A DNA stretch of 64,000 bases from Escallonia rubra. Its lineage: Eukaryota; Streptophyta; Magnoliopsida; Escalloniales; Escalloniaceae. Both the position numbers and the translations under genes were made by a program. Shown here piece by piece: positions 1 through 64,000 of the stretch; positions within the stretch are counted from its first letter, which is position 1; every line of letters begins with the position of its first letter. The stretch lies in contig JAVXUO010001535.1 in the NCBI GenBank assembly GCA_033065855.1, forward strand, positions 48,501 through 112,500, written 5' to 3'. A model generated the notes under the pieces. That model did no database searches, had not been told where the DNA came from, and was given only the letters and a program-made list of their open reading frames with translations.

Positions 1-350
1 TTTGGAGTTGGGAGAAGTGGTGTTTGCTCTGAAAATATGGCAACATTACTTGTATGGGGGATATACACCGATCATAAAAGTTTGAAGTATATCTTTACCT
101 AGAAGGAACCGAATATGATACAAAGGAGATGGTTGGAACTCCTTAAGGACTATGATTGTACTATGAAGTATCACTCAGGAAAAGCTAATGTGGTGGCGGA
201 TGTGTTTAGCAGGAAGCAAATGGGGAACCTAACTACGATGATTACCATACAAAAAACTATCATCGAAGATTTGGACGAACTCAAAATTGATGCTCGAGTT
301 AGGGGGAAGGAGGTGGAAACCTACTTAAACTAAAAGTTAGACCGACAATT
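1..350 (+). pseudogene. Ty3/gypsy RNase H domain, 3' end (decayed)
   Basis: This is the tail of a gypsy polyprotein that begins left of the window. The translation shows the RNase H landmarks TDHKSLKYIFT near base 72, then RRWLELLKDYDCTMKYHSGK and ADVFSRK near base 190. In the family this domain removes the RNA strand during reverse transcription. A stop codon follows YIFT (base 100) and frame shifts occur earlier, so it is not functional. It leads directly into integrase remnants and a 3' LTR on the same strand, so it belongs to the element whose LTR ends at 4953. Confidence 0.9.
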
Positions 351-1420
351 TACGATCGGATTAAGGAAGTTCAAGGTCGAGATGAAAGACTATCAAAAAT
401 TCGTCACATTTTCGATAGAAACAAGAAAGAAAATTTTGATTGTGATAAGTAGGGCATTTATAAGTATGAGGGTCGAGTATATGTGCCTCTTGTCGGCGAG
501 TTGAGAAAAGATATTATGACAGACGCACATAACTCTAAATATTCAATCCACCCGGGGGAAACAAAAATGTAACATGATCTACGACATAATTTTTGGTGGC
601 CTGGGATGAAAAGAGATATATCAGGGTTTGTATCCCAGTGTTTGACCTGCCAACAGGTGAAAGTAGACCATAAGAAGATTTTCGGGCAGTAGCAACCATT
701 CCCTGTACCTTAGTGGAAATGGGAACACATTATGATGGATTTTGTGCCAGGGTTACCACGAACAACCGATAAATACACGTCTATCTGGGTTGTAAAGGAT
801 AGGTTGACCAAGACAGCTCGATTTATACCTATCTGAGAAGGGTATTCTACTGAAAGGCTTGCTCGAATTTACATTAAGGAGGTAGTTAGTTGTTACGGGA
901 TATTGGTAACCATTGTGTCTGATAGGGACGCGAGGTTCACCTCGATTTCCAAGAAGAAATAGGAACGAAGTTAACCATGAGTACTGGCTTTCATCCTCAG
1001 ACAGATGGCCAATATGAACGTACCATACAAATATTGGAGGATATGTTGAGAGCATGCGTTATTGATTTTGGTGGAGTATGGGATGAGCAGTTGTGTCTAA
1101 TCGAATTCTCATATAACAATGGATATCAAGCAAGTATTGAAATAGCTCCCAATGAAGCGATATATAGCCAAATATGTTGCACGCCTATTTGTTGGGATGT
1201 GGTAGGGGAACGAAGACTATCCTGCACATAATTGTGCAAGGAAACGGAGGACAAAGTGAGGATGGTTCAGGAAAGAATTCGTATGGCACAAAGTCGGCAG
1301 AAAAGCTATGCAGATAAAAGGCGTAGAATGCGCAAGTTTGAAGTGGGTGACTTAGTGTTTCTAAAGGTGTCACTGTGGAAAAGAATCATGGGATTTGGGA
1401 AGTAGGAAAAGTTGAGGCCG
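351..1420 (+). pseudogene. Ty3/gypsy integrase (decayed)
   Basis: Integrase inserts the cDNA copy into the genome. The zinc-binding HHCC module is seen around 500-660 (HPGETKM, FWWPGMKRDI, CLTCQQ). The catalytic core follows: MDFVPGLPRTT near 735, VSDRDARF near 917, then STGFHPQTDGQYERTIQIL near 980, giving the usual D, D and E residues. Stops (for example about 570, 690 and 834) and a small deletion before the STGFHPQTDGQ block break the frame. The order RNase H then integrase is that of the gypsy superfamily and not copia. Confidence 0.9.
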
Positions 1421-1800
1421 AGGTTCATCGGACTATTTAAAATTTTGTCTAGAATTAAGACGGCGGCGTACCAGCTCAATCTACCACCAGAATTGATCCA
1501 GTTGCACAACGTGTTCCATGTCTTAATGATCAGGAAATATGTTCCAGATCACATAGTCTCAATGCTCAGGAAGTATGTTCCAGATCCTACGCATGTGATC
1601 CAGTTGGAACCAATGGAGATTCGAGATAATCTTTCATATCATGAGATACCAATAGAAGTGGTCGATAGAAAAGAATAGATATTACGTTCTAAGGTTATAC
1701 CGGTGGTTAAAGTCATCTGGAGAAATCACATGGTAAAGGAGGCCATCTGGGGACCTGAAGCGTTGATGCGGTAGAGATATCCACATCTATTTGCAGAATG
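1421..1800 (+). pseudogene. Gypsy integrase C-terminal region
   Basis: The segment encodes the integrase C-terminal block typical of plant gypsy elements: FIGLFKILSRI, AYQLNLPPELIQLHNVFHVLMIRKYVPD, then a downstream piece near 1720 resembling the chromodomain-like tail (VIRNHMVKEAIWGPEALMR). The short stretch encoding MIRKYVPDHIVSMLRKYVPD carries an internal duplication of about 36 bp. A stop at 1676 and others end the reading frame. It sits directly before a G-run and the 3' LTR. Confidence 0.8.
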
Positions 1801-1833
1801 AGGTTTGTCCCTATTTCGAGTATGAAATTTATT

Positions 1834-1850
1834 TTGGGGGGGGGGGAGGA
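1834..1850 (+). other. Polypurine tract of the left gypsy element
   Basis: A G-run followed by AGGA lies immediately before the 3' LTR. This is the standard place for the plus-strand primer of an LTR retrotransposon. Confidence 0.8.
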
Positions 1851-4800
1851 TGCGATACTCTGAAAATACAAAAAATTAATCTAACGGTGAGTTAGATTAA
1901 TTAAAGGGTGCTAATTTTATTAAGTAGCATTATTTTGGTGATAATTAAGTGTTAGGGAGTTAAATAAGGGTTTAGTGTGGCCGTGGGGCCAAAGTGTAAT
2001 TTTAGTAAAATAGTGGGGTCAAAATGTAATTTTGGAAACTTTGAGGGCTAAATTGCAATTTTTTAAAAGTTGACATTAGGTGTCCAAACCTTGGAGAAAA
2101 TGGTTCAAAAGAATGCCACCTCCTTATAAGTGTATGATGACTAAGTAAATTATATAATAAACTAATGGATAGATAGAAATTGAACAAAAGAAATAAAAAG
2201 GGAATTCGAGGGGGGGGAATACAATTTGAGAGAAAAAGAAATAGTGGCCGGGAAAGATAACATAGCAGAGAGGGAAGGAAGAAGAGAAACAGAGGAGAAG
2301 AGAGAAAGAAGAGATGAAAAGGGAGAGGGAGAAAGGAAAAAAACTCTAAACCCTAAGAGGGTAATCTCTCTTTCTTGGACTATTAACTGTGTAAATTCTA
2401 TGGGTACTTTCGGTTGAAGGCTTGGTCAGTGTGTATGTGTGTTGCTGCGTGTGTGTATGCATTCGGGGGTGTGAAAAATGTAGTGAATTGTGTTATGTAT
2501 TGTGTATATAAGAGCTAAGGAGGAAAAAGGTAGGGAAATTAGTGTGTTTCAGTGTGTGTTTGTGTGGGTGTTCAGTGTGTGTTCTGAGTGACTGTGTGTG
2601 TTGGTGTGTTACGGGTGAGTTGGTGGGTGTATTATGGGTGATATTATGTCTATAGATGTGTGTTGGAATGTATTAGAGTGTGGGTTTAAGTGCTTTGGGG
2701 TGGGGTTGTGAGTGGCAATTGGTGAACGTGTGGGAATCGTGTGTATATGTGTTCGGCAGAGGGGGAAGGGAGGTAGAAGATGAAGTGTGTATGTGTGTTG
2801 TAGGTGAAATACTATGTGTTTTAATTTGAATAGTGACCGTAATTGTCACTAAAAGTAGAAAATTAACTAACTTGTTTTAAGTCAAGTTCTTATAAATAGT
2901 TATGGATATATTTAGCCAAAGTACCAAAAAAAAAAGACCCCATTTATTTTTAGGATACCGGTACTGTGGAAAATTTTCAGATTTTTTCGAGGTTGGGAAG
3001 GGGGTTAACGAGTGCCATTATTATGAAAATTTACAGTGATATTTAAAATAGAACAATAACGAGGTTTCACGCAAAACATTTATGAGAACCCTGGGATACT
3101 GAGATGTTCCATTTCATAAACTTTGGGGCCATTCCGAAGTCGATAGCTATTGTTGGCCGAACTGCCTTTTAAGCGCTCGGTCCGGACACCAGTTCAAGAT
3201 TTTTTGGCAAAAATTTTTGAAAATAATATTTTGCTAAAAAATAACTTCATGATGCCTAAAATAACATTTTAAGGTGTTTTGAGATTTGTTCGGTGCCAGG
3301 AACCCTCATGGGGCATTTTGGTAATTTGTCACCCAGAGGGGGTATTTTGGTCATTTTCCCTATAAAATTTTTCAAAGGACTTTTCGGTCCGGTAAGGGGT
3401 GTAAAACATTTGAAAGGTTGTTTTGAAGCGAATTCGGGGTAATGGGGTGGTAGTGGCCACTTGTGGGCATTTTGGTAATTTGCCACCCCGAGGGGGGTGT
3501 TTTAGTAATTTTACCATGTCGACTATGAATTTTGGGGAATACTTTAAATTAAGCATTTTGAGTAACGGGAAGTGGGGAATGGGGCTAGTACTACTAAATG
3601 AAAAGTATCAACGCTCGTGCACTACTAAGTTAGGTCAAAGATTCAGCTGTCAGGTCGGGGTAACCGACCGCTGTAAAATGCTCTAAATAACTTGTAGAAA
3701 AAAGTAGAATATTTACGTATTTATGGTTGATTAGTTTCTAACGAACAATGTATTATTTGGCTAGGCGACCCCGCTCGTTGTAGTTTGAGGTTGCTTGGCT
3801 CGTCGGCCAAATGCCAACTAGGTAAGGATAATACGGTTCCCTAGATGCTATGAATGGCTCCGCTTAGCATACCTATCATTGATAAAGTTGTGGTATGGTG
3901 AATGTTGCACGGTTGATATGAGATGTCGGTGGTTGTTGTACAGATGTCTTTCTTAGTTATGTTGGTGAGAATTTCAATTGGATGTAGAACACCGGTCGAT
4001 TTTGGGACCAGGAATTCTTGCTTGAGTAATTGATTGTCTGAGGACACGAGGTGAACTCATTTCCCTTAGTTCGTCCAATTGGTGAAACTTGTAATTTGGC
4101 GGTATCGTAGTTAAGGGACGAACACTCTTCGTGAGTTTCGTTCTCGTGCTTGGTGTCTCTTTTAAATACCTAAGGCTATATGAACATCCTTGAATACGGG
4201 AAATTATATGAAAGGAGGACCAGTGAAATACGATCACTAGCAAAAACGATGTATGGCGCGCGAGTCGAGTCTGAGTCTGTATTACAATTGACATTATTAT
4301 GATGTTAACAATTTTAATGGTGTGCATTTCATTGATGTTTAATTTAGCTGTTCGAATTTAGTGTTCATGTGCATAGTCTGTCAGTCGGTCTATTTGGTCA
4401 GTCCTGTTCACAAAATGTGGTGCTAATGTTGTTATGTTAGGCCTTAAAGCCGCTCAGTCTGACAAAAAAAAAAAAAAAGAAATATATATTTATGTCGCTT
4501 GGCCATTGGGTTGAGGTTGCATTATTCATTGAACTCTTGATTCTTTGATATCGTTGGGTTGATTATTATTTCTCCCGAGACTGTCACATTGTTGTACGCG
4601 TTAATCATCGCGTTATCGTTTCTGGGCTATCTGCACTCATTCTTTATCTATGATGTTTCAGGTGGTAAGGTTGAGGTGGGTGGAACGTCGAGGAAAGGAA
4701 ATGAGAAGTTGACCTGACCTGTAAAGGAAACGTAAGATGGTGTTATCTATATTTTGGGACTAGATGTTCTATTTTAAAATTCCATTGCGTTCATACCGAA

Positions 4801-4953
4801 CTTTGTAGTGAAATTTTTTGTAAGGATGACTTTTTGAAGCTTTATGTATATTAAGGTGTATATCTAAAGTTGCTCTATAATCTAGCGAGTGTTGGTGCGG
4901 TTATGACTGGCAACTCAGCTCTGGTGACGTCACTTGGGCTGAGGGGTGTCGCA
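1851..4953 (+). repeat. 3' LTR of the left gypsy element (3.1 kb)
   Basis: The LTR starts TGCGATACTC and ends GGGTGTCGCA, with short inverted ends TGCGA/TCGCA. It is placed by the polypurine tract on its left. Internally it has a purine-rich block (2225-2345), a GT-rich leader (2430-2810), a TATA-like TGTATATAAG near 2502, and blocks rich in GGTATTTTGGTAATTT (3310-3500). The same blocks recur in the LTRs at 5599-11969, so these are related families with unusually long LTRs. The five bases after it are AAAAA; the matching TSD would be left of the window. I see no gene in it. Confidence 0.85.
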
Positions 4954-5843
4954 AAAAATAGAAGAATTCAAGCCATTCTCAACAGGTAAACCCCCCAAAC
5001 CTCTAGTAAGTGTGCTCTAGTGTATGTTTTTATGCATTGTGGGGTGTATGCTTGAGCCACGAACATGGTTGTGGAGCCATGTAGGGGGCGCTTTTCTGGG
5101 AAATTAACGCCTCGAGTGTGAGATTATGGCCATGGTTTATGGGTTAGTGTTTAATAGGTTTGTGAACTTGTAGGGTGTAAGGGAGAGGGGTTATGGATGT
5201 GCAGTGGGTGAAAAGTATGTTACAGTGTGTGTGTGAATTTTTCGGGAGTGAAATTCGTGTATAAATGTGACGTTAATGGTGGTTATGTGATGATATCGTT
5301 AGTTAGGAGAGAATTGGAGGGAATGGAGTGTGTTGTGGAGTATGACAGTGGGTGTTCATGGAGTTACGGTGGGTATATACGTTTGGGAATATATATATAC
5401 ATGTGTGTTTGAATGTGAGTTGGGTGGGATTTTTGTGTATAATTCGGTGTTGGTGTGTGTGTTAATGGGAGCAAATAGGCGGAGTGAATGTGTTTAAGTG
5501 TGGTAGTGTGTATGTGCGTGAAGGTGATGCACTTCAATGGGTGTTCTAGCAGCCCAGTGTGGAAGAAGGTGAGTGTATGTGTTTTCGGTGAAATAGTGTG
5601 TGGGTTGATGTGAATAGTACCTGTAATTGTCACTAAATGGGGGGTAGGTTAGGTAGTTTTGTTCATTTTTTATACATAATTCTGATCAGAATTTGACAAA
5701 ACGTAAAACAGTAACCCACATTATTTTTATGAGATCTGCGCTCTGAAATTTTTGGAGAAATTTTTATGTCCGTAAAGGATGCTAAATTTGCGTATCGGTT
5801 AACAAGAATTATTGAATTATTTAGCATAGAAAACTAAGATATT
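4954..5843 (+). repeat. 5' LTR of the older gypsy element, first visible part
   Basis: This is LTR sequence of the same general family (GT-rich leader, then GTAATTGTCACTAA). It is cut at 5843 by a solo LTR and resumes at 10566: ...AGATATT before the insertion and ATATTTTAATCTGAAAATTTT after it, matching the undisturbed order in the related LTR near 8625. The true start of this LTR was displaced left of the window by the element ending at 4953. No gene is seen. Confidence 0.8.
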
Positions 5844-6717
5844 TGTAATATCCGAAATTTTGGGAGCAGGTTAAAATAACCATCGGTGCTTCAAAAAATA
5901 AACATGCGATAATTTTGGGCAATACTCGGGTATTAGTAGCGTATTAAACCTTAAAAGAATTTTGGGCCAAAATATAATTTTTAAAATTTTGGGGGGTATT
6001 TCTGTAATTTGGGAAAACTATGGGGGCATAAATGTAAATTATGATTTTAGCGAGGAAAAAAAATAAAATGAATGTTAGGATATATTTTCAGTGATATTTA
6101 ATTAAATTAAGAATGACTATAATAATTTTGGGACTTAAATATAATTACATAAAATTTGGGGTTAATTTGCAATTTTTGAAAATTTGTACCTAGGTGTCAA
6201 GATGTTAGTAACCAAGTCATTAGAAATGGCCACCTGGTATGGTGACTAATGTAATTGAAATTCTTTAATTGCTTAGGAAAAGGAAAAAAAAAAGAGAAGA
6301 AAGAAAGAAGAAGAAAATAAAGGAGCAAAATTTGGAAAACAGAAAAAAGAAAAGAAGAAACAGTGAAAGAGAGAAAACAGAGAAGAAAGAAACAGAGCAT
6401 AGGGAAGAAAAATAGAGGGGGAGGAAAATTCGGTAGGAAATTCAGAGAGATAGAATTGGGGTAACTTCTTCACCCTTTAGTGCATTAAATTTAGTGTGTT
6501 TATGGGTTGTGTGCAGTGTGTTCAAGGTGTGTGTGAAACAATGTGTGTGTGTGCGCGTTCTTGCATGGTAGGGGTATGTGTGTGTAAATTGTGTGTTAAG
6601 TAGATGTATGTAAGAATCCCTTTTTATGCTAATGCTAATGAAGATCATATTTGTTGAAAAATAAATTAAGGGATATATCATTAGAAGGAAAAATAATAAT
6701 AAAAAAGTACAAAATGA

Positions 6718-6915
6718 ACAGTACTTTTCGGTCGAATGAAAAGTGTTTTAAATCGAGAGAAGAAGCAACTGATGGATTCAGTCGAATGGAAAGTTTTCGG
6801 TCGAATGAAGGGCATTTTCAGTCGAATAGAAATGTTTTCGATCGAATGAAAAAGAATGAGTGCAAAGGAGGCTATTTCGCGACTGAAGAATTTGGTCGAT
6901 GGAATAGTTTTCCTT
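6718..6915 (+). repeat. Array of GTCGAATGAAA-like motifs in the LTR
   Basis: About eight degenerate copies of (T/A)CGAATGAAA or TCGAATGGAA occur at irregular 20-40 bp spacing upstream of the TATA box. They sit where the U3 promoter region would be. Confidence 0.7.
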
Positions 6916-7030
6916 CGAATGAAAGTATTAGGTTCCCTTTTCGTAAATATTAGAAATTTTTTGGTACATTTTGAATAAGATACATAAAGTTTAAGGAGTG
7001 TTAGTGTAAATCGCCAACTTAGGATTCTTC

Positions 7031-7040
7031 CTATAAATAG
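7031..7040 (+). promoter_or_regulatory. Predicted TATA box of the nested LTR
   Basis: CTATAAATAG is a strong match to the plant TATA consensus. It lies downstream of the motif array and upstream of a CT-rich leader, as expected for U3/R. Confidence 0.6.
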
Positions 7041-10000
7041 CTTATTTTCCCGCTTTTCTTTTTAGTTCCCTTTCTTCTCTTCTTAAAGTTTGAGAGAGAG
7101 AGGGTTTGGGAGATTCTTGAGATATTAAGGCAACACTTTAAGGATTTCGTACCAAAGGGCTTGATTAAGGTAAGGGATTTCGTATTTCTTGTTGTGGTAA
7201 GGATTCGTTATTTAGTATCACTTTACTAGGTGTTATACAACTTTGGAGAATCGTTCAACTTGCTTCGTATTTGCCTTCATTACTATTTAAAATTCAAAAT
7301 TCATAATTTACATATGATCATTAGAATGAACAACCTTTTGTTGAAAAAAGGGAGTCTTTAAAACTTTTGTAGTCATTTTGGTGACTTTTGTAGTTACTTG
7401 GTAACTTTTGTAGCCACCTTAGTGGCTTTGGTAGTCACTTTAAGTGACTTTCCGATAGTCCTCACAATGACGGCTATTACGCAACCGGTATGCCTTTCGC
7501 ACCTTCGGGTTTTGTGTTCGATTTGGGCCTATGGTCACTAATGATCATTTCGTTTATTGATTCGCTTATTTGACGTAAATGTCAATTGCTATTGTTTGTT
7601 CGTCAAAATTATAGATTTGTTCCGAAATACGAATTAACGTATTCGCTTTCATTTGATTTCCCCATGCTGGGCTATTTGAGTTCACCCCTATTTGTTGCTT
7701 TGTCCCTTACCACAGGTGGTAAGCATGATTAGGAGTTTGGCACGTTTGGGGAATTATAGTTCCTATTTTGTTAGCATGTCAAAAATAATGTATTCCTTTT
7801 TGAGAACTTTACCCGGATATGGGTAATTTGATTTGGCATTAAACTTTTGTAATAGATTTTGAGGATGGATCGTTCTTTTGTGATTAATGGTTGTATGAGG
7901 CAAGGTTGTTTTGCGCCTCTACCTTTTGGAGATACTTTGTTGATAATGGATTAGATGCTCTATTTATACCTTGGTGTAATTGAGTATTTATTAGATTGCA
8001 TATGATTTAGGACATGAAGTACATTGGTAACGGCTCCCAAGGTCGGGGGCGTTACAATGTATGTGAGGTATGATGTGTATAAGGGTATTTAAGAGAGGAA
8101 ATGGTGAGTTTCAGTGAATGTCCGAGGAGTTAAGTGCATGTTTTGTAGGTGTAGTGCATGTGTGTGTGTTTTCTTGATGGTGTGTGTATTACGGGTGTGT
8201 AAATGTGTTAAATCACGTGTTTAAGTGTATGTTGTAGTGAGTTAGGGTGGTGTAATGAGGTTTTAATGATTTGGAGTGGGTTGGAAGTGAGGTAGTGTGT
8301 GGTTGTGAAGTGGGTCTGGGATGAACATCTCGGTTGAAGGAAGAAGACAGTTGTATGTGAAATTAGGTGAACTAGTGTGTGTGAATGATGTGAACAGTAG
8401 TTGTTATTGTCGCTGAAGATAGGAAATTAATTTAGGCTGTTTTACCATGAATCTTTATAAATAGTTAGGGCAAAAATTAGACAAATTCCAAAATAGTAAC
8501 CCCTAATATTTGTACAAGACGTATGGTCTGGAATTATTTAGAAATTTTCGGTGTCTGCGAAGAACGCTAAATTAGGCTATCGATTAACTAAAATTATCAA
8601 ATTATTTGGCATAGCAAATTCAGTTATTTTAATCTAAAAATTTTAGGAAAATATTATTTTACTAGTATGATTCATATTCTAAAATTTTGGGCCATTCTGA
8701 GGCCGATAGGTATTTTTCACGAAACTGGTCTTTTAGCGCTCGGTCCGGACACCAATTCAGGATTTTCTTGCGAAAAGTTTTGTAAAATACTTTTTAGTCC
8801 AAAAATGAAATCAGGATGATTAAAATGGCGTTTTAAGATTTTTTGATATTTTTCCAGTCCCGGAAACTCTCGGGGTATTTTGGTAAGTTTACCTATAAAG
8901 GGTATTTTGAGGTAAATTCACATACAGTATGATTTTTTGAGTAATTTTACTTGTGGGAAGGCAATAGTGATTCAAATGGAGGGGGTATTTTAGTATGTTG
9001 CCACCCTGAGGGAGTATTTTGGTAATTTGACCTAAGAAATGTATTTTTGGATAAAATTGCATACGGTGAGGTTATTATAGTGATTGTACATACGAGAAGA
9101 CCAGTTTGGGGATTTAGGTCCGAGAGGGGCATTTTGGTAATTTTACATACCTAGTGAAGGAGGTTCATTTTGGGAGTAGGTGTGAGTCCGTATTAAGTTA
9201 TAATATTATGCTGATGATTCGATTATTCCGTTTAGGTTAAAGCTAAAGACTTCCGGTTAGATAGTTTAGCTGCGGATCCAGGTAAGGGATTATATCTTAA
9301 CCCTGGGTAAGAACTTTCGTCCGAACCCTTATTTTGATAAATCGTACTCATAAGTACTCATTTAATATACTTATGATTAATGTCGAATTCTTAATTATAT
9401 ATTGATATCAGCATGTTATTGCCCAGAAAACCCTAATATTGAACCTGAATCGATTATTTGGAAATCTTGTGATGCTCGCCTGTTATTCCATGCTGAGAAA
9501 ATTTCATGATTGTTTTTATCCGTTCTTCTGAATTGTTGTGCCTAAACTTGATAACTATTCGCAATCGTTTTGCTGTTTATTTGTGATTTTTCCTCTGAAA
9601 TTCTGAATGATGACTTATATCAATATGTTATTGTTATTGGGACCCGAATTGATTTCGGTGATTTGAGCTTATGTTAGCGCTCATTGATATTGTTGATTTT
9701 TCTGTTCTGTGTTGACATGCATATCCGTTCTGTGGGGAGGTTGTACAAGGCTAGTTTGACTCCTGCATGAAACACATGTTAGTACCGGATGCGACTAGTA
9801 ATTATTATGGTACATCATGCATGTGTACACTACCAACTTTGCCTGAGTGGCATCGTAACCGCCCAGTATTAATGTTGATTTTTTATTTTATCTGCACCAT
9901 ATGTACCATGATTGTTACGGAAATGACTAAGAAAGGATTATCCCAATTGGTTTGAAATACCTCGAGAAAGATTTATTGTATTTTAGAAATGATGACTTTG

Positions 10001-10565
10001 GAAATGATCTTTTACGAATCGTTTTGGAACCCGTCATGATTGTATTTGTCTATTTTGATATTTCTTTATGATGAATTTGGATCATTTTGAAAATCATTGA
10101 GTGTTTTATCGTTCAAAGTGTTTTGGAAATCATCGTCGGTTGGATTCTTTGGAATCGTGTTGTAATCTTTTTGTAGTCCTTGTACGACCTTACTGAGCTC
10201 TCAAAAGCTCACCCTTCGTTTGACTCCCTTCTGCAGGTGATGATAAGCCGTAGCAGGTTTGGGAATGGGTTAGAGTCTGTGTGAGGTTCCAGTAAGCCCG
10301 CCACTGCAGTGTAGTGAGACCCCTGCATGGGTCGGTACTGTCACCTTGTTTTATAAGGACTCGAGTTTGTAAAGAACTTAGGTTTAATAGTTTAAGTTTA
10401 AGCAGTTTTGTAAGCTTTTATTTGAAGAATTTGAGATGGTATCGGATTAAATGTTTTGAAGTATGTGATAGTGAACAGATTTGACAGGTTTGGTGTGATC
10501 TGGTAGGTCAACGTTTCAGGAGTTCAGGGCGGCGGAGCTCTGGATTTTCGGAATGTTACAATATT

Positions 10566-11969
10566 TTAATCTGAAAATTTTAGGAAAGGATATGTTCTAT
10601 TATCTAAAATTTTGGACCATTCCGAGACCAATAGGTATTTTTAGCAGAACCGACTCACTTCTGAGCACTCGGTCTGGACATCGGTTCGGAATTTTTGGGC
10701 AAACTTTTTTTTAAATACTTTTTAGCCCAAAAATGACTTCAGAATACTTAAAATAATGTTTTAATGTATTTTTAAGATTTTTCAGAGCTGGAACTAGTAG
10801 GGGTATTTTGGTAATTTGCCAATATAGGGGGTATTTTGGTAATTTTATCCATAAACTATATTTTATGTAAATTTACGTACTATAAGGATATTTTAGTGGT
10901 TTTAGTTACGGGAAGGCTGTTTTTGCGATTTTAGTCCGAGGGGAATTTCTGATAATTTTACACATAAGGGGCATTTTGGTAATTTTGCATATCCAGTGAG
11001 GGGATCGTTCTGGGATTGTGCGTGAGTCAATATTGAGTTTATAATACGGTAATGTAAACTGTATTCTAATCATTGAATTATTCCGTTTAGGTTAAAGCGA
11101 AAGATTATTCGGTTAGGATATCTTAGCTGTGGACCCAGGTAAGGATTTTTTATCCGAACCTTAAGTCATCAGTTTACGTTCGTAATTATTCTCTCATTTT
11201 TCTTATGACCGTTATCGAACTCGAAAGTATGCATTGATATCGATACATTATTGTCAATTAAACCCTGATATTGAACCTGATTCAGTTTTTTGAACACTTA
11301 TCAGTGATCACCTTTTATTTTATGTTGAGCATTGAACTGTGTACTGATTCCATGATATTTGTCTTCTGTATACTGACAAGGGGGTCTGTAATGAGGCGGG
11401 CATTATAAGGCTGGTCTGAATCATGCGTGGAACGCAAGCTAGCACCTAAATGAACTAGTATTCGTACATCATGCATGTGTTCATTATATTGAGCATTACA
11501 TGTATGGCATTGCATCTGCCCATGGTCAGTATCTTCAAAATTTATTTGCATTGAATCTGATTGATCGTTCCACGAATGACTGAGAACAACTGTTTGGATA
11601 TCTTATCAAAAGGGATTGAGTTGAAATTATATTCCCTGTTCTTGTCATATTGATGTGACTGGTTTGTAATCCCTTAACAGATTGTCTTTGAATCGTTGTA
11701 ACTCATTCAGGGATTACCCTTCAACGACCATACTGAGCTCTGCGTGGGCCTGTACAGTTAGTGTGTTTAGTTAAGAACTTATGTTTACGTTTAAACAGCT
11801 GAAGGTTAGAATTCCTTTTATGGAACCTTACGTTTTTGGAAGAACTTTGGGTTGTATTATTTTAGAAGCTCGGAAATTGTGACAGGTATGCTATGATATG
11901 TCTTGATATGATAGGTTAACGCCCCGGGGGTACCAGGGCAATGGAGCTCCGAATATCTAGGCTGTTACA
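10566..11969 (+). repeat. 5' LTR of the older gypsy element, second part
   Basis: It continues the LTR interrupted at 5843 and ends CTAGGCTGTTACA at 11969, directly before a primer-binding site. It shares the TTTGGTAATTTT blocks (10800-10990) and the TTCCGTTTAGGTTAAAGC segment with the solo LTR at 5844-10560. Confidence 0.85.
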
Positions 11970-11971
11970 GT

Positions 11972-11983
11972 TGGTATCAGAGC
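11972..11983 (+). other. Primer-binding site (tRNA-iMet type)
   Basis: TGGTATCAGAGC, two bases after the LTR end, is the usual plant retrotransposon site complementary to the 3' end of initiator methionine tRNA. It fixes the 3' border of the 5' LTR and the + strand orientation. Confidence 0.92.
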
Positions 11984-12100
11984 CTAGGAATATGATTCTG
12001 TAGATTTAGAAGGATGTGAGGGGGATACCAAAATGTTGACAGGACAATTAAGGGAAAAACTTTCTATAGGATTTGTGGATTGAGACTATGAAAGTGTAAA

Positions 12101-12526
12101 TTGATGTCTGTACTTTGTGGTTGTAGGAAATGGACTAAGGACTTTATGACCTTGACCTTGACGGATAGTACGACAATGGGATGTTTGAGAAACCGAACCC
12201 CGATGAAGATCTATAGGAAGATCTGGAGGGAAGATCCAGAGGAAGAGGATCCGAAGGAGGATCCGGAAGAGATGGAAGAGATAAAAGAAGGCCCAGAAGA
12301 AATTAGAATAGAAGGACCCATTGTGGAAGTTGAAGACAATGCTGAGGTAGAGCAATTTTATGTCGCAGACCTCGAATCGGGGCGAGGGTACATGACTAGT
12401 GTAGCTCGGACAAAGCGTTGGAAAGAAAAATGTCGTCGGTTGACTAAGGAAAGAGATGATCTGGCTAATCGGTTGGCATCCCTAGAAATTAGTGCCAGCC
12501 AGATGATAGGAAAATTAGGAGCTTAA
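12101..12526 (+). CDS. Acidic leader ORF of the gypsy element
   Basis: This is an open stretch of about 140 codons between the primer site and gag; the first ATG is at 12104. It is rich in E, D and P (for example REDPEEEDPKEDPEEMEE around residues 43-60) and ends in a basic, coiled-coil-like segment with LTKERDDLANRLASLEIS. Comparable acidic leader ORFs precede gag in some plant gypsy elements (family knowledge, by recollection). It may have been the N-terminal part of the same polyprotein. A host function is unlikely, and its frame differs from the gag remnant that follows. Confidence 0.4.
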   Translation: MMSVLCGCRKWTKDFMTLTLTDSTTMGCLRNRTPMKIYRKIWREDPEEEDPKEDPEEMEEIKEGPEEIRIEGPIVEVEDNAEVEQFYVADLESGRGYMTSVARTKRWKEKCRRLTKERDDLANRLASLEISASQMIGKLGA

Positions 12527-12927
12527 TGAGCGGAAGACAATCTGTGAGCCAAATTTAGGATCACACTTGGGATGCTAGCATGAGGGTGATCCGGATGATT
12601 CAACAAATTGTCCGGGATTGGCCGTTTGACAGGGCTCTGTCAGAATATAGGTGACAGTTGATTTTGGACGAGGGTCATTGGAGTTTCAAACTGTTTGTGG
12701 AACGTTATGATTGTTCTTAGACTGAATAACTTAGACTCAGTATTGTATAGTGTAGTAAGGTTTACTTTTTTTGTATAATAGTTGGACCCTTTATTTTGTA
12801 ACTAGTAAGAGCGAAAGTTTGATGTAAAACAGAATGTTGTGCATATATGTATGTAAATAGTAACATCTAATTATGTTGGTTTCTCATATACATGTTTGTA
12901 TATCTCCATAAAAGCAGCATGTATCAG

Positions 12928-14057
12928 CATGGTTCGCACACGTAGTACTGCTAGTGGAAACTATCCGGAGGGCCAAGAGGTCCCGGTAGGAGAGACATCT
13001 TATAGAGAAGGGTAACAACAGAACCCCGAACCACTGACTGAGGTTTTGCACACTGTGAACCAACTCCTTACTTTGTTGGCTGGGAATATGATCAACCAGC
13101 AACAGGGGGTGCAGAACCCCGTTCTGCCTCAACCGTAGCCTCAAGATGAGAGTACTTTATCTGAATTTAATAAATAGAATGCCACCAACTTTAAGGGGTC
13201 ATTGGACCCTATGGAGGCGGAGAATTGGATTAATGAGATGAAGAAATTTTTTGAGCCATTCACTGCCGTAAGAGGCAAAAAGTTGAATTCGCTATCTATA
13301 AATTGAGAGGTGAAGCGGATCAGTGGTGGAAGATGGTAGAGGGGAGTTTAACTCGTCAACAGTTAGACGCGATGACTTAGGAACAATTTAGAGAATTGTT
13401 CTTCAGTCGGTACTTCTCGACAAGTTACCGTGAACAGATGTTATGGAAATTTGTGAATGTGATGCAAGGGGATCACAAATCAATTGATGAATTTGAGATG
13501 AGGTCTTCGCCCTCGCCAGGTTTGCGGGAAGAATGTTACTGACGGAAGCTGATAGATGTCAAAAATTTGAATGGGGGCTTAGGCTTGGTCTGAGAGACGG
13601 GGGTATTTTTTCTCGGTTAACGAGTTATATGGAATACATCAATTTAGCACGTGCACTGGAGCAATCTAAGTTTGATTGTAATAGGAGGCTTGAACAGAGG
13701 TAGGGTGGTAACAAGAGGGATAGACAAGAGTTTACCTAGAACAGATTTGCAGGAGCCGACAGGCGCCAGTCGTTTGCACAATCATCCCAACTGGGTGGTC
13801 AAGGGTAGAGAATAGGGCAAAATTAAGGGTTTAGGCCTGCTATGACTCAGGGGAACAGATCTGGGCAGATTTTTTGGAGTCAACTGGGACAGAGCATGGG
13901 TTGTAGAGGGGCGCAGAGTGCCGCGTCCGACTAGTTCAGAGTACTCAATTTGGACCACCACACAATTTTGGAGTTGGACCTACCCAGAGTAGTAGTCAGG
14001 GTAGTGGATTGGCCTTTCCAGCCATCAATTGTGACACATGCAGAAGAGTTCATAGTG
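12928..14057 (+). pseudogene. Gypsy gag, N-terminal and capsid part (decayed)
   Basis: Gag forms the virus-like particle. Translation starts MVRTRSTASG. The capsid region follows: NATNFKGSLDPMEAENWI near 13171, then DQWWKMVEGSL near 13320, REQMLWKFVNVMQGD near 13430, and RRLEQR near 13690. In-frame stops (13015, 13137, 13172, 13378 and others) and at least two frame shifts disable it. A zinc knuckle starts at 14030 with CDTCRRVHSG and is cut by the LTR at 14063; its other half is at 17504. Confidence 0.9.
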
Positions 14058-14062
14058 GTAAG

Positions 14063-17000
14063 TGTAACACCCCGGACTTTCCGGAGCATTTACCGATCAA
14101 TCAATCAAATCCCCAATTGTCCAATTTATTCATTTCCAATGATGATAACCCAGCAACATCCATGTCAGAGCACTACAATCCATCAGCTGTCTTAACAAAC
14201 CGTCCCAAAACAATAGTAAAGTACTTAAATTATTAAATTACATAACGGTTCTCTAACAAGGCTCAAATAAATAATAATGTAAAAACATAAACTACTTTGA
14301 AGTTCAAGCTCGTCCGTCCCAAAATCTTACTGACAGTTATTTCCTGCAGAAAGGAACAGAAAAAGGGAGTGAGCTTTCGAGAGCTCAGTAAGGTCGCTCA
14401 ACATTCAGTAGGGATTACAAACGATTTGGTCAGAAGGTTATATCAATGACAATATAGAAACAATATTATCAAATTTCTCAATTCAAGATTCAATAAATAC
14501 ACTTTCGATTTTACTGAAGCAATGCAGATGATATTGTACATGAGTATATTGCAAAGCCACACAGGCAGTGCAGGGTAACACTTAGCAAAGCCACACAGGC
14601 AGTGCTTAATAACAATATGGTTACATATGCATATGAACACTAGCTAGACCCTCAAGGTACTAGCATTTCCCGACAATAACAGACCATCCTTATATCACCC
14701 CCGATACAGACCATCCTTATAACTCCTTAATACACTACCTCATGCCAATATACAGAATGCAATAAGCGATATTACAATGAACAAATCAACACTCAAAGAG
14801 AAATAAGTACTGAGCATCGAATGAGATTTTCAATGAACGTGTCAGGCTCAAACAAAGGTTATTAATGACAAATCGATACAATTTCATCACAATTATAATT
14901 GAGTCCAAAGAAATAACGATAGCACATCAGAATAACATATGAATCAAATCGAGGAGTTAGGTTCGGATGAAAATCCCTTACCTCGATCCAAGCGCTGAAG
15001 CTAAAACACTTTCGAACAAATCCTCGAAGTTAACCTAGGTTGGCAAAGTCATTTATCAGAACACTTATTCATGCCACTACATTAAAATCTTAATATAATT
15101 ATCCATAGTGTATCCATTTCTCTACCCGAATATGATGAAACTCGGAGCGGTTTCTCACACGGCCAACCTACCCCGAAGTTCGTCACACGTCCCGAGACTC
15201 AGAAATATCCCAAAAATGCTCTAATCGTTCATTTAACATTATTTATAGCTTAATATAGCATATGGGATAAAAATATAATTTTTGAATATTTTCGAATAAA
15301 AAATAATTTCCTTAAATACACTAAAACCAATAAATTACCATAATTTCTTCTAGCTGGAAATAAAGGCTCATAATTTTTGTAACAGCTTTAGAAGACTTAT
15401 AAAAATTTCTGAAATTGAAATTAGAAATAAAAAGGGGTTAAAATATTTTAAAAAGCTTCATTTTTGTTAAATTCAATGCGATAGAGAAATGATAGCAAAT
15501 GAACTCTAAAAATCACCAAATTTACACTGAGCCTTTATTATATTATAACAGTGTTACTATAATTTTCCCCAGAACATTTTCAGGGTTTAAAGGCTTCAAA
15601 AGAGTTTTACCATTTTAAGCTTACAGAAAATATTACAAATACATATGATCTCAGAAAATTATGAAATTTTACCAGTAATTCTAGCATAATCTCAGGTACT
15701 GTACCATAAATTTTCACGATTTAATATTCACTATACGCTATCCAAAGTGCGTAACGAGCCTAACATTATCCGTATTGCACACACATGAGTACACAGCTCA
15801 CTAACACACGCACCCAGCACACACATGCACTCAGTGCACCCTCCATTCACACATCCAAGACACAGCAACAAACCCATCAACTCCATCTTCTTCTTCACCT
15901 CTTCATAACCACTGCACACACTCACCCACATATATGTACACAGCACATACCCTTTCACACACATCACACAGGCACACGAAGATGAAAATCTACCCACACG
16001 GTTTGCCCTCATGCACACCTCACGCAGCATTCTTCATCTCACACTGCAGTGCTTTCTCTCTCTCTCTCTTTCCCCTTCTTTTCATTTCACTCACCCACTT
16101 GCACTCAAGATCTTCACACAATCAGGTTCACATTTGAACCTCAAAACACCCTGCTTCTCACACCCACTGCCGTCTCCTGGCTCATTCATCTGCTTACCCC
16201 CCATACAGATCACAGGTTCCTCTCCTCTCTCTTTTAACACCACTAACACATATAGATATACCCATATATACACACGGTCACACCCATCGCAAGGCACAGA
16301 GCCAGCCCCTTTTTCTTCTTCAATTTCACCCATCTAACCTCAAGCACACACTCACATCATGCCTGCACTACCCAGGTAAAATTCCCATCTCACTCACTGT
16401 ATATTCCACATATGTACACATCTCACACATTCAAGAATTAAACCCATTAAGCACCCTACACTAAACCAGTTCACCATACCAAAAGGCACACAGAAATTCA
16501 CTCACCCAACACACGCAAATACGCCACAGATGCACAGCTCACCACAATTCATACATGAGCATATACACGGCTGTGCCTAGCAATCCACACACCACGGCAT
16601 GCGTACACTCCCAGTCGCTCAGCCCAGATCAGAAGTGGAAGTTTCCATGCAGTCCCTTTCTTTTGCACCAGTTCCACGGACAATGAACACCAGCACCTCA
16701 CAGCTTCCCTTTTCCCTGCACTTTTCCACATTTTGCAACCACAACACAGTCACATGCAAACACCAAACACACTCACCGCACTCTCAAACACCCGTACACT
16801 TAGGCATAGATTCACACAGCTACCTACGTATATAAACCACGCAACCCGCTCACTTACACAATACACAGAAATACATTACCGCTACAATATTACCGAAACC
16901 ACAAACCCGTATACGATCAATTCCCTGAACCCACTATGTGCACTGAAAAAGAACGTAGGTTATTGAAATCTTACCGGAAAGCTTCGCCGGAGAGAGTCGA

Positions 17001-17498
17001 TCCCTCTCTCTCTGATAATCCTTCTCTCTGTACGCGTGGGTGAATGTGGTAGGCGGCCAGAGATACTTTGCTGGCTGCGTTCTCATGAAAAGTGTATATA
17101 CAATGTGTAAATTAAAACCCTAGTCTGACGGAAAAAATAACCCTACTCCTCATTTGTCGCTAAAGCTTCTAACCCAATACTTATAAAAACTATGGTCCAT
17201 ATTAAAATATTTAGGATACGTGATGTGTTAGGAAAATTGATACATGTTTTGCTACGTCATCTCGTTGGACAAATAGTCGCTAGTAAATACACCGTTATCA
17301 AAAAGTTTAACTGTCGCTTTAGAAATATATACCAATGCTGAAGATAAATTTATCGTTAAAAGTATACGTTGACGTTAAAAAAAAATTAAAAATATATCGT
17401 CGCCAAGACAAATTATATCATCAATAAGATGAATTTAAATTTGTCGCTAAAATGATACTTTAATTTATGAAGAGCACTCTAGGATTCGGGGCATTACA
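14063..17498 (-). mobile_element. Reversed solo LTR in the gag zinc knuckle, TSD GTAAG
   Basis: On the + strand it reads TGTAACACCCCGGAC to GGGGCATTACA, with GTAAG at 14058-14062 and 17499-17503. Orientation is minus: the block GAGCTTTCGAGAGCTCAGTA near 14372 is the reverse of ACTGAGCTCTCAAAAGCTCA in the forward LTR near 10192. The CA-rich tract at 15780-16970 is the reversed GT-rich leader. The purine-rich and GTCGCTAAA-containing end at 17040-17470 is the LTR start. Length is 3,436 bp. Many short ORFs in the CA-rich tract are low-complexity shadows. Confidence 0.93.
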
Positions 17499-17503
17499 GT
17501 AAG

Positions 17504-17992
17504 CCATGCTACATAATTACCGGCGGGTGCTTTAGATGTGGCAGTAGAGAGCATCGGGAACTCGACAGACTCAGGCTCAACAAGGACAGAAGCCCAAGAC
17601 ATCAGCTCGCCTTTATTCCATGTCTTCTAATGATGATGCAACATCTAACGCTGTGGTGTACAATTCTAGTAAACTCTTTAGATGCCCATATATTGTTTGA
17701 TTTTGGAGCGTCGTAATCCTTTGTTTCCCTTGATTTTTCACGAAAATTGAGGGTGAAAACCTGTCCTTTGGAGACAAATCTTGAGATATGCACTCCATTA
17801 GGAGATTTTTTTATTGTTTCTACAGCTCTTTGTGACTATATGGTTCACATTGGGATAGAAATCATCTTGTGGATCTCATCCCATTAGCGATTCGGGACTT
17901 TGATGTCATATTAGGTATGGATTGGTTATCCTCTAACCATGCATCGGTGGAGTGTCATGGGAAACTAGTTAGTTTTAATATCTCGAGTGAGT
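17504..17992 (+). pseudogene. Gypsy zinc knuckle second half and aspartic protease (decayed)
   Basis: The reading from 17504 supplies the rest of the zinc knuckle (GGCFRCGSREHRELD). The retroviral-type protease follows: LFDFGAS near 17697, where the catalytic D-S/T-G of the family appears as D-F-G, then SFVSLDF, and later DVILGMDWLSSNHASVECHG near 17900 in a shifted frame. A stop follows GAS. The protease would have cleaved the Gag-Pol polyprotein. It is cut at 17997 by the next element and the polyprotein resumes at 27565. Confidence 0.85.
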
Positions 17993-18757
17993 CCGAGTGA
18001 TGCCAAGGAAAGTGGGTTCGTACTTACGTGGAGGTGCCACAAAGGCTGCAGTCCGAGTCAGCTTCCAAGTATGTTGATGTGAGACACAGCAAGGGTGGAA
18101 CAAGGGCAGAGACCAAGGGCTTCCCAGACAGAGCTTGAGGGTGGCAGTGCTGCGAAGGCGATAGCGCAGGATGAATATACGACGACAGTCACAGTCCGAT
18201 GCTTAGGTCCAAAGTCAGGGTCCTGTATGTTTCTCTCTCTAGAATTCTAGAGTGAGAAAGTGAAAATGTCCAAATGTTATATCCTCGAATGAATTCTCAA
18301 GACCTCTATTTATAGAGAATGAGATGGTGATGTCATTAACCGACACGTGGCGCTCCCCGGGAGTGACACGTCACCGGGGGGTCCACGGGTGCCGGTGCTC
18401 CACGGACTGTCGAATCGCATATTCATCCGGCCTGCCCCGCACAGCGTCGCTCTGTCTGTCTGGAAAGACTGGCTCCCACCGCATCGGTGTGGCCAGAGAA
18501 CCCCCTTGATCTAGCCTCCAATCCAAGCCCTTGCGGAGTCCCACAGGCCTGGCAGCGGTGGGGAAGACCCGACGCCCAACTGCCAGGTGAACTAGGCGCG
18601 ATGCCCTCCGAAGACCTGCTCCCGTCTCGGAGTGACCCGGGGGTCATAGTCCCTAGGGGTGCCGACGCAAGCCCCCAGTGCCGGAGCACGTAGGCCAGTC
18701 ACGCAGGCACCCTGACGGAGATAGTGTCCCGGAGGAGTCGTCTATTCCGCAGGCCAA

Positions 18758-19398
18758 GGTAGCATCCCGGAGGAGCCGTCTACCCGGCCGGCCAAGGTAG
18801 CATCCCGGAGGAGCCGTCTACCTGGCGGAAGGGGAGTTGAAGAGCTCCCTGGCAGAGATAGTGTCCCGGAGGAGTCGCCTATCCCCGCGGGTGAGTCCTT
18901 ATGCCGGAGCACTCGGAGCGAGTCAAGGTAGCATCCCGGAGGAGCCGTCTACCCGACTGGCCGAGGTAGCATCCCGGAGGAGCCGTCTACCTGGCGGAAG
19001 GGGAGTTGAAGAGCTCCCTGGCAGAGATAGTGTCCCGGAGGAGTCGCCTATCCCCGCGGGTGAGTCCTTGTGCCGGAGCACTCGGAGCATGTCAAGGTAG
19101 CATCCCGGAGGAGCCGTCTACCCGACTGGCCGAGGTAGCATCCCGGAGGAGCCGTCTACCTGGCGGAAGGGGAGTTGAAGAGCTCCCTGGCAGAGATAGT
19201 GTCCCGGAGGAGTCGCCTATCCCCGCGGGTGAGTCCTTATGCCGGAGCACTCGGAGCATGTCAAGGTAGCATCCCGGAGGAGCCGTCTACCCGACTGGCC
19301 GAGGTAGCATCCCGGAGGAGCCGTCTACCTGGCGGAAGGGGAGTTGAAGAGCTCCCTGGCAGAGATAGTGTCCCGGAGGAGTCGCCTATCCCCGCGGA
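18758..19398. repeat. 169-bp tandem repeats in the LTR (left copy)
   Basis: About 3.8 copies of a 169-bp unit, each with two or three GTAGCATCCCGGAGGAGCCG submotifs and one GATAGTGTCCCGGAGGAGTC. The same array is present at 25628-26269. Confidence 0.92.
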
Positions 19399-19742
19399 TG
19401 ATGTACACTCCGGAGGGTGGGTTGAAGCATGTTCCATGACCAAGGCAAGGTGCGCATGGTGTGATGAATGAGTGTGGTGCCCGGGGGCATGATGACATGA
19501 TTGTGGCGCATGAGCGCGATGAAGTGAGTAAGGTGCCGGGGGCACGTTTGTGTCAATGGTGGCGCATGGGCGCGACAGAGTACGTATGGTGCCGGGGGCA
19601 CGGTAGTGTGACAGAGAGCCTAGGGGCACGACTGTATCAGCGGCGCGGCGCATGGGCGCGGCGGAGTGTTGGAGTGTGACGCCCGAACGTCGGTGACGGG
19701 GGTCACGGAGACGACGTCCGGGCGACGGACGATGAGCGTCGC

Positions 19743-19832
19743 GGAGTTGTGTCCGGGCGACGGGGTCGCGGAGTTGTGTCCGGGCGACGGGGGTCGCGGA
19801 GTTGTGTCCGGGCGACGGGGGTCGCGGAGTTG
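19743..19832. repeat. 26-27-bp tandem repeats in the LTR (left copy)
   Basis: About 3.5 copies of GCGGAGTTGTGTCCGGGCGA followed by CGGGG(G)TC. The matching array in the other LTR has about ten copies, which explains most of the LTR length difference. Confidence 0.92.
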
Positions 19833-19923
19833 ATAGATGACGGAAGTTGCGAAGTTGATGGACGACGGACGACGGACGTCGTGAAGTTGATGTACGAACG
19901 GACGTCGGGAGGTTGTTGCAGGA

Positions 19924-20058
19924 CGGACGTCGCGAGGTTGATGTACGAACGTCCGTAAGGTGATACACGACGGACGTCGCGAGGTTGATGTACGAACGTC
20001 CGTAAGGTGATACACGACGGACGTCGCGAGGTTGATGTACGAACGTCCGTAAACATCG
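19924..20058. repeat. 48-bp tandem repeats in the LTR
   Basis: Three copies of a unit containing GAGGTTGATGTACGAACGTC and AAGGTGATACACGACGGACG. An equivalent array is at about 26958-27090. Confidence 0.85.
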
Positions 20059-20121
20059 CGGAGGTGCAAAGACTCGGAAAAACAAGTGCGCGCAGGAGGG
20101 AAGGCCATAGGCCAAACATTG

Positions 20122-20240
20122 GGGGAGGCCGAGGCCGACCCCAAGGGGGAGGCCGAGGCCGACCCCAAGGGGAAGGCCAAGGCCGAGGCCGACCCCAAGG
20201 GGAAGGCCAAGGCCGAGGCCGACCCCAAGGGGGGGGGGGC
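20122..20240. repeat. GGCCGAGGCCGACCCCAAGG tandem repeats
   Basis: Units of 24-30 bp built on GGCCGAGGCCGACCCCAAGG, four copies here and five at about 27160-27300. They end in a G-run. Confidence 0.88.
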
Positions 20241-20501
20241 AAGGCCAACCTCATTGGGCAAGTTCCATGGCGCATCGACGGACGACGTGTGAAGTGCGAC
20301 GGTCGAAGCGTGATGCGGCGTCGCACGATGATGAGTTTCTTGGCGACGAAGTCGCGTAGAAGAAGTAAGAAGTGCACGTGACTTGAGCGTGCACGCTTTG
20401 ACCGGTTGTGAGCGTTGAAAATGTCTGTTGCTTGTGCGGACGTGTCATGCAAAATGGGACCGTAGTGGGCCTTTGGGTGCGACCAGAATAGGTTGGGAAC
20501 A

Positions 20502-23061
20502 TAAGCCCCCTGCATGTGGTGTGCGCGGAGGGGTAACCCGAGCGGGCACCGCACGCATAAACACTTAGGAAGATTTTATGTTGTTTGGCCGGAGCGTTGT
20601 TGAGGTCGTCGATGCGTGATGATGATGAAGAGTAGGTGGCTCGAGCCACCTCATGCACCAGCTACGAAAGCTTGGAATGCTTGGAGGTTGAGACAAAGAC
20701 ACGATGATAGGGCGCAGGGGCGCGAGCATGTAAACGGCGCCCGGGCGACGGACGACGAGTGTCGCGGATACGTCACCCGGGCGATGGGCGACAAGCGTCG
20801 TGGAGACGGCGCGCGGGCGCTGGCGACGAGCATTGGACAATGAATAAGAGTAAGTGGTTCGAGCTATCTCGCGCACCACCTACCAAGGGAGTTGATGTCG
20901 AGGGACATCGTCATGAGGGGCGCGACAAGGGCGCTGTCGGACATCGCGATGCGGGGGCAGTCCACGACGAGCGCATAGGCTCGGGCAATGCATGTCGATA
21001 AAATACGTTGATGTCAGGGACGTCGGGACGAGGGGCGCGACAAAGGCGCGGTCGGGCGTCGCGATGCAAGGGCAGTCCACGACGGGCGCAAGGGCGCGAG
21101 CAATGGAAGGCAATCGATGTTGCATGAAAAAAAAAAAAAAAAAATTTTTTTTTTTTGGAAGTGCTTGGCCTTGGTTGTCGATGTTCGGTCATTGGGTGAG
21201 TGTGTGTAGGCCGAAGTGGATGACTTTGGTTGATGGAGGCCGAAGTGGGCATGGAAGATGGTCGTGCGTTAGAGTTGAAGGTTGGCCGCGGATGATGGAA
21301 AGAAGGTGAAGGTTGAAGGTGGTGTTACCTTGGTTTTGAGAAGGCTAAAATGGGTACCTTGATGGTGGCCGAAGGTGAAGGAATGGGGAGGAGGATGAAG
21401 GCCAAAGAGGGGGAAGGGTCAGCCTCGGCCTTGGGTGTGGCGTGAGGGTCGGCCTAGGGGAGGGCGGCCTCGGCGCGGGCAGGGGCGGCCTTGGCGCGGT
21501 CGGCCTCGGCCTTGGCAGGGGCGGCCTCGGCCTTGGCGGGGGCGGCGAAGGGGGAGAAGGAGGGGGGAGAAGGCGAGGTGATAGAGAAAGATGGAAGAGA
21601 AAAGAAGAAGGGGGGCGGCGGCGGGGTGCCGTGGCGCGAGGCCGAGGGGGGGAAGGAGGGGCGGGGGAGAGAAGGGAGGAGAGAGGAGGGGAGGGGGGCG
21701 GCCTATGGAAGGTCGTGGGGAGGGCGAGGCCGAGGGAGATGGAGGAAGGGGAAAGGGGGGGCGGCGTGGTGAGAAGAAGAAGAAAGAAGAAGAAAGGGGA
21801 AGAAGTGGGGGCGGCGGCGGCGGCGGGGTGCCGCGGCGCGAGGCCGAGGGGGGGAGGGGCGGGGGAGAGAAGGGAGGAGAGAGGGAGGTGGGGGCGAGGC
21901 TGAGGGTGTGGTCGGCGGCGGAGGGGATGGGCCTTGGAGGCCGAAGGGCGATGGCGGCGCCGCATGGAGGCTGGGCGGCGCGAAGAAGAAGAAGAGAAAG
22001 AGATGGGGAAAAAAATTAGGGTTTAGAAAAAATTAGGGTTTCTCGGGTAAAACGGGTCTGGATTCGGGTTGGGTCGGGTACACCACAGAGAGGGAATGGG
22101 CGCGGGTCGGGGGCGCGCGGGTCGGTTCGGGTTCGCGGGTAGGGTTTGGTCAGATTTTTTTGAAATTCAAATTCAAATAAAATAATAAAATAATAATAAT
22201 AATATTTTTTTTTTTGGGGCAGCCCTAAGGAGGGAGCCCCCAAGAATATTTTCACAATTGCAAGATGAGAGTGAGAGAAATGGGATGGGAGAAGATGAAG
22301 CATTTTTCATAAGAGAGAAGTTGTTTATGAAGTGGGGAAAATGGTGATGGGGTGTTGGATGGTGAGGGAGAAGAGTGAAAGTGTGAGAGGGAGAGTGATG
22401 AGAGCATGAATGTGGGGAGCATGTGGGGAGATGAAAAACTTGAAAAATTTTCTAAGTGTTGAATTTTTTTTTTTTGAGTTCGGGCAAGGATGCTTAGGGG
22501 AGGCCGTTGAGGGTGGTGACCCGGCCGTGAAAAACGAATTTTTTTTTTCTAAGTGTTGGGCTCAGACAAGAATGCCGAGGGAGATCGCTGAGGATGATCA
22601 TCGATGACCGGTAGCGGAAAAAAATGAAAATTTTTCTAAGTGTTGTGCTGGGACAAGGATGCCGAGGAAGACCACTGAGGATGATCATCGATGACCGGTT
22701 GCGAAAAAAATGAAATTTTTTTTCTAAGTGTCAAGAAAAGTGAATGCAGGATGATATTGCGACCGTAGCAGCGCGGCTCGAGCCACCCCGCGCACCACGT
22801 ACCAAGTCATTGCAATGTGAAGCCGAAGGGATTGGGAAGGGGTGAAGCCCCCAAGGGAGTAGGTGATGGCATGAAGGGTGATATCAAGAGACTTGTGTAA
22901 GAGCAATGTAGCTTGAAATTTTTCTAAGTCTGGAAAATGTAACTTCATTGATAACGAAGGATAGACATCATGCCTTGATACATGGGTATGGAAACTTGCA
23001 AAATGAACAAAAAAATTACAAGTGTGGAAAATGCACTAAGGCATGCCCTTATGTCCCGTAC
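20502..23061 (-). other. Non-coding interior of the gag-only element
   Basis: This lies where pol would be in an autonomous element, but no pol motif is seen. It holds degenerate GC-rich repeats similar to the LTR (20620-21100), an A18T12 run at about 21126-21156, a strongly purine-rich + strand tract (21345-22015; the 206-codon minus ORF there is proline/arginine-rich low complexity), an AT patch near 22170-22215 and tandem repeats at 22452-22735. The segment CAGGGGGCTTA just inside the LTR (20502-20512 on the minus strand) is the likely polypurine tract. Confidence 0.75.
22452..22735. repeat. Degenerate tandem repeats of about 85 bp
   Basis: Three units, each opening with TTTTCTAAGTGTTG and carrying GACAAGGATGCCGAGG-like and GAGGATGATCATCGATGACC-like blocks, separated by A/T runs. 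The first unit is most diverged. Confidence 0.8.
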
Positions 23062-24801
23062 TTAGAGTTTGAGCTCTCCGGACGCAATCTTGTTAGCGAA
23101 GACAAACTTGAGGCCCCTGCACCACTTGAGGCCATGACCGACCTTCCGATGATAGGGGCAGTAGTTGGGATGGGCTAAGTCTTCCGGGGTAGGTTCAGTG
23201 TCGGCATTGGGCAGGGTTATGGCATTGTCGTCGATCCATGTCTCAAGGAGATCTCTAACAGTCTTCAAGTCACACGGGTATTCCGGGGCAGGCATCGGCT
23301 GTCCTCTCTTGTCGGGACGCCCGTCCCTTCCTTGGGACTGACGCTTGCGGTTGTTGTCGTCATTACCAGCTACTTCCATTGTCGTGGCCAAGGCAATATG
23401 AGGTTGGGGCTTTGGTGTCTTTGACGGACCGACCGAGTCATAGGTGCGTCGTGCAGCTTCCTTAAGATGTCTCCAAGACCAAAGCTGGAGGTTTTCAAGG
23501 TAGACCCTGTAGGTGTCCTTCATGTTCTTGATGCAAATGGGTACAAGGGTTTCATCTTTGCTGAAGTCAGTGCACTCCAAGCACTTGTGATGAAATCGCG
23601 TAACATAGGTGTTGAGGTCTTCCCCGGGATTCTGGCGGATCCCGGCAATGTCAACGATGGTCACACATTCCGTCTCATAGTGAAACTTGTCAAGGAAGAG
23701 CTGGACCATGTCGGACCATGAGTGGATAGTGCTGTCAGGAATCTGATGATACCAAGAGTAGGCGAGCCCAGTCAGGGACTTGTGAAATTCCCGAAGCTTC
23801 AAAGTATCGTCTTCCCCGTAGTGCTCGAGGGAGCCAGCAAAACGGGTGAGATGCTCGCGGGCGTTGCCTTCTTTGCCGTTGAACAAGGTGAAGGATGGTT
23901 GCTTGTACTTGACAGGGTAGGGCTTAGTAGCGAGGCTGCCAGAGTAGGGAGCATGACCTGACAGCTTAGAGGGGGAGTGGGGTAAGGATGACTGCTTGAG
24001 ACGGTGAAGGAGGGCATCAAGGTCATGCTTGGTGACGTACGACGCATGTGAGGGTTTGTGCCCTGTCGTGATGATCCGAGCACCAGAGCCCCCAGACGGT
24101 ACAACCTGAGGCATTGAGGGGATGACGATGGTAGAGAGGGGTTGGTGGTGGTGAGCAACTTGTTGGGGCATGGTTTGCACATGGGTAGTGTCAGCTGCTG
24201 GAGGCCGGTCGTCAGGAAAGGTCGACTGGAGTAAGCCGAGGGAATGACTTGTGTTTAGGTTTCGACTAGTTATGTTCGGGTTAGGCTCCATCTCAATTGA
24301 TTCGTGAGTCTCCGAAGTGCTTCGAGCAAGGGCAATGCGTGGCGCCGGGGGCTGAGGTGCCGCGAGTCCTACTGTCGAGGGCCCGGAGGACCAAGGCAGC
24401 GGTGGTCGCGACACTGGGGCCTGAGCAGTGTCCAAAACTAGCCCAGGTCTTGAAGGTTGGATATGAGCAGGAGGGGCCAAACCTGGATCTTGGGATAACA
24501 CGGGGTGAGTAATGGGCACAGGGTGCGGAGCTCTAAGGCTTTGGGAAATCGGTGATTGTGAAGTCAAGACTTGGATTGATTTTTGCATTTCCACCATGGT
24601 AGTCATGAGAGTGGCTATAGTGGGCGAAAACTGTTGGATGGCCGCATTGACTGCAACTTGTATGTCAGGTGCGGTAGTTTGTGGCTGGTCTTGGAGACGC
24701 ATAGCACTAGTCCCTTCTTGTTCGCCGAGGTGATCCTCCTCTTGTACGGTGTGGATAAGGCCCTGGCTGGCAGCCCTCGTAGCTTTTCGTTGTCTAGGCA
24801 T
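23062..24801 (-). CDS. Gag protein of the TR-GAG-type retrotransposon (intact)
   Basis: An uninterrupted ORF of 579 codons from the first ATG (24801, MPRQRKATRAAS); the open frame extends upstream to 24846 without an ATG. Residues 1-250 are Q/P/S-rich and disordered. The capsid-like retrotransposon gag domain spans about residues 300-420 (PSFTLFNGKEGNAREHLTRF, then YSWYHQIPDSTIHSWSDMVQ and DLNTYVTRFHHKCLECTDFS). A knuckle-like CPYHRKVGHGLKWC is near residue 555. Gag forms the particle and binds genomic RNA. With no pol in this element, mobility would need enzymes from another element. The ORF lies 47 bp past the primer site and has no breaks, supporting a young insertion. Confidence 0.9.
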   Translation of the reverse strand: MPRQRKATRAASQGLIHTVQEEDHLGEQEGTSAMRLQDQPQTTAPDIQVAVNAAIQQFSPTIATLMTTMVEMQKSIQVLTSQSPISQSLRAPHPVPITHPVLSQDPGLAPPAHIQPSRPGLVLDTAQAPVSRPPLPWSSGPSTVGLAAPQPPAPRIALARSTSETHESIEMEPNPNITSRNLNTSHSLGLLQSTFPDDRPPAADTTHVQTMPQQVAHHHQPLSTIVIPSMPQVVPSGGSGARIITTGHKPSHASYVTKHDLDALLHRLKQSSLPHSPSKLSGHAPYSGSLATKPYPVKYKQPSFTLFNGKEGNAREHLTRFAGSLEHYGEDDTLKLREFHKSLTGLAYSWYHQIPDSTIHSWSDMVQLFLDKFHYETECVTIVDIAGIRQNPGEDLNTYVTRFHHKCLECTDFSKDETLVPICIKNMKDTYRVYLENLQLWSWRHLKEAARRTYDSVGPSKTPKPQPHIALATTMEVAGNDDNNRKRQSQGRDGRPDKRGQPMPAPEYPCDLKTVRDLLETWIDDNAITLPNADTEPTPEDLAHPNYCPYHRKVGHGLKWCRGLKFVFANKIASGELKL

Positions 24802-24847
24802 GGAGACTGAGTGCAGAAGATAGACAGACTGCAGTACGATGCTCACC

Positions 24848-24865
24848 TCCCCAGCGGAGTCGCCA
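24848..24865 (-). other. Primer-binding site of the gag-only element
   Basis: On the minus strand TGGCGACTCCGCTGGGGA lies three bases after the LTR end. The initial TGG fits pairing with the CCA end of a tRNA. I could not assign the tRNA with certainty. It differs from the iMet-type site of the neighbouring gypsy elements. Confidence 0.75.
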
Positions 24866-25174
24866 AAATGATGCCAAGGAAAGTGGGTTCGTACTTACGT
24901 GGAGGTGCCACAAAGGCTGCAGTCCGAGTCAGCTTCCAAGTATGTTGATGTGAGACACAGCAAGGGTGGAACAAGGGCAGAGACCAAGGGCTTCCCAGAC
25001 AGAGCTTGAGGGTGGCAGTGCTGCGAAGGCGATAGCGCAGGATGAATATACGACGACAGTCACAGTCCGATGCTTAGGTCCAAAGTCAGGGTCCTGTATG
25101 TTTCTCTCTCTAGAATTCTAGAGTGAGAAAGTGAAAATGTCCAAATGTTATATCCTCGAATGAATTCTCAAGAC

Positions 25175-25188
25175 CTCTATTTATAGAG
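25175..25188 (-). promoter_or_regulatory. Predicted TATA box of the gag-only element
   Basis: On the minus strand it reads CTCTATAAATAGAG, a perfect 6-bp inverted repeat around a canonical plant TATA box. It lies in the 5' LTR about 310 bp before the LTR end and about 375 bp before the gag ATG, a sensible U3/R border. Confidence 0.65.
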
Positions 25189-25627
25189 AATGAGATGGTG
25201 ATGTCATTAACCGACACGTGGCGCTCCCCGAGAGTGACACGTCACCGGGGGGTCCACGGGTGCCGGTGCTCCACGGACTGTCGAATCGCATATTCATCCG
25301 GCCTGCCCCGCACAGCGTCGCTCTGTCTGTCTGGAAAGACTGGCTCCCACCGCATCAGTGTGGCCAGAGAACCCCCTTGATCTAGCCTCCAATCCAAGCC
25401 CTTGCGGAGTCCCACAGGCCTGGCAGCGGTGGGGAAGACCCGACGCCCAACTGCCAGGTGAACTAGGCGCGATGCCCTCCGAAGACCTGCTCCCGTCTCA
25501 GAGTGACCCGGGGGTCATAGTCCCTAGGGGTGCCGACGCAAGCCCCCAGTGCCGGAGCACGTAGGCCAGTCACGCAGGCACCCTGACGGAGATAGTGTCC
25601 CGGAGGAGTCGTCTATTCCGCAGGCCA

Positions 25628-26269
25628 AGGTAGCATCCCGGAGGAGCCGTCTACCCGGCCGGCCAAGGTAGCATCCCGGAGGAGCCGTCTACCTGGCGGA
25701 AGGGGAGTTGAAGAGCTCCCTGGCAGAGATAGTGTCCCGGAGGAGTCGCCTATCCCCGCGGGTGAGTCCTTATGCCGGAGCACTCGGAGCGAGTCAAGGT
25801 AGCATCCCGGAAGAGCCGTCTACCCGACTGGCCGAGGTAGCATCCCGGAGGAGCCGTCTACTTGGCGGAAGGGGAGTTGAAGAGCTCCCTGGCAGAGATA
25901 GTGTCCCGGAGGAGTCGCCTATCCCCGCGGGTGAGTCCTTGTGCCGGAGCACTCGGAGCATGTCAAGGTAGCATCCCGGAGGAGCCGTCTACCCGACTGG
26001 CCGAGGTAGCATCCCGGAGGAGCCGTCTACCTGGCGGAAGGGGAGTTGAAGAGCTCCCTGACAGAGATAGTGTCCCGGAGGAGTCGCATATCCCCGCGGA
26101 TGAGTCCTTATGCCGGAGCACTCGGAGCATGTCAAGGTAGCATCCCGGAGGAGCCGTCTACCCGACTGGCCGAGGTAGCATCCCGGAGGAGCCGTCTACC
26201 TGGCGGAAGGGGAGTTGAAGAGCTCCCTGGCAGAGATAGTGTCCCGGAGGAGTCGCCTATCCCCGCGGA
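25628..26269. repeat. 169-bp tandem repeats in the LTR (right copy)
   Basis: Counterpart of the array at 18758-19398, with a few private substitutions (for example GGAAGAGCC at about 25809). Confidence 0.92.
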
Positions 26270-26612
26270 TGATGTACACTCCGGAGGGTGGGTTGAAGCA
26301 TGTTCCATGACCAAGGCAAGGTGCGCATGGTGTGATGAATGAGTGTGGTGCCCGGGGGCATGATGACATGATTGTGGCGCATGAGCGCGATGAAGTGAGT
26401 AAGGTGCCGGGGGCACGTTTGTGTCAATGGTGGCGCATGGGCGCGACAGAGTACGTATGGTGCCGGGGGCACGGTAGTGTGACAGAGAGCCTAGGGGCAC
26501 GACTGTATCAGCGGCGCGGCGCATGGGCGCGGCGGAGTGTTGGAGTGTGACGCCCGAACGTCGGTGACGGGGGTCACGGAGACGACGTCCGGGCGACGGA
26601 CGATGAGCGTCG

Positions 26613-26866
26613 CGGAGTTGTGTCCGGGCGACGGGGTCGCGGAGTTGTGTCCGGGCGACGGGGTCGCGGAGTTGTGTCCGGGCGACGGGGGTCGCGGAGT
26701 TGTGTCCGGGCGACGGGGTCGCGGAGTTGTGTCCGGGCGACGGGGGTCGCGGAGTTGTGTCCGGGCGACGGGGGTCGCGGAGTTGTGTCCGGGCGACGGG
26801 GGTCGCGGAGTTGTGTCCGGGCGACGGGGTCGCGGAGTTGTGTCCGGGCGACGGGGGTCGCGGAAT
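26613..26866. repeat. 26-27-bp tandem repeats in the LTR (right copy)
   Basis: About ten copies of the GCGGAGTTGTGTCCGGGCGA unit, against about three and a half in the other LTR. Confidence 0.92.
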
Positions 26867-27564
26867 TGATAGATGACGGAAGTTGCGAAGTTGATGGACG
26901 ACGGACGACGGACGTCGTGAAGTTGATGTACGAACGGACGTCGGGAGGTTGTTGCAGGACGGACGTCGCGAGGTTGATGTACGAACGTCCGGAAGGTGAT
27001 ACACGACGGACGTCGTGAGGTTGATGTACGAACGTCCGTAAGGTGATACACGACGGACGTCGCGAGGTTGATGTACGAACGTCCGTAAACATCGCGGAGG
27101 TGCAAAGACTCGGAAAAACAAGTGCGCGCAGGAGGGAAGGCCATAGGCCAAACATTGGGGGAGGCCGAGGCCGACCCCAAGGGGGAGGCCGAGGCCGACC
27201 CCAAGGGGGAGGCCGAGGCCGACCCCAAGGGGAAGGCCAAGGCCGAGGCCGACCCCAAGGGGAAGGCCAAGGCCGAGGCCGACCCCAAGGGGGGGGCCAA
27301 GGCCAACCTCCTTGGGCAAGTTCCATGGCGCATCGACGGACGACGTGCGAAGTGCGACGGTCGAAGCGTGATGCGGCGTCGCACGATGATGAGTTTCTTG
27401 GCGACGAAGTCGCGTAGAAGAAGTAAGAAGTGCACGTGACTTGAGCGTGCACACTTTGACCGGTTGTGAGCGTTGAAAATGTCTGTTGCTTGTGCGGACG
27501 TGTCATGCAAAATGGGACCATAGTGGGCCTTTGGGTGCGACCAGAATAGGTTGGGAACACCGAG

Positions 27565-28385
27565 TTTATGTACCGCGGGTCTAAACCAAGCGGGTTAGTT
27601 AGTATTATCTCGGCTATGAAAGCACAGTGGTTACTACGTCGGGGTTGTCGAGGATACATTGCACATGTCGTAGACATATGTCAAGATTGTCTAGAGTTGT
27701 CTCCAAACGTGTTTCTTGAAGAGTTACCTGGGAAACCGATTGATTACGAGACGGAGTTTGTGATTGATCTAGTTCCCAGTATAGAGCCTATTTCTAAAGC
27801 TCCGTATCATATGGCCCCAGCAGAGATGAAAGAGTTGAAGGAACAATTACAGGAGTTGCTTAACTGAGGATTCATACGTCCTAGTGTGTTCCCGTGGGGT
27901 GCTCCACTCCTCTTTCTAAAGAAAAAGGACGGTACCTTGAGACTCTGTATCGATTATAAAGAATTTAATAAGATTACAATCCGCAATAAGTACCATTTGC
28001 CCCACATTGATGATTTATTTGACTATCTTCAGGGTGCTTGTTGTTTTTCAAAAATTGATTTGAGATCCAAGTATCATTAGTTAAAAGTGAGGGAGGAAAA
28101 TGTTCCGAAAACAGCGTTCAGGACCCACTATTGGCACTATGAATTTCTTGCTAGGCCTTTTGGTTTGACGAACGCCCCAGCAGCGTTCATGGATCTAATG
28201 AACATGATAGTTAAGGACTACTTAGATCAGTTTGTCATAGCGTTTATTGATGATATTCTAATATACTCAAAATCTGAGGATGAGCATATGAAGCATTTGG
28301 AATTAGTGCTGCAACAACTGACGGATAACAAATTATATGAAATTCTCAAAGTGTGTCTGGCTACGGCAAATTGGGTTCTTACGAC
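27565..28385 (+). pseudogene. Gypsy reverse transcriptase (decayed), continues the older element
   Basis: The polyprotein of the older element resumes after the TSD. First comes the pre-RT linker (ELPGKPIDYETEFVIDLVP near 27730, APYHMAPAEMKELKEQLQEL), then reverse transcriptase: [40 protein letters not shown], then [16 protein letters not shown] near 28160 and the active site [12 protein letters not shown] near 28240, where the family usually has Y-x-D-D. Stops at 27866 and 28078 and a frame shift near 28330 inactivate it. The LTR at 28386 cuts it within the segment ahead of the connection domain; RNase H and integrase of this element are not in the window. Confidence 0.92.
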
Positions 28386-30234
28386 TGTAACATCCCCAAA
28401 TTTTCAGAACGTTAACACTCACTCGATCACTTACACTAAAATAGGATATCCTCAAACTCATCAAAATAATACCACAACTGTCAGAGCAACTAAAACATCC
28501 ATCAATGTATTTTTCTCAGTATACAGTCGTAATTGATAAACTAAATTTAAATATAAATGATGAGCTAGAAAAGTTCACCCACACAGGGGTTCTAACGTCC
28601 AATATTGTATTAAATCAATTTTCCTTGCTTGACTCTAAACCACACAGGCAACCTCAACCTAATGCTAGTTATCACCTGCAAAAAGGAAGTCAAAGGAGAG
28701 TGAGCTTTTGAGAGCCCAGTAAGATCAATCAAAGATTAAAAACAACAATGATTCGGACAAGTTTTCATATAGAATTAAATGATAGTTTTTAAAAGGATTT
28801 TCAAATAAAACACAACATTTCAATATAGACGAACAATACGAACGATTTTACATCTAAGTCAAATAACATCTTTTCAAAGGACTTTATTTTGGGTGAAATT
28901 GCAGGAATTCGATATAAACATAGGGACCAGTATCATCTCAATCTCTTAAATCAGTAGTCATTCAAAACACTTCAGGTATAATAAAAACAGAAATAAGTAA
29001 TATTAAACATGAGCAGTACACTATAGCAAAGTTACCCCATTTTTCAGTGCTCGATACACTTTACATAAGCATATGTAAACTGACTAGTCCATTTAGGTTT
29101 CTAGTTTAACCCAACCAACAGACCATCCTTATAACACTGCACCATCCTTATAACTCCCAAGTTTACTAACTCATGTCAACATTATGAAAATAATAAATAC
29201 AATTGAAAATGCTTTACGATAATCGAATTAATGAACAAATTAGAATGAGAAGAGATAATTACAACTCAAAATGTTTTATGATGATAAATATAATAAATAT
29301 ATGAGAATGAAACATGAATTCCAAACAATCGCTTCAAGGCTCAAATTAGGGTTTCATGGGCAATATCCAAATATTTTCATGGAAATTCAATAAAACCATA
29401 GTTCCACAAAATTTGCAAAACAATTAAGAAAAACACATGAATTTAGAATGATGAGTAGGATTCAGATAGAAATCATTACCTTGATCCAAGCTATGTGAAG
29501 CTAATCTCAACCTCGATCCAAAAATCATTGAATTAACCTAAATAGGAAAATTCATTTATTAGAAAATAATCTACACTACAATACTTTAAACCTAATAATA
29601 ACTACTCATAGCGTACTCGCTCTCACTCCAAAATCGCGTAACTCAAAGCGGGTCCCGCACACGGCCAAACTAACCGAAATTTCTATACACTCTTTAATGC
29701 GTAACGATACTCCAAATACATAATAAATTATAACAAACCACTTTTATAGTTTAAAACATTATAAAAAGTTAAAATATGAATTTTTTGAATATTTTTAATT
29801 AAAGTAATTTCTTTAAATGCAATAAAAATCCATAAATAGCCATAATTGTTTCTAGGGGAAAATAGAGTCCCATAATTTTTGTAACAGCTTTAGAGAACTT
29901 ATAAAAATTATAGAAATTAAAATCAAAATTTAAAAGACATCAAAACTATTTTTAAATTTTTTGTTTTGCTAAAATCAATGCAATACAGAAATGATAACAA
30001 ATCGACTCTAAAAATCACCAAACTTAAGTTGGGACTTATTTATACCATGAAAACATTACCAATTTGTCCATAACATTTTCATAGGTTAAAAGCTCCAAAA
30101 GAATTTTACAAATCTAAAATTACAGAAAATACTAAAAATACATACGATTTCAAAAAATTATAAAATTTTGCCACAAATTCTAATATAGCCTAAGGTATTT
30201 TAATTTAAAATTCCATGTACTAAATATTATCGTA
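28386..30234 (-). repeat. Reversed LTR in the reverse transcriptase gene (partial)
   Basis: It begins TGTAACATCCCCAAATTTTC on the + strand, the reversed LTR end, and tracks the reversed solo LTR at 14063-17498 block by block (GAGAGTGAGCTTTTGAGAGC near 28695; TCATAATTTTTGTAACAGCT near 29873; CTCTAAAAATCACCAAA near 30005). It is interrupted at 30234 by a forward LTR. Its remaining part is not recognised later in the window, so no TSD can be confirmed; the candidate is ACGAC at 28381-28385. Confidence 0.82.
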
Positions 30235-30811
30235 TGTAACAGCCCCAAACCTGAGGCAATTTATATATATCTATATATCCTAACTGATTATTTATGGGAC
30301 CTTTAGCTTACGAATGGGTGAGCATTAATCTTTGTGATCTTTAGCGACAATTTTTTTTTTAAAACCATAAGTTATAACTTAATGATAGCAGTTACATGTG
30401 ATATGAATTGATGTCTTTAGCGACGATTACTGTTAACAATATATTGAGAATCCTTCAGCGACATTTTTATACTCTATAGTTAGCATCGATATTTTAGCGG
30501 CAACCTTAAGCGACATTCTTTTACTAAATAATACACAATTTATGATAGTTAAAAGGATGAATTCAAAACTTAAAATTTGTCGGGGATAATTAGATAATTT
30601 AAGAAGGAATTTTAAGTCAACTCTTTACTTTTGAAAAAAAAAAAGAAAAAGAAAATTAAATTTAGAAGGAAAACATAGGAGTGAAATTAGGAATAAATTA
30701 GTTTAATAGCTTACTTACGGTTACAAGCCAGAGAAAGAGAAAAGAAGAAAGAGAGAATAAAATGGAGAAAAATAAGGATATTTGTTTACGGTTACAGAAA
30801 GAGAAACAGAG
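30235..30811 (+). repeat. Forward LTR, 5' part, split by the Mutator-like element
   Basis: It starts TGTAACAGCCCCAAACCTGA and has several TTTAGCGAC motifs (30340-30515), like the start of the related LTR at 17040-17498 read on its minus strand. A purine-rich leader (30725-30820) follows and is split at AAATAGAAA. The rest lies at 58713-60560. Confidence 0.78.
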
Positions 30812-30820
30812 AAATAGAAA

Positions 30821-31564
30821 GGGAAAATTAGGAATACATGGGTTTTGTAGTTAATTATTTGGGGTTGATGGGTTTTTTTGGAGAAATTGTGAAAAGAGAG
30901 GGCCAAAGTTTAAAATCTCTGAAAGGTGGGATTACTTGGGAAAAAATGGGTTTTTTTAAACCTTCCTATTTCCCCTTCCCCAAAATACCCCTCCCCACAG
31001 TAAACCCACATCGTGCACTCCACCCAACCTTTCTCCCCCAATCGGCCAATCCCTTTGTCCCCCTTCCCTCCAAAATTCTGCCTACCCCACTCCATCTCCC
31101 CCTTAACCCTGCAGGTTACCCCACCCCCACTCCCACCCCACCCCCTACCCTACTACGGTCACCCCCACCCCACCCTTAGCCCTATATTTCCCTCCAACCG
31201 AGACTTTCCCCCAATCCGAGAGACACGTCCTCCACCAACCCGCACTCTGTCTCCCGCCACCACACACGGTTGTCTCCTCCCCGCACCCAGCACCGCCACC
31301 ACAACACAGTCCTCCATCCCTTTCGCCCAACCCCTCAGCCCCCAACCACCACTATATGGTGGTCCTTCCCCCGACCCCGCTGCCGTAACGGATGCCATGA
31401 CGAGAAAATCAAGGATCGTTTCATGTATGTCGCTGTAGAGGCACTGAAGATCGCATTCTGAAGCTCGATGTTGGTGTGCGCCAGTGTAAAGGTACCCCTT
31501 CTTACATTTTCAGTGATCAGCAGGTTTCTTCGACGTTTGTTTGTGCGCGCCGTTGTAAAGCCCG
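30821..31564 (+). repeat. Left terminal inverted repeat of the Mutator-like element
   Basis: It matches the reverse complement of 57972-58703, starting GGGAAAATTAGGAATACATG and losing similarity just after TGTAAAGCCCGA. The C/T-rich stretch 30985-31400 looks like a promoter or 5' leader. Overlapping P- and T-rich or G-rich ORFs on both strands are by-products of this bias. A short motif common to both TIRs, TCAAGGATCGTTTCATG, is followed by CGCTGTAGAGGCACTGAAGA. Confidence 0.93.
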
Positions 31565-33077
31565 ACGTTTATCTATTTGTTGCTTTTTATGATTGAGTGT
31601 TTTTTGACAAATTCACGACCTTCCGTACTTTGGCATGCATGCAATTGCTTCAGTTGTAACAACTGAAATATTGGATGTACGTTGTTTTCCTCTCTTGGCT
31701 CTCTGTCAAGACCCAGAGCGTTGCATGAGTGGTTGTAGTCATGTGCACAGTTTGTTATGATAATCGAACTATATGCATATTTTTTGCCTTAGTTTTGTAT
31801 GGGTACATCAAACTTTATTGTTTTATGGTACGTGTTCTAGATACGTTACGCAACATTGATGACTAGGGGCTCAAATCTAATCAAAAGCCAAAGTGCAAAA
31901 TGATATGTAGGAGGTCAGTATATCCGCAGAGTTTCATTCGAACCAAAGGGTTGGGTTCTTAGCATCTTTCACAGAAAGTCTGATCCATGCTCTATCTTTA
32001 GATATGGAGGTCACTTGGGGAGTTCCCATAGACAGCAAAAGTTCTACTGGGAATTAGTTGCATTAAGTATTTTGTTTATGGTTTTTTCATGCAATTAGAT
32101 ATGAAATAATTGGCAAGTTGAGTTCTTTTGAAAGAGGTATCCCATTCGCTTCTTGAGTAAGACCCACATCAGTGGTTGTAGGTGAAGAAGTTTCATGCTA
32201 TATAGTTTTCAGAGGACTTGAAACATCAGATTAAGAAAAGAAAAAGCATCTGAATTCTCAGGAAGTGGGGGCTACTAATGTAGACATGAAGCAAGAAGTG
32301 ATATCTTCGATAGAATTGATATAAGCATGGACATCATATCGACTGAATAACACAACATTTCTCAAGTTAAAGTTACGACATGCATTAACAAAGCAGTTCT
32401 GAACAGGTAGGATAGATCTTCCTACCATGCCTACATGCATAAAAAAATGTGATATACAGTGTGCACACCTTGCGTGCGTGCATGCATGTGTGTGTGTGTG
32501 TGTGAGTGAGAGAGAGAGAGAGAGACATACACGAAAATCTTTATGTCATACATATCAGCATATTTGCAAAGAAGACGTTCAACGGTTTACCATTCTGAGC
32601 GGTCTGATCAATCCTGATATCCATGTGGATTGAAGCTTGAATAATAACAAGTTAAGACAGAAAAAGAATCCATCAGGTATTTGCAAATGTATTAGGAAGA
32701 ATAGGAAAAAAAATAGATGAGGTTGTTGGCAATAGTACACGCTTACCCTGCATTATGTAAAATTAAAGAAGCAAACGTGTATCGCATCTGTTGGAATACT
32801 TTTAATATCCTACTTATGTATAGAGGGTAGTTTGGCCCCTCTTTCTCTGTGTTTAGATGGTACCAGAGCATCGCTTTCAGGGTTTACGCTTACATCGATT
32901 TGTTTTCTTGATTTCTTTTGTCCATTCTATTTTGTTGTCCCACTATTTAAGAAATAAGGGACCGGGGGATTCGTAAACCCCTAGAGGCGTAAGAGATGTC
33001 TTAAGACTACTACGGGGTGGGTATCGGGTGTGGTTTGAACCCTTGGGGAGGTGACCAAACATCAGACTGGCTGTGAT
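31565..33077. other. Mutator-like interior, no gene recognised
   Basis: No coding similarity is seen. A possible copia LTR/primer-site relic is at 32789-32880: TGTTGGAATACTTTTAATAT, then GATGGTACCAGAGCATCGC, one base off the TGGTATCAGAGC primer site. Microsatellite at 32487-32526. Confidence 0.5.
32487..32526. repeat. (TG)n(AG)n microsatellite
   Basis: TG repeats followed by AG repeats, about 40 bp. Confidence 0.95.
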
Positions 33078-33207
33078 TGTAATACCCCGAAAATTTCCTT
33101 ATGCAAAAAATTGTATATTTTTTAATAAGTAAGTTTGTGGTCTTTTGTTAAAACTATGAAAATGAATTGGGATTGTTTCTGAAATTTTTGGTCAAATGAA
33201 CAGTAAC

Positions 33208-33515
33208 TTTTAGTCGAATTTAAAAGGTTTTAGTCGACTAAAAGTGTTTTCAGTCGACTAAAAGTGTTTCGGTCGACTAAAAAGTGTTTAAATTGTGTAA
33301 AAATGGTTTTCTGGACTTTTAGTCGAATTTAAAGGTTTTAGTCGACTAAAAGAGTGATTTCAGCCGACTAAAAGTTTAGTCGATGAACAGTGATTTTTGA
33401 ACAGTAACTGTGAACAGCGATTTTGAACAGTACTGTGAACAGTGATTTTGAACAGTACTTTCAGTCGACTAAAATGTGTTTTCAGTTGACTGAAAGTTGT
33501 TTTCGGTCGACTTAA
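33208..33515. repeat. Array of AGTCGACTAAAA motifs
   Basis: About nine copies of TTTTAGTCGACTAAAA-type near-palindromes (with GGTCGACT and AGTCGAAT variants) and AACAGTGATTTTGAACAGTA repeats, in the putative U3 upstream of the TATA box. Confidence 0.85.
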
Positions 33516-33535
33516 AGGTTTAAAATTTTTGTCCC

Positions 33536-33545
33536 CTATAAATAG
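33536..33545 (+). promoter_or_regulatory. Predicted TATA box of the solo LTR
   Basis: CTATAAATAG directly after the motif array, identical to the box in the related LTR at 7031. Confidence 0.6.
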
Positions 33546-35027
33546 TGTTCCATTTCATTCCTAGCCATTTTGTTCTTGATTTCTTGCTCCTTTGCGGCGG
33601 AGAAAGAGAGAATAAGAGGCTTAGAAAGCTCATTGGCGCTAGAGTGGTGCTTTAAGGTTTTCTTTGGTTCAAAAGCTTGTTTGAGGTAAGGGTTTGAACG
33701 TTCTTGCTGTGGTAAGGGTTTGTAATGTTTTTGCTATGGTATGGGTTGCTTCTTTAAATCTGAAAAAGAGTTATTGGAGTTGATTAATCTTGTTTTGTAA
33801 GGGATTCTACCTTTTAATTTTGGCTTGGGTTTTCCTTCTTTAAATCTGGAAAATTATTGGATTTTGATCAAGCTTGTTTGAGGTAAGGGTTTGAACGTTC
33901 TTGCTGTGGTAAGGGTTTATACGATTTTTGCTGTGGAAAGGTATCTTCGAAAATCCAAAGGCTTATACTTTTGTCACTTTTGATTCATCTATGCTCGTTT
34001 GTAATTGATTGCTCCACTTTTGCCTTCTTGAGAACATTGTTCACCCCTTCTCATTTGTGCCTTATTGATGCTCAACTTTGAATTTGTACATTTGTGACCG
34101 TCAATTTAAGATTGACATTGACTATATTGAACAACTCTCACATTGAGAGGGTCCTTTGGACACATGTTTGCTATACTAGAGAGCCGAAGCCTCCTAGTAT
34201 GCTCCGGAGCACAGGTTTGATGTTTGGTTCGACATTTGGGTCTTATGACCACCATAGTCATCGCATGGTTGTAGCGTACCCGACATATAATTGAAATGTG
34301 TTTTGGGTTAAACGCTTAATGACGTTTGCTTTGGTATTTGACAGTACGATATGATTGCACTTTCGTACCTTCGGGCTTGTATTTGATTTGGGTTCTTTAG
34401 ACCACCTTATGAACATTTCGTATATTTGATTCGCCTTATTTGCATCGTGGTCAATTGTTATTATTTGTTCGTCAGATATTTGATTTTGTTTTGGACTACG
34501 ACTCGTCGTATTTGATTCCCATTGGTTTTTCCACTTACTGGGCTATTCGAGCTCACCCCCTACTCGTTTGTTTTGTCCCTTACCACAGGTATCAGACGTG
34601 ATTTTCGGGCGTGGCATGTTTGGGGGAAATTAGAGTTTTTAGTCTTTGTTAGTATAATTGAGCAATGTAAATTATTTCACCGCTGCGTTTGGTAATTATT
34701 TTGTAAAGGAATACTCAGTTGAATTATTTTGGTGAACGGATTGTCTTAGACTTTTGTTTGTGGAGATATTTTATCTTAGAGGATTTAGTTGCTCTGTCTA
34801 TACCGTTATCTTTAGAACTGTAATGGTATATAATGGAGTTTGATGATAGTCGTGGCCTCGCGTTTTCGGGGAGTGACAGTGATCATAGAGGCTAAGTATT
34901 CAGGTTTGAGGGTTGTGTACTGTTGTGGAGAAACATGTACCAAAGCATAAGTTTTTTATTACTCAGGCAACTGTGTTTTAAGGTGTTGACATTGTGTTGC
35001 CAGTTGTCTTCTGTGTGGTGCATCAAG

Positions 35028-36842
35028 CAGTGGCGGTACCAAGATTTCACTCCAAGGGGTGCAAAAAAAATATATCGGAGTCACTGCTGCTCTCTTTCTA
35101 GGACTTTAAAATCATAAATGCAACAAAAAACAAAATGGAGCATACCAAAGGAGTCACTGCTGCTCTTTCTAGGACTTTAAAACAATAAATGCAACAAAAA
35201 ACAAAATGGAGCATACCAAAGTTGCGACAATTTGAAGCACTGACCAGAAATAGTTGATGGTGAAAGCTTATATTCTGAGTAAGAAAAACTAGTGAAATTT
35301 ATGTTTTTGGCTAGTAATGGTAGAAACCTATTGAGCCTACATGTTGTACCTTTAGCGCTTCTATATCTGTCACAACTGAATAACAGTGTCACACACCTCA
35401 GTTTGCTTATGCTACCACTTGTTGGGAAATTTTATTCATTCCGCACTATTGTTAGTGTAAATAGGTTATCTTTTAGGTGTAAAGGGTTCACACAAAAAGG
35501 AGTTCAGTGCATTAACTGACACGAAAAGATCACCATATTTTCCTCAATATAGGAGTGACTCACCTCTCGCACTTGGAAGGCAAGGAAGGGTATCCAATGT
35601 CACCTTGTTACTCTGATGAGGAGAGAAACAGAAGATTGCCACTAGGATCTTACTCACTATACACCAGAAGTCATGTTTACTATCCTGCCCTATGATATGG
35701 CTTTCCTATGTCTAGAAAAACATTGGAAAACTCGGTATCGGAAATTTGGACAAGATTATCCTTGTTCGTCTTAAGAAGATATTACAATTTATAAGTCTGC
35801 TAGACTAGATTTGAAATAACTACAATCTCTGACAGTCTCCATATGACACATTTTCTCTGCTAGACTGAAATTACCTACAAACTCTTTACTTTGCCTGTCT
35901 AGCAGCCACTGTCGGTCAGTAATCCTTCAATTTCTTCCATGCGAATCCTAGTGCGGAACATGTGGTGGCTTTGTAGATCAATTAATTGTTTAAGCATAAT
36001 GAAATCATCCATAAATCTCAGCACTCATGAATTGGTGAATGAAATATTCATCGCTTATAAGATTCAAGGTGAATATCCAAGAGGCATACTATCTTTAGTG
36101 TCAAATTTATTAGTACCAAGGCTCAGATATCTATGCATCATATATGTTAACCATTGTGCTTAGGTAGCGCTTCTCAGCTGATAGTTGGTACTGACATTGA
36201 CTTTGGAGTGTACACATACTTGGAAATCATATTGGAATTGCTCTTTGTAAATGTTCATTGTATGGTGCTTTGGGTTCCCCTGACTACTCAATGTACTTTA
36301 CGTAGTTACTTTCTTTTTTTGTTTTGTTATTTGTTTAGTATTGGTAATAAATGCTCCTTTGATGTCTTTTTGAATGCTTTGGTGATGATTAGTGGGTCTG
36401 TTGGGGATCTGAAAGTGAAGTACTGCTCTCCGGGCTAGCAATCTGTATTCCACAACGTATAAACGTTCGGAGGAGTGGAGTAATTGCCTCAGCTCACCCA
36501 ACCCATTTTCCCTTCATTGGCAATAGTTTGAGCCCTGAGGATTCCTTCAATTTTTGACTTCGGAGTAGTTTTGGCATATGCTTACTAGTCCATTGTACCA
36601 GGAAAGGAAAAAAAAGGGGCATATGCAGATTAATAACATTAAAGTGTCCACTGCATTAACAGTTCTTGTCTTTTGTCCGGTTGTGTAAAATGGCAGAGTA
36701 ATTTCTCCATTGCTAATTTGACGCATGGCCACGTGGTTGATCTAAGAAGTAATTACATATTGACTATAGTTTAGCTGTTGCAAGTGTAATTTTTGCATCT
36801 ACTGGGTGTCCACATTGTGTAAGGTTTATGGCTCCGCCACTG
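35028..36842. mobile_element. Non-autonomous hAT-like element
   Basis: The ends are inverted: CAGTGGCGGTACCAAG at 35028 and the reverse of CAGTGGCGGAGCCATAAA at 36842. CAGTGGCGGAGCCA-type termini are common in plant hAT elements. Flanks CATCAAG (left) and CATCTAGG (right) may be a diverged 8-bp TSD. Its 1.8 kb hold no transposase motif; ORFs of 60-95 codons are not recognised. It contains a 71-73-bp tandem duplication. Confidence 0.72.
35077..35220. repeat. Tandem duplication of about 72 bp
   Basis: GGAGTCACTGCTGCTCT...GGAGCATACCAAA occurs twice back to back with few differences, inside the hAT-like element. Confidence 0.92.
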
Positions 36843-36914
36843 CATCTAGGTACAATATTAGCTCGTGAAGTATGTACGTCTATTTACGATTGCCATTTTT
36901 TTCAACAATGAGCT

Positions 36915-37330
36915 CAAACATGGAGCGAGGTGAGGCATCTTGTACAAGGAAGAGGCCTGTCAACGCGTTCATGAGATTTTTGTAAGTTCTTGATAAAGTT
37001 TATAAAGTAGTGTATATGCAAGACATGTAATTATGATGAGTGTTTGACCTTGGTTTGCATTAATGTCTTCTTCAGCGCCGAAATAAAGCAAGGACTGCAG
37101 CAGTCCCACGCTAGTCGATACATGACGATGAGAGAGGTAATTGAAACTATTTCAGCATTTCTCAGCTCACTTATTTGGTAACCACTCTATTGACAATCTA
37201 AAATTTGTCTTTATTTTAGGTTTCACAGCTTGCCTCGTGAATGTGGAAAGACCTAAGCGAGGATGAGAAATTACCGTATGTCCTCCAAGCCAAAAATGAA
37301 TACAAAACCTGCCTTCCAATATGGCAGCAT
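36915..37330 (+). pseudogene. HMG-box protein fragment (three exons, in-frame stop)
   Basis: Exon 1 (36915 to about 36979) starts ATG and encodes RKRPVNAFMRF, ending at a GTAAGT donor. Exon 2 (about 37076-37136) encodes AEIKQGLQQSHASRYMTMRE between CAG and GTAATT. Exon 3 (from about 37220 after TTTTAG) encodes VSQLAS, a TGA stop, then [20 protein letters not shown]. Together these follow the HMG-box order, a DNA-bending domain of about 75 residues: the R-P-x-N-A-F-M start, and the W-K-x-L-S-x-x-E-K end. The stop falls where a residue before MW is expected. It may be a captured gene or part of an ancestral gene with the Ulp1-type exons 0.8 kb downstream. Confidence 0.68.
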
Positions 37331-38084
37331 GTCACTTGAACGGGCCTCTGCTTCTTTCAATGCAATGTAAACAGCTTCAATAACAGGACTATCACTTTCA
37401 AGGGAATCAAAATTATAGTTGAACACTACACTGTTAGACCAATAACGTCTTGAGTCAATTGAGAGAATTTTTCTTCCATATTAACAGTAGACCCATTGAA
37501 AACGTTGCTTTTGAGCTTGCCTCCCAATCTCTCAGCACATTAGCAGAACACCCGATCAACTATTACCGACAGGTGCTTCTTGTGAAGAGATGGAACCACA
37601 GCCCTGCGCCTTGCCCATCACAAGTTAGACCTTCTTGGTGGCTTGTGGGGATTTAAATTTATAAGCTACAAATATTGACCGTCGCATATTGGAAGCTTTT
37701 TAGACAAGACAAAGCCATGAGGCATTACAACGCGGGGTTGCAAAATACCAAACTGAACAGAAATTCACCAAAGGAATTCATAAGACATGTGATTCTAATT
37801 CTGACGCCTCCCATGGTCAACAATGCCTCCGCCATTATCATTGTTCTTTCAAGAAACAATGATAGCTCATATACATTGGTATTAACGGAGTAATTATTAA
37901 GTGATCTATCACTTAATAATTACTTAAATAAGTGATCTATCAATATTACGTTAGCAAATGATCCATTAAAGTTTACGTATAATAGTCCTATCCATAAAGG
38001 CCGACCGTTTCGAAGAATGACAGCGCCCAATACGAACCTGTATCTAAGCGCCTACGATCATTCTCCTCCCCTCCTGTAACTGAA

Positions 38085-40230
38085 ATGTCTCCTGCAGCTG
38101 CTCACTCCGAACGTGCCAGCCCTCGTTGTTCACCACCGACTCTGAGAGGCGACAACATGGATGATTCTTCCCTGGCCGACGACCTGCTCGTACCCTCATC
38201 AAAGTTGTCCTTTAGAACGAGGAGGACAAGCAACCGTATTATTGCAGAAAGGGCTGCGGCCGATGCGTCAATCATCCGTCCCCATCCAAAGAGGAGGTCT
38301 GCTCCAATTAGAAGGGTGAAGTGCTCTAACACGACAAGGAGCCCCTTTTTTTGTTTTGCCGGTGACAAAAGGTGACGCTCTCAAGGCTACAAAACAGGAA
38401 GCTGTGAAGAACGTCTTCCAGTCCGAAGTCCCTACGAGGTAATGAATCTGCTTAAGTCTTTTGGGGTATTTGGGTCATTTTATTTATAGAATTTTTTATT
38501 ACTTATCCTATTATTTTCATTTCTTATCGACAGTTCGGTTGTCGTTAAGATGCCTCAAACCTTCTTGACTAAGGACCGAATTCTCACGCTATAGGGGAAG
38601 CAGTGGGTCTCATCCGAGGTCCATATCTCTACATACCTCTTCCAGCAGCTTACTTAGATATTTAGAACGCGAATAACCAACTAGCATGATAATCAGAAAC
38701 CAATCCGCTCACTCAGTGTGATAAATCTAGTGAACTTATAGTTACTGAGCTATTCTATAACCATGAAATGTCATGATTTGAGTGGTCTCTAAACTGAAGT
38801 TGGCATTAATTAGAGACAGGTTCAGATATGCTCTAACTGAAGGTGTTAAAATCATCTTCTCATATGAGAAATGTATATACGATGCCATGCGATGAGAATA
38901 ATATTGCATATCCCATTTAGGGAAGTTGTTATCAATGTTCAAATGTCGTTTGCATACCAACGAGGTTGACAGCTCGTAGTCCCTACCTTATGTTTCAGGT
39001 TGTTGATGCGTGGTCGGAGGTCGTCAATGCCAACCGTTCAGGCTTTATGCTACGTTACACATTTGCCTCCGATTTTGTGGTGATTTACTTTGTTTCAATT
39101 TGAGTATTGCTCATATCTTTGGTCTAATTGTTTTGAAACTGAGCCATGTATACCTATATAAACTGCAGTCCTCAATTATCAAATTCACGGATGACCTCAG
39201 GTCCGACGATGAGATCTTCAACTTCTTCTCCCGCTTCTTTGAACAATCTAACCCGCTGATTAAATTGGAGGACGTCCAGTTGGTATACTCTTCGGTCATT
39301 GACTTCTTCCATATCAGTATTCTATCTGTAAATTGGCTTTGTGCACTTGCAAGGTTCAAATGCATACATGTTTAGATGGCACTAAATGTTAAAAACCAAG
39401 ATATTTAGCTCAGTGGACATTGCCTTTATATCAACCATTTTAGGTGTATTGTTCATTACACACCTTAGGAACTGTTCTTCCCTTTTCAGTTCTCCGTGCC
39501 AATTTTTTGGGAGTATCATTGGTTTATGCTCTGCATCAACATCAACAAGGAGTGCATCGACTACCTCGACTCTGGTCGACGCAGTGTTTTGGATGAGATT
39601 GAGGTTTTCCACTCGACGCAGTGTTTTGGATGAGATTGAGGTTTTTCGCAGGCACCTGGTATATACTCAGCCATGGCATTTATTACAACTGTCGAAATGA
39701 TATAATATAAAGTAGAGCCATCATAATATGTTTAACCTTTGCTTTGGTTAGGCCCGCGTCCAGTCTTCTATGTTGAGGCATAAAGCTGGTAGAGACATTG
39801 ACCTTCAGCCTTACGCTTTCCAGAGTCATCCGTGTCCAAAACAAACAAACGAGTATGATCTTCTCTTATTGTAACCATATCTCCTCTCAACTCCGTTCCT
39901 AACTTCATCCTCTTAATGACATTACTGAACAACGTGTGTTATGAACTATTTCAGTGATGATTGCAAAGTGTTTACATTGAAGTTCATGGAGCATTTGTGG
40001 GGCAAGTTCAGTGTAGCGATCTTCCCGGTAAGGGTGTAAACCTTGTTTGCATTTAAGTTTTCGCAATGTTTTAGTATACACGATTGCAAGTAAATTCATT
40101 AGTAGTTTCAAGCTCCTCTAACATAATGCTTATGTCATTTGTTCGAGGTCAAGCACTACAGAGTCCAGATTGCTGCCAGGTTGATTCTCCATCCATTGAA
40201 TGACATTCAACTCTCGGTGGTACACGCAGT
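38085..40230 (+). pseudogene. Ulp1-type (C48) cysteine peptidase pseudogene, copy 1
   Basis: About eight exons with GT/AG borders are visible: 38085-38438, 38534-38618, 38999-39079, 39169-39282, 39490-39658, 39752-39852, 39955-40027 and 40148 onward. The peptidase family removes SUMO-like modifiers. Landmarks: FWEYHWFMLCIN (catalytic His) and CIDYLDSG (Asp) in exon 5, CPKQTNE at the end of exon 6, DDCKVFTLKFMEHLW (Cys; DCGVF in the family) in exon 7, and YRVQIAARLILHPLND in exon 8. Defects: a frame change at a T-run near 38347, a TAG in exon 2, and a 37-bp tandem duplication in exon 5. It lies inside a Mutator-like element, like Kaonashi-type MULEs that carry Ulp1 domains. Confidence 0.78.
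39564..39645 (+). repeat. 37-bp tandem duplication inside a peptidase exon
   Basis: TCGACGCAGTGTTTTGGATG and the following AGATTGAGGTTTT are repeated at once. The duplication length is not a multiple of three, so it shifts the frame of exon 5. Confidence 0.88.
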
Positions 40231-40509
40231 AACAACTGGTGCTAAGACTTATCTACCAACCACTCATGAGGCATGTAGCTTAGCCTTCAAGGCAGATTTG
40301 CTAGGCTATGCCTTTTCATCCTCCCATGATCCGGGGTACGAGCCAATTCGCAAGTTTAAATTTAGTTATTCTCCTCTTAAGACATTGACCACCTATCCTC
40401 TGTGCTTTTAATCCCGTTGTCCTAACTCACAATGTTTCCACACAGAAGATTCACATTGTTCATCTTGCACATAGTAAATAACGTGTTAACCCTACGATTA
40501 TTTAACCTA

Positions 40510-41745
40510 GGATTATATTTGGTTTTGATGATAACCAACATTGATGTTTATGGTGTCTAACATGCATTGAGTTGTTGAAGTAATAGGAACAATCTCATAC
40601 TCATGCAAACAGACTATTAGACGAGCAACACGGTCAAAGACTCTCAACGGAACGCATCAAAGAAGGAATTCGTCGAATTGAAGTTTTCATGTTTTTATTT
40701 CCTTCTTTGTAAACTAGACATAGAGAGATGATCGTTATGGTGACTGTATACCTAGAACTTGCGCATAGATTTTTCTTGCATGCATAAAAGTTTTTCATGC
40801 TTTAAAAACAAGAAAACTGCATTTTTTGGAATGCAGTCGACTGCAAGTTGGGCAGTGAGGTATTACAGTCGACTGCATTAGAATGCAGTCGACTGCAATA
40901 CTTCCAGTAGCCTATTACAGTCGACTGCATTGGATTACAGTCGACTGCAAGTTGGAAATTTGAATTTCCAACGACTACTTTGGGATTACAGTCGACTGCA
41001 ATGGTGCATTACAGTCGACTGCATTTAGCGTTTTGGCGCATTTAATGCTCCACCTACCCCAAACGGTCATATTTATTCCCACCTCTATAAATACTCATCT
41101 TGGGCATAGTTTTCATTCATCAATTGCATTCAAAGCTCTCTTGTCTTTCATATTCTCAAAGATCAAAGCAATTGTTCAATCTCTCTTGGTTTTCATTGAT
41201 TTCTCATCCATTTCAAGAGAGCATTTATTGTGAGCTTACACTTGAGAGATATACACTTTCAAAAGTCATCATACACTCATCTCTCTTGTTCTAGTGCTTA
41301 AACTTGTACTCATATACTTATTGAGAGTGAAATCTTGTACACAATTCTTCATCTAAAGGTTCTTGTATCAAAGCTTGGGGTTGTCAAGCTTTGGAGCTTT
41401 GGGTTTGTCAAAGCTTGTTCTTGATGTGGGCATAGTATCAAGGGATTGTAAGAGGTTCGATCTTGACCCATAAGGAAGATCATACTAGTGGATTCTAGGG
41501 TCTTTCAAGGGACTTCCTTGAAGGGGTGGACGTAGGCTTGAGGGTATATCAAGCCGAACCATTTAATTCTCCTTGTCAAGTATCTCTAAACCCTTCTCTC
41601 TTTACATTATCGTTTTACATTTGGGTTGAGATTGGTTGTTTGCTTATTTGAGTTATTGAGATTGAGGTTTGTTGTTTGTTAATTTTTAAAGTAGTCTTAA
41701 AACTCTATTCACCCCCCCCTCCCCCCTCTAGGGTTATCTTTTTGG
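40510..41745 (+). mobile_element. Copia-type (SIRE-like) solo LTR, borders approximate
   Basis: The start GGTTTTGATGATAACCAACA and the end CTATTCACCCCCCCCTCCCC (then CTAGGG) are typical of LTRs of the SIRE/Maximus group of Ty1/copia (by recollection). A CTATAAATA box is at 41085 and a leader follows. No internal coding region or second LTR is present. I could not fix a TSD, so the borders are uncertain by some tens of bases. It separates the two Ulp1-type pseudogenes. Confidence 0.65.
40832..41025. repeat. Array of CAGTCGACTG palindromes
   Basis: Eight occurrences of (T/A)(G/A)CAGTCGACTGCA, several forming the perfect 14-bp palindrome TGCAGTCGACTGCA, in the LTR upstream of its TATA box. Confidence 0.9.
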
Positions 41746-41833
41746 TTTCATAACGCATTCCTTTTTTTCCATGAATTCAATTTTAAAGGCTTCCTTTCAT
41801 CGGTTTCCCACGTATATGTTTGTGCCTTTTGTA

Positions 41834-44252
41834 GGGAGGTCCTGATAAGTATGTACGATTACCATTTAACAAGGTTTGATATCTCGACCATGGAAGGCAA
41901 TAACTGGGTTGGCGCAGCCGTGAGTACTATTTAAAATAAAATGACAATTTGACGAGGTGGGTTTATTTGCCCGGTGTTCTACTCTATGGCTACCAATGCA
42001 AGTTGTCGACATGGTTATCAGGGTGATAAACGTCGAGAGCAATGGCCCGCTAGAGCGATACATCTTTCCCACTTTCTTTGCAGTACGCACCTCTACATTT
42101 GGCACTCTTTCAATCTCACCAGTTTCATAGAAGTATACCTAATGACGATTGGACTATGACATGAATAGTTGATGTGTGAGCATAATACATTTTGTATTAA
42201 CACGATGCTATGCACATTGTAGCCTAGCGTTATATCTTACCTCTCAACATCTCGGACGGATGACGAAATTCGAAAAAAATTTCAGAACTATTATCTGTCG
42301 AACCGGATTAAGAGGAACCTCAACTCCTGCCAGTTGGTAATATGCCCAATTTCTTAGAACCTCTCCTATTTAAATGATCTTGGGAAAGACTTAGGAGGCT
42401 CATTTTCTGTGCACGCTCATGATATATTCACATGGATTTAACTGTTCTTCATATGGATGTTTCAGCTCATAACGCCTATGTTGGGGAAAAGTAATCACTG
42501 GGTGGCTTTTTCCTTCAATCTCCTCACGTGTGTCATGGAGTACTTGGATCCATCAAGTACAACTCTCCTTCCCGGAATGAGACATGTCGTTAACCTAATG
42601 GTAACCCTCCTTGGTTTGCTTCTGGTGCCATTTGCACACCGATCCGTTCCCTCATCAATAGCTAACAATTGTTATTTCGATGCTCGAACATGCAGGGTAG
42701 GGTAATATCCCTTATTGTGGCAGATGTAAGCAGAAGGACCTCTTTCACGTCGGCATCTTTTGCTTTCGTCCCTACCAGTATTCCACAGGATACCACTGCG
42801 TAAGAGTTATTTACTTAGTCCGGCCCATAAATGTTTTTTTAATTTTTGTAAAAGGTCCTTTATTGCTAGTGAATAAAGCCAAAAATCAACATACATCCAT
42901 ATCAGTTTACAACTACGCTGATGCAAATAAAGCCTATCGTGTATCATGGGCCTCGTATGTGAACCACTGCTATAGGTAATTCCCAGTGATCATCATCTAC
43001 TATACTCCAAGTGCACTTTTATCTCTAGTCCTTTTTTTTTTTTTTTGATAGCAGCAATAATATGAAGCCACATATTGGGATGTGCCCAGGAAATCGTATT
43101 ATCTTCCACCGTGCCACAACGAGTCAGTGAACCTAGTCAACAGTTAGGGTAAAAAATCCCCGACATTAGCTCTGCGATGAGGCAAGGCTGAAGTTTTCAT
43201 CCTCATTGCCATCACTCGTAGGAACTTCTGATGCCTAATCTCCAATGCTAACGATGTCAACGGTATAGGCATCAGAAGTTCCTACGAGCGATGGCAATCA
43301 GGATGAAAACGCCAGCCTTGTAGTTGTATTCAACGTACCATGCGTAAGAGTCTTTGACACCTTCAGGGTCAAGACACCAGCAGCATCATATACCGGCCTT
43401 GTTCCATATTGAGTAACCACCAGGACCATTAGAGTGCCAACTTCCGGGCCGAAACCATAACCTTTTTTTTCCCTACAAATCAGAGCCTTTGTGTTTCTAA
43501 TTGAGCGGTTGTATTTTACCTTTGGTCTGCCTAAGCTGGGAATGAGGTCCAACGTTCTTTTACAGTGTGGGGTAGATAGTATATTTCTTGGCGGCGAGGT
43601 CCAAAATGTTAGTATCCACGGAAGCTGGATTTCCAATCGTGGATGTTTCTTAAGCCAAGCCCCCCTTCTTTTTTTGCCACACACACATCCTTCCAACCTA
43701 TTTTATGTAAGGTTGATGTCACTTCCATGCCAGCATCTAGTGTACATTATTATACGGTACGATTTACGAACTTTGCCAAGTTTGGCTTGGATACAACATG
43801 TCATCTAAAATTGCACCCGTACGTCATACAATCTGCAATGGAGTAGAACTGTCATGTGGAAAGTTTTTTCGCATAAGCATTTTGATAGCATTGGGGTTTA
43901 GTTGACACCGTGTATCTATGTCGTTACTAATAACGTCACGTCTTTAACCCGTTTTTCTGTAGGTGTCACTGTGGTATGTACTTGATAAAATATTTGAAGC
44001 ATTGGTATGGTAAAATGGATTTCGTTATGGATCCGGTGAGTATAATTCCAGCGGGTATATACCCGGTAAGTACAATTGTATAGTCAATTTTAGCCTAACG
44101 CCCGGCACACTTTTTAATTCTTTATTGTGATTGTGTTTCAGGGTGCGACTGAGATGCTTCGTAGGGAGACAGTCGTCGGCTTATTACTTCATGAGCGTAA
44201 CACTGAGAGGTCACGACTTCTTGCCCAAACCGAGCAGATCAGCAAACCCTAA
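41834..44252 (+). pseudogene. Ulp1-type (C48) cysteine peptidase pseudogene, copy 2
   Basis: Exon pieces with GT/AG borders: about 41836-41874 (GPDKYVRLPFNK), 42466-42600 (GKSNHWVAFSFNL with catalytic His, then MEYLDPSS with Asp), 43963-44035 (CHCGMYLIKYLKHWYGKMDF with Cys, where DCG is usual) and 44142-44252 (EMLRRETVVGLLLHERN, ending in a TAA at 44250). The order His, Asp, Cys is that of clan CE peptidases. Exons between 42600 and 43960 are disturbed: they include a hairpin at 43183-43320 and unassigned coding-like DNA (43280-43490). It is parallel to copy 1 but too diverged to be a recent duplicate. Confidence 0.72.
43183..43320. repeat. Inverted repeat, 53-bp arms, 31-bp loop
   Basis: Arm 43183-43235 and arm 43268-43320 pair at 49 of 53 positions by hand count. 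The right arm in the forward sense reads SEVPTSDGNQDENAS, a peptidase-like linker, so the hairpin seems to be an inverted duplication of part of an exon. Confidence 0.9.
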
Positions 44253-45589
44253 AGGTAGGTTAGTTGATAAAGGGGTGTACATGGTGTACATTATCTTTTC
44301 CGACTCATTGTTGTAATGTTGGTGATATAATATGCTAGGTTGCATTTGCAAAACCTTGTGTCATTATTCTGCATCATTTTGTGTGGTGTAAACGGATATA
44401 ACGGTTTATGTTGGAGATGGTGGATCGGTTTGGCTATCCGTTTTGATCGGCCATGACAATGCTTAAGGTTTTCTTCTTTTTCACCCAATGAAATTCCTCC
44501 ATACGTTAGTCGCAAAGCCCTGAAGTATATAATTTGTTGTTAGGTGAAAATTGGTTAGGACATTTTGGAAATGCTGAGCAGAGGCAAAGTATAGCTTCTA
44601 TTTTCTGGGGGAGAATCTTCGCCATACAACTCTGTCTTCCTCCCTCCTCTTCCTCCCTATCTAGATATCTACGTGTTGAGTTGGAAATAAGGTCCATATG
44701 GATTTTTGTACAATTTTGGTTTGTTGTTCCGCTCGAAGAACGTGACTTGTACTCAGGATGGTGTGGTTGTCAGACCGATGGAACGCTGGTTTGGCTGAGA
44801 TTCTGCCCATAGAGCTTTCTTTTAATTAGTGGATTGGTTGTTAGTCCATGAGAATTGAGAGTTATATATATGCATAATGGCCGGTATTGTCTACCAGTGT
44901 AGGGTGGATATATTGCATAACTTGACCTTAACTGCTGCCTTCTATGTGTCCGCTAAAATTTCTCATCACCATATTTAGTGCCTAATGTTTAACTTGGAAT
45001 GCTCATTGGGCATGTGTTGAAGCGCTATAGGTTCTCCACACCCCCTTACTTGGGGGGCAGGGAAACTAGCTTTACTACCCTGTTGGGGTATAATGGACTG
45101 GTATTTCTTCGAATCTGGCATATTATCTGTTTGGCTATCTACTTAGAGAGGACTACATATGATTACTAGCTCTTGAATGAACTTATAAATGTGTATCTGT
45201 GTGTTTATGTATGTGTGTGCACGCATTTGTCTTATCGGTTATATGCGTGTTTGTGTGTGCACTTGTTTTGATTGTTGACTTCATGATTTACCATTCTCCG
45301 TTGAAATGATTTAGGAACTTGTTTGTGAGTGTGTGCACAATGTGTAGGAAGCAGATGCGCATGTTAGGAGGTGATGAGGGTAATGAAGGTTTATGAAAGA
45401 GGGCAAATTCCAAGTGACTGTCACGTGCGAGGATTTGTACTCAAAATCTCTGTGTCTCGTGAGTTGCCAAATAAGCTTATATTGACAGAACGAGAAATGA
45501 ATCAAAGTACATTTCTATGGCATGCAAGGCTCGCTCATGTCGTTAAGCCAGCCATCATAATGGTGCAAAGACAACTGGTCAGCTGACTT
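44253..45589. other. No gene recognised
   Basis: AT-rich DNA with a GT-rich patch near 45190-45265. The ORF near 45500 contains FLWHARLAHV, which faintly recalls the copia pre-integrase motif but is too short to call. Confidence 0.5.
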
Positions 45590-45594
45590 GCTCC

Positions 45595-47301
45595 TGTAAT
45601 ACCCCAAATAATATGTAGCTAATTATTTTAATTCTTGGACTACTTTTAAAGTTTTAATAATATTTTGGAATTCCTTTTGAATAAGTAACATATTCTTTAG
45701 GGGCCTTTAGAGTAATTTACCAAATTTAGAGAAATAAAAAGACTGGTTAGTTGTGTTTTATCGATAAATTGAGTCTGGTCTTTCAGAAAGAGTAGAAGAA
45801 AGAGAAAATTAGGGCTTCAGGATTTCAACCTTCTACTTACAATTGGTAAGAATCTTGAACCCACTTTGGATTATAAGGATGAATTAGATCATATTAGAAT
45901 TGTTCTTGTTAAGATTTTTAACGTAAGTGGGTTAATTGTAATATCTAGGTTTTGAGGTTTTTGGAAGCGGTCGCAATTTGGTGAAGACTGTTATATAGAT
46001 TCGAGGTAAGGGTTACACTCATAATACCCCTTCTTGTAATGATTTTCAATATCGTATTTATGATAATTAGATCGTAAATAAAAATTACTCTGAATTTTGG
46101 TTATCACGCCCGTGAATCGTATATGATTACAGTAATTGTTTTTGTTTTTGTTTGTCGTATCCCTGTACCGTTGCCAGTTAAGCAACCGTCTTCTTTTTCT
46201 CCTGTTGACAGTCGTCCTTTCAAGGGCAAAGGACAGCCCCATCTTTCAGCCATCTTTGGCCGTGTGAGGATGGTGCATGTGCCACGTGGCACCACTCAAA
46301 TGGTGGACAAATCATTGTGAACCTTTTTACCTATATTTCGATATTTGAAATTTCTGGAACCGTACGAACTCAGATTCAAGCGATTTCACTTCCGTTAAAC
46401 TCGTCTCTTCATCCTCTTCGATTCGAGTCTAATATTAAGTAGTTTCTAAAATCGTTAAGTCATCCTTATTGAAATATAAGTTTTGATACTTTTGCTGCTA
46501 GTATATCCGTGAGATATTTTGATGTCCGTTTGACCTCTCTGAATTGAACTAATATTTTAGAATCTTCACGTGCTTAGGTTAACGTGATGCCATGACATGA
46601 TATGGCAATTGCTACCGGTATGCAACTTTGAACTTAGAACATTCGCGTGCTTAGGTTAACGTGCTTTACAATCACGTATTACGTGATTGTATCGTATTTG
46701 ATAATTAGTTCAATTATTCGATTGCGTTCATCTGACTTTGACTTTGATTTGATATTTGATGGGTTGGATGTCCCGAAGTGAGATTATTTGTCGTGCTAAG
46801 ATTTTCAATCGTCTTTGCACTTTCGTTTCCATATACTTTGTTTGGACTCAGCTACACATTATTGAATACCAGCGTTGTACTCCGTGGGTGTGTGCGTGTG
46901 ATCTTTACTGGGCTTTGTGCTCACCCCCCTTTTCTCTCCCCATTTCAGGTAGTTAAGCTGAGACGGCTTAGAGGAGTTAATAGCATTATGCTTAAGCTTG
47001 GAGTTGAACTTTAATTGATAACTCTCTTAGTAGCTTTGAAATAAGAACCTTGTAATAGTTTTTGATTTAATGACTTTTGTTACCCTAATGCTTAGGAAAT
47101 AATTATTGTTATCAAACTTCCGCTGCAATTGTTAGACTTTGATGAGGAACTTGAATGCCTTTGATTTCAGATATAATTTAGAGCTCTGATTACCTCCTTG
47201 AGGTCATATTTTGGTAAGATGCTTTGGGTATTATATTTCTCGTAAGCAGGAATATTTTGAAATAGTCTGTGTAGGTCCGTCTCCGGGTCGGGGGCGTGAC
47301 A
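45595..47301 (+). repeat. 5' LTR of the gag-only gypsy derivative
   Basis: 1,707 bp, TGTAATACCCCAAATAATAT to GGGGGCGTGACA. Duplicated with few changes at 48720-50428. Short ORFs within it (about 46123-46320 and 46756-47014) recur in the other LTR and are not genes. Confidence 0.95.
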
Positions 47302-47305
47302 GATT

Positions 47306-47317
47306 TGGTATCAGAGC
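47306..47317 (+). other. Primer-binding site (tRNA-iMet type)
   Basis: TGGTATCAGAGC four bases after the LTR end. Confidence 0.93.
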
Positions 47318-47486
47318 CTAGGTTTAAGATTCTGTAGACTCTTTAGACTTAAGCTTTCAATGATTTGAGATGAACTTTATGATGTTTGAGATATAGTTCT
47401 GAGTAGTCTAATTTTAGTAGTACTTATGTTTGAAGCGTTTACACAATAAGTTGTGATCTTATAAGTTTTTCGCTATCTCAGGAGCT

Positions 47487-48493
47487 ATGCCGCCACGTGC
47501 AGCTAGAGGGGTACTAGAGGCGGTCGTAGGGGTAATAATGTCACTGGGGTCAATGTGGAAGCAGAAGCCACTCCTACTCCTTTGACTGTAGATACCATCA
47601 AGGCATTTAACCGCCTAAATTGTTCGACATTTGTTGGTGCAGACAAGCCAGAGGAGGCAGAGGCTTGGTTGAGTAAGTTAGAGAAGAGGTTTAAGCTTCT
47701 GAACATCACCGATCGTCAAAAGGTGGACCTCGCAGTGTATCAGTTGGAAAACGAGGCTGACCAATGGTGGAAAATGGTAGAGAGAGCTTTGAGTGTTGAG
47801 GAGGAACATGCTTTGACTTGGGCACGTTTCCAGGAACTATTTCTTGCCAAATACTTCCCTAGAAATGTTAAGGATAATATGGTGGAAGAGTTCTTAAAGT
47901 TAGAGCAAGGAGAGGATGAAACTGTGAAAGACTATGAGGCTAGATTTGCTAGATTGTCAAGGTTTGCGACACATGTGATAGATACTGATGAGAGACGTGC
48001 AACACGTTTTAAGAATGGACTAAGGTATGGCATCAGGAAGTTCTTAACCGCTGTAACTTTAGACACATATGGTCAAGTCTTGGATAAGGCTCAGAGAGTG
48101 GAGAAAGATGTCGAGGATGGGCGTAAGTATTACAAGGAACAGAGACAGAAGAGAGGAAGAGAAGAGAGTATCTCAAAGGGCAATGACGTGGTTCATCCCA
48201 AGAGTAAGAACAACAGTTTAGCTATTAAGGAACCACTTAAAAATACCCAGGAACCCATCGAAGCTTGCAAAACTTGTGGGAAGAACCATAGAGGTGTATG
48301 TTATTGGCAGAGTGGCGCGTGTTTTAATTGTCAGCAGCAAGGACATAGGATTCGGGATTGCCCTCAGCCGCTTAAGTCTCAATTTACTCAGGGTAGAGGG
48401 ACGCAGAACCAGCTGCCAGGATCTAATCAAGCTGTAACTACTCGGGCTCGAGCTTATGCCTTGATAGAGAAGGATGCTACTGCATCTCCATGA
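47487..48493 (+). pseudogene. Gag of the gypsy derivative, start frame-shifted
   Basis: The long open frame (to 48493) encodes a gypsy gag of about 312 residues. The capsid domain has LNCSTFVGADKPEEAEAWLS, DQWWKMVERALS and LFLAKYFPRNVKDNM. The first knuckle-like CKTCGKNHRGVC is near residue 243, and the true CCHC knuckle CFNCQQQGHRIRDC is near residue 258. The frame has no upstream ATG. The natural start MPPRAARG is at 47487 in another frame, joined through a one-base change near the G-run at 47508-47511, so this copy probably cannot make full-length Gag unaided. It ends just before a protease stub. Confidence 0.85.
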
Positions 48494-48502
48494 TGTAGTG
48501 AC

Positions 48503-48719
48503 ATGTAAATTTTACATAGGTTTAACTAAAGCTTATGCTTTGATTGATGCTTGTTCCACATTTCTGTATGTCTTTAAATAATTGCTCGTGAGCTTTGGTA
48601 GTGAGTTAGAACGCTTAGATAGTGAAAACTCTGGAAGTCTACAATTGTGATTGTATATTCATATTTGGTGACTGAGGTGTATCAATTTCGAGGACGAAAT
48701 TTTTATAAGGAGGGGAGAA
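48503..48719 (+). pseudogene. Protease stub, pol deletion scar and polypurine tract
   Basis: VTCKFYIGLTKAYALIDACSTFLYVF near 48503-48578 matches the start of the retroviral-type protease, with DAC in place of the catalytic D-S/T-G. The sequence then passes to the usual last residues of the polyprotein (YQFRGRNF near 48681). AAGGAGGGGAGAA at 48706-48719 is the polypurine tract. Reverse transcriptase, RNase H and integrase are absent. Confidence 0.78.
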
Positions 48720-50428
48720 TGTAATACCCCAAATAATATGTAGCTAATTATTTTAATTCTTGGACTACTTTTAAAGTTTTAATAATATTTTGGAATTCCT
48801 TTTGAATAAGTAACATATTCTTTAGGGGCCTTTAGAGTAATTTACCAAATTTAGAGAAATAAAAAGACTGGTTAGTTGTGTTTTATCGATAAATTGAGTC
48901 TGATCTTTCAGAGAGAGTAGAAGAAAGAGAAAATTAGGGCTTCAGGATTTTAACCTTCTACTTACAATTGGTAAGAATCTTGAACCCACTTTGGATTATA
49001 AGGATGAATTAGATCATATTAGAATTGTTCTTGTTAAGATTTTTAACGTAAGTGGGTTAATTATAATATCTAGGTTTGAGGTTTTTGGAAGCGATCGCAA
49101 TTTGGTGAAGACTGTTATATAGATTCGAGGTAAGGGTTACACTCATAATACCCCCTTCTTGTAATGATTTTCAATATCGTATTTATGATAATTAGATCGT
49201 AAATAAAAATTACTCTGAATTTTGGTTATCACGCCCGTGAATCGTATATGATTACAGTAATTGTTTTTGTTTTTGTTTGTCGTATTCTTGTATCGTTGCC
49301 AGTTAAGCAACCGTCTTCTTTTTCTCTCGTGTTGACAGTCGTCCTTTCAAGGGCAAAAGACAGCCCCATCTTTCAGCCATCTTTGGCCGTGTGAGGATGG
49401 TGCATGTGCCACGTGGCACCACTCAAATGGTGGACAAATCATTGTGAACCTTTTTACCTATATTTCGATATTTGAAATTTCTGGAACCGTACGAACTCAG
49501 ATTCAAGCGATTCCACTTCCGTTAAACTCGTCTCTTCATCCTCTTCGATTCGAGTCTAATATTAAGTAGTTTCTCAAATCGTTAAGTCATCCTTATTGAA
49601 ATATAAGTTTTGATACTTTTGCTGCTAGTATATACGTGAGATATTTTGATGTCCGTTTGACCTCTCTGAATTGAACTAATATTTTCGAATCTTCACGTGC
49701 TTAGGTTAACGTGATGCCATGACATGATATGGCAATTGCTACCGGTATGCAACTTTGAACTTAGAACATTCGCGTGCTTAGGTTAACGTGCTTTACAATC
49801 ACGTATTACTTGATTGTATCGTATTTGATAATTAGTTCAATTATTCAATTGCGTTCATCTGACTTTGACTTTGATTTGATATTTGATGGGTTGGATGTCC
49901 CGAAGTGAAATTATTTGTCGTGCTAAGATTTTCAATCGTCTTTGCACTTTCGTTTCCATATACTTTGTTTGGACTCAGCTACACATTATTGAATACCAGC
50001 GTTGTACTTCGTGGGTGTGTGCGTGTGATCTTTACTGGGCTTTGTGCTCACCCCCCTTTTCTCTCCCCATTTCAGGTAGTTAAGCTGAGACGGCTTAGAG
50101 GAGTTAATAGCATTATGCTTAAGCTTGGAGTTGAACTTTAATTGATAACTCTCTTAGTAGCTTTGAAATAAGAACCTTGTAATAGTTTTTGATTTAATGA
50201 CTTTTGTTACCCTAATGCTTAGGAAATAATTATTGTTATCAAACTTCCGCTGCGATTGTTAGACTTTGATGAGGAACTTGAATGCCTTCGATTTCAGATA
50301 TAATTTAGAGCTCTGATTACCTCTTTGAGGTCATATTTTGGTAAGATGCTTTGGGTATTATATTTCTCGTAAGCAGGAATATTTTGAAATAGTCTGTGTA
50401 GGTCCGCCTCCGGGTCGGGGGCGTGACA
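48720..50428 (+). repeat. 3' LTR of the gag-only gypsy derivative
   Basis: 1,709 bp copy of the 5' LTR with scattered substitutions and a few single-base indels. Confidence 0.95.
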
Positions 50429-50433
50429 GCTCC

Positions 50434-51089
50434 CAAGAAGTTTGATAGGACATTTTATGGCAAGGCACATCAATTGCCCTGTACTAAATCAAACTCTCAA
50501 GCAAACTAGACGTTTGAGCTGATACAGTCAGGCAGAGTGGTCAAGGGGAACAAGAGATCCCTAGGAGGCAAGAAGTACAAGTACAATTTTGGCCCGCCTA
50601 ACAGGATATGTGTGGGCGTATATTCTTGAAACAAAAATCTCAATCTATTGCAATGCCTTTTCAACTAAATATGTTGTTAGACCATTTATACAACACTGAT
50701 AAATCTAAAGCATGCATGGAAGCAGAAAGAGAGGTTTTTTATGGTCTCTGGTTGATAATGTTGAAGGACAATACTGACAATCTCTCTTCGTGAACCAAAC
50801 AGAGATTGTCATGGAGGAGACATGTAAGGAGTTCAGTGTAACCAAGCCACATAGAGGGTAACTGGGTTGCAGTTACAGAGCTCTCTGTCAGGGACAGTGG
50901 CCTATACATGAATTTCATTGTGTCCCCTTTCACGGGGTAGTTTACACCTCTTAGAGGGGATGGTCATAGATGGGGTAAAGCGGACTGGATATCGGAATTC
51001 TACAGAGCCCCTAAAATCTGACCCGCCTCACCCAACTTGTCCTAGAGGACAATGGCGTGGTAGGGAACTGAAATTCAAGTTTAGGTCAG
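50434..51089. other. Mutator-like interior, no gene recognised
   Basis: The segment around 50540-50620 encodes YKYNFGPPNRICVG, which weakly recalls the cytochrome P450 haem loop but lacks its key glycine. No other similarity is seen. Confidence 0.4.
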
Positions 51090-51095
51090 TTACCC

Positions 51096-51385
51096 TAACT
51101 CACGTCTTCTCACTAAGTGCCAATCACTTGACGGGCCAGATTCCACCAAGCTTAGGGAGTATGAAAAACCTTTTTAGGACAAACTTCGGCCTAGAATCTC
51201 CTTTGTAGGTATCTCCTATGTAGGTCCTATCCCACCAACTTTCCAAAAAGGCATATATCTTTAGTTTAACGTCTTCTAAGCATTGAATGTGTTGTCTGGT
51301 TTAATCCCAGAATTCGTAGGTAAGTTACACAATCTGACATTTCTTGACCTCCCGAATAACCAATTATAAAGGCAGATACACGGTT
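51096..51385 (+). pseudogene. Leucine-rich repeat protein fragment
   Basis: Three plant-type LRR units are seen in broken frames: LSANHLTGQIPPSLGSMKNL at about 51114-51173, VGPIPPTFQ near 51222, and LSGLIPEFVGKLHNLTFLDL followed by NNQL at about 51290-51367. The spacing and the L-T-G-x-I-P signature are those of extracellular LRRs of receptor-like proteins. Stops and frame shifts are present and no kinase or membrane segment follows. It is probably a gene piece captured by the Mutator-like element. Confidence 0.7.
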
Positions 51386-51849
51386 CCTTTTGCAATTATA
51401 AGTTTGATGCTTATAGCGACAATAATAATAATGTTAAAGAAACAATAATGGAAATTCCAAACTTACTTACAATCAACGGACACTCAATCACGATTTTTGC
51501 AGTAACCTTGCAGCATAGTAAATATCCCCAAAATTAATGCCAGACTCCTCCTGAAATTTTAAACATGATCACGAATAAGAATCTTTGTCGAGGAGAATAT
51601 AAACAAGTTAAGACAGTAATTGTTACACCGTTTATATTTGCATAATCTTGTTTAGCATTTGTGCGTAAACTCCATGACTCCTTGTGGGAATTTTTTAAAA
51701 ATGGGTCAAACAGAAAACAATAGCACTTGCAAGCTGTATAGACACTTTTAGATCAAAAGTTGACGCATCTTCGTTCCTATTGTTTAAATTTATAACGCTC
51801 CAATGGAGAGTAGTGTTAGACTACTCACAAATCATTGTTGATTTATAGT

Positions 51850-52640
51850 TAGAATTCCCCCTTTCCATTGAAGTAGGGGAAGCTGGGTGAAAGCTCTAAG
51901 CCCGCATATTCAGATTATGTGTTCAGGGCAGTGTATCCAAACCATTCAAAGGGGGAAAAGAGTTGGATTGCACCCCTAGCAATGCCCTTCGGAGCGCATT
52001 GCTAGGGCTAAGTCAACGTTGATGATCTATTTTTCTCATATTCTCTTCTGTGGGAAACACACCTCACACACTGTATCATCTGATGTCTCGCATCCATCGG
52101 GATAAGTGGTGCGTCTGTCTTATCTTCCCCTAAGGTCTATAGTCTTCAAAGGCCCTCTCTCCAATCCGAGCAACAAAACGAGGGAGTTGGTGAAACATAT
52201 AGATATTCAATAATGAATAAGATGTGGATCCGTTCCAAGGCCCCTCCTAAAAACCTTAGGGCGTTAATTTTTTTTCCAGGAATCTGTCAATACGAACGCA
52301 ACCAAGTTTCAAACATCAAAGCCGTTTCCTTCCTTGTTTGATTTGCATTCCACGTTGGTTCCAAAGAAAGGGTTGGAAAATGGAATCAATCAATGGTCAG
52401 ATAGGCCTCCCGTCCAATTTCCTAAGACAAGATCCGTCGTACTTCGGAGCCCTGTACTAGCCTCGCCCTATCTAAAGGCGGGTGGAAGACAGTCCGCCAC
52501 TATAGCTTGCCATGCTCTCGTTCCTATTTGCTCCCACCTGTCTTCTCCCCATAGCAGGGACCTCGCCAGCCTTCTCGGAAAGTGAGTGATCCTCGCTGCT
52601 GGGATTCCCTCCAACTTTCCCATCCTTCTATCTATAGGTA
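51850..52640. other. Possible organelle-derived insert (NUMT-like)
   Basis: The base composition rises towards 50% GC against AT-rich neighbours, and the texture (GCTGGGTGAAAGCTCTAAGC; CTCGCCCTATCTAAAGGCGG; CCTTCTCGGAAAGTGAGTGA) resembles plant mitochondrial intergenic DNA. An 83-codon ORF at 52334 has no recognisable product. This is an impression from composition and style only. Confidence 0.35.
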
Positions 52641-55555
52641 AGCTATGTTGGGATCGTCTACGGAACTAAGTTTTACCACTGATAAACTACGACCGCTACC
52701 ACTGATAAAGCCACCATTGTTGTCAAGACAGCCATCATTCATACCAACATACATCCATAATTGCTGCCATAATTACTGCTATGACTTATGTTGTATAACA
52801 CTATCACAGTCAGCCATAACCACCTCATGCAAAACCACCACCATTACCAAAAATATGATATCATTCACATCTGTAAGATCAATTGCACATTTACTGCCAA
52901 TGCCACGTCCGCCTCCATATTTTGCACGTGCTAAAAGTTGTATGGTTTGTAATTAAGTTAGAAGTTGTCTTATGCATCATATATATTACATCAGTGCATT
53001 AATTTTTCAAACTTATTCTAATTGGAACTGTTAATGCCCCAAATAAATTCAATTACCTCTTGTAATTTAATTTTAAAAAAAATTGGTTCTAAATCAAGTG
53101 TAACATCTTAAAAGGTTAGTGTATGAGACCACAAAACTCACGAAAAAGCGTACTAAGACCTAATAAGATTTTCTCCGGAGTTAATTTTAGCAATCTTAGT
53201 GGATAAAATGCTACTCTATTTCAAATCTCTTAGAGTTTCTAAGCCTTCTTTCATAATTCTAGAATGAAATTTATGAAATACATTGTAATTAAATATATAA
53301 CAACATATCAATAATTAAAGACGAACCAGCCAAGTACAATAGATAAATAGTTGCCGAAGATTAAAAAAAACTTGATCGTGTTTAAAACATAGTTACATTA
53401 TGTTCTTCAAAAAACATAGCTAGAACATAATTAAGATTATGGACCGAATTGAGGTATAATGTTTGTTCTAGATGCGAACAGGTTTACCATTCGAAAGTTG
53501 CAATCATTTGATACTATACTTAAGCCCTCAGTCTACCTTCTCATTTCGTTTAACCAATGGAGTTTTATCATTCTCTTTCCCTCAGTGATCCAGCTTAGAT
53601 TGTTTTGTTAACCCGACCAACATCTGGCGTAATCCACTAAAAATAATCCATGAAAGAGCAGTAAATTAAAATACAAATAGAGAACAGTAAGGGTTTTAAA
53701 AAAAAAACTGGAGAATAGAGAAGCAGAATATAAGAGACTCTAAGGCATTCATTTTGCGAAGAAGTCTTGCATATAGATGCACACCGAAGCAGGCATATAC
53801 TTTTAACAGATTAATTCTATTACCATGTCTCTTTCTAATAACAGGATAGTGTCTTTTGTCAAGCCAGCAAAATCTTTTTAAGTCTGATAATAAGCGGCTG
53901 AACTTTAGGATAGGGAATTTTTTTTCTTTATGATCTACATTGTTTTTGAAGCTGGGGACCTGACGCTTGCCCCTTATCTTTTACCACCTAGATGTTCTCT
54001 TTGTTGTCCTCTGCTAGTTACCTTAATATGTTATTGCTAATGAGATAATTCTATGTCATGAAACAAAATCCGAAAAAAACAAACAAATATTAAACAACTT
54101 CAGAAGACACTTAACATCATATACACGTCTCAGGTTGCCTTAACAGCACTAATGTCGCATTAAAAGCAACTTACCTCCCTTGGACCATATTTAAAATCTG
54201 CTCATATAGATTAACATGTTAACATACTTGGTAAAACTTTAGGCCGTTAATTATTAACCATTGATGTTTCCTACATCGGCTTATATTCTCGAGAATAGAA
54301 ATGTTAGGGTTGCTTCGGTCTTTATTGCCTAACTGAACGATGAATACATCAAGGCATGACTATTTCAAGGCATTTTCTTTATTTTTCTCATATATGCTTG
54401 ATGCTAAAGATTTCATATAACTGACTAAAGAACATTCGTTTTGTGATAGTATAAATAGGAGTAATTAAACAAAAAATCACATAATTAGATTGCAAATTGT
54501 GTAAATAATACGCAGAGTAAATTAGAATGCATATTATGTTGTGTAGTCATACATCTGTGTCTAGAATATTCTAATACCACTTTTATCTTATGCGGGATGT
54601 ATCACTAAAACCATGTTTTTCAAATTACCAGTCAATCCTAATGTCCCATAAAATGCTCCTTAATTGGTGCTAGCTTAAACATATTGTGAAGCCTAAGCAA
54701 TTACTGGAAAGATTCATGCAACAAGGTTTAGTTTGTTGCATGAATCTTTCCGGAATGAGGTGTCTACCCCTGGCTGAGATCAGGTCTAAACGTTAACTCT
54801 TCCTCTGGGGCCCTTATAATTGACAAGTGAGAGATGCATAATGATGCCAAAACCAACTTGGTTGACCTCTAAATCAATGTGTGTCTGCATAAGGGACACA
54901 TCTTGCTGCAAGCAAAAGAATGGCATTTAACATTCATCGTCAAGCATGACATATCATAGCTCATGATGGCAGTTCGAACAAAATCATGTGCATGTAAAAT
55001 CATTTGCAATGGCAAAATAATCTTTTTTTAATTGCGTATCTTCTTTTTCTTTTGGTATACGTGTGTGATATCTTCTTCTTCTACCCAATTGAATACTTCG
55101 AGCTCACGGTGGATTTTTTTGTTTAAGTTTATACCTCTTCTTTTTCTTGTAATTGCACTCATTCATTTTTCATTTCAATTGGTGTACATTAGGTTGACGT
55201 AAAAAGCAACAGCAAGGTATAGAGAGAAGTATGAGATTGCATTGAACTCGTGGACAGTGTTTACGAGTCATCATCGTCATCCAGGCCTTCGTCCCACATC
55301 GTTAGTTCGGCTAAATGAATCATTTTCTTTCATTTCCCTCAATCAAAGCATAGGACTTGTTAGCACATGTTTTCTTACAAATCCTTAGCAATCAAGTACT
55401 TTCACACAACTTATACCTTTAAATCGTCTTACCCAATAAACTTGTCACAAATCAACTTCTTCTTACAACGTCTCTAGCCTCACTGCCGTCCTATAAAGCT
55501 TTGCTTAAAGTTTGAGAAAAATAACAAATCACAAAGCACCCAAATGCCAATCTCT
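52641..55555. other. Mutator-like interior, no gene recognised
   Basis: AT-rich sequence with no convincing coding similarity. It contains a short hairpin at 54704-54751 described separately. Confidence 0.5.
54704..54751. repeat. Short hairpin, related to a copy at 56055-56087
   Basis: CTGGAAAGATTCATGCAACA and its inverted copy TTGTTGCATGAATCTTTCCG face each other over a few bases. A third copy, CTGGAAAGATTCATGCAACA then AACTAAACCTT, is at 56055. The middle copy and the third form inverted ends of a 1.36-kb interval. Confidence 0.8.
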
Positions 55556-55995
55556 ACTTTAACGGACTGCTCTAAATCCTGCAGGCAACATGCTCGTCAA
55601 CCTCTCCCTCCTTGTGCCCATCCTCCTCGTTAATATCTCCCTCCTTGTGCCCATCCATTTTAATATCTTCCCGAGTGCCTCCTAGTTTTACTAAAATTGA
55701 ATCTCATCTCCTGCTTAATCCAAAACCTTTGAATTTTAAAGTACTCCCCATAACCTTAACTTAACTCACTCGTACTCTAGCCTCGTCAAAGTAAACTAGA
55801 TCATCCGCAAATAAAATAAAACGACGAACGTCATCCTGAATATGATTAGAGAGCTTCTCCATTACCAAGGAAAAACCATAAGCTTCTAAAATCAAAGCCT
55901 TGGTGAAGTCCATTTTATTGTTCTCACGTTAGTAGTAGCTCGTTCAAACATATCCTTCATCAAATCAACATAGCTTATAGGGACTCCTTTTTCAC
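55556..55995 (-). pseudogene. LINE-type reverse transcriptase fragment (decayed)
   Basis: On the minus strand translated pieces in changing frames follow the order of plant LINE-like reverse transcriptases: YVDLMKDMFERATTNVRT near 55970, LVMEKLSNHIQDDVRRF near 55850, the active-site motif ILFADDLVYFDEARV near 55810, then LKFKGFGLSR near 55735 and a G/D/E-rich tail. Stops are frequent. A short duplication (TCTCCCTCCTTGTGCCCATC at 55604 and 55637) is present. No LINE poly(A) tail or TSD is identified. Confidence 0.68.
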
Positions 55996-57257
55996 TAGAG
56001 CTTGCTACTCATAAATCTACAAAGACCATGCTAGGATACACTCTTGTGAAGCAGAAGGAATTACTGGAAAGATTCATGCAACAAACTAAACCTTTGACCG
56101 ATTAATTCTGAATACTACCACTTCCCTCTCTTGAAATTGCATCAATACTGTTGGTCTCAAGTCTCAACAGAAACAACAGAACCAAGTATGTTACCTTAAA
56201 CTTCAAATGTCAAATTATACTAAACCGAATCTAGCTCGAGAAACCAAATCTGAAATTTCTCCAAAATAGAAGACACGTTAATCTTGACCTCAAAAATTCA
56301 TTTCTTAAAATTTTGAGGGCTTTCCTTATACTTTGAAGTGCTAAAACCTCTAAGTGCCCCATTAAAACTTAATCAATCACTATGTAACTTATGATTCTAA
56401 TTTAACTTAGCCATGAAAATTGGCATATGATTCCAAAGTAAACTTCATGATAGCAGCAGACACATGTGTGCATAAAATAAATATGCGGGTATATGGCATG
56501 AAACTTAAAAGGAAATCATACATGTTTTACACAAGCTACATATGTATACTCTCATACACAAGCATGTACATATCTTCGGACTAAAGCAAATAGTATACAC
56601 GTCAAGCACCTATTCAGAAAGAAGTTAACTTGTTATTACTTGAACTAAACTCAAAGCACTCACTCACCTCAACCTTTGAGAGAGAGGTGCACATCTAAGT
56701 TAAAAGCAACACTCTTGGTGTTGACATAGGCTATTTGTGATCTGGCTTCTCAAAAACCTTTCCTTGTGACAGTCACAGCCCCGCATGCTTTTAGCTGCGT
56801 ATTCTATTGGTAATGTTGATAGGGCCCATAACTGAAAAAGCAGTGGCACCACAGCTGTGTCGTCCATTAGAATACTTTATGAGAACATGTAATTGTTGTA
56901 ACCGTTGGAACATATATTTTGCCCATGTTATCTTCCCCTTCTCGTCCTCATCTTCTCTATCTTATAATTAAAGTGAGAATATTACGTGTCGTTGGGTAAA
57001 TTATCTGCAACGATTTCGATTAAATATCCATAAGATCAGATAAGCTAGAAATTTGCTTATCTTATCGATATATTGTCGGTTCGAGTTGATTCTCCCTTTT
57101 ATTAAAATTATCTCACTTCTAAATTTGTCACAGTGTCTATTTCCTTTTTTTTTTATCAACAGAGGCATCATGTATGGGTCCAAGCCCTTAGAACAATATG
57201 CATAGGTAAAAAGACAATCAACTAAACGAAAAGGCATAAATTCAAAGCAGAGGACTA

Positions 57258-57385
57258 TATTCTTGAATTGTAATGGAGCAATGACAGAAAAGAAAGGATA
57301 CTAACTTCTAAAACTGCAATGTATTCTTGAATTGTAATGGAGCAATGACAGAAAAGAAAGGATACTAACTTCTAAAACTGCAATG
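57258..57385. repeat. Exact 64-bp tandem duplication
   Basis: Two adjacent copies of TATTCTTGAATTGTAATGGA...AAAACTGCAATG without a mismatch that I can see. Confidence 0.95.
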
Positions 57386-57704
57386 GAATTCTAGCAATAA
57401 CTAATTAGCTGACATTTTCACTGATGATACCATCAGAATTCTCTCCTTTAATAAATAGTAATAGTTGCCAAGGCACAAGCCTCGCAGACTTTAAAAAAAA
57501 AGGGAAGTTGCAAATGTTGAGAAGGCTCGGTTTATTCGCTCCGGTCTTTTTCAAAACATGTTGCCTATTTTACAGTTGCTAAAATTTCTTCGTCTCAATG
57601 TGCAACACCAGAATTGCTTGTTACACCAAGCTTGTCATTTCCTTAATACAGTCGTACGCGACATACACCTCTCTACTGCTTTATAAAGCCGGTAGCCGTG
57701 CAGG

Positions 57705-57938
57705 TTAAATAGGAGTTTCGCTTTTACCGGTTAAAACGACGATACTTGGCAAGATTGAACTAGAAGATACCACAAGTTTTACGCAACGACCTTTTACTAG
57801 TTCTAACTCCACCTTCACCTTCTTAAAAAACTGGCAGTGGCTCTCCTCGTCAATCTCAGTCAGCACATGTGCCACCTCGACTTCTTCTAAACCATAACGA
57901 AAAGCAACATAACAGAAAAACCGACTAACGGCATTCAT
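57705..57938 (-). CDS. Small ORF reading inward from the right TIR, unknown product
   Basis: An open frame on the minus strand runs from inside the right TIR (58028) to 57705; the first ATG is at 57938, leaving 77 residues (MNAVSRFFCYVAFRYG...). The middle part is acidic and charged (EEVEVAHVLTEIDEES) and the end hydrophobic (VVSSSSILPSIVVLTG). I do not recognise it. It starts where the two TIRs stop matching, so it may be the first exon of an arm-specific or captured gene. It could also be chance. Confidence 0.3.
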   Translation of the reverse strand: MNAVSRFFCYVAFRYGLEEVEVAHVLTEIDEESHCQFFKKVKVELELVKGRCVKLVVSSSSILPSIVVLTGKSETPI

Positions 57939-57971
57939 CGCCAGGGAAATAGAATAGAAACAACACAAAAT

Positions 57972-58703
57972 TCGGGCTTTACAGCGGCGCGCACAAACAA
58001 ACGTCGAAGAAACCTGCTGATCACTCAAAAAATGTAAGAAGGGGGTACCTTTACACTGGCGCGCACCAACGTCGAGCTTCGGAATGCATCTTCAGTGCCT
58101 CTACAGCGACAAGCATGAAACGATCCTTGATTTTCTCGTCACGGCATCCGTTACGGCAACGGGGTCGGGGGAAGGACCACCACGTAGTGGTGGTTGGGGG
58201 CTGAGGGGTTGGGCGAAGGGGATGGAGGACCGTGCTGTGGTGGCGGTGTTGTGTGCGGGGAGGAGACAGTCGTGCGTGGAGGCGAGAGACAGAGTGCGGG
58301 TTGGTGGAGGACGTGTCTCTTGGATTGGGGGAAAGTCCCGGTTGGAGGGAAATATGGGGGTCGGGGTGGGGTGGGGGTGACCGCAGCAGGGTAGGGGGTG
58401 GGGTAACCTGTGGGGTTGGGGGAAGGTGGAGTGGGGTAGGCGGAATTTTGGAGGGAAGGGGGACAAAGGGATTGGCCGAAATTGAGGGAGAAGGGATGGG
58501 CGGAGTGCACGATGTGGGTTTCCTGTGGGGAGGGGTATTTTGGGGAAGGGGAAATATGGAGGTTTAAAAAAACCCATTTTTTTTCCAACTCACCCCACCT
58601 TTCAGGGGTTTTAAACTTTGGCCCCCTCTTTTCACAATTTCTCCAAAAAAAATCATCAACCCCAAATAATTAACTTCAAAACCCATGTTTTCCTAATTTT
58701 CCC
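57972..58703 (-). repeat. Right terminal inverted repeat of the Mutator-like element
   Basis: The reverse complement of the left TIR, ending TCCTAATTTTCCC at 58703 and followed by the TSD AAATAGAAA. Differences include small indels in the C-rich part. G-rich ORFs on the + strand here are composition artefacts. Confidence 0.93.
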
Positions 58704-58712
58704 AAATAGAAA

Positions 58713-60560
58713 GATAGAGATAGAGACTGAGATAGAGAGAGAGAGAGAGAGAGAAGAAGAAGAAGAAGAAGAAGAAGAGAAGCTTGTGTAAGTACTCATG
58801 CGAAAGGGAGAGAGGGAAAACAGAAAACAAGAAGAAACCAGTGGTAGTTAATGATGATGGGGGAAATTTTGTGGATGGAGCAGCAGCTGTCAAAGGAGGG
58901 AAAGAGAGGAATGTAGAGAGGGCTGCCGACAAGTAATTCCGGCGAATGTAGCGACGAGATTTCGGTAAGCTTATACCCTTTTTCTTCCTTTTGATTTCAG
59001 TTATTTAGCGTGTGGTGTAGATAATGTACAACTGTTTATGTATTGTGGTGAAGGAGTGGGGAATGAAGTAACTTCAGATTGAGCATGTTTAACGGGTGTA
59101 GATGATATTTTCGAAGTCCTACATGGTCATTAGAATCTAATAAGTTGCTGATAACAAATGAAGGATGAAGGGAAATTGGTTTTACAAGGCCATGAGTGGC
59201 TCGTAAAAACGAGCCCAGTTAAATCACATGTGAAAGGGAACCTTATTGGGTGATGAAGATGCATGCTTCCCTTCCAGAAGTGTTAGAGAACTTTTGGTTG
59301 TGCCTGCAAATGATGGTGTTAGAGTAGTTTTTGGGTTGTTTACAGGGATTAACATGAGGAATGGATTGGATAATGTGTATTGGGGTGTGAGTGTTGTATA
59401 TGTAAGTGCAAGGAAAAAGGGAAAGGCAGCCGTTAGTTGACTGAGTGAGTAGCAGAGAAGGGAGAGGAAGAAGATGGGTAAACAGTTAGTTGGTTCATGC
59501 AGTGGAGTGGTACACTGTGCTTGCACAGTTGTACCACGTGGCTATTGGGTATTGTACGATGTCAAAAAATACTGAAACTTTACAGAAATGTTCTTAGGGA
59601 AATAATAGAATTACTGTGAAAACTTCATATTTTTCTGATATCGTTTGTTATTTTTAATATTTTTTGCCAGTTCAGATTTTCTAAAATTCGTTTGGAGTCT
59701 TTAAAATCCTTATTAAATTTTATTAAAATTTCAGTGATGTTTTTATAGTATAAAGAAGACTCAGTTTCAGTTTCATAATTTTTTAAATAGATTTGGTATG
59801 ATTATCCGTACCGCATTGGAGTTAGCTAAATGGATGATTTTTAAATGGTTTTGATGCCTTTTATTTTTCAAATTCAATTTCTATATTTTAATTATATATT
59901 TTAAAGCTATTATAAAATTTATGAGACTTTGATTTGAGCTGGAAATATTAATAGCTATTTTTGGGCTTTTCTGGTATTTAAAGAAATTATTTTAATTCGA
60001 AAATATTCAAAAATTCAGAAAAATTCATATTTTGACTTTTGATAATGTTTCAGACTATAAAAGTATTTTATTATAATTTATTATGAATTTGGGGTATCGT
60101 TATGCATTTTAGAGCGTGTGGGGTTCTCGGTTAAGTTAGTCGTACGTAGGACCCTTTCGATTTGGTTTGAGTTGAAAGTGTCGGAGTGACTAATGTTGAA
60201 GAAATTAGTTTTGTGTTCATAGTTTATGAGGTTAGGATTTATTCTGATAAATAGTTTGCTAATATAGGTTAAATCAAAGGATCTGAATGAGGTTGTATAG
60301 CAGCGAGCGCATAGCTTGGATCGAAGTAAGGAATTTTTTCCGAAACCCTATACCATCTATTTGACATCGTAAATATTCTTTCTACATTGTTGTGGATGTT
60401 TTCATTGGACTCAATTATAATTGTGATGACATTGCATCGATTGCCATTAATGACCTTTGTTTGAGCCCGACACGATTATTAAAAATCCTATTCGATGCTC
60501 TGTATTCATTTCTCATTATGCATCGATTTAATCATTACATTATCGATTATTGCATTCTCA
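58713..60560 (+). repeat. Forward LTR, 3' part, downstream of the Mutator-like element
   Basis: It continues the LTR begun at 30235: purine-rich leader with (GA)n and (GAA)n at 58728-58780, then blocks shared with the reversed LTRs read backwards (GGGTATCGTTATGCATTTTA near 60093; AGCTTGGATCGAAGTAAGG near 60313; GGACTCAATTATAATTGTGA near 60409). Similarity fades near 60560 and no TTACA end is seen, so the right border is lost or unrecognised. Confidence 0.78.
58728..58780. repeat. (GA)n(GAA)n microsatellite
   Basis: Purine-only repeat in the LTR leader. Confidence 0.95.
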
Positions 60561-62433
60561 CAATTAGCATATTTATTCAATTACATGTTTCATTTTTATG
60601 TAACTGTGCTATCAATCTAGAATTCCAGTCTTAACATGGCATTATGTTATTGAATATCCATAATTACTAGCTTTTTGGTCTAATTTTTCATGTCAATTGT
60701 GTTGCACTCGCATCGCGGCTTGGAAGGCCTTTAGTCTCTAATAAAGACTGCAAACAGTGGCAACTGACTGGGAAAGTATACCCATTTTCATTTTTGTTGT
60801 GAATTGAACCTGCCAAAGATGAAACAAGATAGCAAGAAAACCATTATCAACTTCAAATAGCACAGCTGTTTGGGTGTGACAGATTGTCGTCAAAGGTGTT
60901 GACGAGTTCTTAAAGGCTTCTTTTATGTAATTTAGGTTGCATTCACCCTATCTCCTTGTCATAAATGTTGTAGAATTCAGGGATTCTTAATGGATCATTG
61001 TCTATACTTTGCAAAGCTAATTATTTTGGTCCTCGAATAACCTATAAGAAATCAAATTGCAGATCTTCAGATGAATGCAAAGCCCACTCTAGGAAAGCTA
61101 GGGACGAGACCATCTGATACCATAATATAGTTTATCGTAAGTTTACGTTTGTTCTCTTTTTCCTTGGGTGTTTGTAGCTAGAAGTTTACTCGCATCCAAT
61201 GCTCCTATGTTTTATTGTCAATGTCACTACTTTATGATGGATCCTCTTATGTTTTATGATAGATAGAAATAAAACGAAAAGGCAGAAAATTCCACAGCCT
61301 GAGACCATAACGTCATCCTTATGATAGATAGAAATAAAACGAAAGGGCAGAAGATTCGCATAGCCTGAGACCATAATGTCATCCTTATATAATAGGTTGG
61401 ACAACCTATCATAATTCAGTTTTTATGTATGTGCTTTATGCAAGAAGTAAACCTCTTATCGAAAAGTTAAGCAAAGTATGTAGTCTTATTCTTTTTCATT
61501 TTCTGGTATGCCTAACACGTTGCCTTCAAGAAACCACTCTACCTCTCGCTGCTTAGCACAGGCAAAACAGATTTTTATGAAAAGTAGTTGTAATGTGGCT
61601 TAATCTTTAATCCTCCCTAGGAAAGTACTTTCTGCCTTTGAAGTTTTTGCATTATTTTTTGGGATGCGTAAACAGTTATTAACGAGAACTTAATATAGAT
61701 GTGAGTTTGACACTAAACTGTTGGAGTAAGCAGATATCTTATATCTCATAACGTATCAGATTGCAGTTCTTCCAGTTTTTGATAACCTGGAAACCTTCAA
61801 CTCCCAAATGTATAAGTTTGCTTTCCATAGTTGATTCCTTTAATTATTTAACAATAGAATATGCCAGTCTCTGGATTTTCTATTCACAGAGAATGTTAAT
61901 ATCAATCTTCTTCTACGTGAATGATTAGAAAAGAATTTTGGGCATATCTTGAATTCCCGGTTATATGCACATCAATAGTTAGTTTAATTGAGAGAGATTC
62001 CTTTTACTTTAGTTTTTATGCCATGATTTTTGCATTTGGGACTAAGGTTGTAAGTGTTTTCTTTTCTTATGAAGTTAAGATTGATCTTCATGGTCTCTTC
62101 ACTGTGCATGGTAAAATGACCTATCTTCAAGCCTACTCGAGACACATGATAAGTGGTCCAAACTTGTGGAGCGCAGGAGCGGTACAAGAAGACGTTGAGG
62201 ATGCTTTTATGGGGATGTGGTGATACGTAACCTGGATACAAAGGTTAAGAACAAATACATGGAAAGGATACATTGTGTCTAAACATGTAAATGAAAGAGA
62301 AACAAACGAAATGAAATTTACTCGAGTATATGGCCGTTTTTTATATGGTTGTTTGTCTTTTCTTTTGTGTAGCCAACGATGGCATATGATTTGATTGTTC
62401 AAGTTTCTAAAAAAGCAATTTCAAGAAAAGTTG
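60561..62433. other. No gene recognised
   Basis: AT-rich DNA. The 100-codon + ORF at 61921 and overlapping minus ORFs have no recognised product. A 64-66-bp tandem repeat lies at 61257-61386. Confidence 0.5.
61257..61386. repeat. Tandem duplication of 64-66 bp
   Basis: Two copies of ATGATAGATAGAAATAAAAC...CCTGAGACCATAA(C/T)GTCATCCTT with five or six differences. Confidence 0.93.
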
Positions 62434-62434
62434 C

Positions 62435-62468
<34 letters not shown>

Positions 62469-62469
62469 C
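62434..62469. repeat. (CT)n(CA)n microsatellite
   Basis: It lies directly upstream of the acceptor TTTCAG of the LPD exon, as its pyrimidine tract. Confidence 0.95.
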
Positions 62470-62476
62470 ATTTCAG

Positions 62477-62601
62477 GAAAGACCGTAATAACTAGTGATC
62501 ATGCTCTAAAGTTGGAGGTTGTTCCTGATTGGGTAGCTATTGTGGGAAGTGGTTATATTGGGCTTGAGTCCAGTGATGTGTATACAGCACTTGGTAGTCA
62601 G
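62477..62601 (+). pseudogene. Single exon of plastid-type dihydrolipoyl dehydrogenase
   Basis: A 125-bp open exon between an acceptor (TTTCAG) and a donor (GTAGTG). It encodes [20 protein letters not shown] then [20 protein letters not shown], the NAD-binding GxGxxG segment of the plastid E3 subunit of pyruvate dehydrogenase (LPD1/LPD2). The family usually has [12 protein letters not shown]; here F is S and the last E is Q. No neighbouring exon is found on either side, although the domain should continue with the rest of the Rossmann fold. It is a gene fragment, probably carried by a transposon; the CACTA end 1.3 kb downstream is one candidate. Confidence 0.85.
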
Positions 62602-63539
62602 GTAGTGGCTTACTCTTTCCATGCGAGAATTGTACCAAGTCTATGGTGTCATATCATCATTGGTGTGGTTTGGTTTTCTGCCATGATCTTTTTACATGGA
62701 TCCTCATTGAAAGCAGCATTATTTTATTTAACATCATGGCACATTTTTAAACTTGGTTATATAAGATCATTTTTTCTATTCGTGCATTTGGTTTTGTTTG
62801 ATGTTTAGCCACATAAGAGTAGCATTAAACAAAGGAATGATCAGATTTAGTTGAGATTTTTGTATAAATGTTTACTTGAGTGCATGGCTATTTTTCATTC
62901 GGTTATCTTTTCTTTTGTGTAACTAATGATTACATATGATTTAATTGTTCAGGTTTCTGAAAAAAAAAAAAAGCAAAGATGAAGTTCGTCGCTTTGAAAA
63001 TATTGCAAAATAAGATGCAAGAATGAAGTGAGGTACGTATATGAGTCTTTGTCTTTCTTAATGCATTCTGTTTGTTTACTAGTTTTTTGGTTTAATTCGA
63101 CTTGTGTTATACCAATTATATTTATAACCTTCTTTCTTGATTTTTTATTTTTAGGTTTATATGTTGGGAAGACATACATCAATGCTTTTGTTGGACTTAG
63201 AAGAAACGATATGCACTATGATGACACATTTTGAATAAGATGTGTATATCTTTAGGTTTGGTTGTTCAATGACATTATATTTGTATATTTTTTAAATTTA
63301 GAAGTTCCAGATGATTATGTAATTAGGATGTGAATGTTGGATATGATATGGTTGAATGGCACTAGTTTGTTTTTATATGATGAATTTATAAATTTGTTAA
63401 ATCGACTTGGTTGTTCATTAATTGTGTTGGATTGGAGCAGGGACTACTTAAATAGTTCACTTTCACGTCCTAGGCCAATGTTTGTTTTGTGACTAATTTC
63501 AGAATATGCCAGGCTAAAAACTAGTGACAATTGTTTAAA

Positions 63540-63927
63540 AGTGCCGTAAATAGGAACAATATTTAAAAGATTATGCCGCAAAAATAAAAACTGGCACTTA
63601 ATGCAAGTGTCGCTAATTTAGCAGCATTTTAAAGATAATGCCGCCAAATAAAAACTGGCACTTTAATAAAAGTGTCGCTAAATTAGCGACATTTTTCTCA
63701 AAGTGTCGCATCCTAAGTTGACTATTGACCCCATAAGAGGCACTTGAAAGTGTCGCAAGTCTAACGCCGATGTGTCTAAAGAGTGTTGGAAAATTCCCGA
63801 CGGACGAATTTGCGACACTTGTGAAAAGCGTTGACAAAGTGTCGGGAAACCATTTTGCGACACTTTTACTATCATTGACGACACTTTTTTAGTATCGCCT
63901 AAACCCTTTTTTTTTTTTTTTGTAGTG
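63540..63927 (-). mobile_element. CACTA (En/Spm-like) transposon terminus
   Basis: The right end reads T-run then TGTAGTG at 63921-63927, the reverse of the CACTACAAAAA start of CACTA elements. Inside it are dense subterminal repeats in both orientations: AAAGTGTCGC, TTAGCGACA, TTTGCGACACTT (63590-63900), as expected for transposase-binding arrays. The other terminus is not found in the window, so the element's extent is unknown; it may reach left past the LPD exon. Minus-strand ORFs here are repeat shadows. Confidence 0.8.
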
Positions 63928-64000
63928 ATAGTTGTTCGGTCCACGAGGCGAGAGGATAAAAACTAGAGATTGATTGGGTGCACGAGATTTTAAATGGTAT

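Follow-up and report, generated by a model that had tools for sequence, protein, structure and literature searches.

A very large Mutator-like element inserted in an LTR of Escallonia rubra, and its MURA-bearing relatives

Mutator-like elements (MULEs) of plants that bear Ulp1 include KI-MULE, also named Kaonashi, in Arabidopsis, Mutavine-3, -4, -17 and -18 in grapevine, as well as MULEs of melon and rice. According to PMC2528002, C48 and MURA lie on opposite strands in KI-MULEs, the Ulp1-including grapevine families measure 7.1–16.2 kb, and the maxima of the grapevine table belong to Mutavine-1 and Mutavine-7, which provide the longest family (17.7 kb) and the longest terminal inverted repeat (TIR; 710 bp, with a target site duplication, TSD, of 9). 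More generally, the TSD of MULEs is 9–11 bp and their TIRs are typically 100–500 bp long (PMC3310237). In maize and rice, candidate coding MULEs of 2–10 kb, measured without nested insertions, make up more than 95% of the total (PMC3903597). No MULE family larger than the one described here was found in the literature searched, a narrower set than a full survey of the field.

Here, we analyzed a stretch of 64,000 nucleotides from Escallonia rubra (hereafter, the window), in which positions 30821–58703 are occupied by one Mutator-like DNA transposon of 27,883 bp lying inside one LTR. In common with the Ulp1-bearing plant MULEs, it combines an Ulp1/C48 region with a MURA gene, the latter present in its relatives (contigs of the same genome assembly, designated C67, C756 and so on). 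As in KI-MULEs, both are on opposite strands, C48 on the plus strand and the MURA of C67 and C756 on the minus strand in the orientation of the window. KI-MULEs are non-TIR elements, in contrast, and the element was not filed among them because it possesses TIRs of 745 and 732 bp. With regard to described features, it is larger than the Ulp1-including grapevine families, and neither Mutavine-1 nor Mutavine-7 combines the greatest length with the longest TIR, while the present copy measures 19,965 bp without nested insertions and two relatives 29.6 and 37.0 kb with insertions included. It also resembles a Pack-MULE in being non-autonomous, with long TIRs and a 9-bp TSD, but differs from one in that its interior is family sequence instead of a collection of host gene fragments peculiar to this copy. 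The exceptional size proposed in a preliminary description of this DNA compares with 17.7 kb for the longest grapevine family and 2–10 kb in maize and rice. The family exceeds the published sizes compared, yet each of the structural and coding features examined identifies it as a MULE, and it stands out mainly by its size. It is clearly larger than is usual for MULEs, and within it MURA-bearing C67 and the MURA-less copy are both enclosed by exact 9-bp duplications. This makes it testable in one genome up to what size a Mutator element still transposes, and whether selection maintains a carried Ulp1/PMD-like gene.

Borders, insertion target and nested insertions

The element and its surroundings comprise the following features.

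30235–30820, minus strand: part of the host LTR (LTR end), including the left TSD; from flank comparison
30812–30820, no strand: left TSD, 9 bp, AAATAGAAA; from the sequence
30821–31565, plus strand: left TIR, 745 bp; from end-to-end alignment and matches elsewhere in the genome
57972–58703, minus strand: right TIR, 732 bp; from end-to-end alignment
58704–58712, no strand: right TSD, 9 bp, AAATAGAAA; from the sequence
58713–60881, minus strand: other part of the host LTR (LTR start); from flank comparison

Both ends, previously described as pairing over about 740 bp, could be aligned from their first base over 752 columns, with 674 of the 725 aligned bases identical (93%) and 27 columns gapped, and both TIRs are above the typical MULE length. 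The only matches in the window to a 27-bp terminal pattern, allowing up to three mismatches, were the two element ends (0.00 expected). The exact 9-bp TSD, within the range for MULEs, was equally confirmed, as AAATAGAAA occurs exactly twice on the plus strand of the window, once at each end. The locus is a Mutator-like element with exactly these borders, inserted in an LTR, and very large.

Read in minus orientation, the host LTR runs from 60881 to 58713 and continues from 30820 to 30235, amounting to 2,755 bp. An 800-nt joined flank (400 nt from either side) was compared with the genome itself, with 40 of 147 candidates scored and 49 matches listed. It was recovered uninterrupted in C1241 (1–800), C1756 (1–799) and C2658 (1–800) at 86–89% identity, and five more matches, in C2400, C210 (twice), C2092 and C1671, extended 100 bases or more to either side of the join at 71–83%. 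Hence, eight of the 49 matches listed span the join by this measure, three of them over essentially all 800 nt. These copies, which are paralogous sites in one assembly and distinct from an allelic empty site, agree with the proposal that the flanks are two halves of one LTR; copies in which both flanks were apart had been named as counter-evidence, and in C1241, C1756 and C2658 they are contiguous. No matching TSD was found around the LTR's own ends. A related solo LTR at 14063–17498 (TSD GTAAG) was also considered as proof of contiguity and rejected: local alignments of the flank pieces to it scored 55 vs. a shuffle maximum of 66 and 48 vs. 52 (60 shuffles each), and for this reason the contiguity claim rests on the genome match of the joined flank.

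Several features inside the element were compared with the corresponding positions in other copies.

33078–34878, no strand: nested solo LTR with TSD GTGAT on both sides; site empty in C260 and C1790
40484–41750, no strand: nested solo LTR with TSD TAACG on both sides; site empty in C67 and C2773
45595–50429, plus strand: nested LTR retrotransposon with TSD GCTCC; site empty in C2773 and C756
57258–57385, no strand: exact tandem duplication of a 64-bp unit, which is single at the same place in C811, C3005, C2826 and C756

The retrotransposon has LTRs at 45595–47302 and 48720–50429 that are 98.5% identical, and an internal region of 1.4 kb with a gag ORF only. Altogether, the three later insertions, shown by 5-bp TSDs and by relatives without them, account for 7.9 kb, and subtraction of these together with one TSD copy each leaves 19,965 bp. 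These values replace the four later insertions and the net size of roughly 18 kb given in the preliminary description. A 139-bp palindrome at 43182–43320 was rejected as a later insertion and is older than this copy, because C67 and C2773 have it at the corresponding position.

Related copies and their transposase

At least 61 matches to the left TIR were found in the 566-Mb assembly of the same genome (40 of 554 candidates scored), and stretches of 13 other contigs were read around TIR or MURA matches. Five other bounded TIR pairs were identified among them. C67 spans 37,016 bp and has both ends, an exact 9-bp TSD (TTTTAATTT) and a right TIR shortened by deletion; its positions 113316–120099 are outside the sequence read and partly covered by a match to an inner probe. 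The pair in C2773 encloses approximately 29.6 kb, and its 9-bp TSD (AAAAGGAAA) adjoins a right end in which one terminal base is changed; C2268 (13.0 kb) has the exact 9-bp TSD TTTCTATTA. Thus, inspection of TIR copies elsewhere, as suggested earlier, returned the same termini with a 9-bp TSD in C67, C2268 and C2773, but no clear 9-bp TSD in the pairs of C972 (18.0 kb) and C2826 (4.8 kb).

In a tree of 20 TIRs, the two TIRs of the element were not paired, and there was no resolution among them, those of C67, those of C2091 and a six-row group. The paired TIRs of one copy grouped together in C972 (support 99/98) and in C2773 (100/100). From these sequences, the two TIRs of some elements seem to have been homogenised with each other, and the TIR difference of about 7% is therefore a rough guide to age only. 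Its use as an insertion age was discarded, given that the right TIR is equally near to TIRs of other copies (93.5% identity to C67 and 93.6% to C2091) as to its own left TIR (92.7%).

With regard to the transposase, none was detected in this copy, neither by Pfam in the six frames of 31566–45595 and 50430–57991 nor by tblastn of a relative's MURA against the window (best E 1.3), which is in line with its earlier designation as non-autonomous. This contrasted with its TIR-sharing relatives C67, C3005, C2773, C756 and C505, in which MURA was found. In C67, the gene consists of two open pieces with a stop between them, and in C2773 it is truncated. In C505, an unbroken frame of 720 amino acids has three domains, all above cut-off (MULE, E 1.9e-11; DBD_Tnp_Mut, 4.2e-7; SWIM, 1.1e-5), but the contig stops before the second TIR. 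As to the autonomous relative called for in the preliminary description, MURA is present in five TIR relatives, and none of the copies read has an unbroken MURA frame plus both ends.

The association between TIR and MURA was also evident on a wider scale. Matches to both in the expected relative position were present on at least nine contigs (C67, the source of the MURA query, C2773, C3005, C1747, C2138, C1326, C2679, C756 and C911), where a rough estimate gives about 0.1 expected by chance. Similarly, of the 36 further contigs that the inner probe matched, at least 16 have MURA within 16 kb, in every case on the strand opposite that of the probe. Both counts are lower bounds, with 148 of 952 candidates scored in the MURA search and 40 of 250 in the inner-probe search. 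In a search for the MULE domain, none of the 150 matches listed (3309 candidates) fell in the stretches read from the relatives.

Interior sequence and cargo

A Pfam domain scan (E <= 0.01) of the six frames of 31566–45595 and 50430–57991, together with comparison to other copies, revealed the following features.

37217–37306, plus strand: HMG-box-like piece; E 0.0012, below cut-off
37995–37996, no strand: likely deletion junction; C260 (2.29 kb) and C2773 (2.33 kb) have a plant-mobile-domain (PMD)-like exon here
39496–39591, plus strand: Peptidase_C48 (Ulp1) catalytic piece, decayed; E 1.3e-6, above cut-off
42466–42564, plus strand: second C48-like piece, seen separately from that scan; E 0.032, below cut-off

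Instead of the pieces of several unrelated gene families reported initially, a single domain passed the cut-off, and the HMG-box-like and second C48-like pieces remained below it. The decayed C48 piece, which gives the element the domain characteristic of Ulp1-bearing MULEs, scored 28.9 bits vs. a cut-off of 20.7 and covers 33 of the 217 profile positions. The site of the PMD-like exon (37995/37996) is upstream of this retained piece. Open readings of 199 (C260) and 258 (C2773) amino acids matched the plant mobile domain weakly and below cut-off (E 0.0035 and 0.0041, respectively). This exon may resemble the N-terminal part of Ulp1-like proteins from plant transposons. PMD proteins are related to proteins encoded by transposable elements (PMC8616336). 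Transposable elements are known to carry pieces of both the C48 and the PMD-like kind. What can be recognised as cargo is left over from an Ulp1-type gene, and such genes occur in other MULEs as well; this Ulp1/PMD-like remnant is probably an old gene of the element and not a fresh capture.

These data bear on the proposal that the element is a giant Pack-MULE, i.e., a non-autonomous MULE whose TIRs enclose fragments taken from several host genes. The lack of detectable MURA in this copy and the C48, weak HMG-box-like and C48-like pieces inside it would suit such an origin, and gene capture is common in MULEs (PMC2528002 and PMC13317346). However, when matches of at least 60 bp and 75% identity are counted, one or more other copies of the TIR family contain 18,486 of the 18,488 inner bases outside the nested insertions, and two or more contain 16,934; furthermore, the family possesses its own MURA, and only one domain exceeds the cut-off. 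By sequence comparison, the interior is family sequence common to other TIR-bearing copies, and for this reason we reject the gene-capturing Pack-MULE, an origin that we hold to be very improbable. The very large gene-capturing MULE of the preliminary description thus gives way to a family with its own MURA and an Ulp1-type remnant as cargo.

Additional searches added little to this picture. Neither the C48 region nor the PMD-like ORF had a match at E <= 0.01 in protein databases; a PDB sequence search with the three plus frames of 31566–45595 returned a C48-like match at E 0.38 and otherwise chance-like rows; and nothing of use emerged from Rfam or from plasmid records. Purifying selection on an ORF at 37998–38372 was considered and discarded, as it was not seen in the substitutions by codon position (12/11/8 vs. 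C2773 and 12/14/2 vs. C260) and 1-base gaps were present. Between two copies of the PMD-like exon, 15 codons differed synonymously and 16 nonsynonymously, where about 28% synonymous change is expected without constraint, and this one pair is suggestive of constraint on the exon.

Origin of the MURA-less copy

The position at which the relatives carry their transposase could be identified in the element.

45384–45387, no strand: likely deletion junction with the 4-bp microhomology TGAA; relatives have the MURA-bearing stretch here

This stretch is approximately 9.6 kb long in C756 and 12.0 kb in C67. Its two sides share TGAA in C67, and the present copy reads straight through 45384–45387. From the MURA piece to the base that matches window position 45383/45384, C67 and C2773 both have 1,413 bp, 93.5% identical between them. 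C2773 itself has a different deletion, by which its truncated MURA is joined to window base 45115 and the far part of MURA is gone.

Based on these results, the element is very probably a deletion derivative without autonomy, which came from a giant, MURA-bearing and Ulp1-carrying MULE family and would have been moved in trans by the MURA of a relative. Under this model, a MURA-bearing giant member of the family would have been the ancestor, an internal deletion would have removed the transposase stretch at 45384–45387, the break may have been repaired through the microhomology TGAA, and the resulting MURA-less copy would then have been mobilised in trans by a relative's MURA. We infer the direction of change, deletion here rather than gain elsewhere, from the sequence comparisons.

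In the opposite direction, the MURA stretch would be a separate element that some members acquired by insertion, and the present copy would never have had it. This reading would account for the plain join at 45384–45387, where the 4 bp in common might represent a short target duplication. A MULE insertion gives 9 bp and not 4, though, and self-comparison of the 12.0-kb stretch of C67 showed no repeats joining its ends. Likewise, MURA occupies the same place in five loci (C67, C3005, C2773, C756 and C505), its linkage to the inner probe was seen at 16 contigs, and C2773 bears a different deletion there, a pattern more readily explained by independent deletions than by independent gains. We consider such a gain of MURA highly improbable as well. 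If deletion from a MURA-bearing ancestor is accepted, as favoured here, the size of that ancestor is only bounded, because nested insertions may be present in the MURA stretch.

A broader proposal would be that the giant Mutator elements of this lineage, found at sizes of 20 to 37 kb, transpose with several genes as one unit, one strand encoding MURA and the other a PMD/Ulp1 gene as a counter-silencing factor, that 20-kb MURA-less derivatives were still mobilised in trans, and that there is no tight size ceiling for Mutator transposition; taken as a whole, we regard it as rather unlikely. Comparison of MURA pieces between copies yielded synonymous/nonsynonymous counts of 9/7, 13/18, 19/31 and 18/20, a modest excess of synonymous change over the approximately 27% expected.

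Variation among members of the MULE family

Two family members elsewhere in the same assembly each carried an insertion of about 3 kb, and a third was followed by a TIR array.

L017:3761-6872, ~3-kb insertion
L028:4975-7982, ~3-kb insertion
C2826:351958-361585 (L026), family member of 4.8 kb, then TIR array

Both insertions lay at the base equivalent to window positions 54086-54093, and their ends showed approximately 67% resemblance to the TIR of the window copy. One end of the insertion was also present in contigs C505 and C2773. The insertion, which the window copy lacked, is likely to be a nested MULE related to its host family. The array in contig C2826 comprised around 10 head-to-tail copies of TIR positions 1-396, an arrangement similar to that of MULEs with multiple TIRs.

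Elements to the left of the MULE

14063-17498, solo LTR, 3.4 kb, TSD GTAAG at either side
17998-27559, pair of direct repeats, 2.5-2.7 kb each
23065-24894 (minus strand), gag-like ORF, 610 aa, between the repeats
28386-30234, truncated LTR

The direct repeats, which were 99.5% identical over 1,835 bp and had a GC content of ~0.6, delimit a GC-rich unit resembling an LTR retrotransposon; tandem units of about 169 bp were observed within them. The truncated LTR, of the same kind as the host LTR split by the MULE and in opposite orientation, stopped exactly at the end of the latter (30235). A matching TSD was sought for the host LTR, and none was seen. The solo LTR was noted as distantly related to the host LTR, its similarity to the flanking pieces not exceeding that of shuffles in local alignment.

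A second MULE family

The assembly also holds another, highly amplified MULE family, in which MURA was often uninterrupted, with reading frames of 777-783 aa (150 of 3309 candidates scored).
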